Made by a program: the position numbers and the translations under genes
Shown here: positions 1-64,000 of the stretch, in pieces
How positions within the stretch are numbered: position 1 is the stretch's first letter
Layout of the letters: each line of letters begins with the position of its first letter
The notes under the pieces: generated by a model
Seen by the model: the letters and a program-made list of their open reading frames with translations, nothing else
What the model was told of the DNA's origin: nothing
Database searches by the model: none
NCBI GenBank assembly: GCA_014871385.1
Contig: CM026424.1
Span: 5,943,320-6,007,319, forward strand
Reading direction: 5' to 3'
DNA: 64,000 bases
From: Ceratodon purpureus
Lineage: Eukaryota; Streptophyta; Bryopsida; Pseudoditrichales; Ditrichaceae

Positions 1-1639
1 TGCCTGCCTGCCCAGTGGGCCTACTCCAAAGCGCAGGTTTCCATAAACATCTGATCCGAAGTGAATTCACTCCGATCATGATATTTGGGCTGCACTGGAG
101 CCTAAAAGAGGAGCATCTACCTGAATTGGAACACACATTGGGAGGACGAGGCAATCTCCCAGAAACCATGGCTCATGGTGGGACTGACTCTTTCTCCCAC
201 CTTTGCCGTGTCTGCCACAATTGCAATGACCCTTACTAAAACAGGAGACCCCTTGTGCCACCAAAGTCAACAGGCATTTTTTAAAACATTTCAATTGTTT
301 TTTGGAGCAAGAGGATGGAACCTCATCGTGTCAACAGGCATTTTTGTAGAGTGAAATACTACTGATGCTCCACCTGAGTAGGTAATGAATGTGCACCGCC
401 TCATATTTTGCATTGCTTGCTTGATGTTCCACGTATCAATATATGATTCCGCGTAGTGTAGACTATTGTTCTCACGCAGCCGCGTGACGGGTCCATGGCT
501 GGGAGTTTATCTGACGATGGAGGAGCTCATAACTAAACCAATACATTCTGTTATGTTTAGTGCTAGGCATAAACTCGTTGGAGATTTTTTCTCTAATAGC
601 ACTAAGGTCGAATGCCTAAAACCGACAACTTAAGCAATCTGAGGCATTTTTTGGAGGCTTATTTTTGGAGTCTTATTTTTGGAGTATATTTTTCCCATGT
701 AGGGAAGAAGTTTTCTCATAGGATGCAATTTTTTTTCAAATTTTAACACTCAATACGGAATAGTTATAAATTTTCAAAGGCAAAAATACCTTGTGACCCA
801 AATCTGATCAATACGTTCTCCTAGGTCCAAACTCGGTTGAACATCCAATGGTGTCTAAAGTGACTCAAAATCGTTTTGCTATGGTTGTTGAAACTGCAGA
901 TTCTACCACTGAGCGTCATATGTGACTCTATCATGTGTGTAGGCTACGGTGTGGTCTGCAAAGGTTGAAGCTATAAAGCGTGTCCACAGCATCTCCATAC
1001 CTGAAGTTCGGTGCGATGCCAACTGATCTTTGGAGCTCGCGCTCCTGCTCCCGGTGGTTCTCAGACCTAAGGCCCAGTCATCCGCTCCCACGCACGATTT
1101 TACCCTCTCCCACACTCGCAGTGTTGCTGTGCCGTACGTGCCTCCCCCTTGACTCGTTCGTTCTGCCAGATTAACCCGCGCCCTTCTAGGCCCCTCTCTC
1201 CCGCGCAGTGGTCCTCAACTGGGTCGCCATGTAGGAACGTTGCAACGGCTTCTTCTAAGGCCTTCCTCCAAGAGACCTCCTACTTGATGCATGGATGTGT
1301 TCATAGGATGGCTTCGTGGAATTGCAGGGACTTGGAATGGATTGAGGATTTGTGTAATAGGCCTCGTAGAATGTGGACTTACGACAAATTGAGAAGGCGA
1401 AGTGAAGAAGTAGTGTGCATGGAGAGGTTGTTGTCTGAGGGATGGGTGGTAAGGAGGGGCATGTACCTGCGGTGCAAACAAGAAGAATTGCGAGGACGAG
1501 GTGGTTAGATGCTGCCCTTGAGGCAAAGGTGCCCCCTCCGAAGACTCCCATGCCCAGCAGCCTGGAGCCCCAAGCCCTTTGTCGTCGTTTTGCCGTACTT
1601 CCACACTCTCTGACGACCTACGTGCACGGCCACTTCGTT
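1..1639. other. no recognisable gene
   Basis: Short overlapping ORFs occur on both strands, including one at 1149-1508 plus, but none resembles a family I know and none has supporting splice or start context. The part near 1215-1640 is the low-complexity downstream continuation of the decayed pogo transposase reading frame on the minus strand. Nothing else can be supported. Confidence 0.5.
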
Positions 1640-3441
1640 GCTCTTTTGCTCTACGCGACCGCTCAGCTGCTTTCTTTGTTCTCGCCATGGCCAACTGGTA
1701 GGCGCGTTCTGTTTTGGCTCGCGCAACTTCCTCTTGTGCGGCCGCTCTTCTGGCTTGAGATTCGGCCCTCTGAGCCGCCTTCAGTTCCTTCATGCGTTGA
1801 TTCTCTTCACGTGATGTTGCTCTACAAGCCACTGCCTCCTCTCTTTCAGCCATTTTGCGCTTCTTTGATTCCTCAAGTTGTTCTTTCTGCCTCTTTTTCC
1901 TTTGCAGCTTCTTCCTTACGAAGTTGTTCTTGGAGTGAATGTAGGCAATTACAGAAATTGGGTGATTGACTTCGGCTCTGCAGTTGTCGTGTCCATCTCA
2001 GTGACGTCGCTCTCCGTAGTCTAGTCCAAGGGGTCCACACCGACAAAATAATGCTTTGTCATGGAGTCTGGTTTGCGGTTGAAGTCCGCCGCGATGTCGC
2101 GCTCACTAGAAGAGGCTCTCCAACAGACGCCGATCCTGCAGGTATGTTTGTCCCCTCTTCCTCTCCCGGCAGTTGCCGATCTCCTCCCACCTCCTTCTAT
2201 CCTTGTTGCTCTACAATTAATTCTCCTTCGACTGATGACGGTGCCTCCTCTCTGTCACCTCCTCTAGCCGACCTATAAACCTCTGGCGGGTTCATGTGGG
2301 TGTCTGTTGTTTCATGGTTTAGAGGGTAAATCCCAGTGCCTCGAAATCCATTGCAAATGTTGGAAACCCAGAGAGCTTTCTTCAGCTCCAATGAGACCCA
2401 TTAGTCCAAGATTTCTTTTGTCGCAGATTGGTCTATGTTACGTGATGTCCAATAGTCCCTATCTTTTCTCAAATACTGTTTGAATGGTTTAATGACAAAT
2501 ACGTCAAGCGGTTGTAGCGCAAAAGAAGTTTTAGATGGGAGGCTAATTAGATCAAGTCCTACATTCTTAGCTAGTCTTGCCACCTCTAATGTAACATGTG
2601 GGTTGTTGCCATCCAGAATTAACAGATGTCGATGCTCTAAAGATATAACGCTATGACGTCTAATTGATGCAATGAAGTGAGATATATAGGCACTAAAAAG
2701 GTAAGACGTCATCCACGCTCGTGGTTGCATTGCCATTGTTGCCCTCTGTTCACAATGAATGATGTAATTTTGTCTAAAGCATGAGTGGCTCTCGGTAAGT
2801 CTACTCCTTCTAGATTTCACTTATCAAGAATTTATGTCCAATTCATAGGAAAACACATGCCAATTACATGCCTGGGCGCTAGACTCGTCCCAGTTCCATA
2901 TGCGCTCGGGTGGGTAATTGTGCAAGCTGTATAGACGTTCTAAATTCCCGTATAGAGATTGCACATTCTTAAGGCATAGAGCACGGGCTTGTGCACCCTC
3001 CAGCCCTTGCGCAACTTTGACAGTCGGTTCCGAGTTACGGTATCTGAACCATCGCATCCAACCTCCACAAGGAATCTCGTCCCTAAATGGTGTCCATCTG
3101 TTTTTTGTGATCTCATAAACTTTCACCTTTAGTGCACTAGGTGACAAGCCAAAACTCGTGTCGCACATCTTCACAAAGTATTCAACAATTTGATTATCTG
3201 TTTCAGGTGTGAGAACACCCTAAATTTCACGCCTCCTACTCCTTGTCTTTCCATAGCAATGATCACGGAACGATAAGTAAGGTATGTTGTTTTCTTGAGC
3301 TGCTTTCTTCATGTTCTCTCCATTGTCTATTGCTGCCATAGCACGTCTCAAGTCTTCATCTATCCAGTTCCCGTTCCTCCGCTGTCGATGTTGTCTTGGA
3401 AATGGTGAAACAGTCCGTAATTCAACTCTCTCTCTACCCAA
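1640..3441 (-). pseudogene. decayed pogo/Tigger-like transposase (HTH_psq + DDE_1)
   Basis: Read from 3441 downwards. First comes a pipsqueak-type helix-turn-helix (3441-3220: an AMAAIDNGENMKKAAQENNI segment followed by a basic RSRRRE tail). Then a CENP-B/Tc5-like HTH region (3174-2824) ends in the first catalytic Asp motif, IWNWDESSAQA. Next is the catalytic core (2820-2401) with LILDGNNPH and LQPLDV, whose two Asp residues are 35 residues apart, as in pogo (DD35D). A short C-terminal piece (2391-2197, GFRGTGIYPLNHE) and a Lys/Glu-rich coiled-coil tail (about 1960-1640) complete the order known for plant pogo-like transposases. The first four segments share one frame and are separated by in-frame stops, including two adjacent stops at 2826-2821. 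The tail is in another frame. Part of the core between the first Asp motif and the QPRAWMT segment seems to be missing. The gene is therefore dead. Terminal inverted repeats with TA duplications were not found. Confidence 0.85.
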
Positions 3442-4760
3442 ATTTATCCCTTTGAAGTTGGTTGAGACTCTAGCGAAAGGTCATGTAAGCCCCTCGGAAC
3501 TCTCTTCCCACCACGAGCTGAACTAGTGAATAAGGAGATGTTGCCCACAGTGGCTCGACACCCATGCCGGCTAGCGGAGTCTCTTCCCATCACAGCTCCA
3601 TGTGAGCGTCTCGAAGTCTGCTAGCGGCCATAGCCTCGTACGTCCCAATCCTTGCAGTCACCGCTTTGTCCCAATGCCGCCCCCCTATGACCCTCAACGA
3701 AGCCCAAGCGATGATCAACAGCATCGCCTGGAACGTTCCATGCTAATTCCGTCGGTGCAGGCCAAGCCCCACGGCACTCCCTCCGGCGTCGTCTACGACG
3801 GTCCAGCTCCAGCTGCAGGTTGCTATAGTCGACCGGCTGGGTGCTGTGGCGATCTTCGTCCTCGCTACTGCTCGACTATGATCCATCCTCGGACCTATAT
3901 TTAGTGCCCACCTCACATGTACGATCCTCAGAGTTTTCTCCTTCAAACTAGCTGAAGCCTTCATCGGTAGCTTAGTCGATGGCAGACATGATGCCGAGGT
4001 TGCACTGCAAGAATTGACCGAACCAGAGTCCTCGTTCACTTACGCAAAGGTCGAATGCCACCGCTCTCAATGAGATGAGATTGAACACTTGAACGCTAAT
4101 TATAGTATATGGAGTGGTTGTTATTTCTATCATGGAATATGTGAAATTCTATTATGCAACAATGTACACATATCCCCAAATGACCATATTTGTTATTTTG
4201 AGACAATTTCATAACTTTGAGACTTTTTGCCTATAATTTCAGCAATTGTTTTTAGACAATTTGAACTTTTTTTTTTACTTTCTGATTCAAGATTATCGTT
4301 GACTCAAGGATAATCTTCCTATATACAATCAAAAAGATTGTGATAAATATAGAATCAATCAAGAAATCAATGAAAAATCTAAAGTCCAGCATTAAATTGA
4401 GACTATGAAAAGTCTCAATTTAACGAATATGGTGTTCCAACTAGAATGTGAAAGCAATACGACGACATGTATTAATATGTGATAACACCAACCACACAAC
4501 GTGACGCCCAAATCAGGAAACCACTTTCATATGTTTCCTAATTCCACCATATTACAAGTGCTCTTTATAATATATGAATTATTCCAAACCGCTTCACCCG
4601 CCACCCATATTGAATTCCAGTGACACAGTACTCCACTTGGGTTGATAACCCAAATCAAGCGCCAACATCCACAGATCACGGAATTCTATTATCACTAGTA
4701 GTGCTTCTTAGGATGGCTACGGTATGCCTATGGAGGCGGTCTTGGTTTTGGAACATTCAA
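3442..4760. other. no gene seen; GC-richer then AT-rich spacer
   Basis: 3540-4040 is GC-richer and has overlapping ORFs on both strands (3602-3904 plus, 3743-4039 minus) that match nothing I recognise. It may be the 5' flank or body of the dead pogo-like element. 4080-4760 is AT-rich with no coding signal. Confidence 0.4.
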
Positions 4761-4761
4761 T

Positions 4762-4900
4762 CTTAGTGGAAAAGGTGTACAACTACACCAAAGATGAGCA
4801 CCAAAAAATGTCCAATTACACCAAAAAATTAATTTTTTTGGTGTAATTGGACATGTTTTGGTATTCATCTTTGGTGTATTTGTACACCTCTTCACTAGTG
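4762..4900. mobile_element. foldback MITE, about 140 bp
   Basis: The sequence is nearly a perfect palindrome. GGTGTACAACTACACCAAAG on the left pairs with CTTTGGTGTATTTGTACACC on the right, and the inner TGTCCAATTACACC pairs with GGTGTAATTGGACA around a short AT-rich centre at about 4828-4838. The arms are about 65 bp. The end reads CACTAGTG on the right and a degenerate form on the left. The transcript would form a long hairpin. The superfamily is not determined. Confidence 0.75.
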
Positions 4901-5261
4901 TAGTATGGGTCGTCTTCACAATTTTTGTGTTTAGTTGTTACCAATATTGTTTTAAATCTTGATCCGGAAGTTCATCGGTGTTTTTGGAGCACAAATTGTC
5001 AAGAAAGGACCTCGAGTGTTGAAAAACTATTTTTTCTAAAATTAGTGATTTTATGAGATTTGTAATTGTAGGATCTTGTGTTTGTCTAGTATATACAAGT
5101 ATGTACAATTTTTGAGAGAGATCTACAATGTAGATTCAAAGATTGAAAAGTTTAGAGTTATGAGGGTTATTTGTATTGTGGTATTTGCTTCAGATACCAT
5201 GAATTTTGATTAAACATAATAATATCTGATCACTTTAAATAGTTGATAGATTTAGAAACAG

Positions 5262-5342
5262 CTTGGTGGTCTCTCCATATTCTATGTGTAAAAAACTTGG
5301 TAGTCTCTCTGTATTCAGTATGTAAAATCTTAGTAGTCTCCA
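5262..5342. repeat. short tandem repeat, 33-34 bp x about 2.4
   Basis: Units start at 5262, 5296 and 5329 with CTTGGTGGTCTC, CTTGGTAGTCTC and CTTAGTAGTCTC. The array ends where the truncated TTAA element begins, so it may mark the rearrangement that removed that element's left end. Confidence 0.7.
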
Positions 5343-6155
5343 AACTTAAGAAAAACTAACTACTTGCACTAGTACCGAATCAAATTTCAACGGTTGAATC
5401 TATACCATTTGTGAGATTATAACGTTTAAAGTTTACTATTTTTATTTTTTTTGCTTTGTGCGTAAGGCATACTCTAAATGGTGCCAATGGAGACTTGCTG
5501 ATTGTTACTCCAAACATTTTGCTCATATTTTTTTCTCTATATAGGTAACTAAGTTAAGCACCTCCATGCAAAATTTTAGAGTCTCATCACGCTTTTTTGG
5601 CGTTTATGCAAATTACTGTCTAGAAGAAGGTACAAAAACCACAATATGGTAAAACTTAAATAACGTCAAATATTTTTTGTTTTTAAAAAAAGTGAACTGT
5701 TGAAGGTTGCGTCTATGAGTTTTTAAATTATTGGAAAAACAAAATTTGAAAAATTCCTAAATGTTGAATTTTGACAAATTTTCAAAGAAACAATTGTAAA
5801 ATTACCGAAAACTGTGAAGATTGTTTTTGTAATTTCTTGAGGTTGCCCTTATAAAATTGGTAAGTTTTTTGACATACTCCACTTTGGACTTTGAGTAGTG
5901 GATTGATTATGAAAACATTTCCAAAATAAACAATCAAAAAACATAATTTAAAATTGCCCATTTTAGACTTGAAGTCTAAAATTTCTAGATGAAGGTTCTA
6001 AAAGTGAAATTTGGCTTTAAAAATTTCACCACATTCATCTTGCAGTGTAGGGAGGTTCTAGTAAAATTCTTAGGCAAAAATATTACTTTAAATCCCTTCA
6101 TTTAGGCTGCTTAAAACAGTTGAGAGTCATTTTGGATTTGCAGAACCTTTAGGGG
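5343..6155. mobile_element. TTAA element A (left end lost)
   Basis: The right end is GAACCTTTAGGGG followed by TTAA at 6156-6159. The body is the same family as the element at 31271-32198 in inverted orientation: for example, the segment around 5420-5510 matches the complement of about 31925-32010, including AAATGGTGCCAATGGAGACT. Similarity stops near 5345, just at the position of the conserved GATC motif, so about 115 bp of the left end are missing. There is no coding potential. Confidence 0.75.
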
Positions 6156-6159
6156 TTAA

Positions 6160-7281
6160 GAATAATTTTATTGTTGAATTTTTTATTATTGCTATAGTAG
6201 TGCTTTTAGGCTTTGATGTCAAAAAAGTTAACTTTGTAAAAACATTTGATCATGGAAAATCATTTATTCTTATAGGTACTAAAGTTAGATTTACAATCTT
6301 AAATTTTAAGGAAGATGATATATCGTTTGGAAGATCATAATATTTAAAGACAAGTCATACAATCATGTCCAAAATCACAAAAGATTTGAAAATAGGTGGC
6401 TTGTTTCTTTGGAGGTTAATGTAGACTTCAATGCTACTTGATTGGAACACATCTTTCAATGCATGCATTTTGGATTCCAATATAAGCATCTTAGGTGGCT
6501 TATTCAATTTCTAAAAGAATATGATGAATTTACAAATATTCTTAGTATATAACAAGTCTACTACAAGATTGTAGAGTTGAGATTTCATAAATCTCACTTC
6601 TATTCACACTAATGGCACTTCATAAGCAACTATGTGCGTTGAAGCGAAGAAATTATTGACATTGATGGATTCTTAGACTTTTTTCAACCATATTTGAGTA
6701 TTTGATTCCAATGTGTTGAATCCATCAACATCTAGTTACCCACTTTTTATGACCATTTGACTCCAATTTATTTTAACCATTTTGTTGTGTTACAATAACA
6801 AAGACACTTGATTCATTGTAGCCGCTTAAAGTGGACCGGAGTTCATTCTATACAATAAACCTTGCCTTTGTCATCCTCCTCCTTTCATCCCCTTCCATGA
6901 TTCTAACTTTTAAGAGGCTTCCAACCCATTTTTAGTAATTTTGATATTTTTAATGGAACCAAAGACCCCAAATAATTTAGGATGATCTACTTGATTAATT
7001 TAGGTTTATTATTTTTTTTCTTTTTTCTTGTTTTATCTTTTTTTTTTAATCAACAAAATAATTACACGGTGGTTTTTGCCCCTTCCAATGGTTGCCCCGA
7101 TTGGGAGCCTTCTCATTAAAACAAGGACGAGGTTTATCGTGAGGGGAGTTCATTGTTGTTCTTGTTCTTCCTGCAATGTGATACAGTTCTTACATCTGGG
7201 CTACCAGGATCGACAGGAATACGTCTGTAAAATGCATTTTAGGAAAGGGCACCCGTGCTCCAGAAAACCAATGTTTGAAGC
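6160..7281. other. no gene seen; AT-rich spacer
   Basis: Frequent stops occur in all frames. The small ORF at 7028-7351 crosses a poly-T retroposon tail and is not credible. I see no repeat structure. Confidence 0.4.
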
Positions 7282-7452
7282 AGGACCAGGTTTTTTTTTT
7301 TTTTTTTTGGGAACAAGGATGTTAGCACTTCAATTAATCTTGAAAAAGTAACAACCTGCAAACCGAGCAGGAAACCTGCTGACGAGGAAATTTTTTTGTA
7401 TTTTGAGTACCTAATAATCAACCAGAACAACTACCAAAAGGACCAGGTTTTT
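7282..7452 (-). mobile_element. short retroposon with 14-bp target duplication
   Basis: AGGACCAGGTTTTT occurs at 7282-7295 and again at 7439-7452. The first copy runs into a long T tract, which is the poly-A tail of an insert read on the minus strand. The insert between the copies is about 143 bp. On the minus strand it ends CATCCTTGTTCCC before the A tail, which suits the 3' end of a LINE or a SINE mobilised by one. A 14-bp duplication plus an A tail is the mark of target-primed reverse transcription. Confidence 0.75.
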
Positions 7453-9455
7453 GGGACCCCACAACTTCCCAAATCATGGCTCAGGTTGTACAGACACTGG
7501 CTTTTTGTAAACTCAAGTCAACTTAAGGTTGGCAGTTGGACCTCAGCCTCTTCCTAATTTCCTGGAGCAAGTTTCAAATCTCTTTAGATTATATTTATTG
7601 GCTCAGTCCTTGGATAGTGACTGTGCATCAATTTGAGCGACCATTTCCCTATCTACAATCTGTTTATGCGACATGAAATTATGTTTTTCTGGATGATTTC
7701 TGTCATTAGTTTGTGAGTGCTTCCAATCTCCGAGCTTATCATTAAAGGTTGAAATTCCAATATCATGCCATGGAAAATCTAAGCGCGAGTGCACAAGTAC
7801 AGACATTGACATTTGTGAATCAAACCTGAAGCTATTGTTGGCACTGTCGGTTTGAACAAGGTTTGCATTTTACGCCATATATTTTGATGAGCACTATCCA
7901 TGGGATTGGCGGAGGTTGAGTTGAGCACCTTGCAGAGTATCACAATGTTAGTGGGAGCCAAAAACTTGGATAAGTATATTCAGTTGAATTGGAGTTTTTT
8001 TTTTTTTAAGGTGTGGGCCTAAATTTAGCATTTTAAAGGATTAAAATATGTAAAAAGTTGATATACTTAAGTTTGATGTTGGGATTCCAATGTATTTAAT
8101 GATTCATTTAGTACTCATTTGAATATACACAAAGAGTCTATTGAAAATTTTGGAGTAATTTTTTTTAAGTTGTGGGTTCTTGAAATGTGACAAGTAAGAT
8201 GCATTATAATGATGGTTGATGACGATATTGTGATGTTAAAGAGGTGGATGGAACACCAACAGAAAATTGATGAAAAAATCATAGAAAATCTTGTTGCATG
8301 CTATAAATAATCATATTTTGATGAAAGTCTGAAATTATTATAATATTTTCAAGATTTCACAAATAAAATTTATATGAAATAATAAATATTCAAAAACATT
8401 CCAATGTTTTTGTACCATGGCTGCAAAGTGGAATGAGAAAAAATTAGTGGATGAAAGTCATCTAGGTATCCAAAATGAATACAGTTACTATCCTATGATA
8501 ATAATATTAAATTGTAACAACAAATAAAATATAAATTTTCACAAGCGCAATTTTTTTTTTTAATAGAGTGGAAACTACATCTAGTGAGCTTCATTTGAAT
8601 AGTCAAAATGGAATGCAATGAAAAATATTTTTATGAACAGAATTAAGTTTCAATAATAAAAGCCAAAAAAGTCATAAACATATTAGATGGTGATCCATTG
8701 GGGAATGAAATTCAGAGAATGAAATTACACACAAGTTCTAAAAAGCCTATATCAGAAGAAACGTATTGAAAGAGGTGGGTTAAGACCATTAAAAAACATT
8801 TGCAATAACATCATTTATCTACTATGTTGAAATGAATATGTAATGTCAATGAAAAGATATAAAATATATGGTATTTAGTAGCAATTCAAAATCAATATAT
8901 ACTTTCTATGTTTATGGATTTTAATAATTGAAAGTAAAAAGAAACATGTCATGGACATTGAACTTATCACCATCAAACTTGATCTAGAGCATCAAATTAT
9001 TGCAATGGTGTTGAATTTACGAGAAGCATTGAATCTTTTATAGAGCCATCATATTTATTATTATGGTGGTTAGTTTTATTGATTTGTCACCATCAAACTT
9101 ATTGTAGAGCCTATGATGTTGTGCAAACTAATCATTTTTGAACCATAAGATTTATATTGTATATTGTAGATATATCCATTGAACCTTACAAATTGTTTCA
9201 TGTTGATTACACTATTAATCATTTTGACATGCTTTATTTTGACATTTTTTTTAATATTAGATTAAAAACAAAACACTCTTCATAACCACACTTGTGTTGG
9301 AAGTCTTACAATCTAATCTAAGGCCCATGCCATACTAAGGGATACTATGTTTTACAACTTCTTCCACTATGGCAATTTAGGAGGATAACTGTTCCTTTTT
9401 TCCCTTAATTTTCTTCTCATAGTATGGAATTCCAAATCCATTACCTAAACTTGAA
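7453..9455. other. no gene seen; AT-rich spacer
   Basis: There are no ORFs of note apart from unrecognised minus-strand ORFs of 60-69 codons at 7603-7961. I see no convincing repeats. Confidence 0.4.
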
Positions 9456-9459
9456 TTAA

Positions 9460-9684
9460 TCCCTAAAATACCACAAAACCTAAAGTGGGTTGCAAAAACT
9501 TCAACAAGTTACCACAGTTAGGATTTTTAATTATTTTTGACAAGATTTTTTTAGTAAACATGATAAATTATCTATGGGGTTGAAATTTCAGCTTTTAAAA
9601 ATTAAAAAAAAACAGGGATTTTTTTGGAAATTTTCATCATTTTCAAAGTGAGAATTGGCAAAAACATGCCTGAAATTTTAGGGG
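9460..9684. mobile_element. mini TTAA element B, about 225 bp
   Basis: The left end is TTAA (9456-9459) followed by TCCCTAAAAT. The right end is ATTTTAGGGG followed by TTGA (9685-9688), a one-base variant of TTAA. The ends match the TIR of the larger TTAA elements, but the interior is very short and lacks the conserved subterminal motif pair. It could be a deletion derivative or a chance match of short ends. Confidence 0.5.
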
Positions 9685-9688
9685 TTGA

Positions 9689-12600
9689 TGTACATGTACT
9701 TTCTATTTACACAAAGCTATTGATTTCTAGCTCAATACATTTTATTTTGACATTAAACACATATGAAGGTACAACAACATGAACACTATAAATATAAATA
9801 TTTAAGATAAAAATTCAATTACTAGCATATTAGAATTACGAGCAAGCAAAAAATAAAATTACACTAATACAAACTTTTAGTGTACTGCATGGTAGTATTG
9901 AACCAAATTGATTATGCAATGTACACTCCTTTATTGCCAAGTAGATTCCAAAACAACATTCAAAGCTAAAGAATTGTTCCACACCATTGTTGCCACTTCC
10001 CATACTTCCTCCCATGTGACAACCACTTGCTTTTATGAACTAATGCTGTTCATTAAAATCGAAATCACTGCCGTTCATCTAATCTACTTCACACAAGGTT
10101 GTCAACTGGCTTTGCAACTTTCCTGCCCAGCCCACAAGGGCTTCAGTTTCCATCATTTTTTTAATGCAGATTGTGTGTTACTTAAAATACACTAACGTAT
10201 TATAATTTGCATCCTCTGTACAGTCTGACTATTATTACATGTACACTTGCTATCTGTGATTCTAGTTTTGGAATATAGAATGTCAAAATGGAACTTGAGT
10301 AGTATATTATTTCCGTATAGAATCACATGAAGAGGCCTTACATGACATTGTGTAACAATGCTTACTTGCCTAATGCAGTAAACAGGCATTTATTTATTAC
10401 CATCTCAATGGTTCTATGTCAATTGAATCATGAAAACATGGAATTGTACATGTCTGAGATCCAAAATGTAGGGCATACTGGAATTGGAAGTTGAGCAAAA
10501 TCTTGGGGTCTCTTTGTTTCTCCCATGGAACGTGGCTTGGTTGTCTGGTTCGGTGGATTCCATTTTGCTGTCCCTTCCCGATTTGGGGTCGTTTTTTTGG
10601 TTTTTTTTTTAAATAAATTATTTTTAGCTAAATTCAGGGCCGGAGGCTCCAAATTACTCTAAGTAGGTCCCTTGAGACCAGTAGGATCCCACTCAAGCAT
10701 AACAGTAAGGGCAAAAACTTGCCCTCACCCCTCCCACCCTCTCCCAAACCTGGCCTCCGAGCCACACTTGATGGGGGATTTAGACACTCTCAAAATCTTA
10801 GAGCTTCACTAATGACCCACAAAAATAAAGAGTTGTGACTGTGAATCATGTATACAAAAATTTGGCAATGTGGCCTAAGAGATTATATCCTAAGGGTTGG
10901 CTTATACTTGGAGCCGGCTTGAGGGCGGGTACAAACTTTTTAAATTTTAACCAATATGATTTCTTTATTTTTTTAAATGGAGTCCAAGGGCTTAACCGAA
11001 ACATCAATTTATCTATATGGCATCCTACATGGCACTATTTTGGCGCCAAAATGTTTGGGTCTTAAGGATGCAATTGGGACAAACTTTTTTCTAGTGAGAA
11101 CTCCCAACTTAGGCCGGAACTGAGACCCCAACTGGAGGCTGAATTGATGAGCAATTTGGACCACCTTCCAGCCAGCGCCATATGGCTTGTAAAGTGGGCT
11201 GAGTCATTTTTCACATACTAGGTTCTTAATTTTATTGATTTTTGATTTTTGATTTTTGATTTTTATACACAAGTTACAGGCAACCCACGGTTACTTTTCA
11301 ACTAGATGCGCCATAGAATCATATTCAAGGCAAGCTGGCAGCTGACGCACATATGATGGAACTTTAATTAAATCTGCTCTGTCTTTGAAAGCTCTAAATT
11401 TATTCAAGGCTAGGGCCAATGGAACATGACCTACTGTGATAGGGGGTGTGCCCTATTGTATGTTAGAAATATCTGATCGAAGCCAACGATCCAAACTCGG
11501 TGGATGAAGGCATCCGATTACACTTTTAATTTTGACATAAATGAGGTGAATCCACGGTTTTTAAAATAAGTATAAAAAATTGTTCACGTTGGTTTAAAGA
11601 TCTTAAAAAGGTAAATAATATTTGAAAATCAAATTCTCATTTACTCCCAACTTAAATCATATATATGAAGTTTGGTCGACATATAACATACATTGGTTCA
11701 AGAGAACACACAGCAATAGAACATCATTGGGTGTCAATTTGGCATAGAACTGGAATCTAAGATTGAGATGCTAATGTATGGCTAGGTACATAGAAGGGTT
11801 GATTTAGAATGTTACATAGCTTATGATAAAATGTTTCTATTCTCATATTTTTGACACATTCAGTTTACAATGTTTTTGATTTCCGTTAGTTTTGTACTTC
11901 TTTCTTCCAAAGTTCTTCCAAAGTGACTGATAGTTTGTGAGGTGAGGGCAATCCCTTCGACCTTCACGAGTTTCTTAAAATAACCTGTTCATCAAACTTA
12001 TCATCATTACAGTACCTTTTACAGTACAACATGTAGGCATTTGGTCACTGTATCACTGTAATATTCATTGGGCAAAGAGGCTTGAACATGTAATTTCCAT
12101 ATATACCAATGTACATGCATTGTGTATTAGATTTATCAAATCTGCTATCATACAAGAATACTGCCTTCATCAACTGCACTGAAAATCCACTTGGAATTTT
12201 GCACCAAAGCCCTCAAAACTTAGGCTTGCACCATTTACACCTTAACAATTACCCGATTGGAGGACGTACAAACCTATTGATGAAGAATGTACGGGTTTCC
12301 CTTTCTGCTTCCAAAACAAAGTTGTTAGGAGTACAATGTTAGAGGGTCTCAAAATTTGAAACTAGCCCTCCCTCTAATATGTCCTCTTTCCGATGCAGAT
12401 TCAGGTATGCTACACTTCTCTCCAATAAACAACATTAAAATGCCTCAGGTGGACAGGCCGGTTACAATGTCACATGACTTCTCCACAGCTCTGTGTTATT
12501 AACTTTTATTTATCCTTGGTGGGCAAGTATTTCCAGGAATTTTCTTTTGAATAGAATCTAGACACAGTGGTAATATAAATGATCATTTTAGTATCCATAA

Positions 12601-13785
12601 ATCAATTGAAATACAAAGCATTCCCATTTGGGCTCCTCCACTCATGACTACAACCAATTTTTGTGGTGCGGTTTGTTTACTGTTGGATGTTCTATAACCA
12701 CTAACCATGTTAGCACCCCTCCTTCAGCCTGCTCTAAAACCATCACAAGGAGAATTCAATTTGTTCATAGTGCCCTTTTTTTTCCTAGCAGTTTGTTTCT
12801 TAGTTATTGCACGCTGAATTTTCAATATGAAGTTGGTGGTTTAAGATTTAATATTGAATAGAAATTAGGAATACAAAGGGTTGGACACTGGGATTAGGGC
12901 ATAAAAAATGGGTCCTATGTTACTTTGCACTTTCAATCTTTGACACTTTCAAATACTTTGCACTTCTCAAATGAAGCATTGCAAATTTCGAAATCCTCAC
13001 TATAACCTATTTGGCATGCAATCGTATTTTTTAAATAGTCTGCATCGCCAAGAATAGGCCAACCTATCTTATATTAATGGTTTAAAGACAACCAATCTTA
13101 CATGAATCTTGTTATATTGTTTCACTGTAGAGGCCACATAAAAATGTTTCAACCTAATAAATATAAGTTTTGATTTTTTTAGAAATTCACGTGAAGGAAA
13201 GGTCTAGAATTCCATGAAGATTATGTAATAGTGCATACATTCAGTTAGCTGGAGCTATTTCAGTGACTGAAAGGAGGGATTAACCTTGCAACCAACAGCT
13301 CCCATTGAGCTCCACTGGCTGAAATGGGCTAGGCCGGCAGGTGTGGCCATGTTATAACTTATGAGGTATGCGAAGTTGCCAACATATGATTTTTGCTGTT
13401 TACTAGAAAAGAATTAAGTTTACAAATAACTCTAGTACCATCTGGCGTCCATATATCACACGTGGGTACTTTGCATTATGGTCCTGATGCATGTCATGAG
13501 AACTTTGACATCTACAAGTACTGCTCAATGATGTTACACAATGTAAGTTGAAGAAGAATACCTCTGGCCCAAAACAACAAGTGTTGCATGTTATTATTAT
13601 TCAAATTCAGCACTGACAAAAATAAAGCCGGCCTCAACATGTCAAAACTTTGCAGACACCAGCACTCAGAAGTTAGGATTAGACTTCATTATTCCCAGAC
13701 CAATAGTTCACATTTATTTATTTATTCACTCCTCATCACAAATCGAACTTCAGAGCTATGAATATTTTCCCTGCAGTTGCCCTCC
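9689..13785. other. no gene seen; long spacer
   Basis: ORFs of 65-95 codons at 9908-10195, 12109-12342 and 12628-12861 resemble nothing I know and lack a gene context. A 7-bp tandem run of GATTTTT lies at about 11237-11263. A GGCCGGAGGC and GCCTCCGAGCC pair near 10640 and 10755 hints at a short inverted repeat, but I cannot define an element. Confidence 0.4.
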
Positions 13786-14112
13786 TCAGTTGCTCCGAAA
13801 TGCTTTTCACAAAATTAATATTAAAAAACCACAAGAACTAATCAGCCATAGTTTGCGTGTCCTGACTCCTGGCCTCTCCTGCCGCGTCCGAACCTCCCCA
13901 GTAACGCCGACAAGCTGCCGCCCGCGGCAGCAGCGTCTGCCCAGGAGTCCGGGCCTCCGCACCCGAGAGGCCACTCGGCTACAGTAAAATACTCACTCGA
14001 AAATAAACCTCACTCACAGCAATTCCAAGGACCAGCCCCCTCCCACGCCCCCATGATGAATGCACCCCAGATGGTGTCATGTTCTGGGGCCGTCACTCAT
14101 GCTTTCTGATCC

Positions 14113-14144
14113 AGGGCAGCAGGGCAGCAGGGCAGCAGGGCAGC
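14113..14144. repeat. AGGGCAGC x 4
   Basis: Four exact head-to-tail copies of the 8-mer AGGGCAGC. Confidence 0.9.
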
Positions 14145-14319
14145 GGCGCTGGGCCCTGGGGCTGGGACTGGGGGTGGAATTCAGAGCAAGGGGGGCGCAG
14201 GCGGGGGCAGAAAAGGCAGTCAGTCGGCGGTTGCGCTCCAAAAGGACTACTCGCTATCTTTACATACGGCTTCCATGACAGTGAAAAAAAATATTCTACC
14301 CCCGAAAAAGAACCTGTCT

Positions 14320-14362
14320 CACTTCCCTCCCTCCCTCGCTCCCTCCCTCCCTCGCTCGCTCT
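14320..14362. promoter_or_regulatory. pyrimidine-rich CCCT/CGCT tract
   Basis: The tract reads as repeats of CTCC and CTCG on the plus strand. CT-rich (Y-patch-like) tracts are common in plant core promoters close to the transcription start. This one lies some 300-450 bp before the apparent leader of AP2/ERF gene 1. A promoter role is inferred from position and composition only. Confidence 0.35.
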
Positions 14363-14659
14363 ACAGTGGTGTCCACAGGTCCACTGGGTGCAGAATACAG
14401 AAATGCTGGGAACCTAGTCCTAAGGGATGCCCTGCCAGCGTCACCCAGGCCCCACATCAGCCCCCTTGGCCCCCTCTCCAAGCCCAGCCAAGCCTTGCCC
14501 TCTTTAAGCATCAGAAATACAGACAGTTTGTCATCGCGGGATATGAAGCGCAGGCCCGGGATCAGCATGCCCGTTCCGTCTCTGTAGTGTATCGAACCTG
14601 ATCCAAGGATCTCATCACGTCACAGCGCTAGCATAGAGTCCGGGCCACATACAAGAGCT

Positions 14660-16127
14660 CTCGCTTTCATCTAGCCACCAGTGTCGGAGAATTTAGAGCT
14701 AAGTTAGACGTGCATACCAGTGCTCGTCATCGTTTCAAGCTCCTGCACCTTCAGTGAGTGTCGGTCCTGTCTGTACGAAGTTAAGTTGCTGCGTGTTGAA
14801 CTGTTCTTGGTTGCAGGGAGGGAGGTAGGTGACTCGGTTTGTCTGTAGGTTTGTCTGAAGTGGTGTTGAGGTGGGACGTCGCGGGCTAAGTAGTCGGAGG
14901 AAAGTGTGTTGCTGTTAGTCGGAGGGAAGGCTTAGTTGGAACTCTCCGGGTTGCGGTGGGGTTCTATTTGGTTGAGAGTTGGGGTGCCATTTGGTTTGGT
15001 TTGGAGGGCGGAGAGGGACATTTGTTTGATACGGTCGAGAACAAAATTGAAAGACCAGGACGAGGTGATATGTTGCAAGCCCTGGCACCGTTTGTTGCTT
15101 GCACCAGCCTTAAGGTAAGACATGACTATGAGCCTGTGATTCCTGAAAGGGATGTCTGTTTCATGTGCGGATTGTAAAGCGCATAATTAAGTTGCCATGT
15201 ATTTGTCTGTAATATTTGGGCTTATCGAAAATGAGCTCGTTGAGATGTGCTGCGGCATGGTGGTCTTCGAAGAGATCAATGCTCAGGAATTTAGTCGGGT
15301 CTCTGATGTTTTTCAGTAGAGTCGGCTATCTTTTTCTGTCGTGGTGTGTAGGCGCTGACTTTGTCCTTTCCTACATATCTCGCCTCGGGGTGCAAGAGTC
15401 CCTTTGGAGTTGAATACTTCACATTATTTATGAAGCACTTAAAAATGGTCCTTCGCTATTTATTAAGAGACCCTGTGTGCAAGTTGGCACGTTCTTCGTA
15501 CTTATGTCAATCCACCTTTGGAGGATTATTAGAGCAGTCCAAAAATCTCGGAATGTGTAGGGAAACAGGTTTTAGTGTAAGATACTAAGTTCGTGAGGCG
15601 GTGTAGTTTGATTCATCAACCATCTGTGGGGCTTCCTGCAATTAGAAGCACTGTCCTACTGTGTTTGTTATAGTCAAAGTTTTGGATTTTTCTTCATGTT
15701 CCTACGGACATCACAGTGAAGGTGTTGACGTGGTTAAATCCCAGATTTGTATGACATGGTAATGGGGCTTGTTCTCTACTGCATTAGAGAAGTTGAATCA
15801 ACACTTGAGATACCCCAAGGCTCCCTAGTTTTTTCATATTCAATCGCTTGCCGTGCGTACTTTTGGCTGACATTGCTATTCGTTTTGTGTGCAGTGACAG
15901 TCGTCCACAGTATGCCAGAGAGGGAAGCCCAGGACGTGCTACTGCATGGAAGCCCACCGAGCTGCTATAGGCCCCAGATGCGAACCATCAATTGACTGAA
16001 GCCACGAATTGACAGAAACCAGAACCAGATCAACTATTGTCATAACCAGGTATTATTTAGTGTAGCTACACGTCCCTTAGTAGCCAATTAGTCTTCTACA
16101 GGCTCTGGTGTACTCCCGGTAGTTAAG
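14660..16127 (+). promoter_or_regulatory. probable 5' leader of AP2/ERF gene 1, with leader intron
   Basis: This GC-moderate, low-coding region precedes the start codon. A strong donor AAG|GTAAGA at 15115 and an acceptor TGTGCAG at 15894 define a probable 780-bp leader intron. The second leader exon (15895 onward) carries the uORF listed separately. The transcription start is unknown but probably lies between about 14650 and 14800. AP2/ERF gene 2 has the same arrangement, which supports this model. Confidence 0.5.
15912..15995 (+). promoter_or_regulatory. upstream ORF, 27 codons, in the leader of AP2/ERF gene 1
   Basis: ATG at 15912-15914 opens a 27-residue frame (MPEREAQDVLL... to ...MRTIN) that ends in TGA at 15993-15995. 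It lies after the predicted leader intron and 132 bp before the main ATG, and the stretch between has no other ATG. Such uORFs usually reduce translation of the main frame in plants. The effect here is inferred. Confidence 0.5.
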
Positions 16128-17642
16128 ATGCCGGAGGTAGGCGATTTGCACTTGCACGCCCACGGTGTGGACGGCTTGCTTCTCCAACGTAGTAGCAACC
16201 AAGGTTGTTTCAGCCGCTGCTACTCCTGTTTATCAGGAGTCAAGTCCGAGCTCTTCAACGCCTGCTTGGACTGTCGCGAGCTCCTTCAGGATGTGAAGCC
16301 CGGAAACGCCAAAGCGCCGCTGCTAGTGGACTCCCCCTTCTGGGGAGCCCCGGACGAGATTCCTCAGGCGCCGGTTCCAACCATTACTGAGGATCATCCA
16401 TTTGCACCCAGCCGACTGACTAGACCAAGATCCTCTTCAAGTGACGACTCTTCAAGAGATCACCTCGGCCATGCAAGGTAATCATCATCCCTTCGCATGA
16501 CCAGTTCATATCAACATCATAAAAACCACATTATTTGATACTGTTTGATTTAATGCTAGTGGCTGATGGAAGCATCGTAGTTCATGAATCTGCACGTCAT
16601 GACTTAGTAACATTGTCTCGTAGTCTGCTCCATCGTGTGAGCCTAAAATTATGTCTAGAACAACTGCTTTTATATATTTAAAAAAATATGACTTTGATTT
16701 TTTTGTTTTGTTTTGTTATTTACTTGTTTATTTTCCGCTTTGAACTGCTTTGATTGGATGCTGGTGGTTAATGGTAGCATCCTTGTCTGTTCTCCATGCA
16801 TGAATTTTCACGCTATGTGTTAGTGGCATCGCCTCGTGGTTTGCTCCTTCTGAGTTTCGGGTTATGTACAATCTGACATGCAGTCTTTTATTCTTATTTC
16901 AGGTTTCTGATTTTCTCTGATTTTTTTTGGATTCAGGTTGCAGCCTCTTAGGTCACCCACGTCTCCATATCGCACTCTTCACTCCCAAAGGGGCCGGCCT
17001 CCAAATGGCTCCAGACAAGGACCGCCTGGGTTCAAAGGTGTCCGGCAGCGCAAGGGTGTGCGCGGGTTCCTAGTCGAGATCAGGCCTCCAAGGTGGAAAC
17101 GCACGATCTGGCTCGGAACCTACAACACCGATCGGGAAGCGGCCGGCGCTTACGACGCGGGTATTTTCTATACCCACAAGAAGACCAAGTACAATTTCCC
17201 CGATCTGGAGGGGACGTTCCCGCCGCTGCCGTCGCAGCTCCGTCTGGACAACGCCGATGACTCCGAGGAGATCAAGACCTTCGTCCAGAAGGAGGCCCGG
17301 TTGGCCGCGCAGAAGGTGAAGGCACAGCCGCTGCCAGAAATCGCCGCCACGTCGATCGTCACCACCCCGAACGGACCGACAGTCGGTGCTATGTCGACGT
17401 CCAGCGAGGAGTGCTCGGAAGTTCGGGAGACAGAGACTAATACCGGGCTTGCCATGCCGCCGGCTGATGAGGAATGGTTTAATGATTGGAGTCGTAACTA
17501 CCACGAATCCATCCAAGCCCATAGTCTTTTTGACGACCTCTTGGGCCACGGTGGTTTTCAGCATGTTAACCAACAGATTCCTGGCTGGAGCGGCTTCCCG
17601 AAGCAGGAGGAGATTACTCTGAGCGACGATGGACTTCTGTAA
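16128..17642 (+). CDS. AP2/ERF-domain transcription factor, gene 1 (join 16128-16477, 16937-17642)
   Basis: Predicted to bind DNA in the nucleus through one AP2/ERF domain. Exon 1 starts at ATG 16128 (context TTAAGATGCC) and ends at AAG|GTAATC (donor 16478). The acceptor ATTCAG ends at 16936. The intron is phase 2 and 459 bp, and the split Arg codon keeps both ORFs in frame, giving 351 residues. The AP2 domain covers about residues 149-205: FKGVRQR, then VEIRPPR, TIWLGTY, EAAGAYDAG and KYNFP. The canonical WGxWVAEI strand is replaced by GVRGFLVEI, so the first conserved Trp is gone while the WLG Trp remains. The N-terminal exon carries CFSRCYSC and CLDC clusters and a Ser-rich run (RPRSSSSDDSS) just before the domain. 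The tail is acidic and aromatic (EEWFNDW, LSDDGLL), like an activation region. Exon 2 is GC-rich against its surroundings. Family assignment is firm; subfamily and target are unknown. Confidence 0.88.
16478..16936 (+). other. intron of AP2/ERF gene 1
   Basis: GT at 16478 and AG at 16936, AT-rich, with T-rich runs before the acceptor. Phase 2, which matches the intron position and phase in AP2/ERF gene 2. Confidence 0.8.
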
Positions 17643-20326
17643 ACTTGTAGTGGATCTGTTTAGGTTAGTTGTCTGCGGATATAGTTTGAAATTTGCACAA
17701 TAGATGCAAGCAAGTAGCCACTTTGAATTTACGCTTATAGATCGAGGCCATGTTGATGTATATATAAGTAACATAGAACTATTCCGTGCTCACTAGTCCA
17801 TTTTGCAGACCCGGAATATCAGATTCTATGTTTTTTTTCGATCATCTTATAGAGTATGGATGTCAACGGTACGTGGCTCCTTGTGCAATGGGTGTTTGTC
17901 AACAGTGGTACTACTGGGAGCCAGTATGTAGGGTGTTGTTAGTAGAATATAAGTTTCCCTTCTATTGATTAAGCCTCTTGCCCATGTGAGCCCTTAAATG
18001 GGCACTACTTTGAACGTTGACAATGCAATCAGTGTTACAGTGTTCTGTTTGTGCATATAAATGCTGTGTAGCTGATTTGCTATGGTTGTTTGTGCTCTGT
18101 GGAGTTGCTGTTCAATCTATAACTGTAATGACCGAACGTTGGTTTCCAGGAGGAACTCAGTAGCAGTTATAACTTATAGTACTGGTCCTAACTTGCGATT
18201 TGTTTGAATAGACACCAGCCAAATGTGGGTGGACGCGCGGGTTAGCTCAATAGTACTTGAATGAAGGGATTGATCATATAGTTTGAAAGCCAGTTTATTG
18301 GACACTTCACTGTATACTACACTGTCACGCTCCACTGGGGACTAGGTGGTGCACTGAATCACCCAACTATTTTGAGAGTAGAATTAAACAATTGCTTTTC
18401 TTTCTCTCCTCTAAATCGTACTGTCGGAATTCAAGTAACAACTATCAGTAAGTTCATGTTAACGTCAATTTCAGCAACAGTGCTCACATGGAAAGGTCGC
18501 CATCCTCTATTCGTTGCGGTCTGATAATAGGAGATAACTGCTTGTTAATGGTAGTTCGAACTACATGATACATTTTTTTGCCGAATCCTGGACTATCAAT
18601 CAACTATGTTCTTGAAGGCTGATGCCAAGCCGGACTCCAGATCCAAGCTGGACTCTTAAAAGGGACGGGAGTTATTCTTTCTTTCTTTTGCTCCATATGC
18701 AAAGATTGAAGTGCTAAGCTGATGTTTGTACCTGTTTGTAATATACTGAACACCTGAGGATAAGAGATACGTGTTCATTGTCTGAGAATTGGCCTGCTCA
18801 ATCTCGATCTCTAGATTGAGCAGGCCAGTTCCACTCTTTACTAGAGGTCGAGAAGTACAGGATTGACATGCGTAATTTGTGTTAAGGACATCAAGAAGAT
18901 TATACATACACTAGAGCATCTCAAGATCCTTATGTGAAGAATCTGCCCGTAAACTTGTTGCTTATAAACTGTACACGGCACACTGATATATACCGCCGTG
19001 AAAAAATTATCGTGCTCAATGATTATTTTTGGCCACAGATGCAGATGGTCGAATGCTACCTATTAATTGTTGCTGCTAGTACGTCCATTAGTGCCTAGTT
19101 TACACGTTGGTGTGCCATAGACGAGTGTGCCATCGACTAGTGGAGAAGATGTCATTTGAGTTGATAGAAATTTCATATCACTGGGTGAACTCTAGGTTAC
19201 CTGTTATTTCTAATGGCAAGATTCAACATTAGACTGGCATGTTTAAGAATCCGGAAGTAATGTAGCTATGGTGAATATGATCAATGCCATTTCACATGTA
19301 ATCTACTTGAGCACGTAATTAAACTTCAAAAGGCACAGTTCTACAGAAGCTACAAGCACCGAAACATGACCGACTCATTCGTCATATTTGATCATACAAG
19401 AGTCATATTTGTACACGATGGAGCAGATGCATGCATGCTGTGATGAGTTAGTGAGAATCCACTCCACCAAATTATCATGTTCAAGAAGTTAAACTATGGA
19501 ATGAAGACTTTGGAAGTCTTTAAATTGCCAGCGACAAGCGCAACATGAACGTCGTGAAGACACCACTCTGTTGGACCGTTCAACCATACTTCTGCAGACA
19601 TAACATTACCTTGACGACACGTCTGAGTGTAGAAATGAATGAGAAGGAATACACGAAGATACTCATTATCTGGATCCACTTCTAAAAAGTTATGTTAACT
19701 TCCAATGAAATCAGCATGGAAATGATTTCACAACAATTTAAGGGTAAAGACCTTGACCAATATTTAACACCACGGCAACATGGACCAAAACAGAAGCTAA
19801 ACATGTGAACTTACTTGAATCCACTATTGTGTTCCTTCACTGATGTACTTCAAAATGCCACCCCTTCATCCCCGGTCAAGCTCCACACTAAAATTCCAAC
19901 TGTCCAACACCTGTTGAAGATAGGAAAGAAGTTAAACGTTGAAAGCCAGTGGCAAGGCACACATGAGAAGGGGAGAAAAGATTGAAGCAAAGAGAAGATG
20001 AGACTTGTGCAATGTGGGAAGAAGAAAATAGCTCCAGAGGACAGGGTTTTGAACACTTACGATGTTGCTGAAATCTCACAAGCAGGAGAAACAGGAACAT
20101 CAAGGTCAGGTGTTTCAAGAAATGGGACCCAATTTAAACTAGAACTTCCAGCGATTTGGCAAGCATACAGATTGAAGTTGGAAACTGGAATTAAACTTGT
20201 TTGAGGTGCTTGTGTTAAAGTGAATGCTTAATCTGCAGCCTTCCCAAAAAATTCATTGAGGAACAAAGTTTGGGAAGTTTCAGAGGTTATACAACTATTA
20301 CTTGGTAATTTATGTATGTTACTTAT
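17643..20326. other. 3' flank of AP2/ERF gene 1 and spacer
   Basis: The first few hundred bases are probably 3' UTR. No canonical AATAAA stands out, although T/G-rich and TGTATATATAAG sequences near 17755-17770 could serve. The rest has no recognisable gene. The ORF at 17070-17774 on the minus strand is a shadow of the AP2 exon. Confidence 0.4.
18790..18827. repeat. perfect 15-bp hairpin
   Basis: TGGCCTGCTCAATCT (18790-18804) and its exact complement AGATTGAGCAGGCCA (18813-18827) flank an 8-base loop. No T tract follows. Function unknown. Confidence 0.85.
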
Positions 20327-20416
20327 GTGATACTTGGATGATATTAATGTGATACTTAGGTGATATTTGGATGATACTAATGTGATACTTGGGTGATACT
20401 AATGTGGTGCTTAGGT
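20327..20416. repeat. degenerate tandem repeat of GTGATACTTGGATGATACTA type
   Basis: Imperfect units made of GTGATACTT plus a variable linker recur about five times. It is AT-rich and non-coding. Confidence 0.65.
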
Positions 20417-20811
20417 AAGATTTAGGTTTTGAACCAGAAAATTTTCTAAACCTCCAAAATCAAATTGGTAATTTGACACTTTCGTTCAGCTAACTTACAA
20501 CTAACAACCGATCTCCTCAGTGCAAGTTCATCCACCACTGACATTCAAAATTGCTAATATGCTGAGTTTGAGTAAGAGCCTGTTTAACAATCATCAGAGA
20601 GTGACATGCATGAGAGTGACATGCATGAAGGCTGCCACATCCATTGTACTGGAATTTTTCGAGCAGGACATGATCTCTAATACTGTAGTACGCAACAAAT
20701 TTGCCTTGGGGCCTTGAAGTATTACTGCAAATGGTACAACCCTGCAACAAATCTAGGTACCAACATGCACACACCATGATAAACTGGGAAAGGACATCCC
20801 ATGTCACATAA

Positions 20812-20814
<3 letters not shown>

Positions 20815-20865
<51 letters not shown>
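20815..20865. repeat. (AT)n microsatellite
   Basis: About 25 uninterrupted AT units. It sits directly before a T-rich stretch that looks like a LINE tail. Confidence 0.95.
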
Positions 20866-20872
<7 letters not shown>

Positions 20873-20930
20873 TTTTTTGGGGCAAATGAACAAATTTTGT
20901 TGCAAAGAATTTAAAGTACAACCTTCATCA
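20866..20930 (-). mobile_element. possible LINE 3' end fragment
   Basis: On the minus strand this reads TTCTTTGCAACAAAATTTG, then TTCATTTGCCCC and an A-rich tail. LINE 3' ends in this window have a similar style (TTGCAACAAGTAATAAAATT before the A tail near 63617). The upstream limit is not visible. Confidence 0.35.
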
Positions 20931-21051
20931 TTTACAATACAATATTGAAGCATCATTCACTATTTCACAATTCAAAAGATTTAGTCACAATTGCTGATGC
21001 CCTGTGAACGCATTTGTTGGGCCTACGAAAGTGAGGAAGTAACATATTTAA

Positions 21052-21889
21052 CCCCGATCGCGGTCGATTTTGGTTCGGTCAGGCTCTCAGTCACTAAATA
21101 TAAATTGTATCAATTTGATTTTTTTTTTTGTTGATTGTGGAATTCTTCCAACAAGACCATTCATGTTTCAAAATTCCTTATACTTTAAGAGATATTTGCA
21201 GTCAAATTTTTGAGAACACTATTGGGCATGCTGAAATCTGCCCAAGACTGCAGTATATGCTCATTTATCCTCGAAATCTGCCCAAAACTAATTAGACCAC
21301 AGAAACTTCAAAAATTCATCAAAAATCAAAATTTTATTTTTTTTCGAGATTTTTTTTCCCCACATGTAATACAATTTGAAGGCATGATCTCACCACTTGG
21401 ATTTTCAATCCAACATTTGTCCATATGCTTTTCTTACTATCAAAGACCGGCCTTTGTATTTGAATTTCAGCATACCTCTATGTCAAAATTGAAGCATTTC
21501 ATTAGATTTTATAGATCGTATGAAGGAAAAAATTGCATGGAAATATCCTAACCCACCTAGGAATAAGAATTTGAAGAGCCTCACACCAAATTTTCTTTTG
21601 AAATAAATTTTTGGCTCACAAAGCACTTCCGACCCATTTTGCAACACGAAAAAATAAAAAAAATAAAAAAAAATAAAAACCATTTTTTTCAATTTTAAAC
21701 ATAATGATTTCACAAACGGTAAGAAGTTTGAATCTAATATTTGAATAACATATACATGTACAAGTAAGGTACTAGATCCTACGGTTATTTTCCCTCAAAA
21801 TACATCAAAACTTAAAAATTTACACCTTTTATTGAAAGAGGCCAATTTTGAGAGCTTTTGGTAGTTTTGAGGCCTTCTGACTTTAGGGA
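21052..21889. mobile_element. TTAA element C, 838 bp
   Basis: Flanked by TTAA at 21048-21051 and 21890-21893. The left end is CCCCGATCGCGG and the right end is CTTTAGGGA. Conserved motif 1 starts at 21691 and motif 2 (AGATCCTACGGTT) has its GATC at 21775, 84 bp later and 114 bp from the right end. The left half matches the right half of the element at 37706-38538 in inverted orientation (ACAAGACCATTCATG and AGAGATATTTGCAGTC). CTGCCCA motifs lie near 21240 and 21280. There is no coding capacity. Confidence 0.85.
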
Positions 21890-21934
21890 TTAAGATAAGT
21901 TGCAATGACTTTAGGGATTAAGATAAGTTGCAAT
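21879..21934. repeat. 28-bp exact tandem duplication across the end of element C
   Basis: The unit at 21879-21906 (ending ...AAGTTGCAAT) is repeated exactly at 21907-21934. It contains the element's last 11 bp, the TTAA and 13 bp of flank, so the right terminus is present twice. Confidence 0.9.
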
Positions 21935-24019
21935 GCATAAATTCAAATATAACGTCAAAATTTCAAACCTCAAATCTGGAAGTGAGTTTTTTTGGCTGCA
22001 TTATAGTATATCATATATTATTTCACTACAATCATTTAATAGATATATAATGAATTGAATACTTTCTAATTACAACACTTGAATAAAATTTTGTAAAATT
22101 TGCAATATAATGTGATAATTTTGAAATGATTAGTTGCAAGTGTGATTTTCTTTCAAATTAGAAAAAATTAATTGAAGTTAAGTATATAAGAAATTCTTGA
22201 CTTCTCATATTTTTATATAATTGAATTACTCAAATTACTTTCTATAACCTGTACAAGGAATTTCGAATGAAAGTTGGAATGACTTTTAAAAAATTACAAG
22301 TCACAATCCTTATTTGTATTTAAACCTTTCTAGAACTATGAATTGTTTTGTTAAAAGAGCACTTTTGAAAAGTCACAATTTCAACTATAAAGTGTCAATC
22401 TAATAAAAATGCATCTTTAAATTTAATTCAATTCAAGGCCACCAACTGTGATGTTTTACAATATTAAATCATAAGCAAGCAATTTCAAAACAAATTTGAA
22501 AAGAGAGATTTTGATTAAATGGAGAGTATGCTAGAGTGTACAATGCTATTTTGACGCTAAATGAAGATACCTTTTTCATAAAATTAGTTAAAATATTCTT
22601 TATTATAAAAAATATTTCTAGATATGAAAATTTAGAGAGCCTTTTTTTGTACTCAATGATAATTAATAGGCTTTATTCAACATAAGAAGTCATTTTTTGT
22701 ATATGTATATAGGAAAATGAAAACTAAGAAATTGAAAAAATTATACACCATGAAGCGTATGTGTACATCATCATTTAGATTTAGTGGAAATAGTCATCTA
22801 CGTCCTTTTTAAATATTTTCTTGCCTTTCTTTTGTATATTTTGAATGAATACAATTTGTTGCAACTATAGATTTGTATCAATTGGTTTTTTTTAAAGACA
22901 TGTAATATTATCAGCATTAGAAATGAAAATCTATTTAAGGTTCATTATAAGTTCAAGTATTGAACATATCTAGTTTTTAGGAATAACAATATGTATAAAG
23001 CCTTCAAATACATTGTAACTTGGATTGAAACTTTGCTTAAGGTTTAATCCTTGAATGCCTAAACATTCTTTTGACTTGAAACTACAATCATTTAGTGGAC
23101 AATTTTTCATTCATCTGGTTTATACTAGAGAATGAGGTATAAAATTTCCAAATATACTTTCATCATATGCTACTTTGGTGATTCTCATTTTTAGAGTCCT
23201 TGCAAAAAGTAATTTGTCGATACCAAATGCAAAGAATTTCTTTCTATTAAAGGAAACAAAGTTGCCAATTGAGTTCATTGATGGCCCCTCCAAATGAATC
23301 AATGAGATGCTCCGTTCTTACGACTAAGCAGAAACTTAATCAAACAAAAACACAAGATAAGGAAAATGATATTGTTCACTGCATGTGATGCGTGGAGCAA
23401 GATGAGCACATGTACGTACTTAGAGACTTGATACAAGAATGGAAATTTGCCTTGATTGAAGTGGCATACTAGAATATGGAGGGATGAATGCCTTCTTCTT
23501 TGCAGGAGAAAAAATGCACCGCATAGAAGAAGAAAGAGAATATGACGCATTCACAAGCTAATTGTTATTGTGCAACGAGTGTGTATTGAAGTAGGTACTA
23601 CTATGCAATGTGCCAACGACCTCCTTGTGGAAGCATAATTGCTTCAGTTTGATGCTAAAAGTAGAAGAAACTTTGGATTATAGAGAATCTTTTGAAGAGC
23701 CAAAAAAACACAACGAATGGATGAAGTGGCATTACCTTAAAGGAAAAGTTTAATGATCTTAGAGAGAGAAAACTTATCACCTAACTTTTAGGCGTTGTAG
23801 ACATACCACCATTGCATGTGCCTTGTCAACTTCTTCTTTGTACAAGTGTCTATTACAACGCATTTGAACTTACATAAGATTCAAATACAAGAAGAAGTTG
23901 AAAGAGGAATTTTTATTGGATGAACACATTAACATAATCAAAGAGACTAGGGTCACAGTTAGGTTTTGACGTAGTTTATGGATTAGCAATTTGACACGCT
24001 TAATGCTCACAACCATGTA
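21935..24019. other. no gene seen; AT-rich spacer
   Basis: Very AT-rich, with stops in every frame. The short minus-strand ORFs at 23120-23302 and 23299-23550 match nothing known to me. Confidence 0.4.
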
Positions 24020-24810
24020 AGGTTTTCTTGCTTTAAATGAGATGTTGATGTTGCAGGCTTGGTACATGCATGTTTCAACCTTATCGCCTCAATCAAGCAG
24101 GTATGGTTGTATGTCATTTTAACATGTTAGTAGTATGTGAGGTAGATGCATGTTTCAGCCTGTGTGATGTTGTTTTCTTGCTTTAAATGAGATGTTGATG
24201 TTGCAGGCTTGGTACATGCATGTTTCAACCTTATCGCATCAGTCAAGCATGTATGGTTGTATGTCATTTTAACATGTTATTAGTATGTGAGGTACATGCA
24301 TGTTCCAGCCTGTGTGATGTTGTTTTCTTGGTTTAAATGAGATGTTGACGTTGCAGGCTTGGTACATGCATGTTTCAACCTTATCGTCTCAGTCAAGCAG
24401 ATATGGTTGTATGTATATTTAAGATTTCATTCAGATTTACATGTCAATAATATGTGAGGTACATGCATGTTTTAGCCGTAACGCCTCTGTGTGATGTTGT
24501 TTTCTTGCTTTAAATAAGATGTTGACGTTGCAGGCTTGGTACATGCATGTTTCAACCTTATCGCCTCAGTCAAGCCGGTATGGTTGTATGTCATTTTAAG
24601 TCAAGCAGGTATGGTTGTATGTCATTTTAAGTCAAGCAGGTATGGTTGTATATCATTTTAAGTCAAGCAGGTATGGTTCTATGTATATTTAAGATTTCAT
24701 TCAGATTTTACATGTTAGTAATAGATGGGGTTGTTTTCTTGCTTTGAATGAGTTGTTTATGTTGCACGCTTGGTACATGAATGTTTCAGCCTTATCGCCT
24801 CGGTCAAGCA
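24020..24810. repeat. complex tandem repeat, 150-bp unit, about five copies
   Basis: A unit containing TTTTCTTGCTTTAAATGAGA, TTGCAGGCTTGGTACATGCA and TATGGTTGTATGTCATTTTA recurs with anchors (CTTTAAATGAG) at 24031, 24181, 24331, about 24508 and about 24742. The first two steps are exactly 150 bp; the later ones are 177 and 234 bp. In the enlarged unit, a roughly 31-bp sub-repeat (GTCAAGCAGGTATGGTTG...) is amplified about four times between about 24570 and 24690. Every unit has the palindrome CATGCATG, mostly in the context GGTACATGCATGTTTCA. It is non-coding. Confidence 0.85.
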
Positions 24811-25165
24811 GGTATGCTTGTATTGATAATGACTCTTCTTTTTTTGGCTTAGTTTTGGGATGAATGCATGCATGTTTGATCCTTGTCACCTAAGCCGTAT
24901 ACGGTTGGTATGAAGATTTCTTTGCATGTATAAAAGAAAGGTAGAGAACATTGGGTTGAATTATGATCCAAGTCAGATTTTTGAAATTTAGTTATCAATG
25001 CATTGTCTTTATTTTGAATGAGGTGTAGATGTCATGCTTGCTAGAAAAGCCACTTTGGTTTTGACTTGGTATATATATGTTTAAGCCTTTTGAATTCAGA
25101 TGTATATACAATTGTTTTGTTATTATTAATTTATACACATTTGGAAAAGAAGATAAGAATGTTAA

Positions 25166-27236
25166 ACTCTTAAATGCCTACATTGATTTTAGACCAACAC
25201 CTCTTTGTGAAGCAAGCAATTTTTTCAATTTTGTGACATTCTTTGACAATTTCGACCGTAGGATCTTATAGCCAACTTTTTGAAATATTATTTTTCAAAA
25301 TTTGAGATGCATAAACCAAATCGATTACTAGATCTAAATGTTTGAAATTCAAGTACAAGTCCTTTCAATTCCTCAAAAAAATGCAATCTTATTTGCAATG
25401 AATTTTCAAAAAATATCCTCTACAGTTTGATTATGGAAAACTTCATATTCTATAAGAGAAATAACTTGAAAATATACAAAAAAAATTCCAAAAATGAAAC
25501 CTTGGTTTTCATCTCTAAAATACAAGTAAATTAGAAGAAGTTGTAGAATAAATGAAAAAACTAAATTGCTAATTAGGTCCACATAAAAGTAGATAATGTC
25601 AATTCCAATGGTAAAAATGATTTATCATGTAACCAAAATCATTTATAATTTTTATTTTCAAAAAATTGATAAAATTGAATCTAAAATAAGATGTTAATCT
25701 CCGAAGGCCTACGAGACCACATTGTGGTCGTAGCACTTCTAGGCAGGCTATTCTAAGGTCTCATAATTTTTTTATTTTTTAAAAAATTTACTACGCATAC
25801 CTTTCAAACAGTAGCTTTCAAATGGCACAGTTTTCAAAGCATTTGGAGTTACTATGGAAATATTATGAATTTTAGAAGAATATTCTCTAAATTCGGGCAG
25901 CCATTAACTAATTCAAATTACCATTTTTTGCCCAAGTTGCCCATCATTTACGAAGGCAGAATGTGATAAGAGTAAATTTCAAAGGTTAGGCACTTACAAA
26001 ACAATGGGTCCAATATTTTTTCATCCATGTACATTGATAATATTTTTCATCCAATAGATTTTTTCATCTAACTAATTGTTTCCAACTAAAGAGGTTGCTG
26101 AAATTTTCCATCCAAATGATAGTTATATCATCTATACTCTGTTTGCATCCAAATTTTTTTTTATCCATCTAAAATAATACATCTAATCTTCATCTTTATC
26201 CAAACTAAATGAGTTTCATCTAATATTTATGATGTGGTAGGGGTCCATCCACATGACCCCTTGTTATCAAACTGCCCTTCAAAATTAAAGAGAAATATAC
26301 AATCTACACTTCAAAACAATCTAGAAATTTGAGATATACTCTGATTACTTTGCAATGTTTTGTGGTTCTTTGTCTTATTGACATGAACATATCTACCACT
26401 GAGATTTCCAATTCAACATGTTTAAATTACCCTTTTCATAGTTTTAATTTTTAAGAATTTAAGGCATTTTCAGCACTCATTTTTTATAAAATCAAGGGTG
26501 TTTTCCCCTTCTCAAGCCTATATGGGGCTCAAACTTGGTGAGCATATATCTCACTTCCACACCTATAGGAATAGATAACCCTCTACAGATCAAATGTATT
26601 TACAATGTATACTTTTTTGGCATCAAAACTTAGCTATAGTGTGAGGGCTATGTCACATGTTTTTTTTGAAGTGAGTTCAAACCTTATAATCTCGCAATTT
26701 GTACAGTGGAATGAGTTCAAATTTGGTATACAGAATTTTAGACAAGGTAGATACAAGATCCTACAGTTACATATTTGATGTTTGATCACAAAAATCAGTA
26801 GGTTGCTACTAGTAGGGGTCTGTTTATTGCTGTTTTGGCTCCAAAAACACCAATGGCCTTTAGAGGTTGAAGTTATTTTTCATGAAAAGTTCAAGGAAGC
26901 CCCCATATAACATGATTTATTATATCTCTTACCTCACTTATTGGAATGGATTGAATCAAAACTTCATATGTAAATATGAATTACTACATGATAATGATAT
27001 TTTTTTACATAATTTTAAAAATATTTATAAACTAATTTATAGCTACATGCATTGAAATTTAAAACCTAAACCATTGAGAACATTTACATTACATACTTGA
27101 ATTTTATGAAACAAAGCTTGGTAACGAAGCAAAGACCTTTACATACAAAATCTCAAAAATCTATGAAATTCTGACACCATGGGAGCCTGATCAAAATAGC
27201 TTGCAACCACATTTTGGTTGCCTAAGCATTTAGAGA
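25166..27236. mobile_element. TTAA element D, interrupted by element E
   Basis: Flanked by TTAA at 25162-25165 and 27237-27240. The two outer parts (25166-25693 and 26871-27236) match the complement of the element at 56318-57240: left end CTCTTAAATGCC versus CCCCTAAATGCC, and right end CCACATTTTGGTTGCCTAAG versus the complement of the 56318 start. Motif 2 (ACCGTAGGATC) is at about 25255-25265 and motif 1 lies 84 bp further in. The element is split at an internal TTAA by element E. It is non-coding. Confidence 0.8.
25698..26866. mobile_element. TTAA element E, nested in element D, about 1.17 kb
   Basis: Flanked by TTAA at 25694-25697 and TTGA (a mutated copy) at 26867-26870. The ends are CTCCGAAGGCC and, on the complement, CTCTAAAGGCC. 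Motif 1 starts at 26673 and the motif 2 GATC is at 26757, 84 bp apart and 109 bp from the right end. Removing the insert restores the sequence found uninterrupted near 56680-56700 in the paralogous element, so the insertion is precise. Confidence 0.78.
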
Positions 27237-27387
27237 TTAATCTAATTTGTGATTCCATTTACAATTTGAATAAAATTGTAGAAGATGAATTGGCCTATGA
27301 AACAATTATTTATTTATGAAAGTACTTATTTAAGAGAAAAATAAATAACAACTTTGATGATGTCACTATGTGAAAGATGGTATAGTC

Positions 27388-27396
27388 ATATGTATA

Positions 27397-27457
<61 letters not shown>

Positions 27458-27458
27458 T
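27388..27458. repeat. (TA)n microsatellite with TGTATA interruptions
   Basis: About 70 bp of alternating TA with a few G substitutions. Confidence 0.95.
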
Positions 27459-27950
27459 AGATTTATTCAATAAAGACTATATTGGTCATCATTGAAGAAC
27501 TAAGACTTGACAAATGTTGGATTTATACATTAAAGACCATATGGGTGACAACCATTACTTGATACCGTAGTCTCTATTTGAATAAAGTATATATTTATAA
27601 AAAAATTTACATACTTAAACCATGCACTTTTTACTGTATAGCCATCATCTAGATAAAGACCAAAGACCATGGAACCATTGATGAGCAACCAACACTTAAC
27701 AAATGTTGGGTTTTCACACTAAAAAGTCAAGACTCTATGACCATAATTGAACATCAAATACTTGACAGCTGTTGGATTTGCATATTAAAGACAACATGGC
27801 CATCACTCAACAGCCATCACTTGACAACTTTTATTTAATTAAAATAGATATTCACACACTCGGAACCCTTAGTCCTTCACTTAACAATTATCTCATGCAT
27901 TAAGTAGATATGTACAAAAGCTTTACACACTTGAGACCATGTGGCCATCA
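27459..27950. repeat. decayed tandem repeat, units of roughly 60-75 bp
   Basis: Variants of ACTTGACAAATGTTGGATTT followed by a CATATTAAAGAC-type phrase and a GACCAT or GGCCATCA phrase recur about six times with many differences. Period and boundaries are blurred. It is non-coding. Confidence 0.5.
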
Positions 27951-29152
27951 CTTCAGCACAACTTGTAGTAATCTGCAACCATTACTCTAAGTAGAAATTT
28001 ACAAAATTGATCCAAATTATGACAAAATTTCGAAAATGACATGGCTAAAGGATGCGGTGAGAGATGCGGGTCCAAGATGTGGAATCCTAAAGTTGCATTG
28101 ATGATATATAAGATCATAATATACTGTAAACGCAAGTATCATCCTATAAGACAATATATGCCTAAAAAATCACTAAATTGGGTATCAAAATATAGATTTT
28201 AGCCACTGCAAAGGTCAAAGTATGTATTAAATTTTGAGGTCTATTTTAGAGCAAATTCAAAGTACGGAAAGAAAAATAAAGGATAACAAGGGTAGAGAAA
28301 AACAAATTGGTGATGTATGGTCAAAAATTTGATGAAAGATTTTCATTATAAAAGGCATTTAATAGTTGTTGACAATTTCTTGACTAATATTCTTTTATGC
28401 ACAAGTCCTATAGATGTGGGCATTCTTGCGACAATGATCGCAAGGGCAAATAGGACGGTCCTTCTACTTTATTTGACAAAAAAGGTTTAAAATGCAAAAC
28501 ATAAAAAGTTTGATTGAATTTCCACATCCATTCTAATTGCACAGTTTGTTGTTTGAGATGGAAGCATAAAATTTGATTTTTCTTTTATCTACCTAAGCTT
28601 TGCTAAAAGCCACAATTGAAATATTACTTTATTTATGGCCATTAAAAAATCAAGTAGAAAAGAAAATATCTCCAACCTCCATTCACCTTAAGTATACAAG
28701 AAAAATGAGGGGGGTTAGATGTAGTTGATCAGTTGAGAGGAGCTCAATCCATTATGTTAAAGAGCCATAAACATTAGTAAAATAGAACAAACATGATTGG
28801 AAACAAATATGTATAGTTTAAAATCTTTACCTGCTACAACAATCGCAATTCATAATGAGACACAAAAGGTCTACTTTCATGTTAAAATATATAACGATGA
28901 AGAATCAAAACATTCATCCAAATATGTAATGGATCCCATTGCTAATGGGATATTATGTTGGAACATTTTAGAATTTTGATGTCAAATTTTTATGTTCTTT
29001 TGAAGTTCTTTAAATTGGAAAAATAAACTTTAATATAATCACCGCTATTATAGAAAAACCAAGGTTTTCATATCACGGAACATCAAGGCTCTATTAACAC
29101 AGAACATTGAGGCTTAGATCAAGGACAATCAAGGCTTGACTACTAAAGGAGT
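27951..29152. other. no gene seen; AT-rich spacer
   Basis: There is no recognisable coding sequence or repeat. The ORF of 60 codons at 28797-28979 is unsupported. Confidence 0.4.
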
Positions 29153-29156
29153 TTAA

Positions 29157-30075
29157 TCCTAATTATCTTTAAAACCCAAAATGGGTTTTTGCAATTTTGG
29201 GCAGCCTAGATGGGGACGTTAAAAGTAATACTTTTTTTCAAGATTTTACTCGGTGCTCCCTTTACAGTAAGTTCTATGTAGTAAAAAAATTTGAAGCCAA
29301 ATTCCAATTTTAGAACCTTCATCTAGAAATTTTAGGTTTCGAGTCCAAAATGGGCAATCTAAAATTAGGTCTTTTAAAAAAAATGAAATATGTTCATAAC
29401 CAAATCACTATTCAAATTCCATAGTGACCCAAGTCAAAAAGTTTGTCAATTTTACAAGGGCAGACTCCAAAACTTACAAAGACAAGCTTCAAAGTTTTTA
29501 GTAATTTTTTAGTATTTCCTGTAAAAATTTGTCAAAATTCGAGATTTTTGAATTTTTCAAAATTTTTTTTCTTGAAAATCACAAATTTATAAAGGTACCT
29601 ACTCAGTGTTCACTTTTTTCTTAGCTTACATATTGTTTTAGTAATGCATGTTTTACTATTTTGTCAATTTTAAACCTTCTTACAGAAAATAATTTGCATG
29701 AAGGTCTAAAAAGCGTTTTGAGTTTCTAAATTTTTGCATGAGCATACCTAACCTAGTTTAGCCAGATGGAAAAAATATGACCAAAATGTTTGAGGTAACA
29801 ATCTTCAAGTCTTCCTTTGCATTGTGGAAGCAATGCCTCTCGAGCAATGCCCAAAAAAACTTCTGCACAAAATTTGAATGTTACAGTCTTAAAAACAACA
29901 ATCATCCAACGGTCGCTTTTTGGAACCAGAACTACAAATAGACTTAGATTCAAGATCTTACGGTTGAAAGTCTTTAAAAAGTTTTTAAAAACATTTTACA
30001 CTCTTGGAAGTCCATAGAGGTAAAAAATTGCAGTTTTGAGGCTTCAAGCTTCCAAAAACACAAGGAAGTTAGGGG
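29157..30075. mobile_element. TTAA element F, 919 bp
   Basis: Flanked by TTAA at 29153-29156 and 30076-30079. The left end is degenerate (TCCTAATTATC) but continues CCAAAATGGG...TTTTGGGCAGCCTA, as in element G. The right end is GTTAGGGG. Motif 1 starts near 29871 and the motif 2 GATC is at 29954, 83 bp apart (one base less than in most copies). It is non-coding; the ORF at 29817-30017 is a by-product of the conserved motifs. Confidence 0.82.
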
Positions 30076-30079
30076 TTAA

Positions 30080-31150
30080 ATGTACCTCTCTTAAAGATGT
30101 AGGAACTTATAACAAAATAATGAATCATATCATGTCATAGACACAGACAAAGACCTAATAAGGGAGAGTGCTCAAAACTAGAGCGGTACCAATAATGGAG
30201 CACTAGGCTTCTTCACCCAGAAGTACATAATAGCTTCTTCACTCAATAGTAATATGTACTCACGGCAAACATTATAGGTAGCAAATTATGGCACCATTTT
30301 AGAAACACCTATGAGACTGCCTTCAAAAATTCATATCAAATTGTAGAAAGTCCAAAAACGATGAATCCACTTTGATTATCCTTCCATTTACTTTCCCCAT
30401 GCATAAAAATTGCTTAAACTATTAATTTCACTGCATATTAGAAAATCTGAAATTTGAGCCATTATTGAGCACTCTCCTTTATGTGTTCACAATCTCAAGC
30501 GTGGATCACTACCCACATGTAGAGAAACTTACACAGACATCAAACTGAGATTTTCATTCACCTGTAAACATGTTGGAGCACAGCAAAAATCAAATCTCAA
30601 AACCCACAGTCTTTGATTTTTTGATTGATAAGATCAGGAGTGTTGGTAAGTTTCCCAATGACCTTCAAATGAATGTGAAGGGGACCTGCAATAAAATCTT
30701 ACAGGATATTAAAGGTTTGAAACCACACATGGTGAGAAGTAACCTTGACAGGTATTGCAAAGAGGGATGAATCTGGAACCTGCAACGAGGCAATATGACT
30801 CATCATATGATTGATGCATGTACTGTCCAGTGTGACTACATGACTCATCTTCTGTTTGATACATGTACGGTTTGTGAATGGCTAAAGACTGAGGCCCACT
30901 TTCACGTCACCGGAAAAAGCTGTAGGAGAGAGGCAGTGGATTGATTGTCCCACACCATCTCGAGTTATAAGAAAAGAATGCTTTGAGAGAGAGGATGGAG
31001 AGAGCCCAAATTCAAGAGCTCTTAGCGAGCTTCTATGATGAAGACTTTTTGCCACTTACGTTCATCTAGTACTCCTCATCTGTGAAGTATATTGTGGAGA
31101 AGATGCCTTTGACATCATTGTGAAGGTACAAGTGGCAATTACAACTGTAC
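30080..31150. other. no gene seen; spacer
   Basis: A 66-codon ORF at 30570-30770 has no recognisable homology. Two similar phrases with ATGACTCATC and GATACATGTAC-type sequence near 30798 and 30840 suggest a small local duplication. Confidence 0.4.
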
Positions 31151-31158
31151 GTATGAAC

Positions 31159-32300
31159 CATGGTTACCGGAGTCCAGAGAATATGCTGTAATTGTTCCAA
31201 GAATCTTTCATATACATACAAATTTTTTGTACTTCTAAAGTATTTTGAATATTCTAATGATGGTTATTAACCCCTAAAGGTTCTGGAAATCCAAAATGGC
31301 TCTCGGCTGTTTCGGGCAGCCTAAATGAAGGGTTTAAAAGTAATATTTTTGCCTAAGAATTTTACTAGATGCTCATTATACAGCAAGGTGTATGTAGTAA
31401 AAATTTCGACGCCAAATTTCACTTTTAGAACCTTCATCTAGGAATTTTAGGTTTCAAGTCCAAAACGGGCAATTTAAAATTAGGTTTTTTTAGAATTTTT
31501 TTTTTGGAAATGTGTTCATAACCGATTCACTACTCAAAATCCAAAGTGGCCTATGTCAAAAAGCTTACCAATTTTAGAAGGGCAGCCTCCAAATATCACA
31601 GAAACAACCTTCTCAGTTTTTGGTAATTTTACAATTTTTTCTTTCAAAATTTGTCAAAATTTGAGATTTAGGAATTTTTCAAATTTGTTTTTTCCAATAA
31701 TTCAAAAAATCATGGACATAACTTTTAACCGTTCACTTTTTTAAAAAACCAAAAGCATTTCATGTCATTTAGGTTTTACCATATTGTGGTTTTTGCACCT
31801 TCTTGTGGAAATTAATTTGCATGAAGGCCAAAAAACTGTAATGAGACTCTAAAATTTTGCATCGAGGTGCTCAACTTAGTTACCTACATGGAAAAAAATA
31901 TGAGCAAAATGTTTGAGGTAACAATAATCAAGTCTCCATTGGCACCATTTAGAGTATGCCTTTCCGCAAAGCCAAAAAAAAAAAAACAGTAAACTTTGAA
32001 CGTTATAATCTCAAAAATGGTAAAGATCCAACTGTTGAAATTTAACATGGTATTAGTGCAGGTAGTTAGGTTTAAGATCTTACGGTTGGATGTATCAAAA
32101 AGTTAAAAAATTAAAAATCATACTTCTACTTCTACAAGGTCGTCAAAAATCACAGTTTTTGGTTTTGGAGGTCCAAAAACGGCTTGAACCTTTAGGAGTT
32201 AACAAGTACGTAAATAATTTGTAAGTATGTATAAATCTAGCCAGAAGTACGTAGCCAAAATTTGCAAATATAGGAATATTCTTGTACTCCGGTAACCTTG
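31159..32300. mobile_element. hAT-like MITE split by TTAA element G
   Basis: The 15-bp TIR is CATGGTTACCGGAGT on the left (31159) and CAAGGTTACCGGAGT on the complement of the right end (ending 32300). It is flanked by near-identical 8-bp duplications GTATGAAC (31151-31158) and GTATGAAT (32301-32308). An 8-bp duplication with a TIR starting CA fits the hAT superfamily. Without the nested element it would be about 214 bp long and non-coding. Confidence 0.72.
31271..32198. mobile_element. TTAA element G, 928 bp, nested in the hAT-like MITE
   Basis: Flanked by TTAA at 31267-31270 and 32199-32202. The ends CCCCTAAAGGTTC and GAACCTTTAGGAG are near-perfect inverted repeats. TTTCGGGCAGCCTAAATG lies about 45 bp from the left end. 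Motif 1 starts at 31992 and the motif 2 GATC at 32076, 84 bp apart and 122 bp from the right end. Same family as elements A and F. It is non-coding. Confidence 0.9.
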
Positions 32301-32644
32301 GTATGAATCCATTATAGTCAACATGTATAATATCTTGTAAACTTCTATTTAGGAGGTAAATAAACCGTCAATATGGAACTATAATTTTTAGCACATGCAT
32401 CTAGTTGAAATATAGTTCACTTATTTCTATTTCTACTTATACATTGTTGTTTTGGGATCATAGTACTTTAAATTGAATGGTCTAATAATATCAGTTATCA
32501 ATTCTTTTGGTTTAAAAATGAGCCTTTGAAAATACACACAAAATTCAATACAACTTTAAAAACTTAAGTTCATATTTTGAATTATATTCTCCAAGATTCT
32601 CCCACCCTTGATTGTTTTTTAAATAACTGTCATTGAACTCTTAA

Positions 32645-33502
32645 CCCCTAAGGTTCTAAGGGTATTTTTCATCAAAACTGCCTCAAAACAACCCCTCTTC
32701 AAAGCACGGTGGATTTTCAAACTTGGGATCTTAATTAGTACATCTAACCTTAAGATCTTGTAGCTAACTTATATTTCTACATGTCCACCAAATCTCACAC
32801 ACTCATTCCTCACCAATTGCAAGATCGTAACATTCAAAGTTGAAAAACAAGTTTTTTTTCCCTGCGCAAAAAGGGGATAGCAGAGTTTTGAAGGCCCAAC
32901 AAACCATTTTTTAAAGTAAATATGGAATGGATCTCTCCATATTCTTGTTCCTAAGTGAGTTAGGTACATGTCCAAACAATACCATATTCAAAAAAGTTGT
33001 GGAAGGTTGCCAAAAAAATCATTTTCTGCTGCGGGTATACTGAAATTCACAAACAAAGGCCGTTTTTTGACAATAAAAATAGCATATGAAAAAAAATTGG
33101 ATTAGAAATCCAAACGGTGGGAACATGCTCTACTGCCTTTTCTATATGTAGAAATTTTTATTTTTGAAAAATATCAAAATCTCAATTTTTGGTGGAATTT
33201 CAAAGTTTTTCTTTTGGGCAGATTTTGGTAATTTTCGGCAGTTTTGGGCAGTTTTGGGCAGAATTTGTTGCATTCACTGTCATTCTCATTGGCTAATTGA
33301 CTGCCCTTGGAGGAGCTTTTGTGGTTCAGAGGTGAATAACTTTTCACTCCCACATCGGGATTGAGAATAAAAAATACCGACACGAAGCTCTCACCAAGGC
33401 CTACTTTCATTAAATTTTTCATAAAATCTGAGTTCAAATTGCATTCGTAGGTACATGCCCAAACTCCAAAAAAGCCCCACTTTGCCAAATTGTCCTTTAG
33501 GG
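32645..33502. mobile_element. TTAA element H, 858 bp
   Basis: Flanked by TTAA at 32641-32644 and 33503-33506. The left end is CCCCTAAGGTTC and the right end CCTTTAGG. The motif pair is at the left end, read on the minus strand: motif 2 ends at 32757 and motif 1 at 32841, 84 bp apart. A run of GGGCAG motifs lies at 33217-33262. Closely related to element N. It is non-coding; the minus-strand ORF at 32769-32975 is shared with N but has no recognisable function. Confidence 0.88.
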
Positions 33503-33506
33503 TTAA

Positions 33507-34682
33507 AGGATCCTATCCTCCTTTAGATTTGCACCAGATTTCTCTAATTCTAAAAACTCATTATAAAATATAAGTAAACAAAAAAATCCTATGTTGATGT
33601 TGAGATTGAAGTTGTAGGTCATGAAATTTAGATTACATCTCTATGGTTGTTTCTATAGTTACTATAAGCAATGTATTTTTTTGTTATTTTTGAAAACTAG
33701 AAGTCAAAATATTTTTTAGATTTAACAACAAAAAGAATCAACAATCTATTAATGTAATGGATTGAAATGTGACACTTTGATAGTTGTGATTTTTTTACAT
33801 TTCACAAATGTCTATTTTTATGAATATTTTTTTAAGAGCGTATTTGGAGATCAAATTTTCGGATTTTTTCATAAAACACTTGAACATAAAAATGAAGTAT
33901 AAAAAATTCACTTACCATTCCATGTATACAAAGTCAATTAACTATATAAAAACTATTACTTTTTGGAGATCGGATGAATGCCATCTAGAAAATATATGCC
34001 ACTTCCTTGTTGTCAAGCGTTGAAATTTTGGATAGCCGCATAAGGTTGGATTACCTAAAAGCGGCCCTTACCCAAAAGCGCTTTGTCCTAATTCTCTTGA
34101 TTGTGAAAGGACAGATGTACCTCATTTGTATATATCGCAAATAGGCGAAAACTTACTTAGCAGGTTGGAATTTTGTATAAAATTCAGAAATGCGAATTAC
34201 ATGTTGCAAATTTTTTCAATCCTAGTGAAAACCTATTTCAAATGTGATCATATTTTTGTTTTGAATTTAATACTACTAAAAATAGGTCATGTCGCTTAAG
34301 TTGGTGCTTTTAGGATAGTCAACCTTAGTAGAGGTTAACCAGCCGAAAGGCTTTGTCGAAATTTTGCGACACTGGCATCGTACAAGGTTAACCAGCACAA
34401 GAAGGGTCCAGAAGTAGTGCTACCTTAGTCTGAAGTGGGTCTGATCTAGAAAGTGCAGCCTCCTGATGAAGAGCAGCTTTGGCCAAGGAAAGAAGGTCAG
34501 GCTGCCAGCAAACCAATAGTGACGTCCTCGTCTAACATAATAATAATTAAAAAAAAGGTAGGTCATGAGACCTACATTTTCCGAAATGGTCATTTGATAT
34601 CATTCCTGTCAGTATCTGATTTGTAAATTGATGTTCATCTTTGGCTTTTTGGCATTTGAAGGTGCTGTGGAAGGGCCCTGGG
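33507..34682. other. no gene seen; spacer
   Basis: AT-rich to about 34010, then more mixed sequence with a repeated GGTTAACCAGC (near 34335 and 34386). No coding sequence is recognised. Confidence 0.4.
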
Positions 34683-34686
34683 TTAA

Positions 34687-35514
34687 CCCCTAATTGACCA
34701 AAGTCCTAGAATGTGCGTTTTTGAAATTTGGGCAGGTTCCTAAAAATTCAAATTTACTTGAAATTTTTGAATTTTTTGGTGGAAAAAAGTTTTTTCAAGA
34801 GGTTTATGGGGATATTTTATTTTTATTTTTTTGGGATGAAGTGAGCAAAAGTTATGCTCCTCTAAGCATAAAACGCCCTTCCACGGGCAGGCTCTCAGCC
34901 ACTGTGAATGCAGCAATTTCTGCCCTAAATTTCCCAAAACTGCCCAAATCTTCTTAACGACCCAACTTTGAAATTCCACTAAAAATCGAGATTTCAGTTT
35001 TTTTCAAAAATAAATTTTTTTGTATGTAGAAGAGGCACTTGAGCATGTTTCCACCCTTTAGATTTTCAATCCAAGAATTTTTCATATGCTATTTTTATTG
35101 TAAAAAACGGCCTTTGTATGTGAATTTCAGCATACCCCCTTGTGGAAATTGATGATTTTCTCAAGGTTCTACACCTTGCATGGGTATGAGATTTTGTGGA
35201 CATGTACCTAACTCACCTAGGAAAAGAGGCGCCATCCAAATCTACTCAAAAAATGGTTTTTTTGGACCCCAAAATACTGCTGTCCTCTTTTTGCAGGGTA
35301 AAAAAACTTTTTTTTCAACTTTGAATGTTATGATCTCTCAAATGGTAAGAAATGAGAGTGTGAGATTTGACAGGCACATAGATGTAGAAGTTAGATACAA
35401 GATCTTACGGTTGGAAATACCAAAATTGGTTTTAATTTTGCACTATCTAGCTTGCTTTCAAAAGGGACTATTTGGTGGCAGTTTTGAGCAAAAACACCCT
35501 TGGCCATTTAGGGG
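34687..35514. mobile_element. TTAA element I, 828 bp
   Basis: Flanked by TTAA at 34683-34686 and 35515-35518. The ends are CCCCTAATTG and CATTTAGGGG. Motif 1 (AACTTTGAATGTTATGATCT) starts at 35317 and motif 2 (GATCTTACGGTT) at 35401, 84 bp apart and 113 bp from the right end. ACTGCCCAAATC lies near 34940. A plus-strand ORF at 35180-35518 crosses the motif region and overlaps in meaning with ORFs in H and N, but shows no known domain. Confidence 0.88.
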
Positions 35515-35602
35515 TTAAGAAGCTAACATAGTGGTAAATACTGTAGCATCACTAAATTCTTTAACGTCAAATGATAAGTTTGTCGACCCTCTATACTTTT
35601 CA

Positions 35603-35690
35603 CATCAAGGGCATGCGGTCAACCTACAGTTTCCGCATCAAGGGCATGCGGTCAACCTACAGTTTCCGCATCAAGGCATGTGGTCAACTT
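35603..35690. repeat. 33-bp tandem repeat, about 2.6 copies
   Basis: Units starting CATCAAGGGCATGCGGTCAA at 35603 and 35636 are identical. A third, at 35669, lacks one G and diverges after GGTCAA. Confidence 0.92.
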
Positions 35691-35699
35691 TTATTATCT

Positions 35700-36257
35700 T
35701 GACATTTGTTTAGATGACATCAAGGTAATGCTTATAGACATTCTCCTTAGCTTCATCTCAAGTGTGTTATAAAGACACTAACTCAAGGCCATTTGAATAT
35801 GTAAAGTATGGAGGGGTTGCCAATTTGATGTCATTAAGTTTTAGTGATGAGAATATCTTCTGAAAATTTGTTAATTCTATGACATGTCCAACTCTTTACA
35901 TCCATCAAATTTTCATGATATTTTTCTTCTCATTGAGAGTACAATTTCATTGGGAAGACCAATTTGGAAAATCAACCATTCCTTCACTAACACCTTTCGG
36001 ATACCAGAATGTTCATGTGGAATGGCCTATACATGAGAATTTTTAGAGGGATAATACTATTCCCATAGTCTGCATATTTTTGAAGCAAACAAAGCCACCT
36101 GTCCCTCTACTGAGCCTATGTTCTTTTTCTATTTTACCGTGGTACTTGGTTAGAGTATGATAGTCTAGCAATGTTTTCTGCTATTGGGATTTGAGTCATT
36201 GCCTAGTATTGTAACACACATTCTTGTATTTTAGGGTCATGAATTCACAGTAAACTG
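35700..36257. other. no gene seen; spacer
   Basis: Mixed AT-rich sequence without recognisable ORFs or repeats. Confidence 0.4.
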
Positions 36258-36903
36258 GGGGGCGGTTTACATTACAGACCAAGAGCCATGACCGAACTTA
36301 GAGAAATCCAAAGGAAAATGGGTTAATTCTATGGTCATGATTCAAAAAAAATTAATTTTTACAGCGTGGGCCTTTCAGTAAGTGTAAATTGAACTTAGAC
36401 ATGGAGGAATGACTATGTCTCACCCTCCATGGAAAAACCAACCTGGTTTAAAATAGAAATTTGGGACCTTATCATCAAAATTGTAGTCTACTCGTAAAAT
36501 TGAATTTATGAATGATTAAGCAAAAAAAATTCAAATTTCTATTTTTAATCAGTTTGGTTTTTCCATGGAGGGTGAGATGTACTAAAAGGTGAGTATGTTG
36601 GTTTTTAAATGATTGTTTATCAATGGAAGTTGTAGAACACTAACCTCCCATAAATAAAAATAAAAAAAGAAAAAGTATTGAAATAGCATTTATTGCCTCT
36701 CTCACCACAAAATTCGGTGGACCCTTCAACATTATCCACTAGGTTTGTTTTTAGGCCTTTTGAGGACCTCAATTCCTATGGTCATTTTCTTCTATTTATA
36801 GTAATGTAAACCTAAGTTATCCCGAGACGAGTTGATGGAGCCAATCTTAGATTTTACAGCTCCATGGGACAAGTTCTTGGTCTGTAGTGTAAACCACCCT
36901 TCA
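36258..36903. mobile_element. TIR element about 645 bp, unclassified
   Basis: The left end GGGGGCGGTTTACATTACAG with the following ACCAAGA is matched on the complement of the right end by GGGTGGTTTACACTACAGAC and then CAAGA. TIRs are about 25 bp with few mismatches. The target duplication is unclear, so the superfamily is open. It encloses the foldback element at 36418-36579. No ORF of note. Confidence 0.6.
36418..36579. mobile_element. foldback MITE about 160 bp
   Basis: TCTCACCCTCCATGGAAAAA on the left matches the complement of the right end exactly over this stretch. Pairing continues through CCAACCTGGTTTAAAATAGA versus CCAAACTGATTAAAAATAGA. The arms are about 55 bp with an AT-rich centre. 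Confidence 0.78.
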
Positions 36904-37701
36904 TAAGTAAGTTTACCCAAAGGATGACTTGACTTAACATGACAAGGTAAGATTCCACGAACTCTATCACACATATGATGTGAAATTGGTTTGCCAAGCT
37001 TTTGAAAGAAGACCAACATTTGTCTGACAAATTATAGCTATATATGTCTGTAAAGCTATGACATCTGCAAAGATGAGTAGTAGAGTCAGTTTGGATTTGG
37101 TTTTGCGACACTATGATGTTTGAATAGAGTGTTCTATGAAAAAAAATTGCATATATTGAGCCAAATTGAAGAAAGCTCCGTCCTTAGCTACCAATATTTT
37201 AGCCCATTTGTAAGATCTTGGTAATTGAATTGTTAATTCAATTTGCATGGGACTAGGACTTTAAAATATTTTTTTTGAAAATTTGAAATCATAACATCAA
37301 GAAAGATACATTAGGGCCACACACATGAGCAAAATGAGCTTGCCTATGTTGACTCACACCAATAATTGCCTAAAATTGTATTCGAATAATGTTTTTAAGC
37401 AAACTTTGCTAACATAAGTGGCTCGGCTTATGCTCAACTTGATTGGCTTACGCCCTCTAGGTAGGGAACCAAACCACTACAAATCACCATCATGGACTAC
37501 AAAGAATGTTGGAAAAGGCCATTATACATTTACAAAAATAAAAGAAACAAAAGCTTTATCATATCACCTTTGAAAGATCTTCAATCAACGTCTCATTGTC
37601 CTTTATAGATGAACTATTATATGCGCAAGGAGAGGCATATGTAGGCATTGTTTTGTGTACAAGGATGAAGTTGTGGGTGAATACAAATTTTCAAGGACAA
37701 A
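36904..37701. other. no gene seen; spacer
   Basis: Minus-strand ORFs of 75-85 codons (36792-37111) overlap the TIR element's end and resemble no known family. The rest is AT-rich. Confidence 0.4.
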
Positions 37702-37705
37702 CTAA

Positions 37706-38538
37706 CCCCTAAAATTGAAAGGCCTCAAAACTGCCAAAACCCCTCAAAACTAGACTCTTTCAATACAAGGTGTAAGTTTCAAGTTTTGATGTATTTTGGG
37801 AAAAACTAACCATAGGATCTAATACCTTACTTATACATGTATATGTACTCCAAATCTTAGATTCAAAATCCTTACCACTTGTGAGATAATAATGTTCAAA
37901 GTTGGAAAAAAAGTTTTTTTCCATTTTTGCAAAATGGGTTTTAATTGTTTTGTGAGACAAAAAAACCAATTTCAAAAGCAAATTTGATGTGAGGCTCTTC
38001 AAATTCTTGTTTCTAGATGTATTAAGAATACGTCCATGCACTTTTTTCCCTCATACGACCTATAAAACCTAAAGAAATGCTTCATTTTTCACATAGAGGT
38101 ATGCTGAAATTCAATTATAGAGGCAAGTCTATGATAGTAAAAACTGCATATGGAGAAATATTGTATTGAAAATCCAAACGGTGAGATCATGACTTCAAAT
38201 TGTATTTACATGTAGAAAAAACAAAATTCAAAAAAAAGTAAAAACTCAAATTTTTGGTGAATTTTTGAAGTTTCTTTGATCTAATTAATTTTGGGCAGAT
38301 TTTGAGCATATAGTGCAGTTTTGGGCAGTTTGAGTATGCCCTAACAATGTTTTCAAACTTTGACTGCAGATATCTCTAAAAGTATGAGGAATTTTGAAGC
38401 ATGAATGGTCTTGTTATAAAGAAATGATAATTGTCCATATTGTGGCAAAAGTACAGCTTCATCCTGTAAAAATTGACTCAGAGGGAGCCTAACTGAATCC
38501 CAAATCATACCATTTTTGTTGAGTTGATGTTTTAGGGG
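37706..38538. mobile_element. TTAA element J, 833 bp
   Basis: The left flank is CTAA (37702-37705, one change from TTAA); the right flank is TTAA (38539-38542). The ends are CCCCTAAAATTG and GTTTTAGGGG. The motif pair is at the left end: motif 2 ends at 37819 and motif 1 at 37903, 84 bp apart. The right 180 bp resemble the right end of element Q and the left end of element L (GTTGAGTTGATGTTTTAGGG), while the mid part resembles element C, so it bridges two groups. GGGCAG motifs lie near 38296-38330. Confidence 0.85.
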
Positions 38539-38542
38539 TTAA

Positions 38543-39111
38543 AGTCTACCGTGTGGGCTGTGACCCTGGATTTGTTCATGTTTGTTAGTCTATTGCTATT
38601 CTACAACAAGTTGCATGTGAATCTACAGTCTAATTTAAATCTGTTGAAAACTCTATTTTCATTTATTTTAAAAATAAAATTTTGCAAAACAGGTTTATAT
38701 GCCATTCTATAATATGTTATTCACAATTTAAATAAACTCAAAATTAAAAACCACAACATCAAATTTTTAAATAGTTTGAACCATTTTATTTGTAAAGATT
38801 TTTTAGTGGACGTTTTCTTTGAATAACAATACACTCCACTTTATAAAACATTGGACTTTGGTACTTAAATGATTATGTAGTCTTGGTGGCTTTTTTTAAA
38901 GTTATCTAGTTTAACATTAGACGTGCTCCAAAGTGGAACGTAATTCTACCACTTGCACACCCGAAGCATTCATGCCAAAAAAATTTATCAAGTATAATAT
39001 GAAATTTGGAGTTGTAAAATAAAATGTTGATTACCATTAAATATTGCTGCCCTGTTGTTGTTGTAGAAGCACTATTATTGCATTTTGTACCCCTACTTCT
39101 ACATGCCACAA
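38543..39111. other. no gene seen; spacer
   Basis: AT-rich, with no coding signal. Confidence 0.4.
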
Positions 39112-39115
39112 TTAG

Positions 39116-40047
39116 CCTTTAACGTTCCTTGACAACGTTTCACCAAAAAATGCTCCAAAAATGCCATTTCTAATGTAAAAAAACTAATGACTAAACAATC
39201 ATTATTTTCAAAATATAACCGTAAGATCTTCAACAACACTATTTTAGTGGATAGCTCAAAAATTTCATCATAATTGATTGTAGAGATTAGAAGATTATAG
39301 TAATTGAAATTTATATATAAATTTTTTTGACACGGATTTAAATAGGTCCACTCACTCTAACTTCTTTGTTTTTTTTTTTTTTTTTGGTTTTTTGCATTAT
39401 GAATTTTGGGGGTTTTTAGTGCATAACAAAAATGACTAAGTTTGCTAATTGTATAAAAAAGTTAAGCACAAAACACAAGTGTAGCATGTTGAAACAATAT
39501 TTTTATTAAGTTGAATACAAAAGAATGATAATTCATATTTTTTTCCTAGAAATTCCATTATTTCATAAAGTCCCAATCCAAACCGTCATAGTAAAGATTG
39601 ATGTCCCTCCTTTAAGTGAAAAAAAGAAAAAAAACTAAAAAAAACAAATTTTCTAACTTTTATAAGGGAAAGAATAAGTTTTTTTGGTACATTGCCCGAA
39701 ACGGTGAGAAAACTTTGATATTTTGTGGAGTGAACATTTTGTAGTGAAAGATGTTCTTTTTTGGAAAACCTCAAAGATGACGATATAAAATATTTATAGG
39801 AAACATATCAGAGGAAATAGATGTATTTAACGTGGCTGCTCAAATTGCCTATTGAATTCAAAATTTCACTTCCTATACCATAAGTATTTTTTTTAAATGT
39901 CTAATTGAAAAAAATTTAAAAATTCCTCAAAGTCTTTGTTACGGCAAACATTCACAAAAAGTTTCAAAAAATCCCGATTTAAATTGAAGACATAAGTACA
40001 TGCCGAAACTCTTAAAAAGCCCAATTTTGCCAAATTGTCCTTAGGAG
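39116..40047. mobile_element. TTAA element K, 932 bp
   Basis: The left flank is TTAG (39112-39115, altered); the right flank is TTAA (40048-40051). The left end is degenerate but continues GTTCCTTGACAACGTTTCAC, as in element O. The right end is TGTCCTTAGGAG. Motif 2 (AACCGTAAGATC) ends at 39228 and motif 1 lies 83 bp further. Same family as O (55273-56196). It is non-coding. Confidence 0.82.
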
Positions 40048-40051
40048 TTAA

Positions 40052-42069
40052 GAAATTTAAGGCCTAGAAAAGTGCCTATGAGCCAAAAACTTCATGGATT
40101 ATAGAATCAGTTCAACTTCTTATTATTAAATCAAATTGAAATTATAAAGAAATAAGTTCTTAGACAAAAACTATGGATATATCACTTAGACATACAATTG
40201 GTTAATATAAAAGTAATTTAGGAAGTGAATGATGAATATTCAAAAAAATCATTTTTCCAAAATAAAATCTTACAAAGGAAGAAAAGGAATCTAATTATTT
40301 TAAAAAGATATGAATGAAATTATCATATTTTCACCACTAACTTGTTGCGATGTTAATAGGGACATAGCTTCTAGAACTTTCTAGAAACAAGTCTCTAAAT
40401 TTTCTAAAAAAAAACTTCTAGAATCTTTTATAATGAAGTTTTTAGAACCTTCTAAGATATTGCTTTTAGAACGTATTAAAGGTAAATCTTTGGAGCCTTT
40501 TAAAATTCTTATAGGAAATCATTAGTCATAACAGTTTGATGGAGTCGTTTTAAAAACCTTATAATCTTATGCAAATATGTAGTAGCGAAGGCTATTTTGT
40601 TTTTTTTTTTAGTTTTGACATCACATCCTTTTAAATTCTACGTCATCATTCTTGTTGTTGTTTGTGTATATTTATTTTTTGATTCAAATTCTTGTTGCAC
40701 AATGAAGTTTCTATCAATTTCATATTAAAGATGTGAATTTTGCTATAGTGTCATCATATAGTGTATAGAAACGAGTTTTATGCATGGGACTACTAACTAC
40801 CATTAAAGAATAAACATTATCCTTTAAAAAGGCTAAACCATTTTGAATATCATAGGTAGTTCTTTCCTATCGGGGTATAGATTGCCCCCCTTATTGAAGG
40901 TGATTTAGTAATTTAGAGGTTGGAGATTATCCTCCAATAGACAAAAATTTCTCCTATCACAATATTGGAGTCTTATTCTTTATAATGGGAGTGGATTATC
41001 TCTTTCTTGAAGTTTTAAAGGCGTTTTACAGTTAAGAGGGTACCCAATTCTAACCCCCCTTTCATAAAGTCATTTTTTTTTTCTTTAGAATGGCAAGAGG
41101 TCTAGACATTAGTATAACTGAAAGTTCATAGTGCAAGTTAGACACCATTGTAAATGTCCTTACTACATTACCATGGAGGATTGCTTAGATTGAAGTAGTT
41201 ATAGTGAGGCTTGATGATGATGGAGCATTTGAGATAGCACGCTTAATTTTTTTCTAAATTTAACCTTAAATATAAAAAGAAACAACTTTGCCTCAATTTT
41301 GAAAAAAAACAATTAAAAAAAGAATTCCAAGTTGGTCTTCAAGACAAGTTTGATGGTACGCATTCTAGATTTATCAATGTCATCTTTTTATATAATATTT
41401 TGATATTTTTAATCATGTTGATAATAATGTTGTAGCCTAAATGCTATTCAACAAAGGAGTCACATGTTGGATTAGTTGGATTGTTGCTTAGAGGAAAAGT
41501 TCTATTATGGTTTGTTCCTTTATTTTAGAAATAATTGTAAATTTTTAACAACTTCAAAACCTTTTTGGAAGCGTCTTTGGAAGCATTTGGTGAACAAGAC
41601 ATGGAACAATGGACTGGAACAAAGATTTGGTAGATTCAACAAGGAACACACTTTGCATTATTGTGTGCATAATATTTTAGGCAATTAGGATTTGTCATCA
41701 ATTTGGACAAATAACCATCGGTGAATCAATTTCATTAAGGTTTAAGGGACGACATGCAAGATTTGCTATTATCTTCATTTTTTTTGGGATCTACAAACAT
41801 TCAACAAAGCCATTAACAAAGTGTGCAATAATTCTCTATTTCAACGTCATCAAAAGTCAATCCTCACAAACAAGACTACATACTATTTGCCACACCTTAA
41901 TTATGCTAGCAAGCATCTTAAGTTCACATTTGGAAGAAGGAGTGTAAAATAACATTACTTTAGGATTCATCTATATTTTTGGACATCAAAAGTTGAAAAC
42001 CTTAGCGCAAATCTAACTATTTTAGGTCTTTTTTGTTAGAAATGCACAAATTATGAATAAATTGGAGGT
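40052..42069. other. AT-rich spacer, probably 5' remains of the Gypsy element from about 41000
   Basis: No recognisable protein. Sequence from about 41100 onward has the same strongly decayed character as the pol region after it and contains the first copy of a 38-bp direct repeat (41375-41412). It may be gag or leader, but I cannot show this. Confidence 0.35.
41375..41412. repeat. 38-bp exact direct repeat, copy 1 (copy 2 at 42786-42823)
   Basis: The stretch starting CAATGTCATCTTTTTATATA is identical at both places, 1411 bp apart. Copy 2 is the position of the RT active-site strand in the Gypsy relic; copy 1 lies in sequence without recognisable coding. Confidence 0.85.
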
Positions 42070-44360
42070 TGTGAAGGATGACATCTTCCATAGAACATTC
42101 TAAGAGTAAACATGTTATAAGATGTCAAGCCAAAAAACCCTTATTTGTTGGAGCGTGAGTATTTGTAAAATGGTCTAAGGAAGACGCTTTGTTTGTCATT
42201 TATGCAAGTTCAACTGGATGAAAGAAGATTTTGATAACAAGTATACTCAAGCAATATAATGATTTTGAAGATGTTTTTCCAAAAACAATGTTGACATGCT
42301 ACTGAAGTACCAACCATACGATTTATCAGTCTTACTAAAAAAAATACAATTATTCTTTGGCCCAATCTATTATCTATTATAGATGGATCTGACAGAGGTA
42401 CGGAAGTACATTGATGATAATCTATCCAAAAACTTCAATAGTCATTCAAAGTTGCCAACTAGAGCATGAATTTTATTTGTAAAGAAGAAAGATGGTTTGT
42501 TGAAGACTATTGAAGACTCAAGAAGGTGACAAGAAGGAATTGTCACCCGTCACCTTTAATCTCTAGTCTTCTCAAAAAAATTGGACATATAAAGATTTTT
42601 ACAAAGATTGGTCAACATAGAGCTTACAACCATTTGCAAATTCAAAAAGTAGACAAATAGAAGAAAACTTTTTTGTACAATGTATGGTCATTTTAAGTAT
42701 AATGTTATGCCTTTTGATCTTACTAGTGCTCTAGTGGTCTTTCAACACATGACAAATGACATCTTTTGCAAACACATTGACCATACAATGTCATCTTTTT
42801 ATATAATATTTTGATATTTTTAAAAAAATGAAGAAGAATATGAGAAAAATGCCCATTCAGTCCTTGAAAAACGGTGAAAGCAAAAGCTCTATGACAAGTT
42901 GGAGAAGTGCTAATTTCACCAAACTAAGATGGAGTATTTATGATTCATTGCAACTTTAGAAGACTTAATGATAGACCTCAAGAAGGTGGAAACAATTGTA
43001 TTTCATAGTTTTGAAGATGGATAAGGACATACAATGTTTTTTGGCTTTGCAATTTTTTTTATTGGATCTTGATAAAAAATTATCTTCAAAATGCTCATCC
43101 ACTCACTTGGTTAACAAGCAAGGAAGATATTAATGAAGACCATCAATAGTGAAAGCATTTCAAGATCTTAAGACAACGTTTGCTATAGATTTAAGTTTAG
43201 TACATCCAAGCTTTCAAAGGACTTTTATTTGGTTGTCAATGCTGCGGATTATGCATAGAAGCTATACTTACACAAATGGATGCAAATGAGAAGCTTTATC
43301 TAATTGCGTTCTATTCTTAAAAGTTTTTTACCACAAAGCTCAACTGTGAAATCTATGAAAAAAACTATTTGTTGCAATGAACTCTTTTCAAGAATGGCGT
43401 CATTTTCTAAGGAGTTGCACATCCAATGACCGCATACATTGATAACAAGAATTTGGAATACTTCATGTTGACTAGGATCCTTCATTTGTTGTCAAATTTG
43501 ATGAAATATGTCATTATCTCTATTTGATTTTATTGTTATCTATTGGCATGGGAAGTAACAAGCGTTATCTTATGCATTATCAAGGAGATTGTATCTTGCA
43601 CCAAAGGCTAAAAAGGTAGACAACGTATGACTTTGCTAAAACTAGAGCATTTTTAACATTGTGTTGCTATTGTAGTAATTAATGTTGGCTTCTTAAATCA
43701 GGTTCATGTTGCAACCATTGAAAATTTTGTAGTCCTTGATATCAAGTAGCGTGCCAATAATGACAAGTTTCAAGTAGAAGGAGATATTTTATATTTTAAA
43801 GAAAAATTGTATATTTATTATAGATCTTTTTTCATTAAACACATTTGACAACATCTTTATTGTGGTAAATCAGTTAAAAAAGATGGCACACTTTGCTCAT
43901 TGCAAGAAGACATTGTCAAGCAAAGATACAACAAATTTTTTAAAAGAAAAGTTTTGATATTATGGTCTACGAGATGGTCTATCAAATTTTCTTTTAATAA
44001 TAAGTATTGATATCATGGGCTATGAGATGACATTATGTTAAATTGAGGAACTAGTTTATATCAAATTTCTAGAGATATCTTTTTTGACATATTGAAGGTG
44101 TAAATTAAGCTTTCATTGACTTCCATCTGTAATAGACTACTAAACAAAATGGAGGAATCAAGTCTTGGAGCAATATTTACAATGCACCATCAACTATCAA
44201 CAAGATATTTAGACTATATATCTATTGCATACAACACCTACTTTCATACGTCCACTCAACAAACACTATTTTTTCTCCAACTATAGGTATCATTCAAAGC
44301 TTGATTTATCAAATCCATCAGCAAATAAAAACCCAATAGTTGAAGGATTTGTGAAGCCTT
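42070..44360 (+). pseudogene. Ty3/Gypsy retrotransposon pol relic (PR-RT-RH-IN)
   Basis: Fragments in all three plus frames follow the Gypsy pol order. The protease-RT junction is near 42250-42400 (QYNDFEDVF, then PYDL and GPIYYL). RT fingers follow at 42394-42500 (EVRKYIDDNLSKNF, LFVKKKDG). RT motif A is at about 42596-42630, reading FTKIGQHRAYN where FTKIDLRGAYN is usual, so its Asp is lost. The active-site strand at about 42790-42820 reads LYNILIF where YLDDILIF is expected, so both Asp are lost; KNEEEYEKN follows. RNase H is at about 43230-43480 (VVNAADYA, LIAFYS, FQEWRHFL). The integrase core is at about 43862-44340 (KMAHFAHCKK, YNTYFHTSTQQT). Stops and frameshifts occur every few dozen residues. 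LTRs, primer-binding site and target duplication were not found. It is an old, inactive copy. Confidence 0.85.
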
Positions 44361-45574
44361 ATTAAACTCACAATGGAAACAACCTAAAGTGGAGAACTAA
44401 TAATCACAATGGGCCAAAATTACAATATTTATGATAACCCCTAAAACTCCTTCAATTCCTATTTAGTCCAAATGATATTTAATCCAAAAGATTTATTAGG
44501 CTTGAAGTAGAACAAAGTTGATTTTGGCAGTTTGACCAATTTGTAATAAAGATCTTTAGGAATTATGGCTACATTTTGTATTTGAAATAAACAACAACAA
44601 TAGATTTTGCAATTTCCAATTCTTTGTTGGTTAATGGTACTTTACCTTAGCAAATTATATACACATGTGCTATTTTTTCTTTTTCCATGCAATGTGTGCA
44701 TGCCCTATCATTTGATTGATTCTAGTATATACTGTAGTAGAAATTAATGCATAAGAATACTTGGCATATAATGTTTGGCCTCTCTGTACTCAAGAAGAGT
44801 ACTGCACCCGGCCAAGGGCAGGGCCCAACAAACTTACATGTGTTCGGTTGTTCAGATTCCATGCACATCATAGCGCAAATCAAACTCTACCATCTTCAGA
44901 ATGTGCTCATTATGAAGAGTGGAGTTCAGAAAATATCAACTGTACATGTCCACATTCCATGCACATTCAGTACTGTCTTCCATTCACGCAGTTCATATTG
45001 CCATGAGTTTTAATACTTAAATGATGAGGTACCTTTACTACTGTCAAATTCTCATATTTCAAAAAAATCAGTCTGCAAATAGTCATGAGTGATATGAAAT
45101 ATTGTCTTTGAATGTTAAAAGAGTATTTTTCAATATGAACCTGCATTTTAGCATTCTGGGTCAAGCTTTTACATAGCCATTGCAACATAAACAAAGCTCC
45201 AAATTCAAAATGAAAGGAGTTCCACATTCAAAATGAAAGACAGGATGACTAAGCTAGTACCTTTTCACCAGTTCTTTTCTTTTTCCTTTTCTGGAAACCA
45301 GATTAGCAGGTAGTCATTTTTTTTCATCACATGTATGGTTGTGAAGGAGTGAATTGGTATGAAACCAGCTAGCTCCACTGAAAATAAATGTTATTAATGT
45401 CAAGAATGATATTAATGTGGCAAAATTGAGCACATCTCAGTAATCAAATTAGGTGACAGTAATTTATCTCTTGTCAATTTCGAAAGCACTTAAGCTACAA
45501 TCTGTCCATAGAACTGTGCTATCTGGCTAAGACTAAGACCCATAAACTACATAGCTACTGTGGCAAATGACAAC
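44361..45574. other. no gene seen; spacer
   Basis: GATAACCCCTAAAACTCC near 44433 resembles a TTAA-element end, but no partner end was found. ORFs of 81-88 codons at 44747-45013 overlap in two frames and match nothing known. Confidence 0.4.
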
Positions 45575-45578
45575 TTAA

Positions 45579-47003
45579 CCCTTAACCCCTAAAGCATCAA
45601 CTCAACAGTTTTGGTATGATTTAGGGCCCGGTCAGGCTCCCTATGAGTCAAATTTTACCCGATGTGGCTGTAACTTTGGCACAACATGGGAAATTGTCAT
45701 ATCTTTCTAACAAGACCAAATTTCACTTTCATCAGGCCCGTAGTTAAGAAATAAATCGTGTTTAAAGATCAAAATTCAATTCAGGGCAGCTCGGGCAGGT
45801 TTGTGGCTGATGCAAGTGGTGTACCAAATCTATGACAATCTACAGTGACTTCCAAATGATCCTTTCTGAAATCGTTTTACAATTTTTTTTAAAACTTGAT
45901 TTTGAAAAATCCAGCCGTAGGATCTTGTTCAGAGCCATCAAATTAGTCTACTTACCAAATTTTGTTAATTTTGACCGTACGGATCTTGAGATATATTCAG
46001 TCAAAGTTCCAAGTTTTATAAAAACTGTCAAACAGATCTACAGTGATTGGGTCACCTTCATCACCCATTTTTCCTTCACCATTATCTCCTCCTAAACCAC
46101 TATAAAATTCATATCTATTTCGGATTTGTTTATTTCTTAGATTTTTTTCCTCGACAATTTCTTTTCCATAGAAATGCACGTATACACCGTTCGGATTTCA
46201 AAAAATAGATGATCTTTAGGCATTTGTAGTGTGGAAAAAGAGCCAGTGTAAATGCATTTTATTTGACTCCCGTCACTAGAAATGTGGTTTTCCAATGCTT
46301 CTCTGTGTTGTATTCTCTTCAATTTTTTTGAGCATACTCCCAACTCACTTTAGAATCCAAAACTGAAGAGCCTCCAATCACAAGATCTCAAAAAATTGGC
46401 TGTTTTGCTCTCCGAAGTGTGGCTGTCCCTGCCGGGCAGGACCAAAAAAAACTTTTCACTCAATTTCAAACCTTATGATCTTCCAAACGGTGAGGAGTTA
46501 CAGTCTAAAATTTTGTGTACACATACATGTACAAGTTAGGTACTAGATCCTACGGTTTGATTCTTCTAAATACGTTTAAATTTTTATAATTCTACCTTGA
46601 ACTAAAACAATGCAGATTTGAGGCAGAATTTGGGATTTTATAGCCAAATGCTTTAGGGGTTAAACGACATTTTGGGTCCGGGTGGGCAGCCCGGACGGAA
46701 TCTAAATCTTTTTCCCCAAAAAATGGCTCTGCAGTGCACTGTAGCGCCGCACTGTAGCACTATACTATTGAAGCACTGCTGAAATTAGCTACCCCAACCT
46801 CAAAACTTGTTCAATCTGATAACTTTGATTGCTTACCAATGATTCCACAATCTATCAAATGAGGCAAAAATTTGGAATCTAGATTGCTTTTTCAATAGCT
46901 TTCCAACGCAACAAGTCTCGCTTGATTTGATTGAGAAATGAAACTTCTGTCTCCAATTATTCCTTTAAACCCAGCCCCTCGGGCTGGGTCTGACGTTTAA
47001 GGG
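45579..47003. mobile_element. TTAA element M (about 347 bp) split by element L
   Basis: Outer flanks are TTAA at 45575-45578 and 47004-47007. The left end is CCCTTAA, then element L, then ACGACATTTTGGG. The right end on the complement reads CCCTTAAACGTCAGACCC. Joining the left pieces gives CCCTTAAACG, matching the right end over its first 10 bases. M is a separate TIR family (CCCTTAAACG) but uses the same TTAA target. Its interior has GCACTGTAGC repeated near 46740-46760. Confidence 0.82.
45586..46659. mobile_element. TTAA element L, 1074 bp, nested in M
   Basis: Flanked by TTAA at 45582-45585 and 46660-46663. The ends are CCCCTAAAGCAT and ATGCTTTAGGGG, a perfect 12-bp inverted repeat. Motif 1 (AATTTCAAACCTTATGATCT) starts at 46462 and the motif 2 GATC at 46546, 84 bp apart and 113 bp from the right end. 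It is an inverted copy of element Q (58545-59636). A minus-strand ORF of 68 codons (46137-46343) has a counterpart in Q but no recognisable function. Confidence 0.92.
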
Positions 47004-47007
47004 TTAA

Positions 47008-47764
47008 TTAATCTAAGTGGTAATGTGGTGAATGGAGACTGAAGATAAGCTCAAACTCCTTACCTACACACACAGCTGTGATGGTATATACAACATCAGT
47101 ATCAATCATGATGCCCAAATAAGTAGGTCAATGGCAACAATCAAGAAAACAACCACACTCAAAATACACACAAATTCCTCGCACAACTCTGTTGATGTCT
47201 ACCATGAATTGGAGTTACACGCCTAGTTGATTGGAATATTGTACTTTTCCAGGACATTAAGTGCACATCTGCTTCAAGTAAAAAAGTTGCAATTGTAGAC
47301 TTTTGCTTTGCATTTTTGCCGCACTTCTAAGTGATTGCCTTTTTCTCTGCAGACCGGAGCATCTTCTTCTATTTTTCTTCTTTGATATTCTTGATCTTCT
47401 CTCTCTTCTCATCAAACATTTCAATCTCAATTCGGTGTTTGAATAGCGATGAAATGTCACACATCAATGATAATGTAGCGCTCTCTATCTTGAACAAACA
47501 AAAAATAAGAAACCAAAAAACAAACTACAACAGATGTAGCAAAAACCTACAAGCAAGCCAATAAAAATTGATGGTTGTACCGTAAAATCATAATCCCAAA
47601 GTGAAAGCCACATTAGTGATGAAACATAGAATGTGAGTTGTAAAGAATAAACATATTACAAATACTTGTTGGACATTGAAGAAAAAACAATGATGGCATA
47701 CAAATGATAGCTCAAAGAGCCCAATTTTGAAAATGGATGAATATGGCATAATACCCTAGGTGCA
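47008..47764. other. no gene seen; spacer
   Basis: ORFs at 47032-47226, 47257-47460 (minus) and 47331-47564 are low-complexity (Ser, Lys, Arg or Phe rich) and unsupported. Confidence 0.4.
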
Positions 47765-47768
47765 TTAA

Positions 47769-48620
47769 CCCCTAAAAGTTCTGAGGGTATTTTTCATCAA
47801 AACTGCCTCAAAAGAGCCCCTCTTCAAAGCACGGTGGATTTTGCAAACTTGGGATCTTTTTTAGTACACCTAACCGTAAGATCTTGTAGCTAACTTCTAC
47901 GTCTACATGTCCACCAAATCTCACACACTCATTCTTCACCAATTGCAAGATCGTAACGTTTAAAGTAGAAAAACAAGTTTTTTTTCCCTGCGAAAAAAGG
48001 GGACAGCAAAGTTTTGAAGGCCCAAAAAACCATTTTTTTGCATTATGGATTTTGGGGGTTTTGATGCACGTCAAAGAATATTGAGTTAGCTAATTGTACT
48101 GAGAATTTTATATTCAAAAAAGTTGTGGAAAGTTGCCAAAAATATCATTTTCCGCTAGGGGGTATACTGAAATTCACAAACAAAGGCCGTTTTTGGACAA
48201 TAAAAATAGCATATGAAAAAAAATTGGATTAAAAATCCGAACGGTGGGAACATGCTCTACTGCCTTCTCTATACATGGAAATTTTTATTTTTGAAAAATA
48301 TAAAAATCTCAATTTTTGGTGGAATTTCAAAGTTTCGTCTTTGGGCAGATTTTGGCAGATTTGGGCAGTTTTGGGCAGAATTTGCTGCATTCATAGTAGC
48401 TTAGAAAAATGCAGCAGCAGCCCAACGAGCAGCGTTTGACAATTAAACCTTCATAACTTTTGATCCCGATGTCGAAATTGAAAAATTAAAATACCCACAC
48501 GAAGATCTCTGAACGGCCCACCTTCAATAAAAATTTCAGAAAATTCTGATATAAATTGCATTCATAGGTACATGCCCAAATTCCAAAAAAGCCCAAATGT
48601 GGCAAATTCTTCCATAGGGG
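47769..48620. mobile_element. TTAA element N, 852 bp, mosaic
   Basis: Flanked by TTAA at 47765-47768 and 48621-48624. The ends are CCCCTAAAAGTTC and CCATAGGGG. Motif 2 ends at 47883 and motif 1 at 47967, 84 bp apart. Most of it follows element H closely, including the GGGCAG run at about 48340-48380. About 48040-48105 instead matches the middle of elements O and K (CATTATGGATTTTGGGGGTT). Confidence 0.88.
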
Positions 48621-48760
48621 TTAATGGAATGAAGGCCATAATTTTTCACATGCTAGTACACTATCAACAACCTTGAACAAAAACAGGAGCAAAGTGTTAA
48701 CAAACATTGAATAATAAGAACAGCAGGGAACAATAAGATTCAAAGTCACAAGATTTTTCC

Positions 48761-48900
48761 CACTAGTAGAAACCATGCCTGCAACGACCAGAACAAGTGA
48801 CCAAACTCATGACCATTTTGACTAGACTTTTCAAAATTTGGTCAAAATGGTCATGATCCTCGTCACTTCTTCTGATCATTGTGGGCATGGTTTCCACTAG
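48761..48900. mobile_element. foldback MITE about 140 bp, CACTAGTAGAAA ends
   Basis: The left end CACTAGTAGAAACCATGCC is matched on the complement of the right end by CTAGTGGAAACCATGCCC. Pairing continues through ACCAGAACAAGTGAC versus ATCAGAAGAAGTGAC and an inner GACCATTTTGAC / GTCAAAATGGTC hairpin. The ends resemble those of plant CACTA-type MITEs. No clear target duplication. Confidence 0.75.
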
Positions 48901-49774
48901 TATCCGGTGAGTTCTAAAGATCGTGGGGTGCTTGTAAGGAGAAAATACAATCAAAAGCACGGATTGGCTCCATTTAAAACATTACCGCGGATGGACGTAG
49001 CCTAGAACTCATTCTAGCTACGATGATATTTATTCATCTTTTGACACGCTTCCCATTCCAACCAGATGAAAAACTTCAGCACGGAATTGCAATGTTTCGT
49101 CAAAACCAAAAGGGCTGCTTTCCACCCAAACTTGCAACACACCAAAAAAAATTAAAAAATTAAAAAAATAATAAAAAAAGCGCAGATAAAGTGGAGAGAG
49201 GGAAACACAGTCAGATCCACAATGCCTTGCACATGGACCCAGTGCCCCATCAAAAATCAAATGAACGTTCACAGCCAGTGTGCCCAGGAAAAAGGGGAAC
49301 CACACCCATTCAGGCGCAACTTATTCCCAAGCAGAGAACCATCCCCCCCAAAAAAGGGCGCACTGAGCCGCGCAGCCTGCACCAGAATTATGTATGCAGG
49401 TGGGTGGGGACCCTTTTGGTGGCATCTAGCATTTGGCAAGTTCCGGATGCCCCCCACTGCCCCAGTATCATAATAAAGTAACTAGTCCACACAGTCCAAC
49501 CAGTCTCCCCCTAGTAGCTCGAAATAGCAACCAACCCAACCAAATCCTCTCCGGAAAACCCAACAATAACAATACCACAAATATAGCAACCCTCGCTCCG
49601 CCCTCCCGCCCCAACACTAGCCCATGCCTACCAAAAGACGCCTACACCACGAGGGTAGGGTGGGGGCGGACTGGATGACCACGCCCCACTCCACTCCAAA
49701 GCATCTGTGCCATGCTCATGCTCATGCTCATGCTCACCACTGCACTGCGACAATTCCTCCCGACCTACCGCGCG
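48901..49774. other. no gene seen; becomes GC-rich from about 49190
   Basis: Overlapping ORFs on both strands reflect low stop density in GC-rich DNA. A CATGCT hexamer repeat (about four copies) lies at 49711-49736. This is probably the distal upstream region of AP2/ERF gene 2. Confidence 0.4.
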
Positions 49775-50322
49775 ACGCGGCGTTCTCCTCCCGCTCCCCC
49801 GCGCCATTCCCATACCCCTCCCCCATTCCCACCATACAGTAGTACATACCCCCTGAGCCCCGCTCCCAAACCCGCCACCGTACCCCCCACTACCAACCCC
49901 TTATCTACCTCCACCAGATCACATCCCCCAAAATGTATGCAACTCCTAGACACTACCCGTCATAAGGTGCAGTAACGGTTTTCGGTCCTCATCATCTCCT
50001 GTGAGTTTACATCTAGAAAACCACGAGTCTAGGATATCCAAAGAGAGCGGAGCTCTCTAGGGAGGGCATAGATATATGGTTTCTAGATGTAAACTCACGG
50101 GAGCTGATGAGGACCGAAAACCGTTACTGCACCTTATGACGGGTAGTGTCTAGGATTGGCGTACATTTTGGGGGATGTGATCTGGTGGAGGTAGATAAGG
50201 GGTTGGTAGTGGGGGGTACGATGGCGGGTTTGGGAGCGGGGCTCGGGGGGGTATGTACTATGGTGGGAATGGGAGGGGTATGGCGGGAATGGGGGAGGGG
50301 GAGGGGGAGGGGCGCGTGGTCT
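49775..50322. repeat. large GC-rich inverted repeat, arms about 250 bp, upstream of AP2/ERF gene 2
   Basis: The left arm (about 49775-50022) and right arm (about 50076-50322) are reverse complements with few differences, centred near 50049. The inner arm CAGTAACGGTTTTCGGTCCT and GAGTTTACATCTAGAA are exact in the other arm. The outer arm is C/G-rich (ACTACCAACCCCTTATCTAC and the CCCCGCTCCCAAACCCGCCA stretch). The 53-base spacer contains a small hairpin AGAGAGC-GGA-GCTCTCT (50042-50058). A transcript would fold into a very long hairpin. It may be a foldback element, a MULE-like MITE with long TIRs or a local inverted duplication. The same reading frames are open in both arms, but nothing suggests a real protein. 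Confidence 0.9.
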
Positions 50323-51936
50323 TGCGCCCGGGATGGGGAGGAGGGGAGGGGGGATCCCAGATCTTTGGCCGGAGGGGGTGTAGTGTAGAGTAGAGCGGGG
50401 GAGGGTGTTGTTGTGTTGGTTGTCATGAGAAACTTGGTTCTGGTCTCTGAAGGCTTGTTCCGGAGGGTTTCGTTTCGCTTCGTTGCTACGCAGTGCGTGA
50501 TCACTGCCCACTAGGTGTCTATCCTCCCGCGAGTTTCCAAGTGGATTTGCTTCGGCTCGGCTCTTGTCGCAGTTTACTCCTTCCTCGGAGTCCGGTTGTT
50601 GTTGTTGTTGTGTAGTTTAAGCCGCTTCGTAGCGCATGCTCTGTGCAGTTAGTGTGCATACTTTGTTCGTCATTCACGTGTGGAGATTTCTCGTTCCGCA
50701 TCTTTCTTTGTAAAAGTCAGTGAGATTCTGTGAGAGTTTTGGTGTCGGGGTTGTAGACGAGCTGAGGACGGCTTAGTAGATTCTGCTTCAGTTTTAGTGC
50801 TGCTGTCTGTGCGTACTTGGAGGTCCTCATTTGGAGGGGGACGGCGGAGGCAGAGGAGAATGTGGTTGCGTGAACGGCGGTGAAATTCCGAGGAGTCTGC
50901 TTCGGGCTCACTTGTAGGTGAGATTATCTGGTTCCTTTTGGCCTTGGTGCTGGTTATAGAGTTGGTTCTTGTGATGAGTTCGGCGGTTGTGAGAGGTCGT
51001 GTTCCGGCCGGCTGCGTGTTTATCTTGATGTTTGCGTGCTGGTGTTGTTGCTCTTAGCGTGCTTGAGTCTTGGTTCTTGTTCGTTCCGTTTCATGCACGG
51101 CTCTTCTTTACGTCGTTCACATTACTGTACTAGAGGAAGGCGGAGTTCGGAGTTTTACTCGCGTAGGTGTGTACCGAAGTGGTTACGGGCACACTTTCCG
51201 AGGTTATCTGTGAAACTTAGTGTTGATGTCTCTTTCCTGGCGTTTAAGTAGCAGAGTGGTGAGTTGATGTTGATAACAGAGCCATGTTAGTGAGATTTTT
51301 CTTAAAGCGAGTCACGGTAGTTTCTTATGAGGTGCATGTGAGCAGAACCGGTTTATCCGGTGGGGAGTACGGGCTGGAATCGTGTTGTCCACCTTGTTTT
51401 CCAAGTTTCTTTAGGATTTTTAGGCTCGGTTCGGGCAGTTCACATGTTCTTCGGTTCATCACTTTTGGAAATAAACAACGTTTCAGAGATGAGGACATGT
51501 GTTATTTCTGATGTCGGCCATCATTTTCTGATGCTTTAGATTAGTTTAGGATATGATATTTCAGGTGGCGTCACATCTTTAGGCCCGAGGTGTTTGGGTT
51601 CTAGATGTAAGGTACTGAGCATGGTTTTCGCTATAAATGTAGTTGCACCTTGTTAAGACACAACAGAGATCCGTTGTTACTATTATTCCAGAGTTGGTAG
51701 AGCGTGGACATTGTCTGAGGATGTGCTACGGCTGTAGTAAGTCGCGTGAAATGTCATATTAGTGTGTAGTCATGTTCTTACGTCTCTATTGCCACTTTGC
51801 CATCCTCAACTCATGGCCTTTAACGTATTTGACATCAACTGTGCATGTTTGCAGGCCATTCAAGGGGAAACTGTACATCCTTGCTCGGTTGAAATCGATT
51901 AAAGACTCTACTGCCTTGGAACTGGCTTGGGCGTTT

Positions 51937-51972
51937 ATGTCGCCCTTGAGTATCAGCGCAAGAGAAGATTGA
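51937..51972 (+). promoter_or_regulatory. upstream ORF, 11 codons
   Basis: ATG at 51937 opens MSPLSISARED and ends in TGA at 51970-51972. It lies in the predicted second leader exon of AP2/ERF gene 2. Confidence 0.4.
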
Positions 51973-51987
51973 GTATTCTGGCCTATC

Positions 51988-52098
51988 ATGGTCGTGAAAG
52001 TGGCGGCTTGCAGCTTAGCCGTCTACAATACTCCGCCGCTGATTACCTTTCTCTTCCACTGTGGGTTGATTCAAGACTTGGCCGAAGTTGAGACGTAG
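51988..52098 (+). promoter_or_regulatory. upstream ORF, 36 codons
   Basis: ATG at 51988 opens a 36-residue frame (MVVKVAACSLAVYNTPPLIT...) that ends in TAG at 52096-52098, 119 bp before the main ATG. No ATG lies in between. Translation of it would probably lower initiation at the main start. Confidence 0.45.
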
Positions 52099-52217
52099 AC
52101 TTTCAGCTGGGATAACCCACATCCCGTGACATCACTTTTCCTTTTCCCTTTCTCTTTTGTGCGATAAAACTCTCGAGGTATTTGAATTCTTGATACTGTC
52201 CAGACCTACTAGTCACC

Positions 52218-53739
52218 ATGCCTGAAATACTGTCAAATCGCAACTCCAAGATATGTGATCGCCTTGAACGTCCCTGGTGTGGGGAGTGCGCGAAGATTGG
52301 CAGCACAGACTGTATCGACCATGGTGGACATCTGTCAGAAGACACAAGTGTGCTTGGGAAGCGCCTGGGACATGACGCCTTCGGGGACTTTCGTCGAGAG
52401 TTTGAGTTTGGGGGGATGTGGGATAAAAACCCCTTGAAGCCTCAAACGAAACGTCCTAACGCGGCCTCTTCGAACCCATTCTCAGATAGAGAAGCCTTTC
52501 TCAGACTACCCACTCCAGAGTTGATTGTTAGGCCTGCATCTTCCGGCCTTGCAATTCCGCCTCCGACGAAGTTTGCGATCAAGCCAATTCCATCTGTTCC
52601 TATTAAGCCAACAGCATCCGTGCCTGCGAATGTCCCAGCAGTGGCAGTTCCCAGCACCGAATCTGCAGTGGTTGACAATGATCCCAGCACACCCAGCGAC
52701 CTTGCCAGGTACATTCGTCGTTTATTTCATGCACACTCCCACTTTTTGTTTTGTGCTTCGTGTGTCCTTGCTAATAGACATTAGTAACGAAGCGTTTGTT
52801 GGTTGCAAGATGTCATTTTTCTTGTAGTGGTTAAGAGTTATGTTGGGGTGTCTTCTGCCGCATCTTCTAGATTTTACCCAGTAAGTCTGACCTTGTCGCA
52901 TTGTCTGGTTTTGCAGAGAGCAAGGGCCAGTTGATCCAGATACTGATGAAAATGGTTGCAAGGAGGGCGGAGTACGGTTTCGGGAGAATCTGGGGAAATT
53001 TGTGGTAGAGTACAGGCCTCCTCGTTTCAAATGGAAGCTGTGGATGGGCACTTATGCTACTGTAGAAGAGGGTCGGCGAGCCTGCGACTGCGCAAGGTTT
53101 TATGCTGGCCAAGACAAGGGGGGGTTTTACTTTAAGGACTCCCCTGCTTTGTTCGGGGATCTGGGGCCTCTAAACCGACCTTTCTCCGTGGTCAGCAAGG
53201 ACGTTAAAGACAAAGCTTTCAACGTTGAGCTCAAGAAACGTGCCAAGCAGGTCATCAAAAAAGTCCTCGACGCACAGAGGGTCAAACAGTCAGTTGATGT
53301 TACTCGTCCAACTGTAAAGAAGCCGTTGCCAGACGCCATTGTGCAGGGTCTTCAAGTTCTCACTGCTAGAACAAACGGACGCAGTGACCGTCTCTCCAGC
53401 TCCAGCCAAGAGAGCCTGCCCAACTCCGCTGTAGTCGACTCTGGGCATGAAGAGAACGAGCTTGCGGAATCCGTTCAACATGAAGTTGCAAGTGGAGCCC
53501 TAGATGCCTGTGTTCCTCACACAAATCTGGACCACTACACAAATCTTGGTCCCTTGTCAGAAACGTCTGCCTTCGACCCAGAGTTTGCTCCGACTTCAGT
53601 GCTTGTTTCCAGCTTCATGTTAACTTCTGACCATCACGACCTCCCAGGGTGCCTTCAGAGCTCTTTAGATTTTGCTGAAGATTTCGATGATTATGAACTT
53701 TCATATGTTAAGTTATGGAACCACGATGAACTTCCTTGA
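52218..53739 (+). CDS. divergent AP2/ERF-domain protein, gene 2 (join 52218-52708, 52917-53739)
   Basis: Predicted nuclear DNA-binding protein, paralogue of gene 1. ATG 52218 has a good context (GTCACCATGCC). Exon 1 ends at GCCAG|GTACAT (donor 52709) and exon 2 begins after TTTTGCAG (acceptor 52916). The 208-bp intron is phase 2 through an Arg codon, as in gene 1. Length 437 residues. A Cys-rich start (CDRLERPWCGEC) is followed by a Pro/Val/Ala-rich linker. The AP2-like domain covers about residues 182-240: GVRFRENLGKFVVEYRPPR, then KLWMGTY, EEGRRACDCARFYAG and FYFKDSP. The EIR motif is EYR, the AAxAYD helix is RRACDCA, and the first Trp is Phe, so the fold seems kept but DNA specificity may differ. 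The C-terminus is acidic (DFAEDFDDYELSYVKLW). It sits 35 kb from gene 1 in the same orientation. Confidence 0.82.
52709..52916 (+). other. intron of AP2/ERF gene 2
   Basis: GT at 52709-52710 and AG at 52915-52916, 208 bp, phase 2. Removing it joins two long ORFs in frame just before the AP2 domain. Confidence 0.8.
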
Positions 53740-54377
53740 TTATTTTAGTTTTTATCCCCTTTACAGTTTTCTTTTTCTTTTTCTTTCTACGGCTGGCTGA
53801 GACCAAGTGGGTGGAAGCTCTGGCTCTGGAATGTGCCACTTAGGTCTAGTATAAGTAGAACGGTATTGCTGGGCTAAGATGTGACTTCCCTAAGTTTTTG
53901 TCTACGACGTTTCGCGCACATCCATCCGGAAGCAAGTAAATGTAGTTGAAGGTAACGTTGACGTTGCAGTTGAGGTACATATTGTATAATGCGGCTACCA
54001 TCTTTTGAGTGAAATTCTTTTGTACATAAGCGGTGAAACTTATCTTGTTTCTTGTATATGAGATTTCCTATATAATGACTGGTGCTGAGCAGACACTAAT
54101 CTAACGTGAATGTTTAAGTTCGAAAAGGTTACTACTCGACATCTCTCGAATGCTTTAGTCCTGTGCTTTTAAGGATCATGTTATTGACTATTTCGCTCCA
54201 AAAATTCTTTGCCTGATTCTTTTCATAATTTTATTGTGCTCAAATCATTCTTGATACTGTATGTGCTCATTTTTTTGAGATGGTTTTTTAGGAGCAATGT
54301 TTGGAAATGGTGGTGTGAGTGTGCATATTATGATTTACTGTTTTGCCAGGTAGAAGCACCAATAGCTGGAAAGGACT
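53740..54377. other. 3' flank of AP2/ERF gene 2
   Basis: T-rich sequence follows the stop codon; the 3' UTR probably ends within about 350 bp (TTGTACATAAG and TTTCTTGTATATGAG near 54020-54065). No canonical AATAAA was seen. Confidence 0.4.
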
Positions 54378-54490
54378 AATTCCTGTATCTCAAAAACTGG
54401 GAGTAGCTTATATAATTCCTGTATTTCAATGACTGAACGTAGCTCGTATAATTCCTGTATCTCAATAACTGGGAGTAGCTCATATAATTG
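54378..54490. repeat. 36-bp tandem repeat, three copies
   Basis: Units start with AATTCCTGTAT at 54378, 54414 and 54450, exactly 36 bp apart, each ending in GTAGCTYRTAT. A fourth start is partial at 54486. Confidence 0.9.
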
Positions 54491-55056
54491 AAAATCCTTG
54501 GTTTTGGGTTCACGCTTTGGAGCCTCGTACTTTTGTTTAGTCCCTTTCACTATGAACCTTTAAAAACTCATATGAAATTGAATACACGTGGGAACAATGC
54601 TCCTTTTCTTCCTCACTCATTTCTCTGGTGGCCAAATTTTGGAGTATTTTTTGGATCATTTCCTGTCCAAATCCTTAAACAAGAAGCGCTGATTGTGACT
54701 GAATCTGGCGCTTCCACCTTCATAGTCCTTGTCTATACGGTGCACATGTGCATGGCAGTTTTTATGCTGTGCCTCAACAAACTACCGTAGCCTACTAGCA
54801 GCTTCGTACAAAAATAATTCTAAAAATAGAAAAAAATATGAAAATTATGAAGTCAAAAAATCGAAATTAGAATAAATTAGTTTTTACAATATTTTGTTAG
54901 TTCTAAGCCATTTCAGGTCATTTTTACTGATTTTTGGCAAAAAAACGAAAATTGAGAAATTCATTTTGGAGGTGTCGATCATCAATTTTTCAAAATAATT
55001 AAATATTCGACCGAGCATGGTCGAAGCTGCTAGTAGGCTACGGTATTGCTTGTGGA
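54491..55056. other. no gene seen; spacer
   Basis: A 100-codon ORF at 54488-54790 is unrecognised. GCCTACTAGCAGCTTCG at 54790 and the complementary CGAAGCTGCTAGTAGGC near 55022 form an inverted repeat about 250 bp across (ends CTACCGTAGCCTACTAGCAG and its complement). This suggests another small TIR element at about 54784-55044. Confidence 0.5.
54784..55044. mobile_element. TIR element about 260 bp, unclassified
   Basis: TACCGTAGCCTACTAGCAGC at the left end equals the complement of the right end (GCTGCTAGTAGGCTACGGTA). The TIR is about 25 bp, continuing through TTCG on both sides. The interior is AT-rich and non-coding. The duplicated target could be a TA-type site already inside the repeat; the superfamily is open. 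Confidence 0.75.
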
Positions 55057-55170
55057 GATTTATTTATTTATTTATTTTTGGATACAAAAGGAGAAATCCA
55101 TTGCAAAGAGTAGAATTACAAGCCCTCAGCGCGCAGAGCCTAGGGCAGGGCTCTTGAAGATTACAATGTA
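55057..55170 (-). mobile_element. LINE-like 3' end fragment
   Basis: On the minus strand it reads GGGCTTGTAATTCTACTC, then TTTGCAATGGATTTCTCC and TTTTGTATCC, followed by a run of AAAT units. This is the style of plant LINE 3' ends. The upstream limit lies next to the Stowaway-like MITE. Confidence 0.45.
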
Positions 55171-55272
55171 GTACTCCCTCTGTTTCACAGAAAAACCATG
55201 GTTTTTGTATAAACTTTGTACCAAAATAAACCATGGTTTCAACAGCAACATGAAAATGTAGACTTTGTTTAA

Positions 55273-56196
55273 CCCCTAAAGTTCCTTGACTATGTTTCAC
55301 CAAAAAACGCTCCAAAATTGCCATTTCCAATGTAAAAAGCATGAATGACTAAAAAAATATATTGTTTCTAATTATAACCGTAATATCTTCAACTAGAATA
55401 TTGTAATAGACATCTCAAATTTCTTTAATGTAATCGACCGTAGAGATTAGAAGATTATAGCAATTGAACTTTGAAAACAAACTTTTTTGATAAGATTTTT
55501 GACTAGGTTGACACACTCTAACTTTTTTTTTTCTTCGGTTTTTGCATTATGGATTTTGGGGGTTTTGATGCACGTCAAAGAAGACTAAGTTAGCTAATTG
55601 TATTAAAAAAATTAACACTCAAAAGTCAAGTGTAGCATGTTGAAAACATTATTTTTATTAAGTTGAATACACAAGAATGCTAAATCTTATTTCTTTCCTA
55701 CAAATTCCATTATTTAATAAAGTCCTAATCCAAACGGTCAAAGTAAAGATTTATGTCCATCCTTTCACTGAAAAAAAGAAAAAACCTAAAATAATATTTT
55801 TTCTAACTTTTATGAAGGAAAGAAGAAGTTTTTTGGTACACTGCCCGAAACGGTGAGAAAACTTTGATATTTTGTGGAGTGAACATTATGCACTCAAAGT
55901 CATTTTTTAAAAAAAAAACCTCAAAGATGAAATCATGAAGTATTTATAGAAATATTTTAAGAGGTAATTGGTGTATTTAGCATGGCTGCACGAATTGCCC
56001 ATCGAACAGCTTTTTCCACTTTGGGTACCATAACTATTTTTATAAATGTTCAATGGAAAAAAAATTAGATTCCCTCAAAGTTCTTGTTATGGCCTACATT
56101 CACAAAAAGTTTAAAGATTTTTTGACTTCAATTGAAGTCATAGGTACATGCCCGAATTTTAAAAAAGCCCATTCTAGGACAATTGTCCTTTAGGGA
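55273..56196. mobile_element. TTAA element O, 924 bp, nested in the Stowaway-like MITE
   Basis: Flanked by TTAA at 55269-55272 and 56197-56200. The ends are CCCCTAAAGTTCC and CCTTTAGGGA. Motif 2 (AACCGTAATATC) ends at 55387 and motif 1 at 55471, 84 bp apart and 114 bp from the left end. Same family as K. The right end TTGTCCTTTAGGG is shared with H. It is non-coding. Confidence 0.9.
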
Positions 56197-56317
56197 TTAA
56201 TGGGCTTTGGCACTTAATGGGCCCAACTGCAGTTGAATTTGTGGTTACTGTGAAACCCATTGCTTCTCACAACCCAATCACATTCCATATATTTAGAAAG
56301 CGCATCACTGTTCTTAA

Positions 56318-57240
56318 CCCCTAAACTCTCAGGCAACCAAAATGTGGTCGCCGGCTATTTTGGGCAGGGTCCCACAGTGTCAAAAATAACTTTCAGGTTT
56401 TGAGATTTTGTGTGTGGATTCTCTAGGTCATTACGTACGTGTCAAGCTTTGATTCATAAGATTTGGTTATGTAATGCAAAAGTTATGCATGGTTGAAGGT
56501 AAAAAATCTCAACGCGGGCAGCCACAAAAAATTTCAATTTTTTTTTTTAAAAATAATTAAAAATATCATCATTTTGTAGAGATTCATATTTAGATAGGAT
56601 GCTTTGATTCAGTCCATTCCAACAAGTGAGGTAAAAGATATGACAAGTCATGTTATGCGGGCAGTTTGGTCAAGTCTTCATGAAAAAAAACTTTGAGAGT
56701 TCATTTTGAATGCAATTTTGACAATTTTTCAAAAATAAAAATTGGAAAAGTTTTTTGTTATGTATTACATCATTTTTACCGTTGAAATTGACGTTATCCA
56801 CTTCTACGTGAATGTAATTAGCAATTTAGTTTTTCCTTGTATTCTACATTGTATTTAGATTTACATATCTTTTGAAGATGAAAATCTAGGTTTTTTCTTC
56901 TGGTATTTTTTGTGTAGATTCCCAAGTCATTTTTTTATTAGAATATGGAATTGCCCATTTCAAATTTGTAAAGCGTATTTTTTGAAAATTCATTGAAAGT
57001 GAAATTTCAGCTTTTTGAAGGATTGAAAAGAACTTGTTTCTTAACTTTGAACATTACGATCTTGCAATTGGTATCATATTTTTCTCTAAAATTTTGGAAA
57101 AGAATGTCTTAATAAGTTAGCTATAAGATCCTACGGTTGAAATTGCAAAAGAATGTTATAAAATTGGAAAAACTAACTTGCTTCACAAAGGAGTGTTGAA
57201 GGGCAGTTTTTGATGTGAATTCATGGTGGGCATTTAGGGG
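56318..57240. mobile_element. TTAA element P, 923 bp, nested in the Stowaway-like MITE
   Basis: Flanked by TTAA at 56314-56317 and 57241-57244. The ends are CCCCTAAACTCTC and GCATTTAGGGG. Motif 1 starts at 57043 and the motif 2 GATC at 57127, 84 bp apart and 113 bp from the right end. It is the uninterrupted relative of D and shows what D looked like before E inserted. It is non-coding. Confidence 0.9.
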
Positions 57241-57292
57241 TTAATCTTGCACTAAAAAGGAAACCACTGTTTTTGGTGAAACAGAGGGAGTA

Positions 57293-58540
57293 TGCAGATT
57301 CTGGTGATCCAATTCAAATATGGAATTGCCCTTCGTATTATATACATAATTTATAATGTCTTTACTTTCTTTTGCAACTGTTGCAGATATCTGTTTTTTG
57401 ATACTGAGCCCTTAGTGTGAGTGTCCAGGGAGCTTTCAGAGGGAATCAGTAATTATCCTATATTTTCTGTAAACAATTGGTCTTAACTACCAATCCATCT
57501 AGTCACTGTCCAAGTATTGTATAGGTATTACTCAAATATCATCCAAGTATCACATATTTTAATTTGATTTTAACCAAAAGCTTTTAATATCAACCAATTT
57601 TTTGTAAATCATTCAACCAATCTGTAAACAACTCCCAGTTATCCCAGTTCATTGCTTTGTATGATGAATTTTGTGAGAAAATATCTTGTATTCTGGAAAG
57701 ATCTACATGCTTCATTCCAAGTGTTTATGAGCACTACAATTCAAATCGTAATTTCCTAGTTCTTTCAGATTGTCTGCTGTAATGAGAGCCATATTGATAT
57801 GTAGTAGAGATGGCCGTTACTTAGACTTGTACCAAATATCAGCATGAAAACAGTGAGTGGAACCAAGACACCTAAGTTACTTGTGCATCACAGTGGCAGC
57901 TTGGGGAAGCTTTCAAGAAGATCTACAAAATGAAATTTCTATCTAGTTAGGTGGCATCGAATATGTATGGAATATGCATGGAATATGTTTTGCGAAAGCA
58001 CGTGTGTGGAAAGAAGTGACAAAGAAAGTTCAGGCACTGAATAGGTACTTCGTGACTCTCTGTAAAGTGTGCGATTCTATCATGGCAAATGGAGTTGGCG
58101 AATGCCATGCTGCCAAGGCAATGGAATCATGTGACATAATAGACACAGTGCAGGTACAATATGTTGGAACGGTGGGACCTCTGATGTTTGCCAACCAATG
58201 GCAAGGAATGCACATTACCATATTAATAATATGCCTTTGAACGGGTCATGATATCTTGCAAAGAGGTACATCATAAACTGTTTTTGAAGTTGAGCTGATA
58301 CTATCTCTACAGTGGCTGCCTCAGAATGAGTTCATGTTGAATAGGATGAGTCAAGTTTACGCTCAAAGTCAAGGAAAGTGGATGTTGATGCAACAAATTC
58401 ACTTCAGCCCATCTGATTTTCTCCTGTGCCCAACATGAGAATTGATGGAGATCTGGGATATGCAGAATTGATGTGTCTAAAACAATCAAATGCTAATTAC
58501 TTGTTGAGGGATGCACTTATTGCTAACTTGCTCAATACAT
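57293..58540. other. no gene seen; spacer
   Basis: An 88-codon ORF at 57974-58240 has ordinary composition but no family I recognise and no gene signals nearby. The remainder is non-coding. Confidence 0.4.
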
Positions 58541-58544
58541 TTAA

Positions 58545-59636
58545 CCCCTAAAGAATATGGCCATAAAATCCCAAATTCTGCCTCAATTCTGCCCTGTTTT
58601 AGTTCAAAGTAGAATTATGCAAATTTAAATGTATTTAGGAGAATCTAACCGTAGGATCTATTACCTAACTTGTACATGTATGTGTACACAAAATTTTAGA
58701 CTGTAACTCTTCACCGTTTCGAAGATCATAAGGTTTGAACTTGAGTGAAAAGTTTTTTTTGGTCCTGTCCGGCAGGGACAGCCGGACTTCGGAGAGTAAA
58801 ACAGTCCATTTTTGAAGATCGCATGGGTGGAGGCTCTTCAGTTTTGGATTCTAAAGTGAGTTGGGAGTATGCCCAAAAAAGTTGAAGACAATAGAACACA
58901 CAGAAGCATTGGAAAACCACATTTCTAGTGACGGGAGTCAAATGAAATGCATATACACTAGGTCTTTTTCCACACTACAAATGCCTAAGAAGATCATCAA
59001 TTTTTGGGAATCCGAACGGTGTATACATGCATTTGTATGGAAAAGAAATTGTAGAGGAAAAAAATCCAAAAAATAATTAAATCCAAAATAGATATGAATT
59101 TTACAGCATATATTGTGGTTTAAAAGGAGAAAATGGTGAAGGGAAAATGGGTGATGAAGGTGACCCAATCACTGTTGATCTGTCTTGACAGTTTTTATAA
59201 AACTTGAAACTTTGACTGAATATATCTCAATATCCGTATGGTCAAAGTTTACAAAACTTGGTACGTAGACTAATTGGATGGCTCTAAATAAGATCCTACG
59301 GTTGGATTTTTCAAAATCAAATTTTAAAAAACCATTATGAAACAATTTCAGAAAGGATCATTTGGAAGTCACTATAGACTTTCACTTCACAGATTTGGTA
59401 CACCACTTCCATCGGCCACAAACCTGCCCGAGCTGCCCTGAATTGAATTTTGATCTTTAAACACCAATTAATTCTTAACTACGGGCCCGATGGAAGTAAA
59501 ATTTGGTCTTGCCAGAAAGATATGACAATTTCCCATGCTGTGCCAAAGTTACAGCCACATCCGATAAAATTTGACTCATAGGGAGCCTGACCGGACCCTG
59601 AATCATACCAAAACTGTTGAGTTGATACTTTAGGGG
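58545..59636. mobile_element. TTAA element Q, 1092 bp
   Basis: Flanked by TTAA at 58541-58544 and 59637-59640. The ends are CCCCTAAAGAATATGG and ATACTTTAGGGG. Motif 2 ends at 58658 and motif 1 at 58742, 84 bp apart and 113 bp from the left end. It is a close inverted copy of element L, about 13 kb away, including GAGCTGCCCTGAATTGAATT and GACTCATAGGGAGCCTGACC near the right end. A 71-codon ORF (58861-59076) corresponds to one in L. Confidence 0.92.
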
Positions 59637-59640
59637 TTAA

Positions 59641-60229
59641 TGATTACTTTAGAAAGGAACTAGTGGGATCCGTGTCATTGAGCACATTGACCTAGTTTGG
59701 TTTGTGTCCTCAACAGATTCCAGCGCGGAACGATCGAGTGAGACAAACAAGCTGTATTGTATAACATATTAGAGTTATCTAAAAAGACATCTAATATACC
59801 ATGAATTTTGTTCAATATACTCTATAATAAAATAAATATTTTTGGCCACATCCAAATTTAAACATTTTTTTTTTTTTTTAAAATAAATACCAATGACAAC
59901 GACGTACATCTTTTAAACTTAAATTCTTAGGATAATATTGTGCATACTTATAGTAGATATTTTGAAAATTCATAACTTGTATATATGATGTTCCAAAAAA
60001 TTGGTTCTAAAAAGCAGAAAATCTATAATATTTTGTAGCTGGTATTTAATGAAATTAATCTAGTTTATTAATAGTATCTTTGCCAAATCCTTAAATAGAT
60101 GAAATTAAGTTGATTTAAAATACACATGCTTTTATGATATAGCTCTTAGGCAAGGAAGAGCTTTGAGACCTTTCAATTTTTGTCTTTGTTAAATATGGAA
60201 GAATTTGGTGATCCCTCATCTTAAGATCA
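59641..60229. other. no gene seen; AT-rich spacer
   Basis: AT-rich, with no coding or repeat signal apart from a short A/T homopolymer near 59867-59882. Confidence 0.4.
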
Positions 60230-60249
60230 AATTGGTTTTATTCCTCTTT

Positions 60250-61800
60250 AAAAGCCAAGCTTTGGCGGCCTGCCAGGAAGAGGCTACCACACGCGACGTC
60301 CTCACGGATGTTACACACCAGATCCAAGCCCACCTGACCAATAGTAGCTGGCAGCGTACCTACCATTCCTACCACTCCCTATTGGACAGTATGGAAAGTC
60401 AGAAGCTCGCGGGCTGGCAGCTCTGCTCCAGGATCCACTAGAAGACACATGGAGACTCCGTCTCCAAAGAGTTCTTTTATGCAGTATGTGAGTGCCCCGC
60501 CTCAGCCCATATCACCGGCCTCCGCAATCCCCAAGGCGAAGTCACTCAGACCCGGCAGGAGATGGAACAGATTTGTCTGGACTTCTAGACCAATCTTTAC
60601 AAGGAGGAGACGGTCACTTCAGACTCGGATGGACACTGCCCCCGCCACGCTCCTCACCCACATCCAGCATGCGGTCCCGGCCTCGCTTCAACAGCGATTA
60701 TTGACCATCTACACCAAATCGGAATTAAAGGCTGCATGCATGCAGATAGCCAAAAGCAAGAGCTCCGACCTAGACAACATTGGAATTGAATTTTATTTAA
60801 CCTTTTGGAATTTCCTAGGTGCCAAGTTTACCGCCATGGTGCAACGCGCTGACAAAGTTGGCAGCTTCCCGCCTTCCATGACAAGTGGTACCATTGCTTT
60901 GCTCCTCAAGGACGGAGACCGTGAACAGATTGGATCAAATTCGCAACCCATTATACTACTCAACACTAGCTACAAAATTCTACCCAAAGGGCTCTAAATT
61001 TGTCTCCAAGCTGCCTTGGCCAAAGCCATCTCTCCGGATCAATTTGCATTTCTTCTACGGAGATACATCCTCAATAATGTGCTCCTCCAAGATGAAACAA
61101 TCCAGCCGGCACAATAGTCCAATCAACCTCTCATTTTTCTAAAGCTTGACTTCATGAAAGCTTACAACATAGTGGCGTGGGATTTTTTGTTCCAAGTCAT
61201 GGAACAAGTAGGAATCCCTACCCCCTTTTCCTACTTGGAAGTTGGTGAAGATGCTGCTTCATCAGGCCGAGGCCACTGTCAGTTTGAATGGGATTCCCAC
61301 TGTCCCCTTCCCAATCCAGGGAGGCGTTAGGCAAGGGTGCTCGTTGGCACCCTACATGTTCCTCCTGATCACGGAGGCCTTGACACTCGCCGTCAAGGCC
61401 GCGACCCGAAATGGCTTCATTTGGGGCAATACCCTTCCTAATGAGTTCACCTTGCAATTCATCGATCTTTACGCTGATTATACGAGCCTGACAATCCATG
61501 GCGATCAAGCTCCCGTCCGCGCCCTGGTGGATCTACTAAAAAATTCTCGGCCTTGCTAGCCCAACCGTGGCTTAGTTCCTTCGAGTGTGCATCGGCGAGC
61601 TACGCCTCCCCCTCAAAACTCCTTGGTACGCCGTTTGGCCTTTATCTCTCTACTCTTCAAATCGATGAATTTCTTCAAGCCAAAGTGACAAAGAAGCTCC
61701 AATTCTGGAGCTCTCAACAACTCTCCATAGCCGGCCGCATAGTAATTGTAAATTTTGTGCTCTTCTCCACCCTATGGTTCTTTGTTAGTCTCTAGAGTGG
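60250..61800 (+). pseudogene. LINE reverse transcriptase remains
   Basis: In order: a finger segment at about 60750-60995 (DNIGIEFYLTFWNFLGAKF, LLLKDGDRE, PIILLNTSYKI); motif A at about 61144-61190 (LDFMKAYNIVAWDFL, the second Asp of the usual KAYDxV now Asn); GGVRQGCSLAPYMF at about 61320-61360; the active-site box YADYT at 61470-61484, where YADDT is normal; and a thumb segment at about 61615-61790 (LLGTPFGLYL, LSIAGRIVIV, LWFFVSL). Several frameshifts and stops separate the pieces. The Asp-to-Tyr change alone would abolish polymerase activity. Confidence 0.88.
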
Positions 61801-62199
61801 ATTGCTCCTCGTCCTACATTGCATTCGTAGCACTCTTGTAAACTATTTTTGGGGCCGCACAGCCCTGCGCACTCGGGCTCGTTTTGGCTGAGCTAATTGT
61901 ACCCTACCCAAGAAGGCCGGGGGACTCTCTCTGATTGATCCCGAGGCATGGCTCACAGCCCTAGTGGGCAAGTCGATCATCCACGCGCTGGATACTGGGG
62001 AGACAAATCTCTAGTGCTTCCTTTGCTACTAACTCTAGCTCCTCTCGTCTCCAAAACATAGGGTCGCTGGGAACCCTCCCTCCACTAGGCCATGGTTCAC
62101 AGCTTCTCCACCTGCCAAGGCTCTAGGGTGTGGAATCGAATCCTCTAGGCGTGGCGCCATTTGGTCAATGAGACCCATATCCGACCCTCGCAAAATGCG

Positions 62200-63240
62200 C
62201 ACGAGGTCCCCAACACCAACATGTGGTGGGCTTCCCACTACATAGGTGGTAATTTTGGCTTAGCAAAGGACACTGCTCAAGATCTCGCGAGGCAAGGACT
62301 CTAGCAAATCAATGATGTGGAACAATTCTACTACTACGATCAAGCCGTGGGACACCATTCTCCGATCCTTTAAAACCTCCCCTTTCCATAGCCATAGTTA
62401 CCGCACGTTAGACGTTGAGAACATACCCTCGACCTGACTGCAGATGCTCCGCCATCAGACCCATCCCTCCCGGCGAATGGATGGGGCTATTTGAAGACCC
62501 AACCTCCTGCCACCCCCACGTGGGTTGCCCAGGCGGATTTCGGCTTTCAACTAATCCCTCGTCCTCAATTTAGGAGGTAACAATGCCCAACCGCACTCCT
62601 TTGTACACAATTGGTGCTGCCTCGCTGCAACTAATCCGTTGTAGCTGGCCTGATAACCTAGCCGACGGAGACACCACCTACGTTGGTGCTCTTCAACAAG
62701 TTCGCGTCTTCAAGCTTCCTCGTGGGCCGAACCACCCTCCCTGCCTCCTCTACGTCGGGTTCTTAAGTGGATTGAACTTTGACCCCGATCGGTGGATATG
62801 GAAGGATAAAACCCCACTTCTGGCCTACACGGCCAAACAAGGCCGGGTGCTGCTCCAGACTTGCCGCACGCTCACCAAGACCATCCTAGACAAGTGGCGC
62901 GGCCTTCTCCCGCAAACCTTCCAAGCGGCGTGGCAAGACGTCTGGCGCCTTGCCCGACCTTAAAAGGAAGCCGCATTTGTTTGGTCCATCTTCCACAAAG
63001 CCATTGCGGTGAACACTTGGCGGAGACAGATCGACCCCGACATTGATCCCCTTTGCCCCATCAGCCATTGTGAAGAGGAAACCCCTCTGCATCGGTTCCA
63101 TTCTTGCGTGGCCACCTTGCCACTATAGGATCATGCCTAAGGTGCCATCCATTTTTGCGGGTGAGTCTTCCGGCCCTTCTCGTGCGATACTTGCATCTTT
63201 GGCAAGGGGCTCCCACGTAGATATTGTTGCCTAGTCCACC
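62200..63240 (+). pseudogene. LINE ORF2 C-terminal region with zinc-finger-like end
   Basis: Fragments NTWWASHYIGGNFGLAKDTA (from about 62218), FKLPRGPNHPPCLLYVGF (62700-62765) and VWSIFHKAIAVNTWRRQ, with CPISHCEEETPLHRFHSC (62970-63110), correspond to the region after the thumb and the zf-RVT domain of plant LINEs. Many TAG stops interrupt it. Confidence 0.75.
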
Positions 63241-63655
63241 TCATTTAGCGTTCTTCGAGGCGCGGTTATGTGGACTGTACGACTTAGGCAAAATGCCCTA
63301 GTTTTTTAAGATACTCGATGGCCGACGCCACATACCTATCGGCGCGTTTGGGATTGCTTCATAGATTGTGGATGGAGTGCTCTTATGAAGGCTCACCACG
63401 TCGGAGCTTCCCAACTAAGTTGATAAACCCGATTGCTTGCGAAGTTTGAGCAACACTGGGCCATTTTTGATGCCTTAGGAGAATTCTCTAATGGCCGTAT
63501 GCAATGGAACATGTCCCTCCCGGATGTGCAACTTCCTTTGATTCTGTCTTAGTGCTCTCATTCTCATACTGATTCTTTTGACCAGCGGTAATTCCGCTTG
63601 ACATTGTATCATTCTTGCAACAAGTAATAAAATTGCTTTGTGTCAAAAAACAATT

Positions 63656-64000
63656 AAAAAAATTTAGCCTTAGCAATGTCAAAAAATAACTGAAGCTCTA
63701 TAGATAAAAATTTCCAAACTTAATACCTTCAAACTAAAAGGTCGCCAAATCTTGAAGATGGCTTGGATTTTACTTAGATTTTTACAACAAAAACTAAACT
63801 AAAAAATGGCATCATATCTAATAAATAATGTTGCAATTTGACTTTAGACGAAGGCTAAATGACTATTCAAATTAAAGAATCAAGAATTTAAATGCAACAA
63901 TAATTAATAAAAATATTCATACATTTATCACACTTTTTTATTAATGAAAATCACTTTGATTTGAAAAACCCACATTCTTCAAGATGTGTTGTAATCCACA
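63656..64000. other. no gene seen; AT-rich spacer
   Basis: AT-rich with no recognisable features up to the window edge. Confidence 0.4.

What the first reader, a model, noticed from the sequence alone, without database searches (positions are those of the whole stretch)
5343..59636. Dense population of TTAA-flanked, CCCCTAAA-ended elements: a piggyBac-like system in a plant genome
At least 16 elements (A to Q, with M a second TIR type) have ends TTAA-CCCCTAAA and TTTAGGGG-TTAA, mostly 0.8-1.2 kb, in several sequence families. A TTAA target with TIRs starting CCC is the known signature of piggyBac; Kolobok also uses TTAA. Plant MITEs normally use TA (Stowaway), TWA (Tourist), 8-bp (hAT) or 9-bp (MULE) targets, so a TTAA-specific family at this copy number is unexpected. 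No transposase is present here, so an autonomous partner must exist or have existed elsewhere.
Basis: partly seen in the sequence, partly recalled or inferred. Interest (0 to 1): 0.88.

Follow-up and report, generated by a model that had tools for sequence, protein, structure and literature searches.

The report
piggyBac transposon population in a moss
The repeated TTAA-flanked elements are short, defective relatives of piggyBac "jumping genes", and the same moss genome holds full-length copies with uninterrupted transposase genes, so a transposon family known best from animals has a large, probably recently mobile population in a land plant.

Summary
Observation and interpretation both hold. 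The window has 16 elements with TTAA-CCCCTAAA...TTTAGGGG-TTAA-type ends (3 exact at both ends; others diverged, one truncated, one nested). The 362-Mb genome has 9,407 exact ends against 128 for the reversed pattern. Paired ends led to two elements of 5.3 and 5.9 kb with identical ends and uninterrupted ORFs that match the piggyBac transposase profile (PF13843, E about 1e-80) and solved piggyBac structures; the catalytic aspartates and cysteine-rich domain are kept. Of 998 candidate regions 116 were scored; all match, 93 without internal stop. Two copies on different chromosomes are 99.1% identical between their TTAA sites. Four window elements match full-length ones at both ends, so these are piggyBac MITEs. 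The host is a moss, probably Ceratodon purpureus. New here: a 12-bp motif, GATCYTACGGTT, about 105 or 115 bp inside one end only, behind the transposase gene: 2,303 genome matches in one orientation, 3 in the other. Of 2,510 motif-bearing ends, 2,303 (92%) abut TTAA. piggyBac has been listed in land plants before; our paper searches listed none on a native moss population. Transposition was not tested.

The parts
5339..6159 (.). piggyBac MITE E1, left end lost; right end TTTAGGGGTTAA exact
   Evidence: 85% to 32090-31264 inverted; left end absent; the lost end is the one that carries the motif in its relative E6
9456..9688 (.). 233-bp element E2, ends TTAATCCCTAAA / TTTAGGGGTTGA
   Evidence: no subterminal motif and no match to a full-length element
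21048..21893 (+). MITE E3; motif about 21775-21786 near right end
   Evidence: 80% to 37703-38415 inverted
25162..27240 (-). MITE E4, family of 56314-57244, interrupted by E4n; motif about 25254-25265 near left end
25694..26870 (+). nested MITE E4n inside E4, ends TTAATCTCCGAA / TTTAGAGGTTGA; motif about 26757-26768
   Evidence: joined flanks align without a gap to the uninterrupted homologue at 56631-56760, one 4-bp site
29153..30079 (+). diverged MITE E5; motif about 29954-29965
   Evidence: 73% to 31287-32104; matches full-length L028 at both ends
31267..32202 (+). MITE E6; motif about 32076-32087
   Evidence: matches full-length L028 at both ends
32641..33507 (-). MITE E7; motif about 32746-32757
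   Evidence: 81% to 47765-48628; right end matches L009, L032, L010
34683..35518 (+). MITE E8; motif about 35401-35412
   Evidence: left end 79% to L032, 78% to L010
37702..38542 (-). MITE E9, left site reads CTAA; motif about 37808-37819
39119..40051 (-). MITE E10; motif about 39217-39228
   Evidence: 79% to 55269-56200; both ends match L009 and L032
45582..46663 (+). MITE E11, exact ends; motif about 46546-46557
   Evidence: 90% to 58541-59640 inverted; right end matches L032 and L009 weakly
47765..48624 (-). MITE E12; motif about 47872-47883
   Evidence: right end matches L009, L032, L010
55269..56200 (-). MITE E13; motif about 55376-55387
   Evidence: both ends match full-length L009, L032, L010
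56314..57244 (+). MITE E14, exact ends; motif about 57127-57138; supplies the uninterrupted homologue of the E4n site
58541..59640 (-). MITE E15, exact ends; motif about 58647-58658
20341..20520 (+). repeat related to the flanks of the full-length element L010: paralogous empty site, a single CTAA at about 20446

Best explanation
The elements are non-autonomous (MITE-type) members of the piggyBac superfamily in a moss genome. Full-length elements with the same ends encode a piggyBac transposase. Inferred from established piggyBac biology: the transposase binds the ends, cuts at TTAA through hairpin intermediates and inserts the element into another TTAA, giving 4-bp duplications; MITEs that keep the ends and subterminal regions are moved in trans. 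A conserved outward-pointing motif, GATCYTACGGTT, about 105 or 115 bp inside the 3' end marks that end, and I infer that it is a recognition or assembly site for the transposase. Shown: ends, TTAA, transposase homology, shared ends, motif, near-identical full-length copies. Inferred: current activity, mobilisation in trans, function of the motif.
For: ORFs of 1,023 and 1,050 codons (stop to stop) between perfect ends; PF13843; match to 6x67 and 9c0f. Three catalytic aspartates (656, 743, 860 of L010) and the Cys/His residues of the C-terminal domain are invariant in 7 of 7 moss sequences, two pairs of which are near-identical. Of 998 candidate regions the tool scored 116; all 116 match at E 4.2e-73 or better, 93 without internal stop, 54 of these with an open frame of at least 900 codons. 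L030 and L031 on different chromosomes are 99.08% identical from the left TTAA to two bases past the right TTAA, and no flank match was found. E5 and E6 match L028, and E10 and E13 match L009 and L032, at both ends. TTAA follows 2,303 of 2,510 motif-bearing ends. Two paralogous empty sites have one 4-bp site and no gap at the junction. Motif: one end of 14 of 16 window elements against a mean of 0.2 of 16 in random segments; behind the gene in 4 of 4 CCCC-type full-length elements compared; 2,303 outward against 3 inward matches genome-wide.
Against: No excision or new insertion was observed. The empty sites are paralogous, and their single 4-bp sites read CTAA and TCAA. Six window MITEs (E7, E8, E11, E12, E14, E15) match a full-length element at one end only, some weakly (E11, E14 at 1e-8 to 7e-7); E1 has only a subterminal match; E2, E3, E4, E4n and E9 gave none at E 1e-6 (six full-length elements compared). 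Window elements are 10% or more diverged from each other, so the window shows older insertions. L030/L031 have CCCTTAAA ends and lack the motif; L029 has no clean right end and L027 was cut by the stretch fetched. The 116 scored domains are the best of 998, so the share without stops is biased upward.
Confidence: 0.95

Rival explanations
1. The elements belong to Kolobok, which also targets TTAA, and only resemble piggyBac in their tips.
For: Kolobok's TTAA target (recalled, no call).
Against: Full-length elements with the same ends and subterminal regions encode PF13843 transposases. No Kolobok profile was searched for in the genome.
Confidence: 0.02
2. TA-target (pogo/mariner) or TWA-target (Harbinger) MITEs whose outer bases happen to make TTAA.
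For: The palindrome TTAA cannot by itself tell a 2-bp from a 4-bp duplication. A pogo-type DDE_1 fragment lies at 2401-2820.
Against: All four bases are intact at 2,303 of 2,510 motif-bearing ends; full-length copies encode piggyBac. Near the DDE_1 fragment the only end-like match is at 2318 with two mismatches, a level at which chance gives about 10 per window.
Confidence: 0.02
3. The population is extinct: the transposases are dead, and the intact frames are recent relics or domesticated genes.
For: Window MITEs are diverged. In the one family searched, 2 of 40 matches (one of them the query itself) are 99% or more and the rest 87% or less.
Against: 93 of 116 scored domains lack stops; full-length copies 99% identical on different chromosomes with ends intact. 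Domestication does not explain intact ends.
Confidence: 0.2
4. The subterminal motif is not a transposase site but a leftover of common descent or a promoter/terminator signal of the element.
For: Families share ancestry; the motif lies near one end only and is absent from L030/L031.
Against: It is kept where neighbouring sequence has diverged widely, at two spacings about 10 bp apart (spans of 117-118 bp in 57 and 126-128 bp in 36 of the first 100 places, all on C1), and in MITEs without a gene.
Confidence: 0.35

Closest known systems
piggyBac of Trichoplusia ni (PDB 6x67, 6x68)
   Same: Transposase domain, three aspartates, C-terminal cysteine-rich domain, TTAA target, short ends beginning CCC
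   Different: Moss ORFs are 923-1,073 codons stop to stop with a long, low-complexity N-terminal part and a probable 5' intron (true start unknown); elements 3.9-6.1 kb against 2,472 bp (PMC10140906 passage); one-sided GATCYTACGGTT motif
piggyBat of Myotis lucifugus (PDB 9c0f)
   Same: Transposase alignment E 2.7e-27; subterminal sites affect transposition (PMC11707139, passages)
   Different: Its GCGGGA motifs are on both ends; the moss motif was seen at one end
Daphnia Pokey with its MITEs mPok (PMC4912750, search listing only)
   Same: piggyBac family with autonomous and MITE members
   Different: Animal host; inserts at a specific rDNA site as well as elsewhere
PiggyBac annotated in C-fern (PMC6890710, passage)
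   Same: Land plant
   Different: 1,230 matches, 122,417 bp in all; no elements described in the passage seen

Membership tests
piggyBac superfamily | DDE_Tnp_1_7 transposase | tested here: met
   PF13843 E 4.4e-80 and 1.4e-80; 116 of 116 scored genome matches over the cut-off, 998 candidates
piggyBac superfamily | Three catalytic aspartates | tested here: met
   TIDE, DN and GVD regions aligned to 6x67; aspartates invariant in 7 of 7. That these are piggyBac's catalytic residues is recalled
piggyBac superfamily | C-terminal cysteine-rich domain | tested here: met
   C958, C961, C976, C979, C985, C992, H997 invariant in 7 of 7; sequence pattern only, structure not predicted
piggyBac superfamily | TTAA target, duplicated on insertion | tested here: met
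   TTAA at 2,303 of 2,510 motif-bearing ends; two paralogous empty sites with one 4-bp site, now CTAA and TCAA; allelic sites not available
piggyBac superfamily | Short terminal inverted repeats beginning CCC | tested here: met
   perfect 10-19 bp including TTAA in 7 of 9 elements printed; the other two (E6, E13) have an early mismatch
piggyBac superfamily | Footprint-free excision | not testable with these tools
   needs an excision assay or resequenced accessions
Kolobok | Kolobok transposase in elements with these ends | tested here: not met
   L009 and L010 give PF13843 as their only Pfam family; no Kolobok profile was run on the genome
piggyBac MITE | No transposase gene, ends shared with a full-length element | tested here: met
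   both ends: 4 of 16 (E5, E6, E10, E13); one end: 6 of 16 (E7, E8, E11, E12, E14, E15); subterminal only: E1; none at E 1e-6: E2, E3, E4, E4n, E9

The most novel reading that the evidence does not exclude
Mosses hold their own still-mobile piggyBac lineage, with N-terminally extended transposases and a one-sided recognition site whose two spacings differ by one DNA turn. The site tells the transposase which end is which, and the diverged MITE families of the CCCC type all depend on it.
Probability: 0.4. Interest if true: 0.72.

Novelty: new member of a known kind. Interest (0 to 1): 0.6.

Why it matters
piggyBac is studied and used mostly through animal elements. A land plant with at least 93 transposase domains free of stops and thousands of element ends is a native system in which to ask how piggyBac persists in plants, how its MITEs amplify and how its two ends are told apart. 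It could also supply a plant-derived footprint-free vector; so far the insect element has been used in rice (PMC5505980, passages). Plant repeat annotation should expect piggyBac among TTAA-flanked MITEs.

Tried and rejected
Kolobok and TA/TWA-target families were considered and set aside once full-length copies encoded piggyBac. The pair at C1:338974 (6,981 bp, L011) holds no long transposase ORF and is probably two unrelated ends. The 1,364-bp and 2,027-bp pairs (L013, L012) are MITEs of known window families with extra DNA inside. The 10,528-bp pair was fetched only in part (L014) and not analysed. The 4-kb loci L015-L026 were too short to show element ends. Rfam found nothing in the window. 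The tRNA-Gly call was not checked. The identity of a MITE family across the genome (window:31267-32202), the count of TTAACCCTTAAA and the copies of L028 were asked for and never answered, so MITE ages and the sizes of those families are unknown. No tree was built: the relatives carry no organism names. No structure was predicted. In one search the nested site was cut one base off and showed a one-base gap; one search repeats it correctly and is gapless. In some searches four elements (E4, E4n, E5, E10) were cut 1-4 bases off, which shifts their motif distances by as much. At most 2 mismatches were allowed for the motif in window and full-length elements; L032's copy has a mismatch to GATCY, and L009 and L028 have a second, weaker match further inside.
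Full report
What is there. The window holds 16 elements bounded by TTAA-CCCCTAAA and its inverse or decayed forms of them. Exact 12-bp ends occur 12 times and ends with at most one mismatch 24 times; 30 Markov shuffles give 0 and 0.53 on average. Self-comparison shows several families, with matching pairs 65-90% alike. One element (E1) has lost an end and one (E4n) sits inside another (E4).

The host. The window lies in G000, 362,488,568 bases in 151 contigs. The genome has LEAFY (PF17538, E 6.5e-50; none in the tool's 14 control genomes, whose names it does not show), with aspartate in KPKMRDY and cysteine in WCQACY, which I recall as the moss-type residues. Contig C6 has 110,524,308 bases, 30% of the total; a review says that the U and V chromosomes of Ceratodon purpureus exceed 100 Mb each, about 30% of a 360-Mb genome (PMC8000587, passages). 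Another gives assembly sizes of 358 and 349.5 Mb for this species, neither equal to G000 (PMC13120521, passages). So a moss is well supported, and Ceratodon purpureus is probable but inferred.

From MITEs to full-length elements. The exact end occurs 4,663 + 4,744 times against 70 + 58 for the reversed pattern. Among the first 100 places, all on C1, 32 adjacent left-right pairs lie within 12 kb: 3 of 229-249 bp, 23 of 823-1,094 bp and 6 of 1,364 to 10,528 bp. Two of these six, L009 (5,337 bp) and L010 (5,871 bp), carry uninterrupted ORFs of 1,023 and 1,050 codons that match PF13843 at E 4.4e-80 and 1.4e-80. L011 carries none, L012 and L013 are enlarged MITEs, and L014 was not analysed. Both ORFs match piggyBac (6x67) and piggyBat (9c0f).

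The transposase. Seven moss ORFs share the three aspartates and the cysteine-rich domain; two pairs among them are near-identical. L009 and L010 are 71% identical over 597 residues. In L009, L010 and L032 the frame begins just after a similar splice-acceptor-like sequence ending in tgtag, and L010 has no ATG for 232 codons, so a 5' exon and intron are likely (inference). In public proteins the best relative is 87% identical over the whole 531-residue query, from a JGI source; the next are 55% and 51% (22 proteins in all).

How many, how old. The genome search found 998 candidates and scored 116; all 116 pass the cut-off, 93 have no internal stop, and 54 of these have a frame of 900 codons or more. 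These are the best-scoring ones, not a random sample. I looked for ends around 8 ORFs: both ends within one mismatch for 6 (L009, L010, L028, L030, L031, L032); L027 was cut by the stretch fetched; L029 has an exact left end but only a two-mismatch match on the right. L030 (C9) and L031 (C10) are 99.08% identical over 3,904 aligned bases, from the left TTAA to two bases past the right TTAA, with no flank match at E 1e-20. L027 (C1) and L028 (C5) are 99.1% identical over 4,964 bases, and L028 has exact ends 6,122 bp apart. In the family of L030, 2 of 40 matches are 99% or more, one of them the query, and the rest 87% or less. Recent movement is supported; present activity is not shown.

Link between MITEs and full-length elements. 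Against six full-length elements, E5 and E6 match L028 at both ends; E10 and E13 match L009 and L032 at both ends, E13 also L010. E7, E8, E11, E12, E14 and E15 match at one end only, some with further subterminal matches. E1 has only a subterminal match; E2, E3, E4, E4n and E9 gave none at E 1e-6.

Target site. The joined flanks of L010 align to a related repeat in the window (20341-20520) without a gap at the junction; the single 4-bp site reads CTAA there. The joined flanks of the nested element align to the uninterrupted homologue without a gap; its single 4-bp site reads TCAA. Genome-wide, of 2,510 ends that carry the motif and TTTAGGGG, 2,303 are followed by exact TTAA.

The subterminal motif. 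GATCYTACGGTT, with at most 2 mismatches to GATCTTACGGTT, lies 105-116 bp inside the end behind the transposase gene in 4 of 4 full-length elements of the CCCC type compared (L009, L010, L028, L032), and in neither of the 2 of the CCCTTAAA type. It is near one end, outward-pointing, in 14 of 16 window elements (88-120 bp inside); random segments of the window give 0.2 of 16 on average, at most 2, in 200 draws. Of the two without it, E1 has lost that end and E2 is the 233-bp element. Genome-wide, exact motif plus exact end: 1,124 + 1,179 outward matches against 0 for the reversed pattern, and 1 + 2 in the inward orientation. Of the first 100, all on C1, 57 span 117-118 bp and 36 span 126-128 bp from motif to TTAA inclusive. 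The step of about 10 bp is one DNA turn, which suggests that the face of the helix matters; families share ancestry, so this is a lead and not a proof.

What was known. [quoted passage not shown] A 2015 survey lists PiggyBac among superfamilies found in all groups, land plants included (PMC4438587, passages). C-fern annotation counts 1,230 PiggyBac matches (PMC6890710, passage). Searches that paired piggyBac with moss and Physcomitrella, bryophyte, Ceratodon, and mosses listed, by title and abstract, no paper on native moss piggyBac; I saw passages of three of those papers and only the listing of the rest. The Ceratodon genome paper and a main piggyBac phylogeny are not held, so earlier notice cannot be excluded.

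Verdict. The elements are piggyBac MITEs of a moss with full-length partners: a new member of a known kind, with a new one-sided motif worth testing.

Noticed in passing
window 2401-3219 minus: Two adjoining frames of a transposase; the one at 2401-2820 hits DDE_1 (PF03184, E 6.1e-15), the other (2824-3219) has no Pfam hit. Nearest end-like match at 2318 has two mismatches.
   Followed up: partly
window 16911-17642 and 52891-53739: Two diverged AP2-domain genes (E 3.8e-6 and 1.3e-5, below the curated cut-off); 11 of the 16 elements lie between them.
   Followed up: no
window 60338-61559: Frames that look like a LINE reverse transcriptase by eye; no Pfam hit at 1e-3.
   Followed up: no
window 49787-50310, 48762-48901, 36418-36577, 4764-4897: Four palindromic (foldback) repeats, 134-524 bp, without the piggyBac ends.
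   Followed up: partly
window 24022-24882: Tandem array of 150-bp units with a 31-bp sub-repeat.
   Followed up: no
G000 contig C6: By hand count 19 of the 116 scored piggyBac domains lie on C6, which is 30% of the genome; best scores only.
   Followed up: no
L030, L031: A second subfamily with CCCTTAAA ends, shorter elements (3.9 kb) and no GATCYTACGGTT motif.
   Followed up: partly
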